Of a stretch of DNA of 64,000 nucleotides, positions 1 to 64,000 are shown one piece after another (the first letter of the stretch is position 1; each line of letters begins with the position of its first letter). The DNA comes from Tubulanus polymorphus (Eukaryota > Nemertea > Palaeonemertea > Tubulaniformes > Tubulanidae): positions 11,464,275-11,528,274 of the forward strand of contig NC_134032.1 of the NCBI RefSeq assembly GCF_964204645.1, written 5' to 3'. The notes beneath the pieces were generated by a model. The model was not told the origin of the DNA. It ran no database searches and was given only the letters and a program-made list of their open reading frames with translations. The translations under genes and the position numbers were made by a program.

Positions 1-844
1 TAGTCTGAATACCAGTCGTTGATGTATCACATAGAGGTTAACTCCTGTTAATTGCAATGCAACAACTGATTTTAATGTCATATCATACCTTTGTACTAAA
101 ATAAATTAATTAGTTACCTTGTTGACTTTGAAAACGTGTTTTATAATAGCATTTTTGTTGATTTAAATCGCGAATGAGTGAATTTATTGATTTGAATTGA
201 TTGCCACAATCGGGATTTCCAATACAGACTTAATTAATAAAATGTGCAAATTCAATATGTCTCTCAAAAATTACTCTAAATGTTAATTGTTGTTGATAAA
301 CGCATAAATTTTGGTCAATTTTAACCTTAAGAATTTGAAACAAGAATAATATCTGCATTGGCATCAATGTCAGTCCAAGTTCAAGTCCGAATCCGTAATT
401 TACACTCCCCTGATGCACCACGAAAAACCGCCATATTTGTTATGTTGCTTCACTTCAACTATTTTTTGAGGCGACTAGTCAAAAGTTTGAGCTACTACGA
501 TCGTCAAAAGCTACATAGGATTACCAATTTATGCACAAACAATAGTTAACTTCCGTCTGATTACAGAAAAGTCAGTTTGAGGTAAGTTGATGGTGTTTTA
601 AGGGGTGAAATAGACGCTCTAAATCTCGTCCCTCAAAATGAGGGACGAAAATTAACCTTATATGAGCACCTTATATGAGCACTTGCCCTAGACGTTGTTT
701 GGGAACAACGCGGGGCTAGGTACTAGACTATATAAACTAGTGGATATTTTGCCAATGCGGCATATTTTAGTAAAAACGCTAATTTGCCAATGGCTTTATA
801 CAATAGGATATAGTAATAAAATAAGACAATAAAATCATTATATT

Positions 845-945
845 GGGTGTAGGGTTAGGGTTTCGATAGGGTTAGGGTCTAGAGGGTCCAGAGGGTTAGG
901 TTTAGGGTGAGGATTAGGGTCTGTTTTTATCCCTAGGGATAGGGT
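845..945. repeat. Degenerate TTAGGG-like interstitial repeat
   Basis: Several GGTTAGGG and TTAGGGT words occur within about 100 bases, separated by irregular spacers. This resembles a decayed telomere-type or simple GT-rich repeat. It is too irregular and too short to be a telomere. Confidence 0.4.
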
Positions 946-989
946 TAGGTAAAGGTGAGGCTATATGTGTAGTGAAAATTACATGTGGT

Positions 990-1075
990 TTTGAGTGAGC
1001 CTGGTGGTCTAGTGGGAATATGTTACGCTAGTAATCTGCTGGTCCGGGTTCGAATCCTCTGTTCTCCACACTTTC
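990..1075 (+). repeat. tRNA-derived SINE head
   Basis: An A-box-like TGGTCTAGTGG is followed about 40 bases later by a perfect B box, GGTTCGAATCC. The T stem does not pair fully and the acceptor stem is not convincing, so this looks like a tRNA-derived SINE (pol III promoter) rather than a working tRNA gene. Confidence 0.45.
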
Positions 1076-1485
1076 CTTGAATTTTCGCACCTCTGTACGC
1101 ATGCGCGGCGTCAATTAGCCAATCAAAACCCACCACTGGCAAAATAGCGTTAACAGGAATAATACCGCATTGGCAAAATATCTACTGCCTAAAAACTATA
1201 GACATTGGATTAACGGATTATCGTTTTTACGATTACCTACTACAACTCTGGGTTAAGTGCAGATCCGCACCTCTCGTGATTGACACAATCTGCTGAATGA
1301 CAGAATCCAGGCTAAAATCTTTCTAGTGAAGATATCTTAAATTAACCAATGGCAATGTACTGAATTGCTGAATTTTGAATCTGAAACATCCAATCCAATT
1401 GACCAATTAATGTAATTGGAATTGAATTTGCAATGCCGATATCGTAGATCGTTAAGTCTCCTAACGGGAGAATATCAGTAATACC

Positions 1486-1626
1486 GACGTACCTGGTACC
1501 AATTACGAGTTATATTCATCAATTCAAAAGCTTAATTAAGCATGAAAACGGCGTTGAAACGTGGCAGCCTCATTCGATTTTCGCTTTCTCAATTGTGCAC
1601 AGCACCAGTCTTTGTAGATGGCGCCA
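1486..1626 (+). repeat. Dispersed repeat, copy 1 (partner at 28968-29105)
   Basis: About 140 bases match 28968-29105 in the same orientation. Shared words include ATTACGAGT, TATTCATCAATT, AGCTTAATTAAGC and AAACGGCGTTGAA. The flanks do not match. The element is unclassified and no coding capacity is seen. Confidence 0.6.
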
Positions 1627-1954
1627 ACGTACGGTAGAGCACAGTCCATTCAAGTCAAATGTCCTTTATTCAATTTTGATATATATAAATATCGAAATTG
1701 AAATAATTATTTCACGAAAGAGCAGCCGAAGCAAATTACATAAGACAACTACGGAAAGTTGATTCTTACGCACGATCTAGCAATCTCATCAAATTTCCCC
1801 GACTTTTCCCTGAATTTCTTTCACAAAATTCCGTGACAATTCAAGGAAAAGACTCATTATCCCTCACTTTTAGTTACTGATAAGTCACCGCGCTGGGCAC
1901 CGTGCGATTTTATCAAAATACAACAATACATGTTATAAAAATCGAATGTGTTCA

Positions 1955-2040
1955 GGTCAAAATTATGAACCGTTTTCATGTGCCGTTAGCCTTTAATTTT
2001 CTGCTAAAACGTTGGTGTTCACCCATGACTGGGAATTTTA
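1955..2040 (-). pseudogene. Decayed zinc-finger fragment
   Basis: Read on the minus strand, this keeps pieces of the family's last finger (CATGAAAACGG followed by TTCATAATT, the HMKR-x-H-N signature) but no full Cys pair and no open frame. It is probably the remains of a further terminal exon of locus D. Confidence 0.4.
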
Positions 2041-2405
2041 GATGCGCAACTCGGATGACTCCAAGGTTCAACCGACATCGCCACAGCGCATCCAATAGTC
2101 GATTTGGAGATACCACACTGGTTCGATTACAGTGAAATTGCCATCAGAATCCGGATTCTAATTATCATTTTATGATAACAGAATCGAGCATCGTTTACGT
2201 ACCACATTCAAAAGACAGAACAAGACTCCGTCAGAATCCCACTTGAAAGAGTGCAAGACTCGGTTAAAAACACATGAAAATCTCTCAGTTTTTATTTCAA
2301 TATACATGTACAGTAGTTATTTAGACTTATGAGTTCCAATCATTTTGAATCGAATATAATCATAGGATATAATATTTCACGATAAGAAAATTGATGACAT
2401 CAAAT

Positions 2406-3193
2406 TTATGCATTTCGAGTACAATTCAGTTTTTCGCCGGTGTGAATTCGCTCGTGATACTCACGACTAGCAGGATAAGGAAACCATTTATCACAAAACC
2501 GACATTTGTACTTCTTAGAAACAACAGCCTTGACCTTCCCAATGTTATGAATCAGTCTTTCATGCCGACTAATGCTTGATTTCAGCGTAAAACGTTTCTC
2601 GCACATCGGACATTTGAACGGTTCTACACCAGTGTGAACTCGCCCGTGTTCCTTCAAATGGAGACGAGTTTTCATCCGCTCATCACGAAACCGACATTCA
2701 AGGTCGTTCATTGTAATGAGCCCGTTTCATGTGCAAGTTACAGGATCCTCTCCTGAGTGAAACGTTGATCACACATTTGAACGGTTTTTCAAACGGTGTG
2801 AATTCGCTCATGGACCTTCAAATCTGAGCGATATTTCCTTCGTTTATCGCAAAACTGACAATGAAACGGTCGTTCATTTGTACATCGAAGAACACGTTTC
2901 ATATGCCGATCAAGGTTCAGCGAGAAATGTATCCCGCACGTCGGTTTTTCGCCGATGTGAATTCGCTCGTGTTGTTTAACATCTGCAGCTGAATTGAACC
3001 TGTCATCGCAAAACTGATATCTAAAAAGGTTTTTCATCGATATGAACGCGTTTCATGCGCACATCACATTGTGAAGTGAAACGACGCTCGCAAATCGGAC
3101 ATTTGAACGGTTTTCACTGGTGTAAGTTCGCTCATGGCGTTTGAAACATTTAGATATTTCATTCTCGTTTATCGCAAAACTGATATTTATCGT
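2406..3193 (-). pseudogene. Broken zinc-finger array following exon D2
   Basis: Two minus-strand open stretches (3037-2789 and 2711-2406) and shorter pieces encode recognisable C2H2 fingers joined by TGEKP-type linkers. Frameshifts, small deletions and lost ligands separate them. The fragment at 2711-2406 still has intact C-x2-C...H-x4-H and C-x2-C...H-x3-H fingers. These were once the 3' continuation of exon D2 or a neighbouring exon, and no acceptor is visible in front of them. Confidence 0.6.
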
Positions 3194-4233
3194 TCATCGG
3201 TATGAACCAGTTTCATGTGCGTTTTTCGGGTCGATTCCGAGCAAAACATTTCTCACACATCGGACATTTCTCATGTGCTCTTTACAATGTGATTTCCTTT
3301 CGAAGCCTCGTCCGCACGTTGGACATTTAAACGGTTTTTCGCCGGTGTGAATTTGCTCGTGTCGGGTCAAATGTTGGCGACATTTCAATCGTTGATCGCA
3401 AAAATGACATTTCAAAAGTCGTTCAGGATGAACCCGTTTCATGTGCAGCGTTAAGTTCGATTTTAGCACAAAACACGATTCACACTTCAGACATTTAAAC
3501 GGTCGTTCATCAGAATGAACGTGTTTCTCGTGGCGTTTACAGGCTTCTTTCAGCGTGAAACATTTCTTGCACATTGGACATTCAAACGGTTTTTCATTGT
3601 TATGAATCAGTTTCATGTGCCGATTACAGTTTCCTTTTTGATTGAAACACAACTCGCACCTCAGACATTTAAACGGTTTTTGGCCGGTGTGAATTTGCTC
3701 GTGTTGTTTCAAATGGCGACTAGTTTTCAAACGTTTATCGCAAAATTGGCATTTAAACGGTCGTTCATCGGTATGAACCAGTCTCATGTGCCCTATACAC
3801 TGTTTTTTCAGTGTGAAACCTCTCTTGCACATCGGACATTTAAACGATTTTTCACCGGTGTGCTCATGTTCCTTAAGATTGGCGCTAGTTTTGAAACGTT
3901 TATCGCAAAACTGACACTGAAATGGTCGTATATTTGTATGAACACGTTTCATATGCCGATTACAGGTCGCTTTCTGCATGAAACGTTTCTCGCACGTCGG
4001 GCATTTAAACGGTTTTTCACTGGTGTGTGTTCGCTCATGTTGTGTATGATCTGCGGTCATCGTCGAGTCAGACCCAGATCGATAGATGACTCCACTAGTA
4101 CTAACAGGGTTGATGTCAACCCCTTTACACCCTGTAGCTACTTTCATTCGACCTTGAGCATTGACCTTTCCAGCGGGCAGATGACTCAGGTCAACAGACG
4201 GCAGTAATTCACACGGCACATCGTATACGACAC
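3194..4233 (-). CDS. Terminal zinc-finger exon D2 (locus D), open but truncated
   Basis: The acceptor TTTTGTAG is followed by GT in phase 1, giving G-V-V-Y-D-V and the family prologue (CELLPSVDLSHLP...GKVNAQGR). About nine C2H2 fingers follow. Finger 2 has lost two residues (HEHTGEK in place of HERIHTGEK). The last finger ends after HMR, where a deletion shifts frame into an unrelated 18-residue tail. D2 is the only locus D exon still open from acceptor through many fingers, so it could still be used, for example as a distal exon of locus L, but the frameshifted end and the damaged locus D argue for decay. Confidence 0.55.
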
Positions 4234-4479
4234 CTACAAAAGAAGGGAGAGAATCCAGATTTTAATTAATGATGGCACATCAACATTTCCGTCACCACAG
4301 TTCGGACCAGTTAGAATTCAACAAATGGCAAAATTAAGGGTATCCGATTTAGGATTCGGACACTGTCCCTTCAAAAGGTTGAAGAAATTACAATATTCCA
4401 ACCAATAGTTGAACTTGAATATATCGCATTTGCGATTTTATCCTCAAAATACAACAATAAAGTTCTAAAAATGTGTCTA

Positions 4480-4725
4480 GGTAAAAAAACGAACCATTTT
4501 CATGGTTTACTTCCTGCGTTAACATTGTTCGGCCGCACACCGGACATTTAACGGTTTTCACGAGCACTCATGTCGTATAACAATCTCTACGGTTTTTGTC
4601 CATGCAACCTCGACGTAATCAGTCTCCAAAGCTACGAAGTCACCATCCCCGACATATTCCGCTTATTTTCGATCTGTGTCACCATCAATTTCAGGTTGCC
4701 ACGTCAGTCCAATTAAAAAAAAACC
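4480..4725 (-). pseudogene. Decayed terminal exon between D1 and D2
   Basis: The minus strand shows fragments of a C2H2 finger (CATGAAAATGG, CCGTTAAATGTCCG, GCACTCATG linker remains) and a family-like 5' part. No continuous frame remains. It belongs to the decayed locus D array. Confidence 0.45.
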
Positions 4726-5058
4726 ATTGAAATAGCCACCAGAATCTGGATTTCAATTTTCCATCTACTGATCACAGAATTAAGCATCGTTTACATGCCG
4801 CATTTAAAAGGCAGAAATAAGACTCCAGATATCTCTGTCAGTGTAAGCATTCCGCTTGGAGGAGTGCAAGAGTCAGTTAAAAACACAAGAAAATCTTTTA
4901 GTTTTCAATTTAATATATAATATTCTACAAGAATTTAAAACATCGAATTATACATTTTGATCCCAAGTAGAGACTTTACCTTATCTTAATTTGATAATTA
5001 ACAAAAGAGCAGAACGTAAGATAACCGATGACCAATCATTATCCGAGGTACATCAAAT

Positions 5059-6472
5059 TTACAAATCAAATGTATTTGGCTGAAAATAATGAATGCGTTT
5101 CATGTGCTGTTTGCAATTTCCTTTCTTATTGAAACGTCGCTTGCACATCGGACATTTGAACGGTTTTTCGCCGGTGTGAATTCGCTCGTGTTGTTTCAAA
5201 TGGTCGTGAGTTTTCGTCTGTTTCTCGCAAAACTGACATTTAAACGGTCGTTCAATGAGATGAATCCGTTTCATGCGCAGCATTTCAGATTGGTTAAGAT
5301 TGGTTTCAGCGCGAAACATGATTCATGCATCGGAAATTTAAATGGTCGGACGTTCATTTGTATGAACACCTTTTATATGCCGATTACAGTTCTATGACTG
5401 CGTGAAACATTTCTCGCATGTCGGACATATAAACGGTTTTTCACCGGTGCACACTTGCTCCGTGTCGTTTAATATCTGCAGCGGTAATGAACCTGTCATC
5501 GTGAAACGGACATTTAAACGGTTTTCATTGATATGAACCAGTTTCATGGGCGCGTCACTTTGTGATTTAACTGTGAAACAATGCTTGCACATCGGACATT
5601 TGAATGGTTTTGGTGTGTATGTGCTCGTGACGTTTCAAATCTTTAACGGTCGTTCATCGGCATTAATCGGTCTCATGTGCTGTTTACAGTTCTTTTTCAG
5701 CGTGAAACCTCTCTTGCGCGTCAGACATTTAAACGGTTTTTCACCGGTGCGAATTTTCGCTCATGTTCCTTAAGATGGGCGCGAGTTTTCAAACGTTTAT
5801 CGCAAAACTGGCATTTAAACGGTCGTTCATCGGGATGAACATGTTTCAAGTGCGCGTAACTGTGTGATTTCTGTTTGAAATGTAGCTCGCACATCGGACA
5901 TTTAAACGGTTTTTTCGCCGGTGTGAATTCGCTCATGTTCCTTAAGATGGGCGCGAGTTTTGAAACGTTTATCGCAAAACTGGTATTTAAACGGTCGTAC
6001 ATCGGTATGAAACAGTCTCATGTGCTGTTTACAGTACCTTTTCAGCGTGAAACCTTTCTTGCATGTCAGACATTTAAACGATTTTTCACTGGTGTGTATT
6101 AGCTCGTGTCCCTTGAGATTGGCGCGAGTTTTAAAACGTTTATCGCAAAACTGACACTGTAATGGTCGTATATTTGTATGAAAACGTTTCATATGCCGAT
6201 TACAGTTCACTTTGTGCATGAAACGTTTCTCACACGTCGGACATTTAAACGGTTTTTCACTTGTTAGTATTCTGTTGTGTTCAGCGCGATCCGTATTCAT
6301 CAACTGTTTAGACTTATGTTTATAGGTGGCTCCACTAGCACTACCAGGCTCGATGTCAACCCCTTCAAATCCTGTTGTGATATTAAATCGACCTTGACCA
6401 TTGAACTTTCCAGGGGGCAGACGACTCAGTTCAACAGACGGTTGTAGCTCACGCGTTAGTTGTATCCGACAC
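5059..6472 (-). pseudogene. Terminal zinc-finger array D1, frameshifted (locus D)
   Basis: The acceptor CTCTTTGTAG|GT is intact, but relative to P10 one base is missing just after GTGTCGGATAC, so the phase-1 frame reads G-V-G-Y-N-stop. Beyond it, the frame spreads over at least four pieces (6498-5902, 6002-5721, 5592-5392, 5319-5059) holding ten or more fingers. One finger has Cys replaced by Tyr (YQFCDKRF). The end is still recognisable: CKQHMKRIH, YFQPNTFDL and stop. It was once one of the longest arrays of the family and is now a pseudo-exon. Confidence 0.75.
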
Positions 6473-6719
6473 CTACAAAGAGTTGTGAGAGAATCCAAAT
6501 TTTAATTTAGCTTACCATCATTTCATATATTTCCACCACCGCAATTCGGACTAGTTACATTACAATTCAACAACTTGCAAAATTTCGGGTTGGACACTGT
6601 CCCTACTACTCAATAGAAACTAAATTCAGTGTAAACTAGAATTTATTTCTTGTTCCTTTTATCATCAAAATAGAAAACACCGTTCCAAAAATAAAATATG
6701 TCCAGGACAAAATTATGAA

Positions 6720-6909
6720 CTGTTTACACAAAATCGGCATCTCATTTTTGTGGATTTGTCTCCATGGATTTGTCATTATTGGACGCAGTGATATTTGCCT
6801 GTTACGCCGCTATTGGTTTTTCCTTGCGACACAGTATTTTTACGTTTGATGACCAGACACCGCATCTAAGAAGTGGTCAGTTCCCATGGTCCATCGGTGA
6901 AAGCACCAC
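6720..6909 (-). pseudogene. Remnant of the P1-type first terminal exon (locus D)
   Basis: The acceptor CTTTGCAG|GT is kept, and the first residues read GGAFTDGPWELTTS before a stop at 6866; P1 reads GGAFTDEPWEPTTSG. After the stop, sequence matching P1 continues (ATGCGGTG, CGTAAAAATACTG, GTCGCAA) but the fingers are gone. The P1-type exon was thus the first terminal exon in locus D as well as in L and R. Confidence 0.65.
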
Positions 6910-7059
6910 CTGCAAAGACCCACAAGAACTGACGATGTCGACGATTCGACGAAGGGGGCGTTTCATCAACTTGAACACGAAATGCCGGTTCGATGAGAAA
7001 AACAAGATATTTCGCATCCTTGGAAAAAACGATGAGACCTAGAAAACTCATATAAAGTA

Positions 7060-7740
7060 ATCGGTTGCACAGGAAGGTTATAAAGTGCGTTTGTTCTAGT
7101 ACTCAACTTTCCTTGACGAGAACAAAAAACTGGGTAACGAAAATTCCACAACATTTATCAAATATCGAGACGATAAGTCAATATTTTTCTCAAAAACCAT
7201 TTTCTATCTACAAACGAAGACCGATGACACTGAGATGACTGCTGATTGCATCACGCCGCTTGACTGATGGAAAAACCTCTTCCCAAAGTATACCCATCAG
7301 AAATTTCAATGAAAAATGGCATACTATTTGGAAGCTGCAGCTCTCGGAATTCAGGGCAAGAATTACCTTTTCAGGCACAAAATAGGTCACCCACAGCTCT
7401 TGTGTGTCTAATCGACCCAATTGTACTCATGCTGATGTGCTATAGGGGTTTAAAAACATACGTGAAAGATCAAAATATTGATTGAAGCGTCTTAAAAATC
7501 AAAACTTCAAGAATACGTAAAAACATTGAAACCATTCTTCGAAACTTCCAGATATAACTGGATTCCATATACTGATGAAAAGTGAACGCAATTGCCGGCA
7601 GCTACTAAAAGTCCCAAGTGGGCTAAAAACCCTAAATTCTTCATACAATGAACAAACTGGACCAGGGGCAAACTTATTAAGATGCTTGCTTTTTCAACAA
7701 ATTTGGTCTTTAAAACTCAACCATATATGAATAGGTAAGA
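7060..7740. other. Intron of locus D with dispersed-repeat sequence
   Basis: No gene seen. The part near 7540-7640 shares phrases (GAAAAGTGAACGCAATTGCC, AAACTTCCAGATATAAC) with 13930-14045 and 25060-25160, so a dispersed repeat occupies the place where loci L and R keep a conserved intronic block. The proximal 100 bases resemble the start of the locus L intron. Confidence 0.5.
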
Positions 7741-7757
7741 TCACTGTTCTCACCTAC

Positions 7758-8580
7758 CTGTACGAATAACACTGTCAGCGGTTCCCGGTTGTGTATCATG
7801 TTGTTGTTGTTGTACGATCTGTTGAGTTGAATAATCTACGTCATCGTCGCTTCCTGAAGATATTTCAATCGGTTCAATCATAACGCCTACGACTTTTCTG
7901 TTACCTCGGTAACGATGCGATCGTTTGAACGGATGCGTATTGGTATCTGCGGTATTTGTATCAGTTAATTGCTCACTGTATTTTAGTACGACTTTTTCGC
8001 CACCGGTGGCGCCGCTGAACAGTTCTAATCGTTTGAATGACACAGATGAACTTACGATCGATTCTAATTGTTCTAACGCGTTATTGCAGCTGGAGACCGC
8101 CGGGGGCGGGGGTGTCGATAATCCACTTTCACTCGGCTGTTCGATATAAGTCTTGATTCGTCGATGCTTCGTCAACATTTGAATCGTCGGGAATCGTAGA
8201 ATCGTTCGATTCGTCCTCGGCATTTTTAATACTTTCTAAAGTTGATTTGCTTTCGGCGCTCAATAAAATTTCACAACCATTTGAATCTAGAACTGAGAAA
8301 TTGACGGTTTCCGCCGATGCTGAGCTGACCGGAGCTGTTGCCGTCGACGACACAACATTCTCCGATTCATTCAATTGTTGCTGCGATACATCGGTAACCG
8401 ATGGTTTCAAGTCGATTCCTGAGAGTAACGAAATTTTAAATTCACCACCAAGTGGAGCTAATTCAACAGGTGTTGTACCGCTTTGAACTTCAAATTGTCT
8501 TTTTTGTCTGGTTTTTGGTTGATTCGCATCGGGCGTTTCGCTTCCATCTCCGGACATTTGTATTTGTCCATGTCTCTGAC
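7758..8580 (-). pseudogene. Common exon 2, decaying third copy (locus D)
   Basis: The acceptor (TAATCAG|GT) and donor (G|GTAGGTGA) are intact and the ends align with exon 2 of L and R. Inside, about 110 residues are missing: the text jumps from FEVQSGTTPVE to LAPLGGEF, so the KAVKRRR patch, the RG-rich stretch and much of the Q-rich region are gone. A net 5-base deletion after STNQ shifts the frame, and the exon is 823 nt, not a multiple of three. The SIM core (IEISSGSDDD) survives, but both SUMO consensus lysines are lost (GVMIEP in place of KNEPMKIEP). Unless an indel-correcting event exists in RNA, no normal protein is made. Confidence 0.8.
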
Positions 8581-8909
8581 CTGATTACAAAAAATGTATA
8601 TTCACAGGGAATTTACCAATATTTAGACAACTTTAGCCCTTTACTTTTCCTAAAGTCGCTTATCAATGAGTGTTTACACCGGAAGATGTCTTTCCATAAG
8701 TTAATTAGTAAATATAAGATTTAACTAATTTTCAATTGCCTAAGGCTCCTCAAATTAGTATTACCACCAGATGTTGTATTCCAATACCACCTGTACCCCA
8801 TTTTTCTATTTATGAATCAATTTGTTTTTGTTACGAATCCCTTTCATCCTGACTTCTATTTGAAGCCCAAAACCAATGAATTTGAGGTAAGATTTTTTTA
8901 AGGACAAAC

Positions 8910-9057
8910 CTTTAGTTTGACGTCGAGACATCCATCTAAACCAGGTATTATCATCGGCATCAATAACTAATTCATCTAACCAATCCATGTGTCGACGCAG
9001 ACAACTTTTGAAAGCATCGTCACGTACGTGCACCTCGACACCTTCCAACAGCAACAT
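8910..9057 (-). CDS. Common exon 1, third copy (locus D)
   Basis: This encodes the same 49-residue N-terminus as L and R with a single change (HVRDDAF in place of HVREDAF). It starts at the ATG after GTGACGTTGAA, with an in-frame TAG six codons upstream, and ends in phase 1 at a good donor (AAAG|GTTTGT). This copy is intact although its partner exon 2 is broken, so it is either recently orphaned or held by gene conversion. The protein family is not recognised, and it is not a BTB domain as far as I can see. Confidence 0.75.
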
Positions 9058-9372
9058 TTCAACGTCACTTCCCTAGCTCAATCTATCTTCTCGGTTTCAG
9101 AAATTGAAAGTAGGGCACCTAAAAACGTCTGGCATTCACATTTGACTATAGCTAGTTACCTAATCGTTGGTGGTAAGCTTTTAATGTGGTTTGTGAAAAT
9201 ATCCGATCGTGAAACTAAACCACAGACAGGTTACTGACTAATTTAACTACTACCATTGTATCGCCACATCTTTGTTTGTTTGTAGAACAAAATTGTAGAG
9301 TTGAGTAGCAAGTGATGTATTTTGTAGGTAGGGGAAGCCTAAATAAATATGCTATATTTCATTTCATCTCGG

Positions 9373-9412
9373 TTCATCTCGGCAAAATACGTCATCTCGG
9401 TAATAAGGATGA
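9373..9412 (-). repeat. Short dispersed repeat, inverted partner at 28693-28734
   Basis: The reverse complement of this 40-mer matches 28693-28734 almost exactly (GGTCATCC, TTATTACCGAGATGACG, TATTTTRCCGAGATGAA). Both copies lie upstream of a common exon 1, but in opposite orientation relative to it. Confidence 0.55.
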
Positions 9413-9619
9413 CCCCTGATATGAGCCACAGGGACTTGTCACAGTTGATATTGAATGAATAAAACCAATATCAATGACCAGATCCACTATCCCTGTATAA
9501 TATAAAAATGTTATCTTATTATACAGTTGCAGGAATACTGGTACCCCCATCGGCCCATCATTCGTCTTATCCATATTATCAATATCAATCGTGACAAGTC
9601 CCTGTGATACGAGCCCCTG
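9413..9619. mobile_element. Fold-back MITE-like element
   Basis: About 42 bases at the left end (CCCCTGATATGAGCC, ACAGGGACTTGTCAC, TTGATATTGA) are repeated in inverted form at the right end with few mismatches. About 120 bases of unrelated sequence lie between. There is no coding capacity and no clear target-site duplication. Confidence 0.55.
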
Positions 9620-11106
9620 TGGTTTAAATCAAATTCTTCATACATTAGGTGGGTAAAAGTGCATATCCGCACCTCTACGCGTAAACGGTTCAATCAATTA
9701 CGTTCAATATCATTGTTTCAGATTCAAAATGTCATCAGCAATTCAGTACATTGCCAGGCATTCCTTTACTTTCGCACCGCACTATGTTCCACTCTGTCTA
9801 CGTCCTTCAAACTTATGTCACTGGTGTATTTTTGTATGAGGAATCTTATGGTGAAGTCCGTTTTTTAATATCTCCAACAGAAAATAAAATTCGCTTTTTT
9901 ATAAAAAATTTAGATTTTTAATCGAGGTCGAATCCTAGCCGTGCTCGTGCAGGTCTCAGAAATCACCGGTCCCCAGAATTACGAGCTCAGCGGAGTTGAC
10001 TGTAATGCCAAACCAAACTATCATTATTCCGGATGCTGGAGATGTAATTAGTCGGTTATTCGTTATAGTTTAGCGTTCCAATAAAGGCCCCACACTAAAC
10101 CAGATAGGCCTATCAAACCTGGCCAAAACTACTGAAATTCATTTGTTGTGTTTTTATTGTTTGTGGAATAGCTACAGAATTCTGGTGCATACGATGCTCG
10201 CTTTCCTATATAGAACATACAAAAGTGCCCTTTTTATAATTTAAGAACACCCGTTTCAAAAATCCTGGCTACGGGCTTGTTTATGAAGGGTTAATTAAGA
10301 TTTCAATAGAAAATAATAGTAATAATAAATAGTACTTGAATTCAATTTTCCCACCCTTCAGGACCCAGAATGCCATGGGACAAAGATTAACATTTCTAAT
10401 GAGCAGTTCCAAGATGCATGGAATCGACTTCGGTCGGGCACCGGCGGCGTGCATTATGGGAGGGTATGTGCAGCTGAAAAATAGCGCTATTTTTCAGATT
10501 TCCGCTATGATTATCAGGTTCCCACTGTAGCACGTATTCACTCTTCGTTTAATGAAAAAAGAGAAATACCTTTCGGACCTAAGAAGGACCTTGATTACAG
10601 GACCTTGTGGGTGCTGATTATTTCTACGAGCATGTGCTGCTAGAAGGGTTTTCTAAATCAGGGAAAATCTTCCAGTCCAAAAACAACGAATTGATATCCA
10701 GGGAGGTTAAAAATGGAACTGGTTCCCGATTAATTACGAGATTATTTACAAACGTTTATCACCATTGTTCAAGTAGGTTTTGCTTCCAGACGGGATCCGC
10801 ATGATAACAACGAAAACTAAATTTGATTAAATTAATTCACGATTTTATTTCAAACGAAAAAAATATATCCTTAGAAGTGAATGAAAATACGAAAAAACAC
10901 GGGATAATAATTTTTTAGCAAATGTGAATCGAGTTTTTAGATAGATTTGAATCGAGTGTTGCCGAATCCAGTGATTACTTCATGGTGGTCAGGTCAGGTT
11001 TTTCAGAATGTTGTTTTCAAAATAATGATAGAATAGAATTACGTATTTTCAATGAGGTTACCTCTATTTTAGAGAGTCCATGCTGGAATTAACTATCTTT
11101 AAATAG

Positions 11107-11152
11107 AATGAATACAACGAGACAAATACAACTGTCTCGTTGTATTTATTCT
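11107..11152. repeat. Short perfect hairpin
   Basis: AATACAACGAGACA and its inverse TGTCTCGTTGTATT flank a loop of about 10 bases. The role is unknown. A second, smaller hairpin (AGTTAGCTCAT/ATGAGCTAACT) lies about 60 bases further on. Confidence 0.5.
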
Positions 11153-11372
11153 ACACCGGGGTCCGGTCCAGTTCCACAGTTCTGATTTAAGATTTCACTC
11201 CGAGTTAGCTCATCGAAAATGAGCTAACTTTAACTCAGAGCTCAATCTCACTCACAATTACAGTGGAACTGGGTCCAGCTGGTTAACACGGCTACTCTAC
11301 GAAAGTTTGAGGCCATCATCAAAGTCCAAAGTTGACCTCTTCGATATCTTTTTTTAATCAAAACATATTCTT

Positions 11373-11617
11373 TTATACAAGAAAATACCCATGTTTTCCG
11401 ACCATGTGAGTTTTCAATTCCACTTTCTGTTTGTATCGTTTGGGGCAGAGATGACAGGCGTACGGGCGCTCGCCAGTATGTACGCGGATGTGAGTTTGAC
11501 AAGCGCTTCTCGATGGGAATCCTTTGTTACATAAGCTACACTTGTAAGGTCTGGGCGGACGCGGATACAGATGCGATAATGTATTATCCCAAATAACTTC
11601 TGGTCTGTTGCCTTCAC
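11373..11617 (-). CDS. Terminal zinc-finger exon M12 (locus L), no ATG
   Basis: Found from the splice phase: acceptor AATTTTGCAG|GT, then an open frame of 81 codons from G-E-G-N-R-P to TAA at 11373. It has two fingers, C-SL-C..H-IRV-H (helix positions -1/2/3/6: S,S,A,T) and C-HL-C..H-MVGK-H (Q,V,E,T), linked by TGERPYA. It lacks the usual prologue and the NFD tail and is the last intact exon of locus L. The frame has no upstream start, so it makes sense only as a 3' exon. Confidence 0.75.
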
Positions 11618-12988
11618 CTGCAAAATTCCGGAAAAAAATGTTTCAATTCTTTTCATATTTCATCAATGGAAATCCAGTTCGTTCTGTTCATACATATCGA
11701 GTATTGTACCTTCAAAGAAAGTCGGGGAATAAAGTTGCGCACTTACGTAAGAATTTTAAGTTATAGACTCATCAAAACATATATACGTGCAGAAACTATA
11801 TAAGGGGTGGGGGTGGTACCCTCGGGTGCCAACTGAAGCCTGCCTCTTTTCGCCAAAATCCCAGTGTCAAAAATAAGATATGAAATGTTCCTTTGATCCT
11901 CAACCTCAACAACATGAGAGAATCCTCATTCCAGCAGCCAAAAATTAGTAGAACAACCCATCAACAATTTATGATTTTTTCATAGGAAAAATATCTTTAT
12001 TTTCAAATATTACACTAAAATACATGTACAATTCATTTACACGTGTCATTTACAACGAACCACATAAATAGGTATTGATTTCTTAAGTTCCATGATTCCA
12101 AGTGTTAAAAGTCAAAAATATTTGACAATCACTGGCAAAGATTCTGAAACCATTTGAAATCTCACATTAAATCACAGAAACTGGAAAATGATGATAAAGA
12201 ATCGAATGTCTGAAATAGGGGGAGGGTGCAGGTCCAGGTCCAGGCTTAAGAACGATACCTGCATAGGTTTTGTTTCCATTACAACCCTTATAACAAAAGC
12301 GTATGAATGATTCTAACATTTCTTCGCCACAAGGAACATTTACCAATTGATATTCATTAACATGTATGTATAAATCCCATACAGGGATCAGTTGCTCAAA
12401 ATATCATAGTTTCAATGATTTTTTTCATTGTCACTACGTTAACTATCCACTGGTTAAATCTAACCAACTTTTGAGCAATTGGCCCCAGGTTATTACAATT
12501 TTTACGTGAAAATAAACTAATGAAATACATCTATTATCAACTAAATAGCATCAATTCAGGTACGCACATACAAATTAAAGCTTAAAGTAGTTCTAGAATC
12601 TAAAAATGAAATTTATGTCACATCATGGCTAAGGGTTTCTTAAGATGATTGGAAAAAAATAAGCGAAAAAAAACATATTTTTAAAGAGTTAGAGAGCTTT
12701 TTCTACTATAGCCTGAATCAAAACAAGAATGAGAAATGACATACACGAAAACACGTAACAGTTGGAATGAAAAGCCAAAAACCCTTGGGCCATTTATCGA
12801 AGAATCTTCTCGTTTAAGAAAAACTTATCTTAAAAATAATTCTAATCTAAAATCGTTAAATCTAACAGTAGACAAATCTAAAAAATAAATTGCTTGTCAT
12901 TGATTTTTTATAACAAATGTCTGGAATACAACTGGCAAACGTTGGAACATCTTTATAGCTTTAAAGTTCGAGATACAACACGAAGATT
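11618..12988. other. Spacer with poly(A) signal, no gene seen
   Basis: AT-rich and without finger motifs. The minus-strand AATAAA at 11996-12001 may serve M11 or M10. Confidence 0.5.
11996..12001 (-). terminator. Candidate poly(A) signal AATAAA (minus strand)
   Basis: TTTATT on the plus strand, about 1 kb past the M11 stop and before M12. It is the clearest hexamer in this spacer; use is inferred. Confidence 0.35.
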
Positions 12989-13278
12989 CTAATCAATCGG
13001 GACGCAACTCGCGATGTTGTGTTTAGCTTTCAGATGTCGATTTAAGCTACCCTTTTGCGAGAACGCAATCTGACAAATCGGGCAGGCGTGAGGCTTCCGT
13101 CCGGTGTGAACATTCAAATGAATCTTCAGAGCAGACGGATTTTGACAATCTTTCAAACAAACTTGACACGTTCGCGACCAATCGTCTTTTTGCGGCGTCG
13201 CTCTCAATTTCGGAGACGCGGCCGTTTTCAAGCCTGCGCTTGTATAGTGAGCTCGTTGCCGCGGGGACCAGTTCACAC
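12989..13278 (-). CDS. Terminal zinc-finger exon M11 (locus L)
   Basis: The acceptor GGGTTTTCCAG|GT opens G-V-N-W-S-P-R-Q, a start shared with M10, P24, P25 and P26 rather than the LPWEP-type prologue. Two fingers follow: C-QV-C with Cys in place of the core Phe (CLKDCQNP; N,S,A,I) and C-PI-C..H-LKAK-H (Q,G,S,R). The linker is HTGRKPHA, the form typical of this subclass. It ends with NIASCVPID and stop. Confidence 0.85.
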
Positions 13279-13399
13279 CTGGAAAACCCGAATAACATGA
13301 ACATTTATTTCGAAAATCATATTTCTATCATGCCATGCTCCATATTTCCATTCGGTTAGGTAAAGTAATTTTGGGAAAACATCTAAAAAGCTTAACCAT

Positions 13400-14050
13400 T
13401 GAAACAGTTTTCACAGTTTTGGTACACCTATCTTAGCTATTTTAGTTGTGGTAGTCAATTCATAATTTGGTATAGAACTAGGTCTCTAGGTACACCTAGC
13501 TCACTTGGAAAGTGGTCTGAAATGTTCAACAATCTGACAATTCCAAAATTGAATGCTCCTGGTGAACACGACTTTGAAACTCGCCAAAATCATAGAACAT
13601 CATTAGCTTCAACTTTGCAATGAAATGTGGTGAAAATATGCATAGATCTCGAATATATATATATTAGGTAAAATGATCATTCAACACCCCCTAGTGAGCA
13701 TATGCAGAAGCCAATAACCGTGAAAACAACTCATACTCTGGGTAATCCAAATGCCATGTTAGATGTGTCCGATGACAGTGCTAACAATATCATCAAATAT
13801 CAAGACTTTAAGGTGGACATTCTTATTTCCAACAGACCCAATTTTTCTTGTGATACTAGGTGGACATATACCGAGCAATTGATGAAAATGTCTCTAAATT
13901 TCCTCCTGCAAAATATGCATAAGTGCATCTCAAAACGTATCAAAAACTTCCCAAGAAAACTAGATTTTCAGACAGGAGCCGCACGATAGACTAAGAGTAA
14001 ACGCAATCGCCTGCTGGGACTGAAGTACTAAGTGGGCTGACCATTTGTCA
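13400..14050. repeat. Dispersed repeat region between M10 and M11
   Basis: Phrases such as AACACCCCCTAGTGAGCATA, AACTTCCCAAGAAAAC and GTAAACGCAATCGCCTG recur, diverged, at 24640-25160 and partly at 7250-7640. No intact gene is visible. It is probably an old transposon family. Confidence 0.45.
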
Positions 14051-14161
14051 ATTATTTCCAGTAATCTCTTGTTGCTAGAAAGAAAAATCTAGATTCACAT
14101 GAAAGGTGACATAAACCCAAAACGGTAGCTTAGAATCAAAGAACGACAGCAAATGTTCCCT

Positions 14162-14601
14162 CTACTGAATGTTGTGAACTTTTTTCATGTGAATGTTCAA
14201 ATGTCCGGATTGTGTAAAACGTTTTTTGCACACGGTGCAAATGTAAGGTTTTAACCCGATGTGAACGGTTTTCACATGACTGTTTAAATTTCCGAGTTGC
14301 GTAAAACTTCTCTTGCAGACGTTACAAACGTGAGGTTTCAATCCCATGTGAACGGTTTCCAGGTGAACTTTTAAATGTCCGATTCGCTGAAAACCCTTTT
14401 TGCACATGGTACAAACGTGAGGTTTTAAGCCGGCGCGGATGTTCAAATGCACATCATGGTTGAATCTGTCATGAAGAAGCTGCTCCGATTGATAACTTTC
14501 AGCAGATTTTCCAGGAGGTGTAAACTCCTCTGCAGTCGGAGTTGCTCCTATGTCTAAACTGATTTCGTCCTGCTCTTGAAACCGCGGTGACCATTTCACA
14601 C
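14162..14601 (-). CDS. Terminal zinc-finger exon M10 (locus L)
   Basis: The acceptor follows TTTTGACGTAATTCGG and ATTTTCCAG, and opens G-V-K-W-S-P-R-F. One worn finger (HDVHLNIRAGLKPH) is followed by three good ones with helix residues R,G,H,V; Q,G,N,S; and Q,G,H,I. The linkers are M/I-GLKPHV-C, not TGEKPF. It ends at HMKKVHNIQ and stop. It resembles P26 in finger style, so this subclass sits at the distal end of both loci. Confidence 0.85.
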
Positions 14602-14934
14602 CTGGAAAATCCGAATTACGTCAAAATTATAGTGAATTGTGTTGATGAATTTATTTTCACTGCGTCACCTTCACCAAAATTCTTATAGTCAGATTTATAA
14701 AGTCATTGAAGTGAACAAATACGTTCGATACTTAGGCTATATGCTGATTTTGGTCTGCATGTTTTTATCAACCTAGATCCCAAAAGATGGTGCCATTAAA
14801 GTATCCGGCCGAGTGACTGAAAGTCCAGTACACTCAAAATCTACTGGAATAATGGAATCAATAGCTAAACTCAAACTTTTGTGATATTGAAACATTGTAT
14901 ACATTGTAAATCCAGGTTGAATTGTTGAACAGGA

Positions 14935-15265
14935 TTCATGTGCGCAATTTAAGGTTAGCTCTCAGATTAAAACATTGCTCGCACATCGGACCTTTAAAAG
15001 GTTTAATGTTTTGATCCTGTGTAATTATTAGCCTGTGATGCCTACAATCAATGGAGACGAAAATGCGTTATCACCAAACCTACATTTATGTTTTCTGCTA
15101 TCACCACCGGTGATGCCGCAAGTCATCAGAGTAGATTATAGGTGTCACCACCAATACTAGGAAATCAACACCTTATATCTGGTCGCTATTCTAAATCGAC
15201 CGTTCCAGATGACTTCGTACAAAAAGCGGCTGTAGTTCAAACAGTATGTCGTATCCAACACCACA
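14935..15265 (-). pseudogene. Decayed terminal exon between M9 and M10
   Basis: On the minus strand the expected acceptor is damaged (ACTCTGTG|TGTTGGATACGACAT), and the prologue, a linker (CCGGTGGTGATAGC) and two fingers can still be traced, with stops and frameshifts throughout. Confidence 0.55.
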
Positions 15266-15413
15266 GAGTTACATGAGAGAATCCAGTTTTTTAATCAGTC
15301 AGTACTTTCGAATTTGTTATCCAACGACCAGCGACATTTACGGTAACCAAGATGAAGACACATACTATCACCTAAAAAGGTTGAAGAAATTAATATTCCA
15401 TTCCAGACTTAAA

Positions 15414-15739
15414 TTATGATATTTCCATCTGAAAATGGAATATATTCGGGTCAATATTATGAATGCGTTTCATGTGCTTTACACAGTTTGATTTCAGATT
15501 ACATCGCAGCCCACATATCGGACATTTAAACGGTTTTTCGCCGGTGTGAATTCGTTCGTGTCGCGTCAATTCGGCACGAAAATGAAATCCTTTATCGCAA
15601 AACTGACATTTATGCGTTTTACTATCGCTGCTGTTGGCGCCAGTGGCTAACTTGAATCGACCTTGGCCATCGACCATCCCGGATGGCAGGCGGAGTCCAC
15701 CAGCCAACAGTGGTTCAAATGGTAACTTGTCTCGGAAAC
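15414..15739 (-). CDS. Terminal zinc-finger exon M9 (locus L)
   Basis: The acceptor GATTCTTTGCAG|GT opens G-F-R-D-K-L-P-F-E-P and the prologue GLRLPSGMVDGQGRFKLATG. Two fingers: C-QF-C..H-ERI-H (F,A,E,R) and C-PI-C..H-MKRI-H (L,S,N,K), the second with Cys in place of the core Phe (LRCNLK). The tail NIDPNIFHF extends to MEIS. Confidence 0.88.
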
Positions 15740-15881
15740 CTGCAAAGAATCCAGATTTTACAATTTTCAATATATGATAATGAAATCAAGCAGATGGTTG
15801 TAACCTGTCACTGTCAGTATTCCTGGTGGAGAACATAAAGGAAATTAAAAAAAACACAAAGAAAATCTTCATTTTCAATCT

Positions 15882-15887
15882 TTTATT
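15882..15887 (-). terminator. Candidate poly(A) signal AATAAA (minus strand)
   Basis: AATAAA on the minus strand, about 610 bases past the M8 terminal-exon acceptor region upstream and in front of M9. It would serve exon M8, whose stop lies at 16498. Use is inferred. Confidence 0.3.
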
Positions 15888-16199
15888 CTATGTCTAAAAC
15901 ATGAAAATGAAATTAACACATTGCTACTGACAAAAACAGTAGAGCTTAAATAAAAAATCTTCCTTTGCATTTTACGAATCGAACTACCGAGATTACTCTC
16001 CAACTTTGTACATGCATTTGTTCCAAAATTTAAGATTTAACAAGATCCTGATTTTGATTTGTTTCTTACAATTCAATATCTTCAGAAAATGAAACTACTA
16101 TGAATACAGTACATCGACAAAAAATAACGTTTTAGGAAACTTTTTTCCATCCGATGAACTAACGAACCATTGAAACATCAAAACAAGAAATGTGTTCAT

Positions 16200-16400
16200 G
16201 TTAAAGTTATGATTAAAGTTGTAAAAGTTTCATATACAATAATACAATCATCGTTCCCACTTAAGACATTTGAATGATTTTAGCCCATGTGAAGTTGCAT
16301 TTTGAATGTGCAGATTACAAAAAAAAACAATATTTGCAAAGACTGAACTGATGCTTACGATGCTTATTGTAATCGCCATCTACCTTATCCTGGCCAACTG
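16200..16400 (-). pseudogene. Decayed finger exon, copy of 17225-17430
   Basis: The minus strand keeps fragments such as TTGGCCAGGATA and ACTTAAGACATTTGAATG (finger linker region), but no frame. It pairs with the similar remnant at 17225-17430 as part of the M7/M8 tandem duplication. Confidence 0.4.
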
Positions 16401-16447
16401 ATTTTGCCATCTCTGATGAGTTCTGTCAAATGTCAAAACCAGGATTT

Positions 16448-16473
16448 CACACACACACACACACACACACACA
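16448..16473. repeat. (CA)n microsatellite
   Basis: An uninterrupted run of about 13 CA units just downstream of the M8 stop. A much shorter CA run occupies the same place downstream of M7. Confidence 0.9.
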
Positions 16474-16497
16474 AGTCCGGTCAGATTTTAGAACTAT

Positions 16498-16808
16498 TTA
16501 TGAATCTTTTAACGTAAACATTTCCGTATCGATATTGTGAATGCGCTGTAAATGTAGTTTACGATTTGATTTCCGATTGAAACGTCGCTCGCACATCGGA
16601 CATTTAAACGGTTGTTCGCCAGTATGTACAAGTATGTGCCGATTCAAATCTCTGGACGACATAAAACGTTTTTCGCAATAACCGCACGGGTGTTTCCGAC
16701 GCTTTTCGTTATCTACGGGTTTTCCCCCCGGGATCGATAGATTCTGCCGATAATTGATCGCATTGTAAGTGTGGTATTCAGGATTCCACGACAGTCCGGA
16801 CCCAACAC
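16498..16808 (-). CDS. Terminal zinc-finger exon M8 (locus L), no ATG
   Basis: Found from the splice phase: acceptor GGCTACTTGCAG|GT, then 103 open codons from [10 protein letters not shown] to TAA. Two fingers: C-GY-C..H-ILV-H (S,R,D,R) and C-PM-C..H-LQRI-H (R,S,N,L), with linker TGEQPFK. The tail is NIDTEMFTLKDS. It is a tandem duplicate of M7, and the second finger differs at helix -1 and 3 (R/N here, Q/S in M7). Confidence 0.82.
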
Positions 16809-17224
16809 CTGCAAGTAGCCATCAGAATTCAAATTTTATAATTACATATTACCATATTATGGAGACCGTTGCAGAGCCGTTCATGATCCAAAACTGAACC
16901 AACAACATCACTCTCAAACCTTGAACCTTGTCACAATTTTGCCCATGCCCTCTTGAAAAATAACAGCAATTTTCTCAGGGCAACATTCTTTTCCATTATG
17001 TCACTTTAATATCAGAGTCTAGCTTTTGATTTTAATTACATGTTCATTTAGTCTTATGAATTCTAATATTTCCAAATACTTATGATCATCGAATATATAA
17101 TCTAACGATAAAAGATATCAAAACATCAAATTACACAGTTCAGTTCATCGAATGCTGATATCTTCCTAGTAACAAATGGAGTAAAACATTAGAAAACCAA
17201 TGATGGTCTATTTTAACTTAACAA

Positions 17225-17430
17225 TCTAGAAACTGAATGGTCGAAATTATCTATGCGTTTGATGTGCCATTTACAATTGGCTTCCAGCGGGAAATATTGG
17301 ACAATTAAACAGTTTATAGCCCAAATTGTTTGTGGCAATATAAATGTGTAGATGACAAAATGCCCTTTTTTATCAAAACTGAACTGATGCGTACGGCGCT
17401 TATTGCGGCCAACTGACATATTGCCATCTC
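17225..17430 (-). pseudogene. Decayed finger exon between M8 and M7
   Basis: A 68-codon minus-strand frame keeps the last-finger words CKWHIKRID and a lone NFD-like tail (NFDHSVSRLLS). The Cys pairs are gone and the upstream part is frameshifted. Confidence 0.5.
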
Positions 17431-17496
17431 TGATGAATTCCGTCCGATGTCAAATCCAGGATTACACACACAAGTCCGGTCATATTTCAGAACTAT

Positions 17497-17807
17497 CTAT
17501 GAATCTTTTAACGTAAACATGTCCATGTTGATATTGTGAATGCGCTGTAAATGTAGTTTCCGACTTGATTTCTGATTGAAACGTTTCTCGCACATCGGAC
17601 ATTTAAACGGTTTTTCGCCGGTGTGAATTCGTTCGTGCCGGTTTAAATCTCTGGATGACAAAAAACGTTTTTCGCAATAGCTGCACAGATGTTTCCGACG
17701 CTTTTCGTCATCTACGGGTTTAGCCCTCGGAGCTGATAAATTCTGCTGATAATTGATCGCGTTGTAAGTGTGGTATTCGGGATTCCACGACAGTCCAGAC
17801 CCAACAC
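17497..17807 (-). CDS. Terminal zinc-finger exon M7 (locus L), no ATG
   Basis: The acceptor GGCTATTTGCAG|GT opens [10 protein letters not shown] and 103 codons run to TAG. Two fingers: C-SY-C..H-ERI-H (S,R,D,R) and C-PM-C..H-LQRI-H (Q,S,S,L). The tail [12 protein letters not shown] matches P16 ([11 protein letters not shown]) on locus R, so P16 is its counterpart. No in-frame start precedes it, as expected for a 3' exon. Confidence 0.82.
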
Positions 17808-18532
17808 CTGCAAATAGCCATCAGAATCCTATTTTATAACCACATATTACTACATTATGGAGACCGTTGCAGAGACCGTTCATGAGTCCAAAACTGAACC
17901 ACCAACATCACTCTCAAACCTTGGACCTTAGGGCCATTTCGGACTTTGACCGAACTCTGGAGAATAACAATATTATTTTCTCATGTCCAACCTTATTCCA
18001 CACTTAATACAATAGCTTCCAGTCCCAGGGGTCGATCCAAGAGCACAAGGAGCATGCATGCGCCTTGTCAGAATTTTCCCCATGCCCTCACGAAAAATAA
18101 CAGCAATTTTTTCAGGGCAACATTATTTCTCATTATGAATGTGTCTGGAAATTGCATTATAAAATTCACTGAAATACAAAGCTTTCCAAACGCCCATTTT
18201 GGCTTTGCTCACTATGCGTAGATAATTAAGCACTTTTTAAGAGTTTGCCCGTTTTAAACTCTGTCGCTGCGGACCATCAGTTTCTCCTCGAAGGACTCGG
18301 TGAAAAATCACAAGACAATCTTAGTTTTCAATTTTACATATATTTATCTAGTCCTTTGAATTCTACTATTTCCAAAGATTTATGACTATCGAATACATTA
18401 TCTTATGACCAAAGATATCAAAACATCAAATTACACAGTTCAGTTCATCTAATTCCAATATATTCCTAGTAACAGTCGACATTGGAACATTATATAACAA
18501 ATGATGGTCCATTCTAACGAACATCCAATCTT

Positions 18533-19175
<643 letters not shown>

Positions 19176-20326
19176 AGAATCGCAGAAAGAATCTTCATCA
19201 AATCACGATTCAAAGTAGGTATGACTTGTTGGAGGAGAGCTTTGAGAAAAACAGTATCAAGACCTCATACTTTGTATAAAAATGCTAGAAAAAACAATTT
19301 CGGTTATGAATCTTATATTTATTCATCTATTGTAATATATATCTAAATATCGCTCGAATAACATGAACACAATGCAGTCGATAAATAATTAGAATTTACA
19401 ACATAACTCCCGAACTTTATGAGCGGTTCTAACTTAAATTCAATCTATAAGTAAAAAAAGTCGTACAAAATTCCTCCAAATTCCATTTCACCAAATAAAC
19501 TTAACACTCCTTTCTCGATATTCGAAGAAGCGTTTGAATATGAATTTGTTCAATACTGAATTATAAACGTATTTAATGCGATTTGCAATTTATAGTCAAA
19601 TTAAAGTGGAACCTCGATACAAGGAACTCGGATAGAAATGATTCATCGGATAAAAAAAATATATAGAATTTCGTCCCGAGTAAGAAAATTTAATCAAACA
19701 TCACTCTCAAACCTTGGACCTTAGGGCCATTTCGGACTTTGACAAAACTCTGGAGAAAAACAATATTATTTTCTCATGTCCAACCTTATTCCACACTTAA
19801 ATAGAATAGCTTCCAGTCCCAGGGGTCGATCCAAGAGCACAAGGAGCATGCATGCGCCCTTGTCAGAATTTTCCCTATGCCCTCACGAAAAATAACAGCA
19901 ATTTTTTCAGGGCAACATTATTACTCTTTATGAATGTGTCTGGAAATTGCATCATAAAATTCACTGAAATACAAAGCTTTCCAAATGCCCATTTTGGCTT
20001 TGCTCACTATTTGCGTAGATATTAAAGCACTTTTAAGAGTTTGCCCTTTTTAAACTCTGTCACTGCGGACCATCAGTTTCTCCTCAAAGGACTCTGTGAA
20101 AACACAAGACAATCTTAGTTTTCAATTTTACATATATTTATCTAGTCCTTTGAATTCTAATATTTCCAAAGATTTATGACTATCGAATACATTATCTTAT
20201 GACCAAAGATATCAAAACATCAAATTACACAGTTCAGTTCATCTAACTCCGATATATTCCTAGCAACAGTCGACATTGGAACATTAGATAACAAATGATG
20301 GTCCATTCTAACGAACATCCAATCTT

Positions 20327-20862
20327 CTAGAAACTGAATTTGCTGGGGTCTAAATTATGAATGCGTTTCATGTGTCGTTTACAATTTGCTTTCAGCGGGA
20401 AACGTAGCTCGCACATCGGACATTTAAACGGTTTTTCGCCGGTGTGAATTCGCTCGTGTCGTTTAATGTCTGAGAGAAAAGTAAACCCTCGATCGCAAAA
20501 ACGGCATTTAAACGGTCGTTCATTGGTATGAACCATTTTCATGTGCGATTTACGGTTTGATTTCTGAGTAAAACGTAGCTTGCACATCGGACATTTAAAC
20601 GGTTTTTCGCCGGTGTGAATTCGCTTGTGACGCTTCAATCCGGTCGGATAATTAAACCTTTTACCGCAAAACTGACAACTATGTCTCTTACTTTCACCAC
20701 CGGCAGCAACGACACCAGCCCTGGATCCACAGATGGTGCCACTCGTGCCGGATTCAGCTTTAACCCCTTCATACCCCGTCGCTACATTGAATCGACCTCG
20801 AGTGCTGGTCATCCCCGAGGAGAGAACGCCTCGTCCAACTGACGGCAACTTGTGTCGACGAC
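20327..20862 (-). CDS. Terminal zinc-finger exon M5, four fingers (locus L)
   Basis: The acceptor CGACTCTTTGCAG|GT opens [12 protein letters not shown]. The prologue contains YEGVKAESGTSG, where V-K-A-E fits a SUMO consensus that M6 lacks. Four fingers have helix residues Y,T,G,R; Q,S,N,S; F,S,D,R; and L,A,N,R, with linkers TGEKPFK and TNERPFK. The tail is NLDPSKFSF. The first and last fingers correspond to the two fingers of M6, so two central fingers were gained here or lost there. Confidence 0.9.
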
Positions 20863-20935
20863 CTGCAAAGAGTCGTGAGAACCCAGATTTTAGAACTCTG
20901 TGTATATATGTATGAATAGATATTCCCAAGGAAAA

Positions 20936-21160
20936 CTGTCACTGTTCTGTCACTGTGTCAGTATTAAAACTATCAATTATCGGAGTGGAGTCCTCAAAGA
21001 ACTGCATTAAGAGAAACTCTGTCACGGTCCCAGTATTCAAACTATCAATTATCGAAGTGGAGTACTCAAAGAACTGCATAAAGAGAAATTCTGTCACCGT
21101 CTCCGTATTCAAATCATCAGTTAGTTAACTGAGGTGGAAAGTTCGGAGAAGAATCGCAGA
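20936..21160 (-). repeat. Sense-oriented intronic repeat upstream of M5
   Basis: Three units of the same 60-65-base repeat, starting 75 bases upstream of the M5 acceptor, part of the M5/M6 tandem duplication. Confidence 0.7.
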
Positions 21161-21689
21161 AAGAATCTCCATCCAATCACGATTCAAAGTAGGTATGACT
21201 TGTCGGAGAGCTTCGAGAAAAACAGTATCCAGACCTCATACTTTGTATAAAAATGCTAGAAAAAACAATTTCGGTTATGAATCTTATATTCATCTAGTCT
21301 AATATAAATCTAAATATCGCTTGAATAACATGAACACAATGCAGCCGATAAATAATTAGAATTTACAACATAACTCCCGAACTCTACGAGCGGTTCTAAC
21401 TTAAATTCAATCTAAAAGTAAAAACAGTCGTACAAAATTCCTCCAAATTCCATTTCACCAAATAAACTTAACACTCCTTTCTCGATATTCAAACAAGCGT
21501 TTAAATATGAATGTGTTCTGTTCTGAATTATAAACGTATTTAATGCGATGTGCAATTCATGGTCAAATTAACCTCGATACAAGGAACTCGGATAGAAATG
21601 ATTCATCGGATAAAACAAATATAGAATTTCGTCCCGAGTAAGAAAATTTAATCAATTTCATACTGGATATAAACGAACTATCGGCGAGA

Positions 21690-21980
21690 ACGAACAGATT
21701 TTCTGGTCCGGTGAAGTTCGTTGTAACGAGATTTAACTGCATAACAAAACCGACATTCAAAAGGATTTTCGTTGTCATGAACCTGTGTGAAATTGAAATT
21801 TATTTTCATTAAAATGTTACATCATTAGACGATATAACTAGTATGATTAAACGAAGAAAAATGTAACAGGATAATGGGGTTTCATGTATTGTTTTAGATA
21901 TATGTCTGTGTAAAACATTGCTCGTGTACATTTAAATGGTTTTTCACAAGTTCGTATACGCTCATGTTCCATATAATATA
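21690..21980 (-). pseudogene. Decayed terminal exon between M4 and M5
   Basis: Two minus-strand fragments keep finger words: HERIRTCEKPFKC near 21960-21915 and ENPFECRFCY near 21770-21725. Stops and lost ligands rule out function. Confidence 0.5.
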
Positions 21981-21991
21981 TTCCATATAAT

Positions 21992-22176
21992 ATGTATCAT
22001 TCTACATAATTTGATGTATCATTCTGCATAATTTGATGTATCATTCTACATAATTTGATGTATCATTCTACATAATTTGATGTATCATTCTACATAATTT
22101 GATGTATCATTCTATATAATTTGATGTATCATTCTATATAATTTGATGTATCATTCTATATAATTTGATGTATCAT
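21992..22176. repeat. 22-bp tandem repeat, about 8 copies
   Basis: The unit ATGTATCATTCTACATAATT plus TG repeats about eight times. A TAC-to-TAT variant fills the last three copies, suggesting stepwise expansion. It lies downstream of the M5 acceptor side and just upstream of the M4 stop. There are no spacers, so it is a minisatellite and not a CRISPR array. Confidence 0.9.
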
Positions 22177-22258
22177 GTTCCTACCGCAGGAAATAAGTAC
22201 CGGTAAGTAAATAACCACCAATACTTAAGTAAATAACGAATGACAATCCATTTCAAAC

Positions 22259-22629
22259 CTAGAAGTCGAAAGTGTTTGGGTCGAAGTTATGAACGCGTTT
22301 CATGTGGCCTTTACGGTTTGATTTCTGCGTGAAACGTAACTCGCACATCGGACATTTGAACGGTTTTTCGCCGGTGTGCACGCGTTCGTGACGCTTCAAT
22401 TCGGTGGGCGAATTAAACCTTTTGTCGCAAAACTGACATTTATATTTCTTGGGACTGCCGCCGGTGGCGCCATCTGCCAGCAGTTTCGGTTTCGATTCAT
22501 CCGGTTCCATTTTAACCCTTTCGTATCCGGGCGCTACATTGAATCGACCACGAGCGTTGACCTTTGCGCATGGCAGACGGTATCGTCCAACATTCGGCTG
22601 CGGTTCCCATGGCGTCCCGCGTCGGAAAC
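22259..22629 (-). CDS. Terminal zinc-finger exon M4 (locus L)
   Basis: The acceptor CGTGGCTCTTTGCAG|GT opens G-F-R-R-G-T-P-W-E-P. The prologue includes ERVKMEPDESK, where V-K-M-E-P is a third SUMO/synergy-control type motif outside the common region. Two fingers: S,T,E,R and Q,S,N,G. The tail is NFDPNTFDF. It is the mirror partner of P4, sharing acceptor and first ten residues but diverged after that. Confidence 0.9.
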
Positions 22630-22905
22630 CTGCAAAGAGCCACGAGAACCATAACGTTACTAATCGCGACAATGTGGGAAAAAATTTATGAAGATACCGA
22701 TTGTCGAGGGCGAACGATCTACGGAAAAAATGATTCAAACGATCGAAAAGTATGAAGAATTAAAAAGCCATCAAAAATCTTTGGACAAAACAAAAATTAA
22801 GAAAAAAAAAACATTTTGATTTATTTCTATAAAATTTATTTCCAAACCATTAACTAAAATAAATATAAACATGTTTTGACACACGATAAGAACATGAATT
22901 AATAA

Positions 22906-22912
22906 TTTATTT
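22906..22912 (-). terminator. Candidate poly(A) signal region downstream of M3
   Basis: ATTTATTT on the plus strand gives AATAAAT on the minus strand, about 50 bases past the M3 stop. The mirror exon P3 has AATAAA at 38609-38614, at the same distance, so the pair is probably functional. Confidence 0.5.
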
Positions 22913-22963
22913 ATTTTTAGCGTCGCTTACTCCTGCTGTACGAGGGTGGAACATCTCTTTAAT

Positions 22964-23349
22964 TCAATCTGGTTCAATTTTACCGAAACCGTGAACTTTT
23001 TCGACGTGCGTTTTCAGGTGAAATTTATGAGAGAACAATCTGTTACAGATGGGACACGCGAACGGACGTTCACCGGTATGTACGCGCTCGTGACGAACCA
23101 AACCCGACGGTTTCAAAAACCGTTTATTACAAATCCGACACCGATGTTTATTTTTATTCATCGGGTTCTTCGAACAATAGTCCGGACCGGCCATGCGCGA
23201 ATCGCGTGAGCGCTCCGCGCGGTTCTTAGAACCCGACGGAGTCATCGTCGGAGTCACCGGTAACCATAGCGCAGTCGTAGCAACCGTCGCCATTGTCGCG
23301 TCGTCGAACTGTTCCCATGGCAATAGAGGTGGCACGGCGATTCGGCTAC
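22964..23349 (-). CDS. Terminal zinc-finger exon M3 (locus L)
   Basis: The acceptor GGCTTTTTGCAG|GT opens G-S-R-I-A-V-P. Alanine- and serine-rich linker, then two fingers: C-RI-C..H-ERV-H (K,S,G,R) and C-PI-C..H-VEKV-H (H,F,H,T). The fingers are identical to those of mirror exon P3 except for two residues, which fall at helix -1 and 3 of finger 2 (H/H here, Q/N in P3). The tail is GFGKIEPD. Confidence 0.9.
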
Positions 23350-23422
23350 CTGCAAAAAGCCATGAGAACCTTCGTTATAATTTCAATAATGACTAATAGA
23401 TGGCGTCCGAGTCTCATAACGA

Positions 23423-23766
23423 TCAATCTTTATCTTTCAGCGAGAATAATTCCGTATTGAATTTATGAACTCGTATCAGGTGACGTTTTCGGTCGCATTT
23501 CGTTTTGAAGAAATATTCGCACATGGGGCATTTAAACGGTCGGTTACCGGTGTGAACGCGCTCATGTCGCGTCACTTTAGACAAACACGTAAAACGCTTA
23601 TCGCAAAACTGACACTGGAACGGTTTATCGCCCACGTCGCCGTGGTTATGGTTATTACGCTGATATCCGTATTGATACGCCGATTGTTGCCATGGTAACG
23701 ATGGCTGTTGAAGCGTGTCATCAGCCATTGTTGTCAATGACGACTGAAGTGGTTGAATCCACAAAG
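23423..23766 (-). CDS. Terminal zinc-finger exon M2 (locus L)
   Basis: The acceptor TTCTTCCAG|CT completes an Ala codon (A-L-W-I-Q-P) rather than Gly. Two fingers: C-QF-C..H-ERV-H (C,S,K,R) and C-PM-C..H-LIRV-H (T,C,D,R), linker TGNRPFK, tail KFNTELFSLKDKD. It differs from mirror exon P2 by two residues in the linker and by none in the fingers. Confidence 0.9.
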
Positions 23767-23857
23767 CTGGAAGAATGAAATAGATTTATGATTAGAGAAT
23801 AAAATTTCGTCTTTTTGTAACCTGCCCCAAAAATTGTCTGAATTGTTTCTATCTACT

Positions 23858-24136
23858 TAGTTTGTGAAATCAGTCCAATCAGTCTGCTAGTTTATGAAAT
23901 CAGTCCGCTAGTTTGTGGAATCAGTCTGCTAGTTTATGAAATCAGTCTGCTAGTTTGTGAAATCAGTCGCCTAGTTTGTGAAATCAGTCTGCTAGTTGGT
24001 GAAATCAGTATGCTAGTTTATGAAATCAGTCTGCTAGTTTGAGAAATCAGTCTGCTAGTTTGTGGAATCAGTCCGCTAGTTTGTGGAATCAGTCTGCTAG
24101 TTTATGAAATCAATCCACTAGTTTGTCCGCTAGTTT
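23858..24136 (-). repeat. 21-bp minisatellite, mirror of 37446-37683
   Basis: About 13 units of GAAATCAGTCTGCTAGTTTG (20-21 bases) lie beside pseudo-exon M1. The reverse complement follows exon P1 on locus R at the same relative place, so the array predates the inverted duplication. Confidence 0.85.
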
Positions 24137-24139
24137 CCG

Positions 24140-24470
24140 AGTTCCTGAATCGCGAATGTTTCCATGTTGAAATTATGACGCCGTTCCAGGTGACCTTTAC
24201 GATGAGCTTTCTGCGTGAATCTCAAATCACACATGATTTAAACGGACGTTCGCCGGTATGAACACGTTCGTGTCGCGCTAAATCGATAAATCCACGGAAC
24301 TGCTTCTCGCAAAAACGACAGATCTATATTTCTCGGATTTGTCACCAGGTGGAGCTGCTTTCGCTCGACTCGGAGCAGTGATATTTTCCTGATCCGCTGA
24401 TGTTCGTTTTTCTTTACAATATCGGGTATTCATTGATTTCAGCGTTGACGATCACCGCCATATTTGAGAA
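24140..24470 (-). pseudogene. Decayed terminal exon M1, mirror of P1
   Basis: It aligns with P1 through CCACCTGGTGACAAATCC, both fingers and the ending GCGATTCAGGAACTCGG. A 2-base insertion precedes the first Cys, a 4-base deletion removes the first Cys of finger 2, and the acceptor and first residues are gone. The partner P1 is intact. Confidence 0.75.
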
Positions 24471-24479
24471 ACGGCTCAT

Positions 24480-26068
24480 AGCAATGACGACTCGTAAGAA
24501 AGTAAACAAGGGCTGCTTTTGATCTGCTTAAATCTTAAATCCCTCGAAACAACAATGACAACTATTAGACCGGAAAATTGGAGCAAAATTGCAACAAATA
24601 GGAACACAGATAATCAAATAATGCAACTAGGGGTCCAGGGAGACCATGCCCACTTTCAAAGTGGCTTGAATTGCCCGACGATTGGACCATTTCAATACTC
24701 AACGCCCCCTGGCGAACATTTACTGAAACCAATGACCTTGAAATTCACCATGATTATAGAACACGTGATGAGCTACAATTTTTGCAATTAATCGTTGCAA
24801 CGATATATGCCTTGGTACCAATACAAAATGGAGTCTGACAGTAATTCCACTATTCAATACCCCGTGGTGACTACATAGAGAAAAACTAATGACCTTGATA
24901 CTCGCCCCAATTGATCGAAGCGTCTTTAAAATTTCCATGGAAAACTTTTAAAATGTGTGAAAACAATGGCCGCCAGTCAAGGATCTCGATTCTAATCAGC
25001 TGGGCTATTGGGCTGAATATGTGTCTAGCGGAAATAAAAACAAAATATCAAGACAATCTATAGAGCTTCTTCAAAACTTCCCAAAATAACCCATCAACGG
25101 ACAGCCTATGAAAAGTAGACGCAATAGCTTGCAGGAACTCGAGTCCCTGATTTTACTACTAGAACAGTGACACCGACCTATGCACCGACTATTGTTTTGG
25201 GACTGCTAGTATCATCAGGGTCACAAGAAATAAATACAGTTGATAAGGCACATCTGAAATATATGATACATAATTGCGGTCTCTGTACCATGATTCATGA
25301 TCAGAAATCTAGACTTTGGTAGCCACCAGGCAGCCATCTTTGATTTTTCTTGGTGAATATATCATAGGTGCATAACTACAACTGCATGCTCAATGTGCGT
25401 CACCAAGTTTCATCAGAATAAAAAAAAAAGAAAATTGACTAAAAAGATGTCAAAATGGCAGCCATCTTTTAATATTTTTCTTTTAAATTATTCGTAGGTG
25501 CACAACTAAATGGTTAAGACCAGGCGTACTCTGCACGAGATTAACAACGCATAGGCCTATGGATAGGCAGATGTCTGAATCTAGCATATGCTCTTCCTTC
25601 ATTGCGGAGGGTATAATAATAATAATTGAACTCAGCTAAACCTGGTCTGATACCAAGTCACGCCTGTGGAGTCACACCAGCTCCTATTAGGTCAGAAGGT
25701 ATAGAGAAGGTATACACTGGTACAAGGCTCAGTTCGACAGTCCTTCTTTCAGATAGAATTCAAATCCTTTGAGACCAAATGAAGTCCATCATCGACGACT
25801 TGCGAGTTTAAACAATATAGGCATATCGAAAACTTTCAGCTGTCGAACTGAAACCTACGATGTAAAGTATGTATTTTCATGCAGTAACAAGGTACGATAC
25901 TGAATTCTCTATTTCATCTCAAAATCAATTCGAAATAAATTTGTTCACTTAAATCAATTAGAAATGTCTCATTTTTGAAGTCCCAAAAGTATTTATTAAA
26001 TATCATTATTCAATAGCATATCAGGAAGATCAAATTGTTTGAAAATGCTCATGACCAGTTTAAATGAA
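24480..26068. repeat. Intron of locus L with old dispersed repeats
   Basis: No gene seen. The region 24640-25160 repeats phrases such as AACGCCCCCTGGCGAACAT and ACCTTGAAATTCACC, related to 13400-14050. 25300-25500 carries two copies of a motif with GGCAGCCATCTTT. It is probably remains of transposons. Confidence 0.45.
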
Positions 26069-26124
26069 ATTTCATGAACCTTGTTTACTGCATGGGACGA
26101 GCTACAAAAACCACAGATCCGCAA
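26069..26124 (-). promoter_or_regulatory. Conserved intronic block, locus L copy
   Basis: This 56-nt block, about 220 bases past the donor of common exon 2, matches 34141-34197 on locus R with a single 1-base indel (TTGCGGATCTGTGG, TTTTTGTAGCTCGTCC, CATGCAGTAAACAAGG). The intron sequence on both sides does not align. A role in splice choice is inferred. Confidence 0.6.
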
Positions 26125-26342
26125 ACTTAATCGTCAGATATTCTTATTTCTAAAATCAACAGGAAATTTAATCAGTCAACCTTTTAATAGCCAAAAACCA
26201 GAACAGCCTCCAAAAATCTTAATTCAATAATCATCGTTAAACTGGACCAACATAATTCGATTAAGATGCTTGCTTTTTGAATGCGCAAAATGTGTTTTTA
26301 AGACTCGCCACTTGAATAAATAGGATCGCTGTTAACACCTAC

Positions 26343-27533
26343 CTGATTGATCAAAAGCTCCACTTGTTCCCGGTTGTGGATCATGTTGTTGTTGAACGAT
26401 TGGTTGAGTTGAATAATCTTCATCATCTTCGCTTCCTGACGATATTTCAACCGGTTCTATTTTCATCGGTTCATTTTTAATGCTGCCGTAACCTTGGTGA
26501 TGATGTGATTGTTGAAACGGAAGTGTATCGACATCAGCGGTATTCGTATCAGTTAATTTTTCGCTGTATTTTAGTTCGATGTTTTCACCACTGGTGGCGC
26601 CACTAGACATTTCCAATTGTCCGAGGGATGGAGCGGAACTCACTATCGATTCTAATTGTTCTAATGCGTTATCGCAGCTGGAGACCGCCGGGGGCGGGGG
26701 TGTCGATAATCCACTTTCACTCGGCTGTTCGACGTTAGTTCTATTTGTTGATGTCGCGTCAACGTTTGAATCGTCAGGAATCGTAGAATTATCTGATTCC
26801 TCTTCGGCGTTTTTAATACTTTCTAAAGTTGATTCGATTTCGGCGCTCGATAAAATTTCACATCCGGTCGAATCTAGAACTGAAAAATTGACGGTTTCTG
26901 CCGATGCTGAGCTGACCGGAGCTGTTGCCGTCGACGACACAACATTTTCAGATTCATTCAATTGTTGCTGCGATACGACATTGGTAACCGATGGTTTCAA
27001 GTCCATTCCCGATTGTAACAATGTTCTCGGTGATTCACCACCAGGTGGAGCTGGTTTAACGGGTGTTGTTTGTCTAAAAGGACGAGGTGGCGTCCTCTGT
27101 TGTTGAAACTGCGTATTAAGATTGCGAACACTATTAGCCGGTGATATTTGACGGACTCCGGATTGGTTTCCCATATTCATAGGAGGAATGTTCATAGCCG
27201 GTGAAACGTGACGAGGAGGTAAACCTCGTCCTCTTCCTCTTCCGCGACCTCCTCGATTGGGCGTCATCCTCTGTTGAGCTGGTAACAGACCGACCGGTTG
27301 CTGCCCGACAGCCATCATTGTCTGTGATTGTTGAACTCGTTGCTGCGGTAGCGCCCCCGGTACGGCTGCACCTCCTCTCCGACGTTTCACAGCTTTTAAT
27401 ACGTTCTGAGCGACAGTTTTTGTTCTGCTCTGAACTTCAAATCGTCTTTTTTGTCCGGTTTTTGATTGATTCGAGCCGATGTACATAACACCTCCATCTC
27501 CGGACATTTGGTGTATTTGTCCTCTTCTCTGAC
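26343..27533 (-). CDS. Common exon 2 of locus L
   Basis: The acceptor AATGCAG|GT gives G-Q-R-R-G-Q and the donor is TCAG|GTAGGTGT. The exon is 1191 nt, in frame, phase 1 at both ends. It encodes 397 residues, about nine-tenths identical to R: basic patch (QKRRFEV...KAVKRRR), Q-rich stretch, RG repeat (GGRGRGRGRG), Ser/Thr/Gln-rich disordered part, then IKNEP-MKIEP (two SUMO consensus sites of the (I/V)KxEP type) and VEISSGSEDDED (SIM followed by acidic residues). This suggests a nuclear protein regulated through SUMO. Without a terminal exon it reads R-C-stop, so an unspliced or intron-retained form would be a finger-less protein. Confidence 0.87.
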
Positions 27534-27649
27534 CTGCATTGAGACAATTAATTATTTACAGTTACAATCAAATCCCTTTCATCCTACCATTTCTTATCTT
27601 TAAAAGGCCCAAAATCGATGAATTAGAGGTAATAATTATAAAGACGAAC
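27534..27649 (-). other. Intron 1 of locus L
   Basis: 116 bases, GT-AG, between common exons 1 and 2. The homologous introns are 272 bases in R and 329 bases in D; the first 40 bases align among the three copies. Confidence 0.8.
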
Positions 27650-27797
27650 CTTTAGTTTGACGTCGAGACATCCATCTAAACCAGGTATTATCATCAGCAT
27701 CAATAACTAATTCATCTAACCAATCCATGTGTCGACGCAGACAACTTTTAAATGCATCCTCGCGTACGTGCACCTCGACTCCTTCCAACAGCAACAT
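27650..27797 (-). CDS. Common exon 1 of locus L
   Basis: ATG after GTGACGTTAAA; 49 codons plus one base; donor AAAG|GTTCGT. The product matches locus R residue for residue: MLLLEGVEVHVREDAF, then a basic-aromatic segment (CLRRHMDWLDEL) and DADDNTWFRWMSRRQTK. It is too short for a BTB domain and no family is recognised. An upstream non-coding exon may exist; it cannot be placed from sequence alone. Confidence 0.82.
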
Positions 27798-28692
27798 TTT
27801 AACGTCACTTCTCTAACTATCTAACTTCTAAAATTCAACAAATTAAATTTTTTTGAATTCCACGAAAAATTTTGAATACTGGTATATCATTTTCTAAGGC
27901 CATGTTCCAACAGTTCATACAAGCCAAAATACTAGCTGTATAATTTCTTTTTCAGAAGTTACCCAAATCCTGACCCTAACTATTCATCCAAGCTTGCCCT
28001 AATGGCAATATCAAGGGGCATTGTTAAGTGTATGCTTTCAATCGCACAGCTTGAATTTGGAGTATTCTTCTATTCTGCTAGGGGCAGCTGATATGTTACA
28101 AGTGAGGCTGATTTTCAGAGGGGTGGATGTAAAAATAAAAGGGGACGGCGGCCATCCCTCTTAAACCTGTTGTCGGATTCACTCAAAAACCCTTTTCATC
28201 TGTTTCATACTGTATTATTATGATTGGCCAAAGAATGTTCATTTACTCCAGTGGAACCAGAGAAAAGAATCATATGTATTTTTTTTTCAGCTGCAGATTT
28301 GCTCTAGCAAAACATTGCATCTGATTGGCTAAAATAAATACACTGGTAGCCGAGTGGCAACCTGTCCGCCCAAGAAATTTGGGCCGTTTTGGAAACCAAC
28401 GGTGGAAGAGCAACCAGGGTTAGTGTATATTTAAGCTTCGGCAGGAGGACAGTCTAATGGTTCAGAAGAGTAATATTTACAAAACTTAGAAAGTTTATAT
28501 TGATTAATGATTGATTTTTCAGATCAATTCATCGCATCTAAACCAACAAAATTATTGTTGTGAAATATAGCTCTAAAGCCTCTCTTGACTCAAATTTAGT
28601 CTTTAGTTTGGTGTAGGTTAACTGGAGGTACTAAGTACCCCAAAATACAGTAATACAATAGGCCAATACAATAATAATAGGGCCTACATATC

Positions 28693-28734
28693 GGTCATCC
28701 TTATTACCGAGATGACGTATTTTACCGAGATGAA
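28693..28734 (+). repeat. Short dispersed repeat (inverted partner at 9373-9412)
   Basis: About 40 bases nearly identical to the reverse complement of 9373-9412, about 0.9 kb upstream of common exon 1 of locus L. Confidence 0.55.
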
Positions 28735-28967
28735 ATTAAATATAACATATTTATTTGTTCCATATCGATTTTAACACTTGAAATCATATTATATTAGTAA
28801 TAAATGCCTGCTGGAGTCATATTTTACATATTTACATATACATGAAATCTGGCATGGCTGATAAAATGGCCAGTCATCCTCTGAAAGGGTTAACCTTTTA
28901 CTTATATTTGGTTAAAATCAAGCAGTGAAAATCGGTTTGAATGAGTTCTCCTCATAGTGACAACACT

Positions 28968-29105
28968 GACGTACCGATTACGAGTACTATTCATCAATTT
29001 ACAAGCTTAATTAAGCGTGCAAACGGCGTTGAAGCGAGGTCTGCCCAACCCGTCGACTTTTCACTTTTCAGGAGCGGCTACCAGTCTATCATATAGATGA
29101 CGCCA
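28968..29105 (+). repeat. Dispersed repeat, copy 2 (partner at 1486-1626)
   Basis: It matches 1486-1626 in the same orientation over about 138 bases with scattered differences. It ends in ATAGATGACGCCA against GTAGATGGCGCCA. Confidence 0.6.
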
Positions 29106-31033
29106 CAGTACGGACTAGCGCACCTGTTTTAACGCCGGACTCGCTAGCCGCCGCCGGTCTTCTGCGAAACCTTCAACGACAAAATTGTCTAGCTATAGTT
29201 AAAGTTATCAACCCCTAATAACCACATTTGAAAACGATTTCTCCCTGGTCTGTCCACTGCCGCTTCTGCCAGCCAGGCCGGGGAGGTGCCAGTGCTTCCA
29301 AGGTTCAAGCAGGGGGCAGTCTCGAGGTGCACACATCCAAATAGGGCGCTCTGGGGGTTCTCCCCAAGAAAATCTTTTAAAATTAGACGTGCGGGGACGC
29401 GTTCTGGGCACGATCAGAGTCCGGAACCAGAGTCCATTCCATTCAAAACGACCCGCGGCAAACGCACTGAACCGGCCGGCGATGAACGATACAGGACTGC
29501 CGCCGTAAAAATCGCTGGTAATTGTAAACGACGACATAAGCTAACGTATTCTCAGGGATTTTTCACATGCTTATCTTCCGTTCTCACGAAAACGCCAGTC
29601 CATAAAAAAAATCAACGAGGACTTTAGAGGGCCCACGTGCCCCCGTGCACCTCCCGGATCCGCCGTTGTCAAGTTCAAGTTCTACGACGATTTGCCGCTG
29701 CTTAACCATGACTTGGATCTACGAGCAATAATTGCTCGATCAGCTGGATTATGTAATGGCCGCAGCTGAGCACTCGATTTTTATCGCAATTTCTCTCATT
29801 CCACAATGATCAGCTCTTTCTCATATCATTCTCCGGGGCCACTCCTAGACCACACGCAGCTTTTTAGCTACGTAATTCGTTTATCGTTCATTTGACCGCC
29901 ACAGCCTTGATTATGAATGAATAGAACGTAAATGAACACTTTCTGACGATAAATTTGCTATTTTAGAATCAACTGAAATGCCGGCGGGGATGCGGAAAAA
30001 AACTTTTAGCCTAATTTTTGCAATGCTTCATTAAACACAACGACTAGCAGCAAAGTACGTTTTTTGTATAACATTCTCTCATTAGAATAACGTAAACATA
30101 GCTAAGTTGCATGCCTCAATCGCCTCGCTGAGTCCAGCTCCTCCTAGTCGCCTGTCGTACCCGCCGAGGCGTTAGTAGGATACACTTAATGACTCTTAAT
30201 TGTGAACTTCATCCAGACTCTATCGTAGGAGGGCAATAAATCCATATTTATGGGCCATGGGCCGGACAGTGGTCCAATTAGGGCCCAAGCCGTGATAAGT
30301 TCACATTCGTAAAAATTTTGACCTTGTGGCCGGGAATAGTCTGGCCGGCCGGCTTGAATCACGCGTCAGGTAGAGGTACTGAACTGTAAAAACACTAATC
30401 TGTTAATCTACTAATGTCTATAGTAAATACAAAATAACTTATTTTATATACATTATAGAAATTGGATTAATAGATTATCGTTTTTTCATTAATGTTTTTA
30501 CATTTATCTAGACTCTGATACGAGCCCGTGACCATGAGATTGTTGTTCCGAACTGATTCCTACTGCGGCAAGTGAGTCTATGAGACTGGTTCCCGGGTAA
30601 TTATCATAGAGCGTCTCTATCAAGAGTGAAGGGTTGTGGCTTTGTCCTGGGCCGTTTTTCGAGCCTCATTTAACTCGATCTCGAGTAAACTTAGGTAAGT
30701 TGATTGCTCAGTCGTCTGTAGAATATTGTCAAGTTTATTCATGTGAGTTTTGGTGATTTAAAAGCGCTTTTCTGACCAGTGTAGAATCATAGATGCGACG
30801 GGTGCGAAATCTTCCAGATTCGCAACAAAATGGCGACACTTAGTTCTCCCGACCTAGTTTAAGCTAAATCCAATCGTTTAATTATGGCGTCCAGCCACAG
30901 GGGCTTGTAAACTGGATCTCGCGAGGATGGCGCTAAATTTAAACAGCAAATAAATTCAAAATATCACAGAAATACCTTGTGTTGATGTTGTTTATTTATC
31001 CAATAAACAATTGGCTGTTATGGATCAGTATTA

Positions 31034-31519
31034 GGCCAAATAAAAAAAATTAGTTGTTTATAGTCCTCGTCCTTTTTTTCAAAAAGTTGGGTCGGCCGGG
31101 AGGGTTTATTTTTTATTTTAGATCGAGTGTTGTAAATGCGACGATTGATAAAATAAAGCATGTTTTCCATCGACTGGAAGTGTGGCGCCACAAGCAATAC
31201 AAATACAATTCAATTCATAGAACTTTATTAACTTAGATTTTAAAATCGCTCTAAATATGCTCCACAACCGGAAATCCACGCTGTGTACGCTCCATAATCG
31301 AATATTGACTTCAATTTGTTATCCAGTGAACGTACTTCGTCGATCAATAAATTGTTTTGTTTGCTGCTATACTGTCCTACAATCGACATGAAACGGTAGC
31401 TATGGCAAATATTTTCGATTGGAACCAAAATAGAACACAATAAAAAAAAAAAAATTGGGTCGAGTATTTTTCGTAGGGTCGGGCGGGGACGATAAACAAC
31501 TAATTTTTTTTATTTGGCC
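31034..31519. mobile_element. MITE with 35-bp terminal inverted repeats and TTA duplication
   Basis: The left end GGCCAAATAAAAAAAATTAG followed by TTGTTTATAGTCC is repeated inverted at the right end. The element is flanked on both sides by TTA. At 486 bases and without a transposase it fits a non-autonomous DNA transposon; the 3-base TTA target and GGCC terminus are compatible with PIF/Harbinger, which is inference. Confidence 0.75.
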
Positions 31520-31592
31520 TTAGCGGGCGCGACGCCTTACTTTATTAAAATAACAAGGGATGAAACGGCTTCGCTTTTGCCTGTGACCGTAT

Positions 31593-31819
31593 TGATGCGA
31601 CGGAAACCACTGTGCATGCGCAGCAACTTTCCGAAAGGTTAAGATCAGTTCAAGTTCAATTGAAATTCTCGAAAACCTCTGTCAAGCCAAGGCAATCACA
31701 TTTCTGAGGAAAGTATCAATTTTTAAATTGATGTAGAAAAACTATAATGTGTAGTTTGATTGACAGCTCACTAGCACTCGGAAAGTTGCCGCGCATGCGC
31801 AGTGGTTTCCGCCGCATCA
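31593..31819. mobile_element. Second inverted-repeat element, about 227 bp
   Basis: TGATGCGACGGAAACCACTG, TGCATGCGCAGCAACTTTCC at the left is mirrored at the right with three or four differences. The interior is AT-rich and non-coding. A looser match (TGACCGTAT/TGACGGTAT) extends outwards on both sides, so the true ends may lie about 20 bases further out. Confidence 0.7.
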
Positions 31820-32268
31820 GGCTTCCATACCGTCAATAACATAAAAAATTTCCTAGTTTTGTAAAATACATGCGTTTGTTGATGGGCTTGGGTTGGGTTT
31901 TAACTGCAGTTTAGGTCACTGTGAGGCGCTAGTGTTATTAAAGAATAGTGTTATGGTTAGATTAAATACAAAACCTAAATTATTCTTTATTACCAGTAAT
32001 CATTTTCCTGATTGACCTTATATAAAATCAATGAACAATATCCAAAACAATTTAAGTGCAAAGGATAAGGACTTAAGAGGTGGTTATGGAGGTTTGTCGA
32101 GGAGATCGAAGAGGTTTGGGCGTAGGCTACTGGTAGGGTTGGTCTAAGGCGTGATACAACACTTCAGCCCAGCCCTTTTCAGAACTTCTTGTACAATTTT
32201 GAAAAACTACTGAAATTATGAATTTTTTCAATTTTCTGAAGGTAGATCGATAATTGATTGACGTCAAA

Positions 32269-32416
32269 ATGTTGCTGTTGGAAGGTGTCGAGGTGCACGT
32301 ACGCGAGGATGCATTTAAAAGTTGTCTGCGTCGACACATGGATTGGTTAGATGAATTAGTTATTGATGCTGATGATAATACCTGGTTTAGATGGATGTCT
32401 AGACGTCAAACTAAAG
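32269..32416 (+). CDS. Common exon 1 of locus R
   Basis: The start is taken at the ATG shared by all three copies; the TTG-led frame from 32254 has no ATG. It has 49 codons plus one base and donor AAAG|GTTCGT at 32417, phase 1. MLLLEGVEV is followed by a segment rich in His, Arg, Trp and acids. No known domain is recognised. It joins common exon 2 through a split Gly codon. Near-identity among copies, including the decaying one, points to strong constraint on this N-terminus, possibly a partner-binding or dimerising element in the place where lola-type genes carry BTB. Confidence 0.85.
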
Positions 32417-32688
32417 GTTCGTCTTTAAAATCTCAATCCTCAAATTCAGTGATTTTTGGCCTTATAGAACTGTCAATGTATTTAGAAATGGAAGGGGTAT
32501 AAATGGAACTGGTGTACTAAACCAGGTGATAGGATGCTTAGAAAAATTTAAGGGGTAACAATTGGCTTAGTTTAGGTATATATAGACCTATTAGTTATTG
32601 AGGGTCAGAAATATGAAATATTAAGTGACTCTAAAGTAGTTTAATCATTGTTAAGTTCCCTGTCAATATTTGTTTTCTTTGTATTCAG
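32417..32688 (+). other. Intron 1 of locus R
   Basis: 272 bases from GTTCGT to TTGTATTCAG. No feature beyond the splice sites. Confidence 0.8.
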
Positions 32689-33882
32689 GTCAGAGAAGAG
32701 GACAAATGAATCAAATGTCCGGAGATGGAGGTGTTATGTACATCGGAACAAATCAATCAAAAACTGGACAAAAAAGACGATTTGAAGTTCAAAGCAGAAC
32801 AAAAACTGTCGCTCAGAACGTATTAAAAGCCGTGAAACGTCGGAGAGGAGGTGCAGCTGTACCGGGGACGTTACCACAGCAACGAGTTCAATCACAAACA
32901 ATGACGGCTGTCGGGCAGCAACCGATCGGTCTGTTACCAGCTCAACAGAGAATGACGCCCAATCGAGGAGGTCGCGGAAGAGGAAGAGGACGAGGTTTAC
33001 CTCCTCGTCATGTTTCACCAGCTATGAACATTCCTCCCATGAATATGGGAAACCAATCCGGAGTCCGTCAAATATCACCGGCTAATAGTGTTCGTAATCT
33101 CAATACTCAGTTTCAACAACAGAGGACGCCACCTCGTCCTATTACACAGACAACACCCATTAAACCAGCTCCACCTGGTGGTGAATCACCGAGAATATCG
33201 TTACAATCAGGAATAGACTTGAAACCATCGGTTACCAACGTCGTATCGCAGCAACAATTGAATGAATCTGAGAATGTTGTGTCATCGACGGCAACAGCTC
33301 CGGTCAGCTCAGCATCGGCAGAAACTGTCAATTTCTCAGTTCTAGATTCGACAGGATGTGAAATATTATCGAGTGCCGAAATTGAATCGACTTTAGAAAG
33401 TATTAAAAATGCTGAGGAGGAATCGAATGATTCTACGATTCCCGACGATTCAAATGTTGACGCGGCCTCGACGAATCAAAATGAAACTAACACCGAACAG
33501 CCGAGTGAAAGTGGATTATCGACACCCCCGCCCCCGGCGGTCTCCAGCTGCGATAACGCATTAGAACAATTAGAATCAATCGTAAGTTCCGCTCCATCGT
33601 TCGATCAATTAGAACTGTCTAGCAGCGCCACCTGTGGCGAAAACATCGAACTAAAATATAGCGAGCAATTAACTGATACAAACACTGCCAATATCAATAC
33701 GCTTCCATTCCAACAATCGCATCATCACCAAGGTTACGGCAGCGTTAAAAATGAACCGATGAAAATAGAACCGGTTGAAATATCGTCAGGAAGCGACGAT
33801 GATGAAGATTATTCAACTCAACAAATCATGCAGCAACAACATGATCCACAACCGGGAACGAGTGGCGGCTTTAATCATTCTG
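32689..33882 (+). CDS. Common exon 2 of locus R
   Basis: 1194 nt between TATTCAG|GT and TCTG|GTAGGTGT, phase 1 at both ends, so the shared protein is 447 residues plus a split codon. In protein numbering: basic bipartite patch about 78-102 (QKRRFEV...KAVKRRR), Gln-rich 110-140, RG repeat 142-153 (RGRGRGRG), Pro/Gln-rich to 210, Ser/Thr/acidic disordered part to 400, then VKNEP (402-406) and MKIEP (407-411), each psi-K-x-E, and a SIM-like VEISS followed by GSDDDED (412-423). A nuclear regulator that is SUMOylated and/or binds SUMO is the natural reading. Retention of the next intron would add only R-C before a stop. Confidence 0.88.
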
Positions 33883-34140
33883 GTAGGTGTTAACTGCCAT
33901 TTTGTTTATTCAATTATTTATTCATTTAGGGTCAAGTTTTAAAAACCACATTTTGCAAATTCAAAAAAACCACTCATTTGCCATCAATCCAGTTTTGCTT
34001 GGTTAATTGAACAAAAAATTTAGGCCCTTGTTTTTTTTTCAAGTTTTTTTTTTGGTGCTGAGAAATAGAATTCTAATTCCGTATTGATTTTTAAAAAAGA
34101 GGAAATAAAGGTAGCTTTGAGTTACATCGCTAGTTATATT

Positions 34141-34197
34141 TTGCGGATCTGTGGTTTTTGTAGCTCGTCCCATGCAGTAAACAAGGTCTCATGAAAT
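34141..34197 (+). promoter_or_regulatory. Conserved intronic block, locus R copy
   Basis: 57 nt, 258 bases past the common donor, matching 26069-26124 of locus L except for one inserted C. It contains TTTTTGTAG and CATGCAG words that resemble acceptors, and CAGTAAAC. The surrounding intron has diverged beyond alignment. Candidate splice-selection or trans-splicing signal. Confidence 0.6.
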
Positions 34198-35379
34198 ATG
34201 TTAAGTTATCAGGTCGCAGAGTGAATGAATGAGTAACCTTCATCGGAATTATAGCGAATGTCAAATATTAGGAAGATTTAATCCTGTGTATGAACTTAAG
34301 GCCCTAGTGTCCGTAGGGTAAATCCCATTACGGTTAAAGTTTAGGATGAATCATAGGGCTTGAACTTTTGTGCTTATAGTTAAGGTCTATAGACTAGATT
34401 TGAATTCAGTCTCTTGACTGCGCGAAGTTGGAACCAGATTCACATTGATCTTGAGTATTTTACTAAAATTGTTAGGGTTCAGATTTAGCAGGATTTGATT
34501 TCAGACACTAATGGTTGAAGGCACCACACAGCGCGGGTCCAGCTCTCACCCGAGCTTGTGCCAACCATGAAAAAAGATTGTGCGTTTCGCAAACTTCTTA
34601 GACAGCAGGCCGGGATTTGCAAATTTATTTATCGTTTAATTCAGGAAGAACAAATTTATTTATCGTTTAATTCTGACAAAAATTTCAAGCATATGATAAC
34701 GATGCACGATTTTCATATAAAAGAATAACAGCTGTTGTCGATTGTAGATTTATGATACGTAGTCAACGAAAGCCGTCATGCCCTGAGTTCATTGCGCTCC
34801 GTGGCGCGTTCGCCGCCTTGCGGTGATACAGTGCTGCCCCCTGGTAGCACGGGGCTATTGAATAGTCGGCGTCATATCATGAATGATAAGCGAGCATTCG
34901 GAATGAAGCGGAGTGGGTTGGTACTGTAGAGCTAGTTACATAGTCAGCTTTTGCTTGCAATTTGAACCAACGAGCATTGGGAATGAAACAGAGAGCATGC
35001 CGACATTGCCAGCCAATCAGGAACTGTGTCGTTCCCGCGTGCCAGACTTCAAATATCTTAACAGTGAATAAGAGGTATTAGCTTCAAATATACTCATAGT
35101 GGCGCTGGCTGAACTACCCAATAACTCCTATAGTAGCCAGCAACTGCGTTAAAACTCATATCATAACATAGTTGGAGGAAATAGGACAAGTCGAGGTTGA
35201 TACCGCTCTCATTTCTTTGCCGTTAAGAAAGAATTCCCCGTCGCGTGGGAAGAATATCAGAGCGTTAGGAAGAGTAGGAACTAGATGAAATTTAGAAATA
35301 TCAGTTTGAATACGAACAGTATCGGCCGCTCTACTCTATTACTGCATTGTTTATACTCAAAGATTTGAATCTTATTTGC

Positions 35380-35395
35380 GGGGGGGGGGGGGGGG
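35380..35395. repeat. Poly(G) run of 16
   Basis: Sixteen consecutive G in the main intron of locus R. In RNA it could form a quadruplex with itself or others; length may also be an assembly artefact. Confidence 0.8.
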
Positions 35396-37079
35396 TAAGG
35401 AGTTTTCTAAGTAAGTAATATCAGACCTTGTTTCTGCATGAAATATTTTACGATTCGAGGAGGCTCGTGTTCGAAAGTTGTCCCTTCCTCCGTGAGTTTT
35501 GAATCCAATTTGAAATCGTTGAAAAATTATTTCAATTCGATCTCCCTGTTAAACGACATCTAGAAATTCGCCTCGAGAGTTTGAATTTTTGCGACAGCTT
35601 TTGAACCGGACCCAGCACGCATGTCATAGGTTGATTAGTCAGAATTACAGTCGGTACATATCCGGGCTATTGTAGAGACGAAAGATTTGAAAATTAACAA
35701 GTTTTACTTAGAAAAAAAAGTAATTTTGCTTGAAATTGATATTGTTGTCTGGTACTCAGCGATTGAGGATGTATCAGAATCTGACGCAGTCTCTGGTAGA
35801 TGGGTCAGAAGTACAATTGACGACTATTTTGACTTCGAACCTGTGACAAGCGTGCGCGTTATATATGCACTACCTAGTGACTAAATAAGGTTCGCACGGA
35901 ACCCAGTTCTGCAATAGTGTGAGTTAGAGAATTTTGTTGAATAATTGAAGTGAACTGATTCTAAATTGGGAGTAGTTGCATTCGAACTGGCGATATTGCG
36001 GAACTGGGTCCTGATGAGAATCTCTGTACGCATTAGTTTGATGCTTGCTATAATTCCGAAGCGACAGTAGACTCGTTTTGTTTGAGGCTAGTCTCGAGAA
36101 ATTCTTTCCGGTTTAACGGGGAAAAAACTAGTTTGAGAAATTCTGTCTTTGAGATGAATATGTACATTGTTAATCCGGTGATACCAGTGTACTACCGATC
36201 CATCTCTCACTCAATGGAATTCCAATTATTAGGGAAATATGAACTGTTCAATCTGGGCTTCGGAAACGGGTAAAATTATACCTTCGGGGAACTAGGCGAC
36301 TATAGAGTCTACTGTCAAACCTTGTAGCAAGCTTTTGCGAAATACATGTTCTGTTTATTTCTTGAATGCTATGTTCGCTGAAAATGAGAAACTTTCTGAA
36401 ACTTGAGTGACTTAAACGCTATCGCGAAATACTTCGCCGATTCTTGAATCGTATCTCTCGCAATTGAAGCGAAAGATGAAAGATCAACATAGATCATTCT
36501 TTGAAGACGAGTACTGATTTAGAGAGACTCATTTTGTTGTGAACCGGTATTACGCTCTTTTATGAAGTATGTTTGAACCTCAGATATGTTAGAGGGCGGG
36601 GCGGGGGAAATTGGCAGTTCGCAAATTTAGCAAGTCTTGGAAAATTTAGCGTACCGGAACAAACACACTTTATAAAGAGATCTTACTTGCGGAGCTGGTT
36701 CTACAGTCATGACTTGTTATCAGACAAAGTTAAGATCGAGTTTGATAAGAGTTTCAAGCCTCAATTTTTAGATCATGAGTCCTGTAGTGGAACCAGGCCC
36801 ATAAATGTTTGTATTTCAGGCGACCCTTAAGCAACTGTATATATTCCATGACTCACCGTTATATTTGATGTCAGCTGCGAGGAACAGGATTTTTCTAGGT
36901 CTCGTCATTTTCCCCAGGATACGGAATCTTATTTTTTTCTTCTGACCGTCATTTCACGTTCAAGTCAATTAAACGCCGCTTAAGTTTTAAGTCCTCGGGA
37001 AATTTGTTCTGACCCCCTTTCGTACGTAACGTCATTATTTAAACGCACGCATATCATCGGTTCTCATGGCTCTTTCCAG

Positions 37080-37453
37080 GTGGCGCTTTCACCGACGAGC
37101 CATGGGAACCAACCACTTCCGGAATGCGGTGGCCGATCGTCAACCGTAAAAATACTGCGTCGCAACGAAAACCCAACATCGACGGATCACGGAGATATTA
37201 CTCTGCGCCCAGTATGTCAATAACAGCTCCACCTGTGGACAAATCCAAGAAATATAAATGTCGTTTTTGCGAAAAGCAGTTCCGAGGATTTATCGATTTA
37301 ACGCGACACGAACGCGTGCACACCGGCGAACGTCCGTTTAAATGTCCGATGTGCGATTTGAGATTCACGCAGAAAGCTCATCGTAAAGGTCATCTAGAAC
37401 GTCGTCATAACTTCAACATGGAAACATTCGCGATTCAGGAACTCGGAAACTAG
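37080..37453 (+). CDS. Terminal zinc-finger exon P1 (locus R)
   Basis: The acceptor GGCTCTTTCCAG|GT opens G-G-A-F-T-D-E-P-W-E-P. Two fingers: C-RF-C..H-ERV-H (helix -1/2/3/6 G,I,D,R) and C-PM-C..H-LERR-H (Q,A,H,G), linker TGERPFK, tail NFNMETFAIQELGN. This is the standard plan: about 60 variable residues, finger 1 with H-x3-H, finger 2 with H-x4-H, and a short conserved tail. The TAG stop lies inside the first unit of the following minisatellite. Its counterparts in L (M1) and D (6720-6909) are dead. Confidence 0.9.
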
Positions 37454-37683
37454 CAGACTGATTCCACAAACTAGCAGACTGATTTCATAAACTAGCAGAT
37501 TGATTTCACAAGCTAGCAGACTGATTTCACAAACTAGCAAATTGATTTCACAAACTAGCAGACTGATTGAACTGATTTCATAAACTAGCAGACTGATTGG
37601 ACTGATTTCATAAACTAGCGGACTGATTCCATAAACTAGCGGACTGATTCCATAAACTAGCAGACTGATTTCACAATCTAGCA
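37446..37683 (+). repeat. 21-bp minisatellite after P1
   Basis: About 11 units of AAACTAGCAGACTGATTTCA (20-21 bases), reverse complement of 23858-24136. It supplies the stop codon of P1. Confidence 0.85.
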
Positions 37684-37756
37684 GAAACATTTTTGACATT
37701 TTGGGGTTAAAAACACAATTTTGCTCTCTAATCATAAATCTATTTCGTTCTTCCAG

Positions 37757-38100
37757 CTTTGTGGATTCAACCACTTCAGTCGTCATTGACAACAATGGCT
37801 GATGACACGCTTCAACAGCCATCGTTACCATGGCAACAATCGACGTATCAATACGGATATCAGCGTAATAACCGTAACCACGGCGATGTGGGCGATAAAC
37901 CGTTTCAGTGTCAGTTTTGCGATAAGCGTTTCACGTGTTTGTCTAAAGTGACGCGACACGAGCGCGTTCACACCGGTAACCGACCGTTTAAATGCCCCAT
38001 GTGCGAATATTTCTTTAAAACGAAATGCGACCGAAAACGTCACCTGATACGAGTTCATAAATTCAATACGGAATTATTCTCGCTGAAAGATAAAGATTGA
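37757..38100 (+). CDS. Terminal zinc-finger exon P2 (locus R)
   Basis: The acceptor TTCTTCCAG|CT gives Ala at the junction (A-L-W-I-Q-P). Met/Gln-rich linker, then fingers C,S,K,R and T,C,D,R with linker TGNRPFK, tail KFNTELFSLKDKD. The finger region is identical to M2. Confidence 0.9.
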
Positions 38101-38173
38101 TCGTTGTTAGACTCGGACGCCATCTATTAGTCATAACTGAAATTATAACGAAGGTTCTCATGGCTTTTTGCAG

Positions 38174-38550
38174 GTAGCCGAATCGCCGTGCCACATCTAT
38201 TGCCATGGGAACCGTCTGAGGAGGCGACAATGGCGACGGTTGCTACGACTGCGCTATGGTTACCGGTGATTCCGACGATGACTCCGCCGGGTTCTAAGGA
38301 CCGCGCGGCGCGTTTAGGCGATTCGCGCACGGCCGGTCCGGACTATTGTTCGAAGAACCCGATGAATAAAAATAAACATCGGTGTCGGATTTGTAATAAA
38401 CGGTTTTTGAAACCGTCGGGTTTGGTTCGTCACGAGCGCGTACATACCGGTGAACGTCCCTTCGCGTGTCCCATCTGTAACAGATTGTTCTCTCAAAAAT
38501 TTAACCTGAAAACGCACGTGGAAAAAGTTCACGGTTTCGGTAAAATTTAA
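38174..38550 (+). CDS. Terminal zinc-finger exon P3 (locus R)
   Basis: The acceptor GGCTTTTTGCAG|GT opens [14 protein letters not shown]. Fingers: C-RI-C..H-ERV-H (K,S,G,R) and C-PI-C..H-VEKV-H (Q,F,N,T). Against M3 the fingers differ only at helix -1 and 3 of finger 2. It ends GFGKI with a stop three residues earlier than M3. Confidence 0.9.
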
Positions 38551-38608
38551 CCAGATTGAATGAAGAGATGTTTCACCCTCTCATACAACAGGAGTAAGCA
38601 ACGCTAAC

Positions 38609-38614
38609 AATAAA
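38609..38614 (+). terminator. Poly(A) signal AATAAA after P3
   Basis: About 60 bases past the P3 stop; the mirror-image signal is present after M3. Confidence 0.5.
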
Positions 38615-38932
38615 TAGATTATTAATTCAAGTTCTTCGTAATATGCCAAAACTTGTTTATTTATTCTAGTTAATGATTTGGAAATAAATTTTATAGCATG
38701 AGTCGAAAATATATCTTTGTTTTACACATATTTATTTTTGTCCAAAGATTTTCGATATTCTTCGACTTTCAATTTCATTATAGATGATCTACTTGATTTT
38801 TCTGGTCGCTCGTCTTGGAATGAGTATATACCTATTTTTTGGCGCATTTATTTATTAGTTACTGTAGTAACTCTTGCCGACATTTGTTACTGCTACAGTT
38901 AGTAACGCTATGGTTCTCGTGGCTCTTTGCAG

Positions 38933-39225
38933 GTTTCCGCCGCGAGACGCCATGGGAACCGCAGCCGACCGTCGTCCAACTGGGCGGCTTGACGTACGGA
39001 CTTCTGACGGGTGGCGCCATCGGCGGGGAAAGTAAGAAATACAGGTGTCAGTTTTGCGATAAAGGATTTTCGTCGCCCGCCGAGTTGACGCGACACGAGC
39101 GAATTCACACCGGCGAAAAACCGTTCGAATGCCCAACGTGCAAGCTACGTTTCAACCAGAAAGGAAATTGCAAAAAGCACATGAAACGCGTTCATAACTT
39201 CGACCCAAACGCATTCGATTTCTAG
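38933..39225 (+). CDS. Terminal zinc-finger exon P4 (locus R)
   Basis: The acceptor CGTGGCTCTTTGCAG|GT opens [11 protein letters not shown] short prologue lacks the NVATGYEGV part found in M4, so it is a shortened form. Fingers S,A,E,R and Q,G,N,K; tail NFDPNAFDF. This is the last exon with a recognisable mirror partner in L. Confidence 0.9.
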
Positions 39226-40108
39226 ATACGATAAATCGCCGATAATCGGACAATCATTGTTTATCCTATTTTCATCCTTGTTATTATCGGAATGGTTTTA
39301 AAAATCTCGAGACTGTCGCATTCGAAATGCATGATTCGATGTTATCAGTTTTCTTAATGCAAAATATTGTTATGTCCTATGATTGTATTCACACTGATTA
39401 GAATTCACCATTAATTTTACACCAGTTGTTCGAATTCCCGCTGGTTCAAACAGTCGCGTCGGAAACATATATGAAATGTTGTTGACATGCCTTGAATTAA
39501 TATCTATCATCCATCAAAAACAGACTATAGTTTTCTTATCTTCAATTTTAGGGAGTAATTTTGGTATTTTAGTTTTCGACGCGGAAGAGTGGCCAAAAAG
39601 GTTGTTTTCTAAAAATGCCTTTCTACCTAGACGAGCTATGATGACCGAGCCTTTTGTTCAGAAGCTGCGATCTGTTCATATGTTACTCAAGCGGTTGTAA
39701 GATTAATCTAATGAACAGGATTAAAAATGAAGATTTCCTTCGCGTTTGTCTTTAAAAAAATTGTACGAATGAGAAACTATTTTTAACATTCAATGTGCGA
39801 GTTATATATCAATCAGAAAAGAAACCATTAATGGCATATGAAACACCATCTTCGCTTCCCTGGCCGCAGACTACTTTCTTATACATCGCCCAATATTTTG
39901 AGCGGCAACCAGTCTATAAATCTAGCCAATCAGCTGCATTGTTTTTCACGGGCAGATTCGCTGTATCAATGCAACGCATCCGATTGGCTAGATGTATCGA
40001 CTGGTGGGCGCTGAGCGGCAACCTTTCCGCCCAAGAAATCTATGGCATGGATTCAGAGGCTGAATTGTGTAGATGTAGCTTAAACCGGATTCTCACGACT
40101 CTTTGTAG
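39226..40108 (+). other. Intron/spacer with a MITE, no gene seen
   Basis: Contains the inverted-repeat element at 39900-40023. No other feature supported. Confidence 0.5.
39900..40023. mobile_element. Small fold-back element
   Basis: AGTCTATAAATCTAGCCAAT is mirrored by GATTGGCTAGATGTATCGACT, with GCTGCATTG/CAATGCAACGC further in. GAGCGGCAACC occurs on both outer sides and may be a target-site duplication. The right flank (CCGCCCAAGAAAT) recurs at 28367-28380. Confidence 0.55.
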
Positions 40109-40485
40109 GTGTCGGATACCACGTGCCGTATGGATCACTGCAATTTGTTGAACAGCGCCATCTACCGTCGTGGGATACCGTGCCTCAATATCGATGGCCC
40201 GTACACGGCGACGACGTCGCGGGAACGCGTCTAAGCGGCGACACCTATGCAACGCGGTCAAAACCGCCGCCGTCGACCGGTGGCGATGGTGATCAAAAAC
40301 ACCGATGCGAACGCTGCGGCAAAGGGTTTAAGCACCTTTGGCATTTGACGCGACACGCGCTCGTTCACACCGGTGAGAAACCGTTCACGTGTCCGATGTG
40401 CGAGCAATGTTTCAATCGCAAGTCGAGTTGTATGAGACACATGAAACACGTTCATAAATTTGACCGAAATCGATTCGATTTATGA
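40109..40485 (+). CDS. Terminal zinc-finger exon P5 (locus R)
   Basis: The acceptor GACTCTTTGTAG|GT opens G-V-G-Y-H-V-P-Y-G-S-L. Prologue rich in Arg, Asp and Ser. Fingers: C-ER-C..H-ALV-H (H,W,H,R) and C-PM-C..H-MKHV-H (R,S,S,R), linker TGEKPFT. Tail KFDRNRFDL. The H,W,H helix is shared with P7, so the two are related. Confidence 0.9.
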
Positions 40486-40708
40486 AAAGGAGATATTCTA
40501 GATTCAACGTCGACGGGAATGCACGCGCGACGCGCGCGTTATTCCAGCCGTTTCGACCGTTCGAATGGACGATGTTTGTCATCTAAATGCGGCATTCATC
40601 CTTCGCCGGGTTTTGGTTCTCGATGGCAGGCGGCGCTGAAATGTATGATCGGGGAGATACGATGCGAAAAATGCTGATGTGCCATAAATCTTAACTGGAT
40701 TCTCTAAT

Positions 40709-40915
40709 GACTCTTTGTAAGTGTCGGATACCATGACATGCCGCCTGAACTGATGCTGTCCGTTGAACTGAGTCTTATGCCCGCTGGAAAGGTCGATAGT
40801 CCTAGGAGATCAACGAAGTGACCACCGAGCGAAGTGAAAAAGCATAAATGTCAGTTTTGCAGTAAAGGATTTCTCGCCCAACTTGACCAAATGCTACACG
40901 AGCGAAACTCAGTGT
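40709..40915 (+). pseudogene. Decayed terminal exon between P5 and P7
   Basis: The acceptor is altered (CTCTTTGTAAG|TGTCGGATACC) and the prologue (CCTGAACTGATGCTGTCCG) is out of frame. One half-finger survives (KHKCQFCSKGFLAQ) and the exon then loses homology. P6 in the order of exons, now dead. Confidence 0.65.
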
Positions 40916-41114
40916 TGAGAGTGATATTGTGGTTTATGTTACTACCGATGTCAAGTGAGTTTTTCTATGTGAGGTTTTCTGCCGAGACTGGTTATTGTGT
41001 TCATGTTTTTAAAGAGATGTTGACTAATATAATAATTGACGAATAGATAAGATTCATAACCAAATTTGTTTTTATGGTGTTTTTATTTTTCCAATAAGTT
41101 TAAAATTTTCCAGT

Positions 41115-41330
41115 CAGAATCCTGACAGTGACAGAATTTGTTGCTGCAGTTCTCCGAGCTCTCCTAGCCTGACAATTGATAGTTGAAGTCCTGACAGTGA
41201 TGGGGTTTGTTTTCAGTTGTTTCTCTTAGTTGAGCATTCCTTCCTGATATTCCTGACAGAGACCAACTTGATTCTGTAATTCTTTGACCTCTTCTAGCCT
41301 CTTCTCTGGACTGTGACCGAATTTCTTTGA
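41115..41330 (+). repeat. Sense-oriented intronic repeat upstream of P7
   Basis: Three or four units of the family's 60-65-base intronic repeat (CCTGACAATTGATAGTT, GTCCTGACAGTGATGG, CAGTTCTCCGAGCTC). Confidence 0.65.
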
Positions 41331-41375
41331 AAAGATACTTCAAAAGTGCTAAAATCTGGACTCTCATGTTTAGGT

Positions 41376-41415
41376 TTCCTACTCGAGATGCCATTAGTTG
41401 GACTAGGCTTTCAGT
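41376..41415 (+). pseudogene. Orphan 5' end of a terminal exon
   Basis: ATGTTTAG|GTTTCCTACTCGAGATGCCA and TTAGTTGGACTAGGC resemble the acceptor and prologue of P8 (GTCTCCGACACGAG, CAGTTGGACTAAGC). No fingers follow; the rest is deleted. Confidence 0.5.
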
Positions 41416-41645
41416 GCTGTGGGCTTACAGACACAAGTGCGTATATGCCCTTGCCCATATGGAATCAAACCAAAACGCCCTTATTTGGAATCAGCGCCCT
41501 GCCCTATTTTAATGCTAGATGAAGCACTGCTTAGATTCCCCTCTTTCAGCCCTTCGCCTCAAAAATTTATAATTTGAATCCTGGCAGGATTTCTTGGGAA
41601 TTTCCATTCGTAGATAGTTCTAAAATTTCGATTCTCATGTTGCAG

Positions 41646-42004
41646 GTTCCCTACACAAGACCCCGTTGACCTGGGGACCGAACAATGCAATAACTGAATA
41701 TGAAGGGGTTTACGTTCAACCGGGTAGTAGTTCTAGCGGCGCCGTCTGGGAAACGAAATCTTTACCGAAGGCTAGTGGCGCCGCCGGTGGTGATAACAAG
41801 AAACATAACTGTCGATATTGCGATAAAGGATTCGCCCACCTGTGGCATTTGACGGCGCACGAGCGAATTCACACCGGCGAAAAACCGTTTAAATGTCCCA
41901 TGTGCGAACAACGTTTCAATCAGAAATCAAGCTGTAATCGTCACATGAAAACCGTTCATAACTTCGACCCTCACGCGTTCAACGTTTTGATGGAGATGTC
42001 ATAG
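41646..42004 (+). CDS. Terminal zinc-finger exon P7 (locus R)
   Basis: The acceptor CTCATGTTGCAG|GT opens G-S-L-H-K-T-P-L-T-W. Prologue ITEYEGVYVQPGSSSSGA. Fingers: C-RY-C..H-ERI-H (H,W,H,A) and C-PM-C..H-MKTV-H (Q,S,S,R). Tail NFDPHAFNV, extended by LMEMS as in M9. Confidence 0.9.
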
Positions 42005-42314
42005 TTTCGATTACGACCGAAACGTAATTCGTTGTTTCGACGTTTCAGTTTAGTGTATTCGGTAATGCTGAGTTGCGAGGAGTTGCGTACTACTGAACGG
42101 GTTCATATTTTTTCGAATTCAGTGGATTCTCAATGTTCGTTACAATCATACAGTTTTAGAGTTACATTGTAGATGTGATCCGGTGAAAACCATGTACAAG
42201 AAAGAGCCTCTTTTTTTCATTCATAAGATTTTATGATAAGACTAATTATTTGTGAGTTGCAGCGTGTTTCATGTTATTCAAGCTATGTGAAAATATAGCC
42301 TATAAAATTGGTGG

Positions 42315-42320
42315 AATAAA
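42315..42320 (+). terminator. Poly(A) signal AATAAA after P7
   Basis: About 310 bases past the P7 stop, followed by a TG-rich stretch (GTTTTTGTAGTG). Confidence 0.5.
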
Positions 42321-42374
42321 TACAAGATTCGTAACTAAAACTGTTTTTGTAGTGTTTTTACAAAGTCTGGGCTA

Positions 42375-42597
42375 TTGATGCAGTTGATACAATACAGTTC
42401 TTCTCAGAATTCCTCACCTGATACTTGGAATCTGGCAATGACTGAGAGTTTCTTTTTGTTGCTCTTCTCCAAGCTCTGCACCCTAGACAATTAATAGTTT
42501 GAATCCTGACTGATAAATTTCTGCGGGTCTTCTCTGAGGTCGCCACCCCTGACGATTGATAGTTTGACTCCTGACAGGGACAGAGACTTTTTTATGG
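42375..42597 (+). repeat. Sense-oriented intronic repeat upstream of P8
   Basis: Units with ACAATTAATAGTTTGAATCC and TGACGATTGATAGTTTGAC separated by about 65 bases, ending 55 bases before the P8 acceptor. Confidence 0.65.
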
Positions 42598-42651
42598 GGA
42601 GAATCTAATCATAGATAATTATAAAATCTGGATTCTCATGACTCTTTGCAG

Positions 42652-43031
42652 GTCTCCGACACGAGTTCTCATCAGTTGGACTAAGCCTGCTCTCCGCGGG
42701 GATGACCGAAACCGCTCGAAACCGATTCGATGTAGCGAACGGATACGAAGGGGTTAATTTCGAATCGAGTAGTACTAGTGGCGCCATCCGTGGATCAAGG
42801 TCGAACGCGATGACCGGTGGTGCCATCAGTGGCGATAACAAGAAACATAAATGTCAGTTTTGCGGTAAAGGGTTTAATTATCCGGCTGAATTGACGCGGC
42901 ACAAGCGAATTCACACCGGTGAAAAACCGTTCGAATGCCCGGTGTGCAAGCTACGTTTCAATTGGAAGTCGAGTTGCGATAGACACACGAAGCACGTTCA
43001 TAATTTCGACTCGAATGCGAACAATTTTTAG
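42652..43031 (+). CDS. Terminal zinc-finger exon P8 (locus R)
   Basis: The acceptor GACTCTTTGCAG|GT opens G-L-R-H-E-F-S-S-V-G-L. Prologue NRFDVANGYEGVNFESSSTSGA. Fingers: C-QF-C..H-KRI-H (Y,A,E,R, identical to M6 finger 1) and C-PV-C..H-TKHV-H (W,S,S,R). Tail NFDSNANNF. Confidence 0.9.
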
Positions 43032-43226
43032 ACGGAAATAATTGAAGATAGTTAAGTTAGTTCGACTTTTCAAAGGGACGGTATTCATCTCCAATCTCTG
43101 ACGCTATGAACTCATTCTCCGGTCGTTAGATTCCTCGTCGACCCACACCGACCGAACCTATCTCCAGAAAATGAAATGTGTTGATGTGCCATAAATTAAA
43201 ACCTGGATTCTCATGGCTCTTTGCAG

Positions 43227-43912
43227 GTGTCCGATGCAAGTTGTCATGGGAACCGGTGCCGATCGTCGGACTAAGCCGTCTACCGTCGTGGAAGGTCAAG
43301 GCTAAAGGGCGATCAAAAGACGCGACCGAACGAGAAGGTATGGACGTTGAACCGGATCAGACTAGTAGCGACACGTCCGGGTCGATATCTACGCCGTCGA
43401 CCGGTGGCGCCACCGGTGCCGAGGGTAAGAAACACCGTTGTCGGTTTTGCGATAAAGCGTTCAGCGAACGCGGGAATATGGTGCAACACGAGCGAATTCA
43501 CACCGGCGAACGACCGTTCGAATGTCCGATGTGCGAGCTACGTTTCACACAGAAATCGAACCTCAAAACGCACATGAGACGCATCCACAACTTCGACCGG
43601 AGCAGTTTGACCGTAACATTGTCAGGGATGGTCGACGCCGGGAACGAAGACGACGCTGACGTGACGCCGCGCGGCCAATCAATCGCTAGCGGTGCTGGCG
43701 CCGCCACCGGTGGCGCCGGCAAGAAAAACAAATGTCAGTTCTGCGACAAAGGGTTCAAGTCTCGTTTGGAATTGGCACGACACGAGCGCGTGCACACCGG
43801 CGAAAAGCCGTTCCAGTGTCCGATGTGCGAGTTGTGTTTCAACCAGAAAGGAAACTGTCACCGACACATGAAGGTCGTTCATAACTTCGACGTGAACGCA
43901 TGCGATTTTTAG
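43227..43912 (+). CDS. Terminal zinc-finger exon P9, two finger pairs (locus R)
   Basis: The acceptor GGCTCTTTGCAG|GT opens G-V-R-C-K-L-S-W-E-P. Prologue PIVGLSRLPSWKVKAKGR. Fingers 1-2 (E,G,N,Q; Q,S,N,T) end in NFDRSSLTVTLSGMV, a tail-like segment that does not stop but runs through a 45-residue linker into fingers 3-4 (S,L,E,R; Q,G,N,R) and the true tail NFDVNACDF. It looks like two ancestral two-finger exons fused. Confidence 0.9.
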
Positions 43913-44160
43913 ATGCGTCGTGGAAAAACATCTAGGTGTTCGAAAATTTTTCGACGGAACTGAACGGTTTCTTTAGCCGTTCAAGAGAACGGTCTTCCTC
44001 ATCTTCTTTGGTCTCTGAAGCCGTTACATTCGTCGGTTTTTTAAATTGTCGCTGAAATCGACGACGGAATATCGTGTAATCATGAACAAAAAATATGAAA
44101 TGCCCTAATGTGAAATGAGACTTAGATTTTAAACCAGATTCTCTTAACGACTCTTTGCAG

Positions 44161-45146
44161 GTGTCGGATACGACGTGCCGCGTGAATTGTTGCCGTCCGT
44201 TAGATTAAGCCGTCTGCCGACCGCTACGATCGACGCCAGCGTTTGCTTAAACGTCGGGACCGGATACGAAGGGGATGACGCGAAACCGGGCGGTTCTAGC
44301 GGAGACCCGGATGGGTCGAAGTCGAAACCGACGACGGAAACCAGCGCCTCGGGTGGCGTAATGAAACAATGCGAATGTCACTTGCGCCGTAACGGATTTA
44401 GTCGCGCCGTGTTAAACGCGCGACACAAGCGAAAACGCGCCCGCGAAAAGCTTTTCAAATGTCGGACATGCGAGTTAACTTTTATCGATTTATCGAACCT
44501 TAATCGGCACGTGAAACAGATTCATACCGACGAAAAACCGTTTACGTGTCGGTTTTGCGACAAAAGGTTCATCTTTCCCAACCAATTGACGCAACACGAG
44601 CTGATGCACTCGGGCAAAAAACCGTTCAAATGTCCGATGTGCGAGAAATATTTCACGCAGACGTCGACGCGTAATCGACACGTGAAACAGATTCACACCG
44701 ACGACGAACAGCCATTCGCGTGTCGGTTCTGCGATAAAGCGTTCAACGCTCGCGCCGATCGTAATCGACACGAGCGAATTCACACCGTCGAAAAACCGTT
44801 GGCGTGTCGGTTCTGCGATAAAGCGTTCAATAATCGCGGCGATTGTAATCGACACGAGCGAATTTACACCGGCGAAAAACCGTTTAAATGTCCGACGTGT
44901 GAGAAATGTTTTGTGCTGAAATCACATTGTCAACAGCACGTTAAAATGGTTCATATCAACGAACGAGCGTTCGCGTGTATGTTCTGTGATAAAGCGTTCA
45001 ATACTCGCGCCGATTGTAATCGACACGAGCGAATTCACACCGGCGAAAAACCGTTCGAATGTCCGACGTGCAAGAAACGTTTCAATCTGAAGGATAACCG
45101 TAATCGGCATTTGAAAAGAATTCATAACAGTGAAAACCCGTCTTAA
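44161..45146 (+). CDS. Terminal zinc-finger exon P10, eight fingers (locus R)
   Basis: The acceptor GACTCTTTGCAG|GT opens G-V-G-Y-D-V-P-R-E-L-L-P. A degenerate finger (CHLRRNGF) is followed by eight fingers with helices D,S,N,R; F,N,Q,Q; Q,S,T,R; A,A,D,R; N,G,D,R; L,S,H,Q; T,A,D,R; L,D,N,R. The fifth has its last ligand changed (HERIY). It ends NSENPS-TAA, where the TAA stands in the place of the Lys codon that follows KPF in other fingers, so the stop is a nonsense change inside a longer array. Confidence 0.88.
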
Positions 45147-45530
45147 TGTTCGACGCGCGAGCTACATTTCACACAGAAATCGAACCTCAAAACGCGCATT
45201 AGACGCATCCACAACATCGTCCAGAGCAGTTTGACCGTAACATTGTCCCGGGTGGTCGACGCCGGGCACGAAGACGACGCTGACGTGACGCCGCGCCGCC
45301 AATCGATCGCTAGCGGTGTCTCCACCGGTGGTGTCGGCAAGAAAAACAAATGTCAGTTCTGCGACAAAGGGTTCAAGTCTCGTTTGGAATTGGTACGTCA
45401 CGAGCGCGTGCACACCGGCGAAAAGCCGTTCCAGTGTCCGATGTGCGAGTTGTGTTTCAAACAGAAAGGAAACTGTCACCGACACATGAAGGTCGTTCAT
45501 AACTTCGACGTGAACGCGTGCGATTTTTAG
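45147..45530 (+). pseudogene. In-frame continuation after the P10 stop (copy of P9 3' half)
   Basis: Directly after the TAA the same frame stays open for 384 bases: a broken finger (C-STR..., second Cys and first His lost) with the P9-like TQKSNLKT, then the P9 linker and two intact fingers (S,L,E,R; Q,G,N-type) and the tail NFDVNACDF. No acceptor precedes it, so it is silent unless the stop is read through. Confidence 0.75.
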
Positions 45531-45806
45531 ACGCGTCGTGGAAAAACATCTAGGTGTTCGAATATTTTCGACAGAACTGAACGGTTCTCTCAGCCGTTCA
45601 AGGGAACGGTCTTCCTCGTCTTCTTTGGTCTCTGAAGCCGTTACATTCGTCGGTTTTTTAAATTGTCGCTGAAATCGACGACGGAATATCGTGTAATCAT
45701 GAACAAAAAATGTGAAATGCCCTAATGTGAAATGAGACTTTTATATGAGAATTTTGTATGAGAAAATGAGAATTTTAAACCGGATTCTCTTAACGACTCT
45801 TTGCAG
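45531..45806 (+). repeat. Duplicated intron upstream of P11 (copy of 43913-44160)
   Basis: GAAAAACATCTAGGTGTTCG, TTCGTCGGTTTTTTAAATTG and most of the stretch match the intron before P10, confirming a tandem duplication of about 1.6 kb. Confidence 0.85.
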
Positions 45807-46537
45807 GTGTCGGATATGACGTGCCGCGTGAATTGTTGCCGTCCGTTAGATTAAGCCGTCTGCCGTCCGCGACGATCGACGCCCGTGTTTGGTTAAACGT
45901 CGGGACCGGATACGAAGGGGATGACGCGAAACCGGGCGGTTCTAGCGGAGACCCGGATGGGTCGAAGTCGAAACCGACGACGGAAACCAGCGCCTCTGGT
46001 GGCGTAATGAAACAGCGTGAATGCCAGTTGCGTCGTAAAGGATTTAGTCACGTTGCGTTTAATGTGCGTCACAAGCGAAAACGCGCCCGCGATAAGCTTT
46101 TCAAATGTCAGGTATGCGAGTTAACTTTTACCGATTTATCGAACCTTAATCGGCACATGAAACAGATTCATACCAACGAAAAACCGTTTACGTGTCGGTT
46201 TTGCGACAAAAGGTTCATCTTTCCCAACCAATTGACGCGACACGAGCTGATGCACTCTGGCGAAAAACCGTTCAAATGTCCGATGTGCGAGAAATATTTC
46301 ACGCAGACGTCGACGCGTAATCGGCACGTGAAACGGATTCACACCGACGACGAACGACCGTTCGCGTGTCGGTTCTGCGATAAAGCGTTCAACGCTCGCG
46401 CCGATCGTAATCGACACGAGCGAATTCACACCGGCGAAAAACCGTTCGAATGTCCGACGTGCGAGAAACGTTTCAATCTGAAGGAGAATCGTAATCGGCA
46501 TTTGAAAACAGTTCATAACGGTGAAAAACCGTTTTAA
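45807..46537 (+). CDS. Terminal zinc-finger exon P11, five fingers (locus R)
   Basis: Duplicate of P10 with the same prologue. One degenerate finger is followed by five fingers; the three central P10 fingers N,G,D,R, L,S,H,Q and T,A,D,R are missing in frame. The end is NGEKPF-TAA, again a stop replacing the Lys codon after KPF. Confidence 0.88.
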
Positions 46538-46745
46538 TGTACGACGCACGAGCTACGTTTTAAGCGGGAATGGAATGGTAAACGGTTCATCAATGAAAGA
46601 CCGGTTTAATGTCGAGTCGCGTTTCAAGCTCGAATTTCAGGGTAAAAAATACGTGAAAGGCGTTCATAACTTGGACGAGAACAGTTCAGTTATTTCAAAA
46701 TTGTACGCGTTGGCTAGGTTCGGTAATGTGAAGTTAGGAGGAATT
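46538..46745 (+). pseudogene. Decayed fingers after P11
   Basis: Sequence past the stop keeps CGACGCACGAGCTACG, AATGAAAGACCGGTTTAATG (another stop in place of Lys) and GGCGTTCATAACTTGGACGA, the remains of a finger pair and a tail, with frameshifts. Confidence 0.6.
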
Positions 46746-46930
46746 AACATGTACGTGTAATACCTTCTCCTTTTCTTTTCAAAGATAATTGAAATAGTTG
46801 TTTTAAGATGGAACTGAATACGATCTTCGAGAGGTGTATATTGTACGTTTGCTAGGACTGCAAAACACCAATTTTTCTTTTTTAAATTTTCTACTTGATT
46901 GTCAGCAGCACTGTATTTGTGTTCAAGTGG

Positions 46931-46968
46931 TGCATATGCATATGCATATGCATATACATATATATATT
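46931..46968. repeat. GCATAT/TATA microsatellite
   Basis: Four GCATAT units followed by TACATATATATAT. Confidence 0.85.
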
Positions 46969-46978
46969 AGAATAGCTG

Positions 46979-46984
46979 AATAAA
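46979..46984 (+). terminator. Poly(A) signal AATAAA after P11
   Basis: About 440 bases past the P11 stop and 290 bases before the P12 acceptor. Confidence 0.45.
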
Positions 46985-47274
46985 TATCCGATCTAAATTG
47001 ATCATCCTCAATCTCAGATCAAAATTGTTTCAGTGTCTTAATTTTTGATCGAGTCTTTGCGAGACCTCCATCCCCCTCTACGACAGACATCAAGACATGA
47101 AGCTGCTTCATTACTTCAAACCCGAACGTAATTGACGAAAATTTCACATATGGAATACGGGAGGAAATGTTCATTACGGCCTTTGATTGGAGAGCATGTG
47201 TCATCAATCTTTCTCCTGCTAAAATTGTTACAAAATCAGGACTTAAATCTTGATTCTCTCAAAACTCTTTGCAG

Positions 47275-47999
47275 GTGTCGGATACGACGTGCCGCGTGAA
47301 TTATTGCCGTCCGTTAGACTCGATCGTCTGCCATCGGGGAAGGTCGATGCTCAAGGTCGGTCGTATTTAGCTCCTAGTGAAGGGGTTAACGCGAAACCCG
47401 GTTGTTCAAGTGGTGACGCAGATGGATCAGAGTCTAAACCGACGACTCGTGGCACCATTCACACCGATGTAAAACCGTTTACATGTCCGATGTGCGAGCA
47501 GCGTTTTATGCGTATGTCAAATCGTACCCGGCACATGAAACGGTTTCATAGCAAGGAAAAACCGCACGTGTGCCAGTTTTGCCATAAAGGGTTCATTTTT
47601 CTCCGCCAATTGCAGCGGCACGGGCAAATACACGCCGGCGTAAAACTATTCAAATGTCCGATTTGCGATCAGGGTTTCAGTCAGAAAGTAAACCGTAAAC
47701 GACACATCGAAACAGTTCATAACAACGTAAAACCGTTTAAATGTCCGACGTGCAAGCGGCGATTTACGCAGAAATGGAATTGCGAAGCGCACATGAGTAG
47801 AGTTCATTACGACACCAAACCGTTTAAATGTCCGATGTGCAGGTTAGGTTTTAACCAGAAATCCGGCCGTAACTGGCACATGAGGACGTTTCATAAGAAT
47901 GAAAAACCGTTCGAATGTCCGATTTGCAAGGTATGGTATAAGCTGAAATCGAGCTGTAGACGGCACATGCGAATGGCTCATCAAGGAACGACCCGTTAG
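47275..47999 (+). CDS. Terminal zinc-finger exon P12, six fingers (locus R)
   Basis: The acceptor AAACTCTTTGCAG|GT opens G-V-G-Y-D-V-P-R-E-L-L-P, prologue DRLPSGKVDAQGRS. Six fingers: R,S,N,R; F,R,Q,R; Q,V,N,R; Q,W,N,A; Q,S,G,W; L,S,S,R, the last with Trp-Tyr around the core (VWYKLK). Five are of the H-x4-H kind, unlike the alternating pattern elsewhere. It ends MAHQGTTR without the NFD tail. Confidence 0.9.
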
Positions 48000-48361
48000 A
48001 TGCGCGATGAGCAGGTTGCGTTTTTAGTCGAGGTCTGACTGACCGTCAGAATCATGAAGAAACGCGTTCATAAATTCCAATGAATATTGTAATATCGAAA
48101 AAGGAGTTTAAGTTCGATAAAGTTTATATATGGTAGAATAGATATAGTTTATGTGGTAAAATAGAGTATAACTATAAATAATAAATAAGTAAATTTGAGT
48201 AAATTGTTTTTAAGTTGTTACTAGATACACTGTTTGAGAGTATAATCATAGAATTGACCAGTAAAATACTGAGGATTTTTCTTACTGAGGATGTGATCAT
48301 TACTTGTCAGCCATAATGTGTTCGTGTACAGGCAATATAGAGATATACAGTTACATAGGTG

Positions 48362-48367
48362 AATAAA
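48362..48367 (+). terminator. Poly(A) signal AATAAA after P12
   Basis: About 360 bases past the P12 stop. Confidence 0.45.
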
Positions 48368-48449
48368 TTCTCGATTAATGATGAAAATTGTTTTTATGAT
48401 CATTTAAAGAAGTCCGGGCACTGAATACGGTTCTGAGCTCTCCATTAAC

Positions 48450-48545
48450 TTCTCAATTGCAGCATTCTCCCTCGGCAGGGATTCGAACCTTTGATGGCAC
48501 ACTGGACCGAGTGCCCAGGTCTATCGCGCCGAAAAATTGCGGCGA
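48450..48545 (-). repeat. tRNA-derived SINE, copy 1
   Basis: On the minus strand TGCCATCAAAGGTTCGAATC, CCTGCCGAGGGAGAATGCT carries a perfect B box. The same sentence, diverged, occurs on the plus strand at 61770-61850, showing a dispersed family. Confidence 0.55.
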
Positions 48546-49088
48546 AAATCAGTTTGCTCGTTGAGACGAATTTCACAGAAGTGCCAATCGACGATTTGAA
48601 TCCAGGTTGTGACAGATTTTCACATTTAGAAAGATTCGTTGACAATGCTCATGACTATGACTTCTGACGCGCGTTGATGAGGGCTCAACTATTGACGATC
48701 TGGTGCCATTTTGGATACAGAGGATGAACGTTAAACTCTGTAGTCTAGCGGTGACACTTATTGAGCAATATCTAAAACTGATGACTGTTTCCACCATCAA
48801 TGATGACAGTAGAAAACATGTCACTTGTTTAATGATACAGGTCAAATGAGGATGCGGCTATGAAAGAATGACTGGGAGACCATTTAATTGTTGATGCGCG
48901 GTGACAGATTTTTGACAGTAATTAACCTGTGATAGACACATGTTTCTGGTTCATCAATTTAAACCCCAAACAGAATTCACCAGAATATCGAATTTTGAGT
49001 ACTGAAAGGAATATTAGTAAATTCCACCCTTCGAAAAAATGCTGATGTGCCTTAAATGAATTAACTGGATTCTCATGGCTCTTTGCAG

Positions 49089-49480
49089 GTGTCGGATGCA
49101 AGTTGCCATGGGAACCACAGCCCAATGTTGGACGCTGCTTTCAGTCCGCTGATAGGAGCCAGGCTCAAGGTCGATTCATGGTAGCACACGAATATCAAGG
49201 GGTTAACGTAGGCATGGGTAGTACTAGCGGCGCCACTGGTCAACCACTATCTCAAGCGATAGCTGGCGGCACGGCGAGTGCCGATATAAAAAAATATAAA
49301 TGCCAGTTTTGCGGTAAAGGGTTTAGCCAGAACGGAAATCTGAAGCAACACGAGCGAATTCACACCGGCGAAAAACCGTTCAAATGTCCGATGTGCGAGC
49401 TACGTTTCACGCAGAAATCGAACCGTAAAGGTCACATGAAACGCGTTCATAACTTCGATCAGAATACATTCGATTTCTGA
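49089..49480 (+). CDS. Terminal zinc-finger exon P13 (locus R)
   Basis: The acceptor GGCTCTTTGCAG|GT opens [12 protein letters not shown]. Prologue [22 protein letters not shown]. Fingers: C-QF-C..H-ERI-H (Q,G,N,Q) and C-PM-C..H-MKRV-H (Q,S,N,G, identical to M4 finger 2). Tail NFDQNTFDF. Confidence 0.9.
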
Positions 49481-49859
49481 ATATCAGTTTGGACATCCAA
49501 AAAGATCGTGAGTTAAAGATTAATGGTTTAGACGACGTTAGGGAATTAGATAGAAAGAATGGAAAGTGTTATACAGTTTTTACATTATTCCTCTTCATAT
49601 GTGACCAGTATGTTTTATATTTTTTATTCTGTACATTCTAAGAAGCTGAATTGACTACTGGATTTGAGACTAACATTGTTAAGTTCGTTTTGACTGGTAA
49701 TGTGCGGGTAAAGAGTCGTTCCTAGATTGATTATTTGTCGGCCCTGATGTGTTCATGTTGTTCAAGCATGCGTTCAAGAATTTTAATGATGTGTATCCAA
49801 GGTATAAATAGATATAAGATTCATAAACGAAAATTGTCTTAACTTTGTGTCTCAAACAG

Positions 49860-50115
49860 TTGGAACCTTGACAGTGATAGAGTTTCTTGATGCAGTTCTT
49901 TGAGGACTCCACCCCGACTATTGATAGTTTGAATACTGAGACAGTGATAGAGTTTCTTCATGCAGATCTTTTAGGACTCCACTCCGACAATCGATAGTTT
50001 GAATCCTGACAGTGACATAGTTTCTTTATGCAGTTCTTTGAGGACTCTGTCGCGACAATTGATAGTTTGAATCCTGACAATGACTGAATTTCTTTCTGCT
50101 GTTTTTCCCTGAGTT
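49860..50115 (+). repeat. Sense-oriented intronic repeat upstream of P14
   Basis: Four consecutive units of about 62 bases (GACTATTGATAGTTTGAATA, CTGAGACAGTGATAGAG, TTTCTTCATGCAGATC). The best-preserved run of this repeat in the window. Confidence 0.75.
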
Positions 50116-50298
50116 CTTGAACCCAGGCTTTTTTATGAAGGGACAGTATTCGTCAACTATTGATTGCTTATACCCTAAAATATCACCAGTTGCTATATTC
50201 TCGCTAGGATGAATTGTGTAAAGAGAACGACATAAAATGCATGGAAAACATAAAATGAAATTAGAAATTAAAATCTGGATTCTCGCGGCTCTTTGCAG

Positions 50299-50705
50299 GT
50301 CTCTCGTGCGAGGTACCGTGTGCCATGTCTGTTGGACGACGCCGCCAATCGGCTGTTAAGGTCGATGCTCAAGGTCGATTGGAAGTTGAAACGGCTTGTA
50401 CTAGTGGCGCCGCCGATGCGAAAAGCGATAAATTCAAATGTCGATATTGCGATAGAGGATTTGCGTTTCGCGCGATCTGGATCCGACACGAGCGTACGCA
50501 CACCGGCGAAAAACCGTTCAAATGCGCGATATGCGATCAACGTTTCAATCTGAAGGGAAACCGTAAATTGCACGTGGAACGCGTTCATTCCGATGAAAAA
50601 CCGTTCAAGTGTCCGATGTGCGAGAAATGTTTCAATCGTAAAGGCAACCGCAAACGTCACATCGAATGCGTTCATAACTTCAACCCGAATGCGTTCGGTT
50701 TTTGA
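50299..50705 (+). CDS. Terminal zinc-finger exon P14, three fingers (locus R)
   Basis: The acceptor GCGGCTCTTTGCAG|GT opens G-L-S-C-E-V-P-C. Fingers: C-RY-C..H-ERT-H (F,A,I,R), C-AI-C..H-VERV-H (L,G,N,L), C-PM-C..H-IECV-H (R,G,N,R), linkers TGEKPFK and SDEKPFK. Tail NFNPNAFGF. Its first finger is nearly the same as that of P15. Confidence 0.9.
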
Positions 50706-50769
50706 ATTCTAGATTGAATATCGACTGGCGTAGACAATATCGTCTTTTAACTCGGTTCTCCAACCCGAA

Positions 50770-50860
50770 TGATGACAGTAACAGATTTCCTTTCAGTGGT
50801 TCTTCTCAGAGCTCTGAACTGCTTCTCATAGTTTGAAGCTTATAGTCGTAGGATTTTTTG
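50770..50860 (+). repeat. Partial intronic repeat upstream of P15
   Basis: One or two worn units (GATGACAGTAACAGATTTCC, CTCATAGTTTGAAGC), about 170 bases before the P15 acceptor. Confidence 0.45.
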
Positions 50861-51031
50861 GAATTTGTAGTGGAACATCATTGACCCCACCTTTTCAAGG
50901 GGCGTTATTCGTCTTTGCGCACTGGTACCCTAATATTCACCAGTTGTCAAATTGTCACTGAATTATGTTATAAAATGCTCATGTACTCATGTACCATGAA
51001 TTTAAATCTGGATTCTCACAACTCTTTGTAG

Positions 51032-51558
51032 GTTCTGAGCGCGAGGTGCCATGGCAACCAGCGCCACCTGTTGAACGCCGCTGTCAATCGACTCGAGGTC
51101 GATTGAAAGGGGCCGATGTCGAACCGGTTGGTACTAGTGGCGCCACCGACGTGGACGGCAGATTCAAATGCGAATATTGCGATAGGACGTTTATTTTTCG
51201 CGCGATCTGGATCCGTCACGAACGCGTGCACACCGGCGAAAAACCGTTCAAATGCGCGACGTGTGGGCAACGTTTCGCGCAGAAATCCAGCCGCGACCGG
51301 CATACGAAATCGGTTCACAACGTCGACCCGAATAGTAACCTGTCATTAAGGAGAGCGGAGGCTCGTCGATGTCGGTTTTGCGATCGAGCGTTCAATTTTC
51401 CCGCGGAGCGTAAACGTCACGAGCGAATTCACACCGGCGAAAAACCGTTTAAATGTCCGACGTGCGAACAGCCTTTTTCGCAGAAATCGAGCGTTATAAG
51501 ACACATGAAAGGCACGCAGAAATGCAACTTGGATACATGCGATGTTTTTGATTATTGA
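51032..51558 (+). CDS. Terminal zinc-finger exon P15, four fingers (locus R)
   Basis: The acceptor AACTCTTTGTAG|GT opens G-S-E-R-E-V-P-W-Q-P. Fingers F,A,I,R; Q,S,S,R; then a linker NVDPNSNLSLRRAEAR, again an old tail read through, and F,A,E,R; the fourth (CPTCEQPF) lacks its last His (HMKGTQK) and may not bind zinc normally. It ends CNLDTCDVFDY. Confidence 0.88.
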
Positions 51559-51729
51559 TATTTTCTGAAATGGTCGTTTTAAGTTGAGATTATTCTTCAA
51601 GTCGAAAGCATTTATGATTGATTATATGTCGGCTGTGTGTTTGTGTTATTCAAGCAATGTAACAATATTAGAATGGATGTTTGGATTAAATGCTGATATC
51701 ATCACCTTTGTGGTCTTTTAACTCAAAAC

Positions 51730-51955
51730 ACCAGTCTTGACAGAGGCCCTTCTCATTCTCAGGTTCTCTGAGCTCTCCAACCCTAACAATTGATACGTTT
51801 GAATATTGACAGAGACCAACTTCATTTTGAGGTTCTCCTCTGAGGTCCAACCTTGACAAATTGATATAGTTTGAATCCTGACTGAGACCAACTTCATTCC
51901 GTGGTTCTTCTCTGAGCTCTTCAACCCCTGACGATTGATATAGTTTGAATGTTAA
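51730..51955 (+). repeat. Sense-oriented intronic repeat upstream of P16
   Basis: Three or four units (ACAATTGATACGTTTGAATA, TTGACAGAGACCAACTTC, GGTTCTCTGAGCTCTCC), ending about 100 bases before the P16 acceptor. Confidence 0.7.
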
Positions 51956-52058
51956 TGGCGATTCTATAGCTAGCCCCTTGGACTTAGACGACGTGGGCGC
52001 TCAATCGTATGATCACAAAAATACTAACTAAAATCTGGATTCTGATGGCTATTTGCAG

Positions 52059-52390
52059 GTGCTGCGACCGGACTGCTGTGGAATCCCGGATTCGACGCTC
52101 ACGCCGACGTCATCAGAAGTCGACAACCTTTCCTGGGATTACGCAGAAAGCCGGTCGATCACGATACGCGTCGCAAACACGCGTGCAGCTATTGCGAAAA
52201 ACGTTTCCTATCGTCGGGCGATTTGAAACGACACGAGCGAATTCACACCGGGGAAAAACCGTTCGAATGTCCGATGTGCGAGCAACGTTTCACGCAGAAA
52301 GTCACGCGTAAATTACATCTGCAACGCGTTCATAATATCAACATGGAATTATTCACGCTGAAAGACTTATTCACGCTGAAAGACTCGTGA
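52059..52390 (+). CDS. Terminal zinc-finger exon P16 (locus R), no ATG
   Basis: Found from the splice phase: acceptor GGCTATTTGCAG|GT, then 109 open codons from [10 protein letters not shown] to TGA. Fingers: C-SY-C..H-ERI-H (S,G,D,R) and C-PM-C..H-LQRV-H (Q,V,T,L). The tail [11 protein letters not shown] is followed by a second LFTLKDS, a 21-base internal duplication. Counterpart of M7 and M8 on locus L, including the unusual GATGGCTATTTGCAG acceptor. Confidence 0.85.
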
Positions 52391-52767
52391 AAAAAAAACG
52401 ACGCGAATCAAGTTTTCGATTGATGGCGGATTTGAAAAGGTCTCGAGTCCACAGGTTCCACGCGTAGAAATCAAGATATCCATTGAATGAGTTACTTTTG
52501 GGAAATTTTCAATCGAAACAGCATTTAAAACCTTTAGTAGTTAAAACCTATTTTTCCCAGCTTACTATTCATTGACAAAAAATATTTCTATCATCCAGAT
52601 TTATGACACCAAAAAAAATCTAAAAACAAATTATTTTAGAATTATGACTTGTTGAATTTTTCTATCGACCGACAAGAAACTGTTTTTAATTTTCTGTCGA
52701 AAATTTATGTTGATGTGAAATCTTAACCTTCAAGTTTACTGATGATGGTTCTCATGGCTTTTTACAG

Positions 52768-53102
52768 GTGGGTACTTCCCCGCGCCGACACACGCGTTGC
52801 CATGGGAACCAGAATTCTACATCGGCGACGGTAACTACGACGACGGCGGCGACGGTAACTACGGAGCTGCGCAACAATCGACGTCGCCGACGACGATGAG
52901 TTTACGTCGGAATTACGAGTGTCAACACTGCCTGCGGCGGTTCATGTGTCGACGCGATCTGACGCGACACGAACGCGTTCACACCGGCGAACGTCCGTTC
53001 AAGTGCCCGATCTGTACGAGGTCGTTCGTGCAAAAGGTCCATCGCAAAAGTCACCTGCGTAAAGTTCATCAGTTCGACCTCGATTTACTCAACGATAAAT
53101 AG
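52768..53102 (+). CDS. Terminal zinc-finger exon P17 (locus R)
   Basis: The acceptor GGCTTTTTACAG|GT opens G-G-Y-F-P-A-P-T-H-A-L-P-W-E-P. The linker has Gly-Asp-rich repeats (GDGNYDDGG, GDGNYG). Fingers: C-QH-C..H-ERV-H (C,R,D,R) and C-PI-C..H-LRKV-H (Q,V,H,S). Tail QFDLDLLNDK. Confidence 0.9.
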
Positions 53103-53119
53103 ATGTCAGGTCGTGACTG

Positions 53120-53240
53120 TTGTAGGTCGAATATCTCATTGAATGTCAGACGTTTGAGGTCGGATATCTCAATGAATGTCGGACGTTTGAGGTCGGATAT
53201 CTCAATGAATGTCGGACATTTGAGGTTGGATATCTCAATG
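53120..53240. repeat. 33-bp tandem repeat, about 4 copies
   Basis: Unit GGTCGGATATCTCAATGAAT plus GTCGGACGTTTGA directly after the P17 stop, with few differences between copies. Confidence 0.85.
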
Positions 53241-53700
53241 GATTCGTAATGATGACTCGATCCTTCGATTCTAGTTGCCGGCTGATTTTTTATTTTGATT
53301 GTCGTCAGTCTAGAAATGCTACGTACTCGTGTGCTCGTAGTGATGATATTGTACTTGGGAATATGGTACTCATTTTTGAGAGAAATTCAGTTACTTTTGC
53401 CGTTTGACAAAAATCGACTCTCGGAGTAAAACTTATTATTAAGTTATTGTGTTGACAGTTGACACCCCCCTCCCACTTTTAACCCCATAATCAGATTCAA
53501 TTTTAAGAACAGGTTATACCCTTTCATCCCTGTTGCTATGGTTATAATCTCGTCGTCCTGATCGAGGTCATGTACTCGTCCCGGTTTTGGGTTAAAATCG
53601 ATTTCGTTAATAGATTATGTAATCATCGTTTTTAGTAATCTAAAATAAAGTCGAATTTTATCGATTAATTCTCAAGCGTTTTCGCCTCGATTATTTGTAG

Positions 53701-53999
53701 GTTTCGCCGCCGGTGAGCACGTTCATCTACACGAGTTGTTGGCAGCACCGCCTACCGGACAGCGGTCGTCGGACGGCCGGACGACGGGATCGAAGGAGCA
53801 TCGGTGTCGATTTTGCGGTAAACGGTTCACAGCGCCGTCGTTGCTCACGCGACACGAGAGGACGCACACCGGCGAGAAACGGTTTAAGTGCCCGTTGTGC
53901 GCGCGTCCGTTTTCGCAGAAAGCGCATTGTAAAGATCATCTGAGACGCGTGCATCGATTTACGATGAATGTTCTTAGCGATTTAGGAGGATATATGTGA
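53701..53999 (+). CDS. Terminal zinc-finger exon P18 (locus R)
   Basis: The acceptor CTCGATTATTTGTAG|GT opens G-F-A-A-G-E-H-V-H, a different prologue class shared with P19. Fingers: C-RF-C..H-ERT-H (A,S,L,R) and C-PL-C..H-LRRV-H (Q,A,H,D), linker TGEKRFK. Tail RFTMNVLSDLGGYM. Confidence 0.88.
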
Positions 54000-55105
54000 A
54001 ACGGACTATAAACAGCGGCTTCCGGTGATATTCTGTACCAGACAGTGGACTACGACCCTTAATCAATGCGGTAGACTCTACCTCCCTCGGATTTATGCAT
54101 TTGCGGACGGAATCTTCGACATTTTCCTCTCAATTCATACAACAGAGACCTAAAGTCACTTCGTCTGCCTGAAAATTCACTTACCTTCTTTGTAAATCTA
54201 TGTGTAATAATTGGTCCTGCAAAATCCGAAGCAAGCCGTGACTTCTGTGATAAAGTTTACCGAATGTAGTGAATTTAGTAGTCAAGGGCCGGTTCCATAG
54301 ACGGCTTAGACTTAAGACCAGTATAAGACAAACTTAGTTCTATAGCCAATCTAACAACTTAAGACCAGTCTTAAGGTTTAAGACCAGTTTTGGTCTTAGG
54401 TCTTGACTATGGAACTGGCCCCAAGAGTTTGTCGGGTTAATGACCTGATTTCGTCCATGTTATGCTGTGTGGTGCCGGTTGGATTTGATTGGACTGAGAG
54501 TACTTGTCCCAGATACACGTTTAAATCCTCACTCATTTTCAAAAAAGGTTGTTCCGTATTCATCAAATGCTGACTGAATAATGCCATATTGAGCCCAGTT
54601 AACGGATTCATAAACTTGGTTCGTTCAAACTTCGTATACCTAATTCAGAGTTGCCAACTATTTCTGATTTTCGGTATTTGTTACTGTTTTGAGGAATACT
54701 GATTTCATTTATTTGATGTGTACAGAAATATGAAAGATGTTACTGAGGGTCTTACTGTTGATTAGTGATTAATTCAAGCATTTCCCTTCATGTTTCGATG
54801 AAATGTTACGGAAAAAGTATCAATTCGTTGCTGATAGCACTTTTCAGAGGTTGGCAGCTCTGCTAATTAAGCAAATACCGAGTCTAACCATTCATAGGTG
54901 GATTTACGATAATATATTCTTCAGCGTCAAATAGCATTTGAAATAAGAAAGTGAGATCCCTATATATTCAAGTATGTGCTTACATGGTATGGTGGCATAT
55001 GTAATTGTTAATTGTAATCACTGTAAATGAAAATTTCAATTCAATTTGAAATAAAGGCATTTTTTCCGATAAATACTCAAGAGTTCTTGCCTCCATTATT
55101 TGTAG
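54000..55105 (+). other. Spacer between P18 and P19, no gene seen
   Basis: About 1.1 kb. A short palindromic region near 54300-54420 (ACTTAAGACCAGTCTTAAG) is the only structure noticed. Confidence 0.5.
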
Positions 55106-55383
55106 GTTTTGCCGGTGAGCAGTTGGCAGCGCCACCTACGGGACGACGTCAATTATCGGACAGCCGTACGGGAACGAAGAAACACGCGTGTAGATTTTGT
55201 AGCAAATGCTTTCGGGCTCCGTCGCTGCTCGCGCGACACGTCAGGTCGCACACCGGCGAAAAACAGTTTAAATGTCCGTTGTGCGCGCGTCCGTTCGCTC
55301 ACAAGTCGCACTGTAAAGACCATCTTAAACGCGTGCACGGTTTCGATGTAGACGTCCTTAAAGATCTACGAGGATATCTATAA
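55106..55383 (+). CDS. Terminal zinc-finger exon P19 (locus R)
   Basis: The acceptor CTCCATTATTTGTAG|GT opens G-F-A-G-E-Q-L-A-A-P-P-T-G. Fingers A,S,L,R and H,S,H,D; tail GFDVDVLKDLRGYL. Duplicate of P18; finger 1 keeps the same contact residues while finger 2 changes at -1 and 2. Confidence 0.88.
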
Positions 55384-55851
55384 AAAACAATTCGAAGTTT
55401 TCTCGTAGAAATCTACGCCGATTGCCAATAGACCGGTACCTGAATCAGTAAAGAAGTCGCTTTAAGTGTAGGATTTTATACTGAGTTTGAGAAGCAGACT
55501 CTGTCTCCTATTTCTTTGATGTCTGTATCCGTAGTTGGGAAAGGAGATGACTATATCAGATCTGTGCTGGAGTAGCAATCTGTTGTTGGAAATAATTGGT
55601 AGTCCTAGTTTTTCGAGGTTCTAGCCTGGATTAAGTGAATACATGTACAAAATGAACGGGGCCGAATTGACCCATGCATTTTGATACAATACCGTTTGTA
55701 CTACTCTGAAGATCTAAGGCAGGTTCTTGCTGTAGTCCCAAAGCATAAGCCTGGCAACTGTAGCCAAGCAACTCTACCAAAGTGATTTCGCCATTGTTAT
55801 CGGAGATGCCCTGTTCGATATGTTCGCTAATGATTCGTCGCTTATTTTTAG
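55384..55851 (+). other. Spacer between P19 and P20, nothing seen
   Basis: About 470 bases without repeat or exon signal. Confidence 0.5.
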
Positions 55852-56156
55852 GTGGTGCCCCGGTTACTGGACAACAGCTCTCCGGCGACGGACTTTATCC
55901 GACTGTTCGGTCATCGAGGACGACCGCGACGACGACCTCGTTTCGCGTGAAAAAACACGAATGTCGATATTGCCCGAAACGCTTTATGACTCCCTTCTTG
56001 GTCAAACGACATGAATGTACCCACACCGGATACCGGCCGTACTATTGCCCTGTTTGTATGCGCGCGTTCACGCAGAAGGTCAGCATCAAACGCCATTTGT
56101 TCAATGTGCACGGACTGAACGAGCTGAAACATTTCCACGATTTCGGACTCCGTTGA
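55852..56156 (+). CDS. Terminal zinc-finger exon P20 (locus R)
   Basis: The acceptor GCTTATTTTTAG|GT opens G-G-A-P-V-T-G-Q-Q-L. Fingers: C-RY-C..H-ECT-H (T,F,L,R) and C-PV-C..H-LFNV-H (Q,V,S,R), linker TGYRPYY. Tail GLNELKHFHDFGLR. Confidence 0.87.
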
Positions 56157-56661
56157 AAAACGCTTCGCGGCAAAATATGAACAGCGAAAAATGCTTTTTT
56201 CGTATAATTGATATGACTTTGAACAATCTTAATTTCACCGTGACAATCTGACATCTGGTTTGTCATCATTTTTTCACTTGATGTATTCAAATGGACTGCG
56301 AGTTTTATTCGGTTTCACGAGGATTATGAGAGGCGAGGCTTCACAGATGGTTTTGACGTTATCTTTAGCGACAGTTGCTACTGGAGGCATAACGTTAGGT
56401 GCGAATTTTCCTCGATTCAGTTTCAAAATCGTGAGTTAGATTTACCTCTGCGGTGAAATTATTTTGTAAGGAACTCGTCTGAATTATAGATTTTAAGATC
56501 TGAACCTACAATTCAGAAACTGGGAGTTGTGAAATTTTGAGAATTCGGGAAATATTTGAACTCCTGAATCTATGATGTTATGATGTAACTATTACTCAAA
56601 ACTCTTTGTCACAAAAAAAGAATTATTTTTTGTAACCAGTTTCCTAATCGGCATTTTGCAG
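56157..56661 (+). other. Spacer between P20 and P21, nothing seen
   Basis: About 500 bases; AT-rich, no exon or repeat recognised. Confidence 0.5.
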
Positions 56662-57029
56662 GTTATCCGACTTACGACCCGCTTGCTGCGCAATTCGGGA
56701 CTGGTGGCGCCGTCTACGATCATCAGCGACAGTACGTTAACCTGCCGGTGAGCGACGCCGCCAAACGCGTAGATTTCTCGGATTTGCTTCCGTCTGCCGA
56801 GAAGAAGCCTCACGTCTGTTCGATTTGCGGCAAGAACTTCGCATATTTGTCGCTGTTGAAGGCTCACTTACGCAGCCACACCGGCGAGAAACCGTTCGAA
56901 TGTCGCATCTGCACACAGGCATTCTCGATGAAGGGCAATCTGATGGCGCACATGAAAAGCAAACACAATATCGATAAAACGATCATCAAAGAGTTGTTTC
57001 GGCAGACGGCGCGTAGTATGGACCCGTAA
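56662..57029 (+). CDS. Terminal zinc-finger exon P21 (locus R)
   Basis: The acceptor GGCATTTTGCAG|GT opens G-Y-P-T-Y-D-P-L-A-A. Fingers: C-SI-C..H-LRS-H (Y,S,L,A) and C-RI-C..H-MKSK-H (M,G,N,A), linker TGEKPFE. Tail NIDKTIIKELFRQTARSMDP. The helices are poor in Arg and the spelling differs from the main group, so this is an older member. Confidence 0.87.
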
Positions 57030-57546
57030 CACGAAAACATCTCGAATAGAAACTGACAATCCAACAGAGTAAGGATTGAGAGACAATGGTAGAGCTGAAT
57101 GTTTTTGACTTTTTTGAGTTTCTTAAGTAGTTGTTTAAACCGAATGCATGCGAAATGGACCTTTACCGGGAACGAAACTGGAGCGGGAATGAAATAGAAA
57201 TCGAAGTGGAATTCAAACTTTTCAACGGCAACTTTTCAACGGATTGTTAACCCGCTTCTACTGGCATATCACAGGACCTGGTCGAAGAATTTCCTCATTT
57301 TTTTTCTAAATCTTTAGATGCCCTGCGTCAATTCGAAATTAGACTCACTGAATTCAGTTCCACAGTTGTGAATCAAATTTGACTGAAGTTTATTTACGTA
57401 AGACCCCCTCCCCAAAATCTATTTTAGAACCCCAGCTATATCTTAAAGCCCTTATTTTAACAAAAGCATATTTGTTGGATTTTGAGGACCACTCATTTCT
57501 AACTAGAGTTGAAGTTTTCTAACACAATTTTTGTGCAATTTTGCAG
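57030..57546 (+). other. Spacer between P21 and P22, nothing seen
   Basis: About 520 bases without recognisable features other than the P22 acceptor tract. Confidence 0.5.
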
Positions 57547-58049
57547 GTTCGCACCGGTTCTTCCCTGGTATGCCAGTAGGTGGCGGTAGCGCGCCGATGT
57601 ATCATCATCAACAACAACAACAGCAAATGTTTTATCAATCGAAACCGATAACTGCAGGTAGGGGGCGCCCTCGCGGAAGCAGGGGTGGACGAGGTCGACC
57701 AGTATCGCGTTCTGTCGGCGAGATGGCGCCGCCGTTTCAGCAGCAGCAGCAGCAGCAGGCGCCTCAACCCAGTGGCGGCGGGAGTCGAATTTTATACGAC
57801 GAGGAATCGGGCGAGAAACGCTACGTTTGTTCGTCGTGCGGCAAATCGTACGCGTCGAAGTCGGCGTTGGCAATTCACAATCGTACGCACTCCGGCGAGA
57901 AACCGTTCAACTGTCGCATCTGTCAACAGGCGTTCCGTCAGAAGGGGCACCTGATGTCGCACCTGAAACGCATTCACAACATCGACCAGTCGTTCATCGA
58001 CGAGTTGTCTCCGCTTAAATCGAGACCGAAAACCGAACCGGCTGATTAG
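57547..58049 (+). CDS. Terminal exon P22: AT-hook-like motif plus two fingers (locus R)
   Basis: The acceptor ATTTTTGTGCAATTTTGCAG|GT opens G-S-H-R-F-F-P-G-M-P. The linker has poly-Gln runs (two stretches of 5-7 Q) and GRGRPRGSRGGRGRP, which holds two RGRP cores typical of AT-hooks. Fingers: C-SS-C..H-NRT-H with Tyr for the core Phe (S,S,A,I) and C-RI-C..H-LKRI-H (Q,G,H,S). Tail NIDQSFIDELSPLKSR, then PKTEPAD. It is the only exon that adds a minor-groove type motif to its fingers. Confidence 0.87.
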
Positions 58050-59631
58050 AGCACCCACGTCGACAGTAATTCCCGATGATTTCATCGATTTTTCCGAAAA
58101 CATGCGACTTTAATGATTATTGAACGTATTCATCGAATGCGCTTATTGCTGATTTGATTGATTTATCGCGCAGGTCGGGCTTATTACGCGGAGGCCGTCT
58201 AGATCTTAGTTCATTATCGAAAAGATCACGGTCAAATCATTTATGTAACGTGTTTCATTAATCAAGATGTCTTGGATCTATTCACCTGTACTTAAATGTT
58301 TTAATGTTCGCTGAAATGTTTGTATACTTAACCTGTACATTAGAGGCTACACTTATTTGGATACTGTACGCTACGAGCAATTATCGCAACGTTGAAATAA
58401 TTGCTCGTAGCTGTATGTTTGGGGCTTCATGTATTTGGCCGTGTACATTACTGTTGATGAATTATGTCAATATCTACGTAAACCATGTATCATGTTTATT
58501 TGCGTTGTACGGTCGGATGATTCTTTAGATATTTTAATTTGTGTTGAATTATACTCGAGTTTAACGAACATGTATATAATCAGTGTATGCAGAGTCAAAG
58601 CCGCTTAATCCGGATTTTGGTCTTATCCGGGCAATATTTGTACTCCATTTGTTCACTTATATGCAAGAAAATAGCTTAATCGGGATTTACTGTAAACCGG
58701 ATGAATATTCTAGGTCCCAAATGATCTGAATTAAGCGGATTCTACTGCGTCAGCTTTTTGATTTTTGGGATAGTTAGATAACTACTCCCTCAAAAGTAGT
58801 TCTAATTTGAGTCTTAGTTCCGCGGTAATGTGGGTTTAATTTGACTATGGATGCAATTCCGAAGTTGTTCTAGGTTTAAGTTTTCCGGATCCAGTGTCAC
58901 AGTCCCGTGAATTTGATTCGACTGGACCCAGTTCCACAGTTGTTTACATTTGATAACTTCTGCAACCGGTTCCACAGTTATGTGGGTTTAATCCCAGTAT
59001 GGATCCAATTCCACAGTTGTGTATGTTTGATTATTGAATTGATTCTTTATCAAGGATATGTTCTGATTGACCAATCTGTCTGCTTACTCATTCTATGTTA
59101 CTCGCATTTCTATACATAATTGTTTTATGTAATAAAAACAATTTCAAATTGAATTCTCAAAGTCTTTATTGTACTGTTTTGTCGAGGGAGGAAGTTTTTT
59201 CGAATTCGTCACGCACTTGTATGTTTCTAAAGGATTTAACCTTCACAATTCAGGAGTCTTCTGGTTCATAGTATCGGAACAGGGAACCTGGACAATACAA
59301 CGGTTTTGATTTAGAATTCTCGAGGAGCCCCGACTATTTCTACTGAAAATGACAAGACTGACTGAAAGCTATATATGCTTAAGGAACATTTTCAAATCGG
59401 AATCCGAGTAGAACTATGAGGGGCCAAATATTTCGTGACATTATTCATCGAATGAAATTTCCAAGATTGATTTTTAAAGTCAGAAAAAAATCGTTTGCAA
59501 TTTCAGAGCCCGATTGCTGCAAAATTTGCCACAATTTCAGGATTTTCTGTTTTCAGACCGATGAATGTAGGTACCGGATGGAAAAGGGTTAACTTCATTG
59601 AAAATAATATTCAGTGTTGTGCATTTTACAG
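58050..59631 (+). other. Spacer between P22 and P23
   Basis: 1.6 kb with no exon. It has a hairpin at 58372-58411 (CTACGAGCAATTAT/ATAATTGCTCGTAG) and three copies of a phrase near 58920-59020 (CCAGTTCCACAGTTGT). Confidence 0.5.
59131..59136 (+). terminator. Poly(A) signal AATAAA after P22
   Basis: About 1.1 kb past the P22 stop; the clearest hexamer before P23. Confidence 0.4.
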
Positions 59632-59948
59632 GTGGCGTTTTCCTCAGTGAACTGTACCGCAGAAGCGTTAGCAGAGGCAGTCGGAGCGGCCCTTCCCGTC
59701 AGTTAGAAATGGAATATCCACCGGTGGCCCATCAGCAGTTTGCGAGTCAACGACATCGATGCGCCATTTGCGATAAAGGATTCGCGTCCGCTTTGTTGTT
59801 GAGGATACATCACCGGTCGCACACCGGCGAAAAACCGCACGTCTGCGCCGTGTGCAAAAAGCGTTTCACGCAAATCGGAAATTTAAACGTTCATTTAAAA
59901 CGCGTTCATAACATTCGCTACTGCGTCGCGGCGGACGAACCAGAGTGA
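59632..59948 (+). CDS. Terminal zinc-finger exon P23 (locus R)
   Basis: The acceptor GTGCATTTTACAG|GT opens [10 protein letters not shown] Ser/Arg-rich stretch ([13 protein letters not shown]) is followed by fingers S,L,L,I and Q,G,N,V with linker TGEKPHV. Tail [12 protein letters not shown] links it to P24 and P25. Confidence 0.88.
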
Positions 59949-60228
59949 AACGTCGTTAATATATCGGCTCGAAGGGATTGGTTTTTTTCTTCGTCCGTGT
60001 TGATAGTATTTTCGTGATTGTTAGGGGATTTCTGCTGTTATCTTTGCTTCGCTTTTCTCACTAGAAACATCGGACATATCCTCGCTAGAAAAATTGAAAT
60101 CTGCCTTGTAACGCGGTTTTTTAAACGAATTTTGCGAGGCAACATTTTGCGTTATACCTAACCGAAACATAACATATATATGTAGATAAACACTAACTAT
60201 AATTTTGACGTAATTCGAAATTTTCCAG

Positions 60229-60614
60229 ATGCGAGGTGGTCACCGTGGCAACAAACGTACGAAAAAACCAGAATGCAAACTGCAGTATCTGCAACTACGA
60301 GGAAATCGACGCCCGCCAAAAACGATTGGTCGCGCCAGTGTCAGATTTGTTTGAAAGTTTGTCGCAACCGCTACGATCTGGACGCGCATTTGAACGTGCA
60401 CACCGGCCGGAAGCCTCACATCTGCCCGATCTGCCGAAACGGTTTCACGCAAGTCGGAAGTTTGAACGTTCACCTGAAGACGGTTCACTCCGGATCTAAG
60501 CCTCACGTTTGCCCCGTGTGCCAAAAATCTTTCTCGAAGATCGGAAATTTAAAGGATCACCTGATTCGTCTTCACAACATCTACGAAGACGCAGTCGCCG
60601 AAGGACCTGACTGA
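60229..60614 (+). CDS. Terminal zinc-finger exon P24, three fingers (locus R)
   Basis: The acceptor is ATTCGAAATTTTCCAG|AT, so the split codon becomes Asp (D-A-R-W-S-P-W-Q-Q) in place of Gly. Finger 1 has Cys for the core Phe (CLKVCRNR; N,Y,D,A), then Q,G,S,V and K,G,N,D. Linkers are TGRKPHI and SGSKPHV. Tail NIYEDAVAEGPD. It shares KNDWSR-C with M11 (KDDWSR-C), its counterpart in L. Confidence 0.87.
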
Positions 60615-60859
60615 AAACCAAATCGAACCTGAAATTTGTGTTTTCTTTGAAAATTGTCGATTACTGTTCAATTTTCGGTGTCCTTTTGTTGTCAAGTTTA
60701 GTTCATTCAGACATAATTTCTATAGAAACCTTAACGTCGAAATTTTGTTTCGATGCAATTTTCTGAGAGGCGCCATTCTGTTTGAAGTAATCCTGACGTA
60801 ACTTTTTTATCATGACAATAATTCGAACAATAATTCTGATGTAATTCGGAATTTTCCAG

Positions 60860-61155
60860 GTGCGAATTGGTCACGATGGCAACAAGCGTACGAGGAAAGC
60901 AGCTGCGCGCAGACGGCCGGGTCGCCGAGGAAACGGACAGACGACCAAAATGATTGGTCTCGGCGGTGTCAAATTTGCTTGAAGTATTTCCGTAGCCGCT
61001 ACGATTTGGACGTTCATTTGAACGTGCACACCGGCCGGCGACCGCACATCTGCCCGATTTGTAATAAAGGTTTCACGCAAGTCGGAAATTTAAACAAGCA
61101 TTTGAAACGCGTTCATAACGTTCTCTCGTGCGTCGCGGCAGACCGACCGAAATGA
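60860..61155 (+). CDS. Terminal zinc-finger exon P25 (locus R), no ATG
   Basis: The acceptor TAATTCGGAATTTTCCAG|GT opens G-A-N-W-S-R-W-Q-Q-A-Y, then 97 codons run to TGA with no in-frame ATG. Fingers: C-QI-C..H-LNV-H (S,Y,D,V) and C-PI-C..H-LKRV-H (Q,G,N,K). Tail NVLSCVAADRPK. Tandem duplicate of P24 with one finger fewer. Confidence 0.85.
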
Positions 61156-61303
61156 TCATCCTTTTCCCTAAATGTTGCGGAAATATAACAGGAATATTTT
61201 GGGTTTTTTTTTAAATGAAACTATTATTTTTTTGTGTGTTACGCGTTGGAGAAAATATCCAGACTGAAATTAGCATGTACAAGTATATTATCTTTTTAGT
61301 GGA

Positions 61304-61309
61304 AATAAA
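61304..61309 (+). terminator. Poly(A) signal AATAAA after P25
   Basis: 150 bases past the P25 stop. Confidence 0.45.
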
Positions 61310-61479
61310 TATAGACTTTTTTCGTGAACGTGGTTTTCTTGAATTTCAGAGTTCTTGTTCGAGGTTTTTGCAAGACTTTATTAACTTACTTGACTATAGG
61401 AAATTGGTTGAAAATGACAAATGAGCAGAGACAAGATCAGAAAAAATTAACACAAGCATTAATTTTGACGTTGGTCGGA

Positions 61480-61760
61480 TTTTCCAAAATATGAAATGGT
61501 CGCGGCAGCTACTAGTGCGAGAAAATCAACAAGTTATAGACAAAATCTAAAATTCTAGGAAACCTACACCTGTGAGGATAGGTAAATCAACACTTCCAAG
61601 GAAATCGAAATCTACATCTACGAGGATGTATGTACACTAGCTGAGACCGATCAGTCGCGCCAGTGCCCTGGACCTCGCATTTCTACCATCTGTAAAAGAG
61701 GTTTTTAACGAGTCCCACATTTAAACCTTCACAAGAAAACAGTACATAGCCATCCTCCCC
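61480..61760 (+). pseudogene. Decayed P24/P25-type exon
   Basis: GACGTTGGTCGGATTTTCCA, then AATATGAAATGGTCGCGG recalls the acceptor and GVKWS start with the AG lost. Later GACCGATCAGTCGCGCCAGT and TTAAACCTTCACAAG recall the fingers. Stops throughout. Confidence 0.6.
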
Positions 61761-61769
61761 TGGCAGGTT

Positions 61770-61850
61770 GCCTCGGTAAGGTCGTGCCGTGGTTGAGTCG
61801 ATGCCATCAGGTTTGAATCCCTACCGTGGGAGGATGTTCATAGCGGATTC
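61770..61850 (+). repeat. tRNA-derived SINE, copy 2
   Basis: GATGCCATCAGGTTTGAATC, CCTACCGTGGGAGGATGTT matches the minus-strand copy at 48450-48545. The B box has one change. Confidence 0.5.
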
Positions 61851-61959
61851 CTTGAGCTAGAAGTTTATTCGACATTTCGACTATATTCTAATATTCAGCA
61901 TTAGAAACACAAAAATGCCGCCGTGTACAACTTCTACTTCTATGTACTTTTAGGCAAAG

Positions 61960-62310
61960 TTCATAGCGGATTAACACTAATGTTTGTACCACATATAAAC
62001 ACTCACCTGAAAACTGTTCATACTGCAAAACTCACAAGTTTGCAAGAGAAACGTCTTACTCAATCCCCCGAAGTTTTAAAAAGTTCACCGGGACTCGGTT
62101 CACATGCGATTAAAACGTGTGTAGCATTTGCAAAAAAGGTTCCGGGCAATCGAACAGTTTAAAAACTCGCGTGGAAACTGTTCTCCACACTATGTGAAAA
62201 ACCTCATATTTGTACCGTGTGCAAAAAGGTTTTACGCAAGTTGCAAGTTTCAGCATTTAAACAGTCACGTGAAACGATTTCATAGCAGTCGCTTATTTCT
62301 CTATCTTCAA
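61960..62310 (+). pseudogene. Second decayed exon between P25 and P26
   Basis: Fragments such as AACACTCACCTGAAAACTGT, TGTACCGTGTGCAAAAAGG and GTCACGTGAAACGATTTCA spell pieces of at least three fingers, with frameshifts and stops. Confidence 0.55.
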
Positions 62311-62751
62311 TTTTGAACACTAGTGCGGTTCTCTAAAAATCTTCAAATGTTTATGATGAACTGATGTGATATAGGACCGGAGTTTTCTTTTGAATCCAGT
62401 TTCTTTTCTTCTTTTTATCAACAAGGAGCAATTCCTGGTCCAAATTCACTGCTGACCTGTTTCATTTAGCGCGATGACAAAGGGATTTGAGATGAAGTTT
62501 CCGTGAACACTGGATCCGGGAAACTTTAACTAGAACAACTTTGGAACAACTTTTAACTAGAACAACTTAGACCGTTGAGCACACATGTATTGACAATTTT
62601 TGTTAATGGTTGTTTTTGTATTTGTTTTATTTGACATTTATAGAAATCATGCCGTGGTTTTCGCATGATTTTATAAATCTGACAATGAAAAGGCAAAAAG
62701 GTAGAACGTGACAGAAATAACATAAACATAATTCTTATTCGGATTTTCCAG

Positions 62752-63491
62752 GTGTCGAATGGTCGTCGGGGCGACAAGCGCAGGATACGAGCGGCGTACA
62801 AACGGAGACGCCGTCTTCGTTGCTGAGGAAATCCGCGCGCGCCAAGAAACCTACGTGGAAGTCTACAGCCGCGGCGATAACAACACTGGCGACGACGAGA
62901 TCATCGCCTCTGAAGAGAGATCGGTCGTTCAAGTGCCCTGCGACGAAATCGACGCCTTTGACGAAAGAGAAGCCGTTCAAGTGTCGGGTTTGCGCGAAAA
63001 CGTTCGAGCGACGCCGCGATCGCGACGTTCATTTCAACGTTCACACCATCGAGAAACCGCACGTGTGCAACATGTGCAAAAAGCGTTTCATGAGCGTCCC
63101 GTGTCTGGAACTTCATCTGGATACCGCGCACAGCCAGTTAAAACCGCACGTTTGCCCCGATTGCAAGAAAAGTTTCACCACGGCTGGAAATCTAAAGGTT
63201 CACCGCAAAACGGTGCACACCGGCGAAAAGCCGTTCACCTGCCCCGTGTGCGAGAAGAGTTTCTCACTGGCCGGGAATTTGCACGTCCACGTGGGAACCG
63301 TTCACTGCGGGTCGAAAGCTCACGTTTGCCCGGCTTGCCATAATCGTTTTTCGACACAGGGTAATCTGAAAATTCACATGGAGACCGTTCACCTGGGAGT
63401 CAAACCTCACGTTTGCGCCGTTTGCACGAAATGTTTTTCGCGAATGGGAGCTTTGAACAACCACCTGAAACGCGTTCACAACATTAAGTAA
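62752..63491 (+). CDS. Terminal zinc-finger exon P26, six fingers (locus R)
   Basis: The acceptor CTTATTCGGATTTTCCAG|GT opens G-V-E-W-S-S-G-R-Q. A Lys/Arg-rich linker and one broken finger (FKCPATKST) are followed by R,R,D,V; S,P,C,L; T,G,N,V; L,G,N,V; T,G,N,I; R,G,A,N. Linkers vary (TIEKPHV, SQLKPHV, TGEKPFT, CGSKAHV, LGVKPHV). Tail RVHNIK and stop. Counterpart in style of M10. Confidence 0.9.
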
Positions 63492-64000
63492 CTCGCGGAA
63501 ATCGTAAATTTGAACAACGCCCACTTCGAAAACTGCGTTTACTACATTCACTGAAACTATGTCAAGGCAGCTATTTAGACGCTGATACCAGCCGGACGCC
63601 GCCGGTTTTCCGTTTGCAAAGCGAACAATTTCAACGAACATTCGCGTCAGAGGGCTTTCACAAAGGATTACTTAAATGCACACATCAAAAAATTTAAAAC
63701 AACTCCGCGAGCTACATTCTCGATGACTTAAAGCCTCCTAAAAACCAGCGAATACACTTAATAAACTCTACTTTGATCGGAAAAACAGATAAAACAGATC
63801 AAAGTGAAATATTCCATTTATGTAGAATTACTGTATATATCAGTTTTTCTTAGATGCATTTAGACATCGTGAATTTAAACACCGAGTCAAATTTAGTGCA
63901 CTGAGCGTATATATGCTTTGAAAGCTTTGTAAAATGGATCTAAATTTCAAAAGCCTTGGTTTTGAAGATATAGTGGCCGATGAAAAATAGTAGGACGTGA
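63492..64000. other. Non-coding right end
   Basis: No finger or acceptor signal in the last 500 bases. More terminal exons may lie beyond the window. Confidence 0.5.

Follow-up and report, generated by a model that had tools for sequence, protein, structure and literature searches.

A new zinc-finger-associated domain heading a probable isoform generator with 34 alternative terminal C2H2 exons in Tubulanus polymorphus

The locus described here lies in a 64,000-nucleotide stretch of the genome of the nemertean Tubulanus polymorphus, referred to below as the window, and very probably serves as a generator of DNA-binding-protein isoforms in which one donor faces 34 alternative terminal finger exons. 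Judging from the sequence, the donor of exon 2 would be spliced to one of these 34 exons, which would complete the split codon in phase 1, add two to seven C2H2 fingers and supply the stop codon. Such a mechanism would also call for a promoter, use of the individual junctions, a regulated choice among them and joining in cis or in trans, and the N-terminal domain would presumably contribute a common protein-protein or effector function. It is also probable, albeit with less confidence, that a zinc-finger family of this lineage was founded by a new domain of ~40 residues on an exon of symmetric phase 1-1, and that at least four loci of this domain became lola-like generators as phase-1 terminal finger exons multiplied in them.

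The common part of the plus-strand unit consists of two exons. Exon 1 (32269..32416, +) holds the ATG and a 49-residue domain and ends in the phase-1 donor AAAG|GTTCGT, and exon 2 (32689..33882, +) ends in TCTG|GTAGGT, so that the phase-1 common donor at 33882|33883 is where the original prediction had placed it. The donor sequence G|GTAGGTG is retained in 11 of the 14 common units examined, and a TAA in frame with exon 2 lies just within the intron past the common donor of the plus unit. Exon 2 is RGG-rich and of low complexity; it contains VKNE/MKIE and the acidic VEISSGSDDDE, which we take, by eye, to be SUMO-type motifs. A Pfam scan of both common exons found no BTB domain, which agrees with the prediction of a common part devoid of one.

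This one common donor is followed by many phase-matched 3' exons, all of which encode zinc-binding domains and end in stops of their own. In the window there are 25, all on the plus strand and all in phase 1: 37080..37453 (two fingers), 37757..38100, 38174..38550, 38933..39225, 40109..40485, 41646..42004, 42652..43031, 43227..43912 (four fingers), 44161..45146 (seven), 45807..46537 (five), 47275..47999 (six), 49089..49480, 50299..50705 (three), 51032..51558 (three), 52059..52390, 52768..53102, 53701..53999, 55106..55383, 55852..56156, 56662..57029, 57547..58049, 59632..59948, 60229..60614 (four), 60860..61155 and 62752..63491 (six), the last being the final member of the array inside the window. 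Between the ninth and tenth exons lies a truncated finger ORF (45147..45530, +), whose best acceptor is not in phase 1 and which is taken as a dead copy. Nine further exons follow past the window end, to ~C8:11,536.5 kb, for a total of 34; at sequence level, the predicted plan of interchangeable finger exons holds, but the predicted number of about 24 was too low. The Pfam C2H2 model matched in all nine finger exons scanned. Polyadenylation signals (AATAAA/ATTAAA at most 500 nt past the stop) were found in 22 of 46 exons compared with 41% of random stretches, which is no clear enrichment.

With acceptor scores taken from a generic matrix, not trained on this genome, the best-scoring AG is in phase 1 in 25 of the 26 plus-strand ORFs that encode fingers, measure 60 aa or more and lie behind the common donor in the window, and all AGs of these stretches are distributed over phases 1, 0 and 2 as 82, 94 and 84. 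At some acceptors the phase-1 margin is thin (2.6 vs 2.2 at 52059; 3.2 vs 2.8 at 56662). Multiplying the per-ORF fractions of phase-1 AGs gives 4e-14 (an ORF without any phase-1 AG being counted as 1), a figure that overstates the case because duplicated exons are not independent. Duplication accounts in part for the agreement in phase within any one array. Beyond the window, phase 1 is best in nine of ten finger rows, the tenth being a piece of the exon at 62752, and a comparison finger gene without the domain has a phase-1 best acceptor in only 8 of 16 cases. On the minus strand of the window, the corresponding count is 11 of 16 scored finger ORFs (one ORF without an AG and one fragment under the length cut stand outside the 16). 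Among the five misses, four are fragments or have a broken frame, and the remaining one, 22718, has a phase-1 runner-up close behind at 22629 (3.6 vs 3.8) that matches the plus-strand paralogue. The expectation that acceptors of the plus array would all be in phase 1 is therefore upheld with the truncated copy at 45147-45530 as the sole exception and, since most minus-strand misses are broken or fragmentary, it is fair to say, as had been proposed, that dead exons break the rule.

The plus unit belongs to a cluster on C8 in which exon 1 is present 15 times within ~225 kb, with six of the copies oriented leftward and nine rightward. Head-to-head with it stands a minus-strand unit with exon 1 at 27650..27797 (-), exon 2 at 26343..27533 (-) and eleven open finger exons within 11373..23766 (-), whose acceptors are at 23766, 23349, 22629, 20862, 18897, 17807, 16808, 15739, 14601, 13278 and 11617. 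The acceptor at 22629 is the second-best of its exon, and the exon at 18897 has one of its two fingers degenerate. A third unit (7758..9057, -) has decayed: its exon 1 is open and its exon 2 frame-broken, with the donor still there. The finger exons downstream of it (2406..6501, -) are mostly dead; the one at 4233-3194 (-) is open, in phase 1 and has eight fingers. Dead finger copies are seen at 45147, at 24323 and at 2.4-6.5 kb. No finger ORF was found on the minus strand from 24.4 to 64 kb or on the plus strand before 37 kb, and those of the next 10 kb past the window are all on the plus strand. Altogether, at least 46 open finger ends were counted in the 15-unit cluster, the arrays of most units lying outside this count.

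The 49-residue exon encodes a recurrent domain, with 28 further copies in the genome, 22 of them at E below 0.005. The original prediction called this exon unrecognised, which holds in that no credible Pfam family covers it; it is, however, no orphan, given its further copies and their association with zinc fingers. The window copy matched no Pfam family, and the 29 domain members together gave six single-member matches, the best at 0.036. No relative was found in the PDB (best E 0.9). AlphaFold, run on one input sequence, predicts two helices at a mean pLDDT of 67, and a PDB fold search returned one match, at E 9.2. Among 31 dispersed domain copies, 14 are followed on their own strand by a C2H2 finger no more than 30 kb downstream and none has one upstream on that strand, whereas the random expectation for downstream fingers is a mean of 0.18 with a maximum of 2 in 2000 trials (finger set: the 136 top-scoring non-cluster fingers). 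Same-strand finger ORFs lie behind the domain in all 14 stretches read, 13 of which were picked for a finger already placed there. The exon is symmetric, phase 1-1, and its best donor is in phase 1 in 26 of 28 dispersed copies. The ~40-residue domain, N-terminal to C2H2 fingers, thus qualifies as a zinc-finger-associated domain. No paper was recognised in the literature on this domain or on such an array outside BTB loci, most subscription papers being out of reach.

Three more loci headed by the domain bear arrays of phase-1 finger exons, with 30, 9 and 7 exons. The best acceptor is in phase 1 in 30 of 31 cases at C7:17.68-17.70 Mb, in 9 of 9 at C9:2.32 Mb and in 7 of 7 at C7:16.18 Mb, and also in 2 of 2 on the C7 right arm; in the C7 array, 19 of 31 exons lack a Met in the stretch from the acceptor to the first finger. 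At the domain locus C4:24.63 Mb, three of four finger exons are in phase 0, as in an ordinary gene with intron-split fingers. The genome contains at least 57 BTB matches; among the matches listed, the sole one on C8 lies at 0.72 Mb, and all are more than 100 kb away from the three array loci and from three cluster copies chosen to span the cluster. A BTB match lies 15-85 kb from three single domain copies. Models for COX1, haemocyanin and cuticle protein had no match in the genome; the latter two were also silent in the controls and thus say nothing on the placement of the organism.

The sampled exons are under purifying selection. For exon 2, dN/dS is 0.15-0.21 among three of the five units tried, and for finger-exon pairs, some of which share exons, it is 0.10-0.49 in nine of ten, the tenth giving 1.07 with few changes. 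Where dS exceeds 1, which is so in three diverged pairs, dN/dS is still 0.17-0.20. Within the fingers, pN is numerically higher at DNA-contact positions (0.150; pN/pS 0.41) than in the scaffold (0.076; 0.27), and the linkers evolve as fast as the contact positions (pN/pS 0.45). The contact-residue signatures of all 34 plus-strand exons are different.

These data bear on two other ways of reading the array. The finger exons might be small zinc-finger genes in their own right, with individual promoters and 5' coding exons, that merely cluster behind a gene with a common look. Their median spacing of 933 nt (~0.9 kb) could in principle accommodate small promoters, and a Met precedes the first finger in 13 of the 25 plus-strand exons in the window. 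However, the other 12 have no Met between acceptor and fingers, the acceptors are almost uniformly in phase 1, the domain exon's own best donor is in phase 1 in nearly all dispersed copies, and no further domain exon was found within the array, nor any further domain copy on C8 between 11,496,692 and 11,551,655, all of which makes separate genes very unlikely. A decaying graveyard, in which use is confined to a few donor-proximal finger exons and the others are relics, is just as improbable: it would account for the dead copies at 45147, 24323 and 2.4-6.5 kb, but open frames, acceptors and finger motifs are kept in 34 plus-strand exons, and dN/dS stays low in the three diverged pairs.

Trans-splicing would be a special case of the isoform generator and does not exclude it. 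The common transcript would end in the first intron, an intronic element would act as terminator, and the finger exons would be transcribed from independent promoters. In the plus unit, this conserved element is 58 bp long (34140..34197, +) and begins 258 nt past the common donor; in the minus unit (26069..26125, -) it begins 218 nt past that unit's donor. A conserved stretch of at least 37 bases, ~200-425 nt past the donor, is present in 9 of the 17 exon-2 copies examined, and PMC11727487 describes, for mod(mdg4), a non-canonical terminator of 79 nt within the intron that precedes the alternative exons. However, 8 of the 17 copies have no clear element, no conserved RNA fold was detected in it (two weak pairs; z +0.6 and +1.3), unlike the mod(mdg4) terminator, and a search of the intron against Rfam gave two sub-threshold matches, both away from it. 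Because all finger ORFs of the window and of the 10 kb beyond it are on the strand of their own unit, trans-splicing is not required, and we consider it rather unlikely. Two other roles for the element were rejected. It fails as a very short terminal exon (TTTTTGTAG|CTCGTCCCATGCAGTAA) because, by eye, the AG is missing from 3 of 9 aligned copies and the stop from four others; for docking-selector pairing with sequence upstream of the acceptors, no excess complementarity was found over 34 exons (Z of mean -0.7). Among the controls, one of five intron segments reached Z 2.0. In the largest of the generators, the 15-unit bidirectional cluster, this shared element may govern the choice among finger ends.

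Very large sets of alternative 3' exons are known chiefly from BTB genes of arthropods, lola and mod(mdg4) among them. If the present reading is true, several loci within a single genome follow the same plan under an unrelated domain, which would mean that it evolves repeatedly and without need for BTB. The symmetry of a phase 1-1 domain exon may facilitate such a plan, the domain together with exon phase would offer a simple key to such loci elsewhere, and the 15 units would form a natural experiment on how a single donor selects from dozens of acceptors.

Dscam likewise has a constant exon that serves large alternative-exon arrays, but there the alternative exons are internal, mutually exclusive and chosen through docking-selector pairing; here, they are terminal, and the intronic element shows no excess complementarity to sequences upstream of the acceptors. 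KRAB, ZAD and SCAN are N-terminal zinc-finger-associated domains. FiNZ was defined by its N-terminal association with C2H2 genes in cyprinid fish (PMC10547256). The present domain resembles these four as a short N-terminal domain heading an expanded C2H2 family; it differs in having no credible Pfam family and in the multiplication of the 3' finger exon at several loci, with FiNZ compared by description only. For lola, PMC11426971 describes common N-terminal exons and many alternative 3' exons, with different C-terminal C2H2 fingers in 17 of 20 isoforms, and a BTB of the TTK type not found outside Arthropoda. Common 5' exons and many alternative C2H2 3' exons are shared with the present locus, whereas the ~40-residue new domain in place of BTB and the 15-fold repetition of exon 1 are not. 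For mod(mdg4), PMC4667647 and PMC11727487 report common 5' exons for at least 30 3' variable regions, FLYWCH domains, some (not all) alternative exons on the opposite strand, and trans-splicing. The likeness extends to common 5' exons and to a conserved element in the intron ahead of the alternative exons; here, however, the domains are C2H2 and not FLYWCH, the finger ORFs read on the unit's strand and the element is without a conserved fold. The original prediction left open an independent or a highly diverged version of a DNA-binding isoform generator, and independent origin fits better than high divergence from lola because neither BTB nor any other credible Pfam family was seen. From its sequence, the locus apparently follows a lola/mod(mdg4)-like working plan, built independently on a new zinc-finger-associated domain.

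The plus-strand unit of the window (C8:11,464,275-11,528,274, in a genome of 268 Mb) opens with two common exons. A search of this genome, probably that of an animal, showed no mitochondrial COX1; haemocyanin and cuticle models matched nothing there either, nor in their controls. Starting at its own ATG, exon 1 (32269-32416, +) codes for 49 residues before the donor AAAG|GTTCGT, exon 2 (32689-33882, +) closes with TCTG|GTAGGT, and the junctions of this common part are in phase 1 throughout. The product of exon 2 is of low complexity, and inspection by eye picked out an RGG stretch, VKNE and MKIE motifs, and an acidic VEISSGSDDDE. Among the 26 plus-strand finger (C2H2) ORFs of the window, the best acceptor, i.e., the top-scoring AG, is in phase 1 in 25, while all AGs of the same stretches are spread as 82/94/84 over phases 1/0/2. 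The original prediction of a single phase-1 common donor facing phase-matched acceptors thus holds, and its estimate of about 24 finger exons proves too low. Nine further phase-1 finger exons lie within 10 kb past the window end (a tenth row there is the tail of exon 62752 and is not counted separately), and no more were found from there up to 11,551,599, just short of the next unit. Together with the 25 in the window they give an array of 34 exons with a median spacing of 933 bases. Each carries 2-7 fingers, the contact-residue signatures are distinct in all 34, and a Pfam scan recognised C2H2 fingers in each of nine exons tested (six plus, three minus). There is no Met ahead of the first finger in 12 of the 25 window exons.

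This unit belongs to a cluster in which exon 1 is present in 15 copies (11.414-11.639 Mb of C8), one of them lacking residues 1-7. From a 4.5-kb gap inside the window the copies diverge, six to the left on the minus strand and nine to the right on the plus strand. Matches to exon 2 all fall inside the cluster, save for one weak one on contig C12 (E 0.003). The head-to-head minus unit is followed by its own set of 11 open finger exons. In the next minus unit (9057-2406, -), exon 2 is frame-broken and the finger exons are mostly dead; its single open exon, with eight fingers (4233-3194), is possibly served by the common part of another unit.

The common donor takes the form G|GTAGGTG in 11 of 14 units inspected, the remaining three (L054, L055 and L056) giving no match to this pattern. 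In nine of those 11, an in-frame stop follows within three codons (33883-33893 in the window), TAA in eight and TGA in the decayed third unit. Since this stop lies just inside the intron, translation of an unspliced message would stop ahead of the fingers, and intron retention past the common donor would yield a finger-less protein. The same intron contains a short conserved element, located 258 nt past the donor of the plus unit (34140-34197, +) and 218 nt past that of the minus unit (26125-26069, -). These two copies have 57 of 58 bases in common, and the rest of both introns is largely unalignable; this island could stem from local gene conversion. Copies with at least 37 aligned bases occur about 200-425 nt past the donor in 9 of 17 exon-2 copies inspected (in three of the 17 the donor was not recognised), and two shorter ones have 20 and 13 bases. 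A genome-wide DNA search returned six places, every one inside the C8 cluster. The best-kept part is a block around GCTCGTCC and ATGCAGT. Neither a conserved RNA fold nor pairing between the element and acceptor regions was found. In mod(mdg4), a 79-nt structured terminator is described in the intron preceding the alternative exons (PMC11727487), and the likeness to the present element is in position only.

Exon 2 could be compared in three of five units attempted, with dN/dS of 0.15-0.21. Ten finger-exon pairs, some with an exon in common, gave 0.10-0.49, except for one at 1.07 that rests on few changes. Contact residues appear to vary more than the scaffold, nominally with pN 0.150 and pN/pS 0.41 compared with 0.076 and 0.27; linkers gave 0.136 and 0.45. 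This pattern fits working proteins that would be diverging in DNA preference.

Outside the cluster the exon 1 protein had 28 matches, of which 22 reach E < 0.005 and the other six lie between 0.009 and 0.5; these six were rescored at 2.5e-7 to 1.4e-4 by a consensus-like query whose alignment contains them. Further searches added four weak matches. Across 29 aligned copies, D, W, W and R are near-invariant in the pattern LDxLDxxVxxADExTWxRW. Among these 29, Pfam recognised no credible family (best 0.036), a PDB search with the domain found no relative, and a single-sequence AlphaFold model predicts two helices (mean pLDDT 67). The exon that had been described as unrecognised is indeed so in these databases, and it also proves to encode a recurrent domain. 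Its phase recurs as well: the best donor is in phase 1 in 26 of 28 dispersed copies, i.e., those outside the cluster (all GTs there, 58/42/32 in phases 1/2/0), and the acceptor in 21 of the 23 that score positive for one.

To assess association, 31 dispersed copies were set against the 136 non-cluster matches among the best 150 scored fingers listed. In 14 copies of this set a same-strand finger lies downstream at a distance of 30 kb or less, compared with 2000 random placements that averaged 0.18 such copies and never exceeded 2; for the remaining 17 the 150 listed fingers include none of this kind. Over that distance, no copy has a listed finger upstream on the same strand or downstream on the opposite strand, and the four with one upstream on the opposite strand are all at divergent C7 pairs. 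Judged from sequence, we read the exon 1 domain as a zinc-finger-associated domain. Outside the test, a weak match (C5:16,821,229, +; E 0.0115) precedes two top-scoring C2H2 matches on the same strand by about 4 and 7 kb.

Arrays headed by the domain recur at C7:17.68-17.70 Mb (phase 1 in 30 of 31 finger ORFs), C9:2.32 Mb (9 of 9) and C7:16.18 Mb (7 of 7). The locus at C3:4.06 Mb has four many-finger exons, three in phase 1; others, among them those at C2:5.36 and C8:5.63 Mb, resemble conventional genes with many fingers. The locus at C4:24.63 Mb has just one of four finger exons in phase 1. A finger gene that lacks the domain (C3:2.92 Mb) served as a control and gave 8 of 16. A second divergent arrangement, with copies at C7:17,708,871 (-), 17,711,049 and 17,715,576 (+), has about 30 finger exons on its left arm and only two found in 15.75 kb on its right. 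All 91 phase-1 best array acceptors gathered from C8, C7 and C9 carry TT at positions -6 and -5, compared with 10 of 16 in the control gene. This may reflect a common preference of a splicing factor, or selection introduced by the acceptor scoring.

The original prediction had placed the locus with lola and mod(mdg4), and the likeness extends to the working plan, which is here deduced from DNA, but not to family. Those genes belong to the BTB family, of which this locus is not a member: among at least 57 BTB matches listed genome-wide, C8 has a single one, at 0.72 Mb, and no listed match comes within 100 kb of the C8 cluster or of the arrays at C7:17.68-17.70, C9:2.32 and C7:16.18 Mb. A BTB match does occur 15-85 kb from three single domain copies. 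The best reading is that a lola-like, isoform-generating plan would have evolved independently on a new zinc-finger-associated domain.
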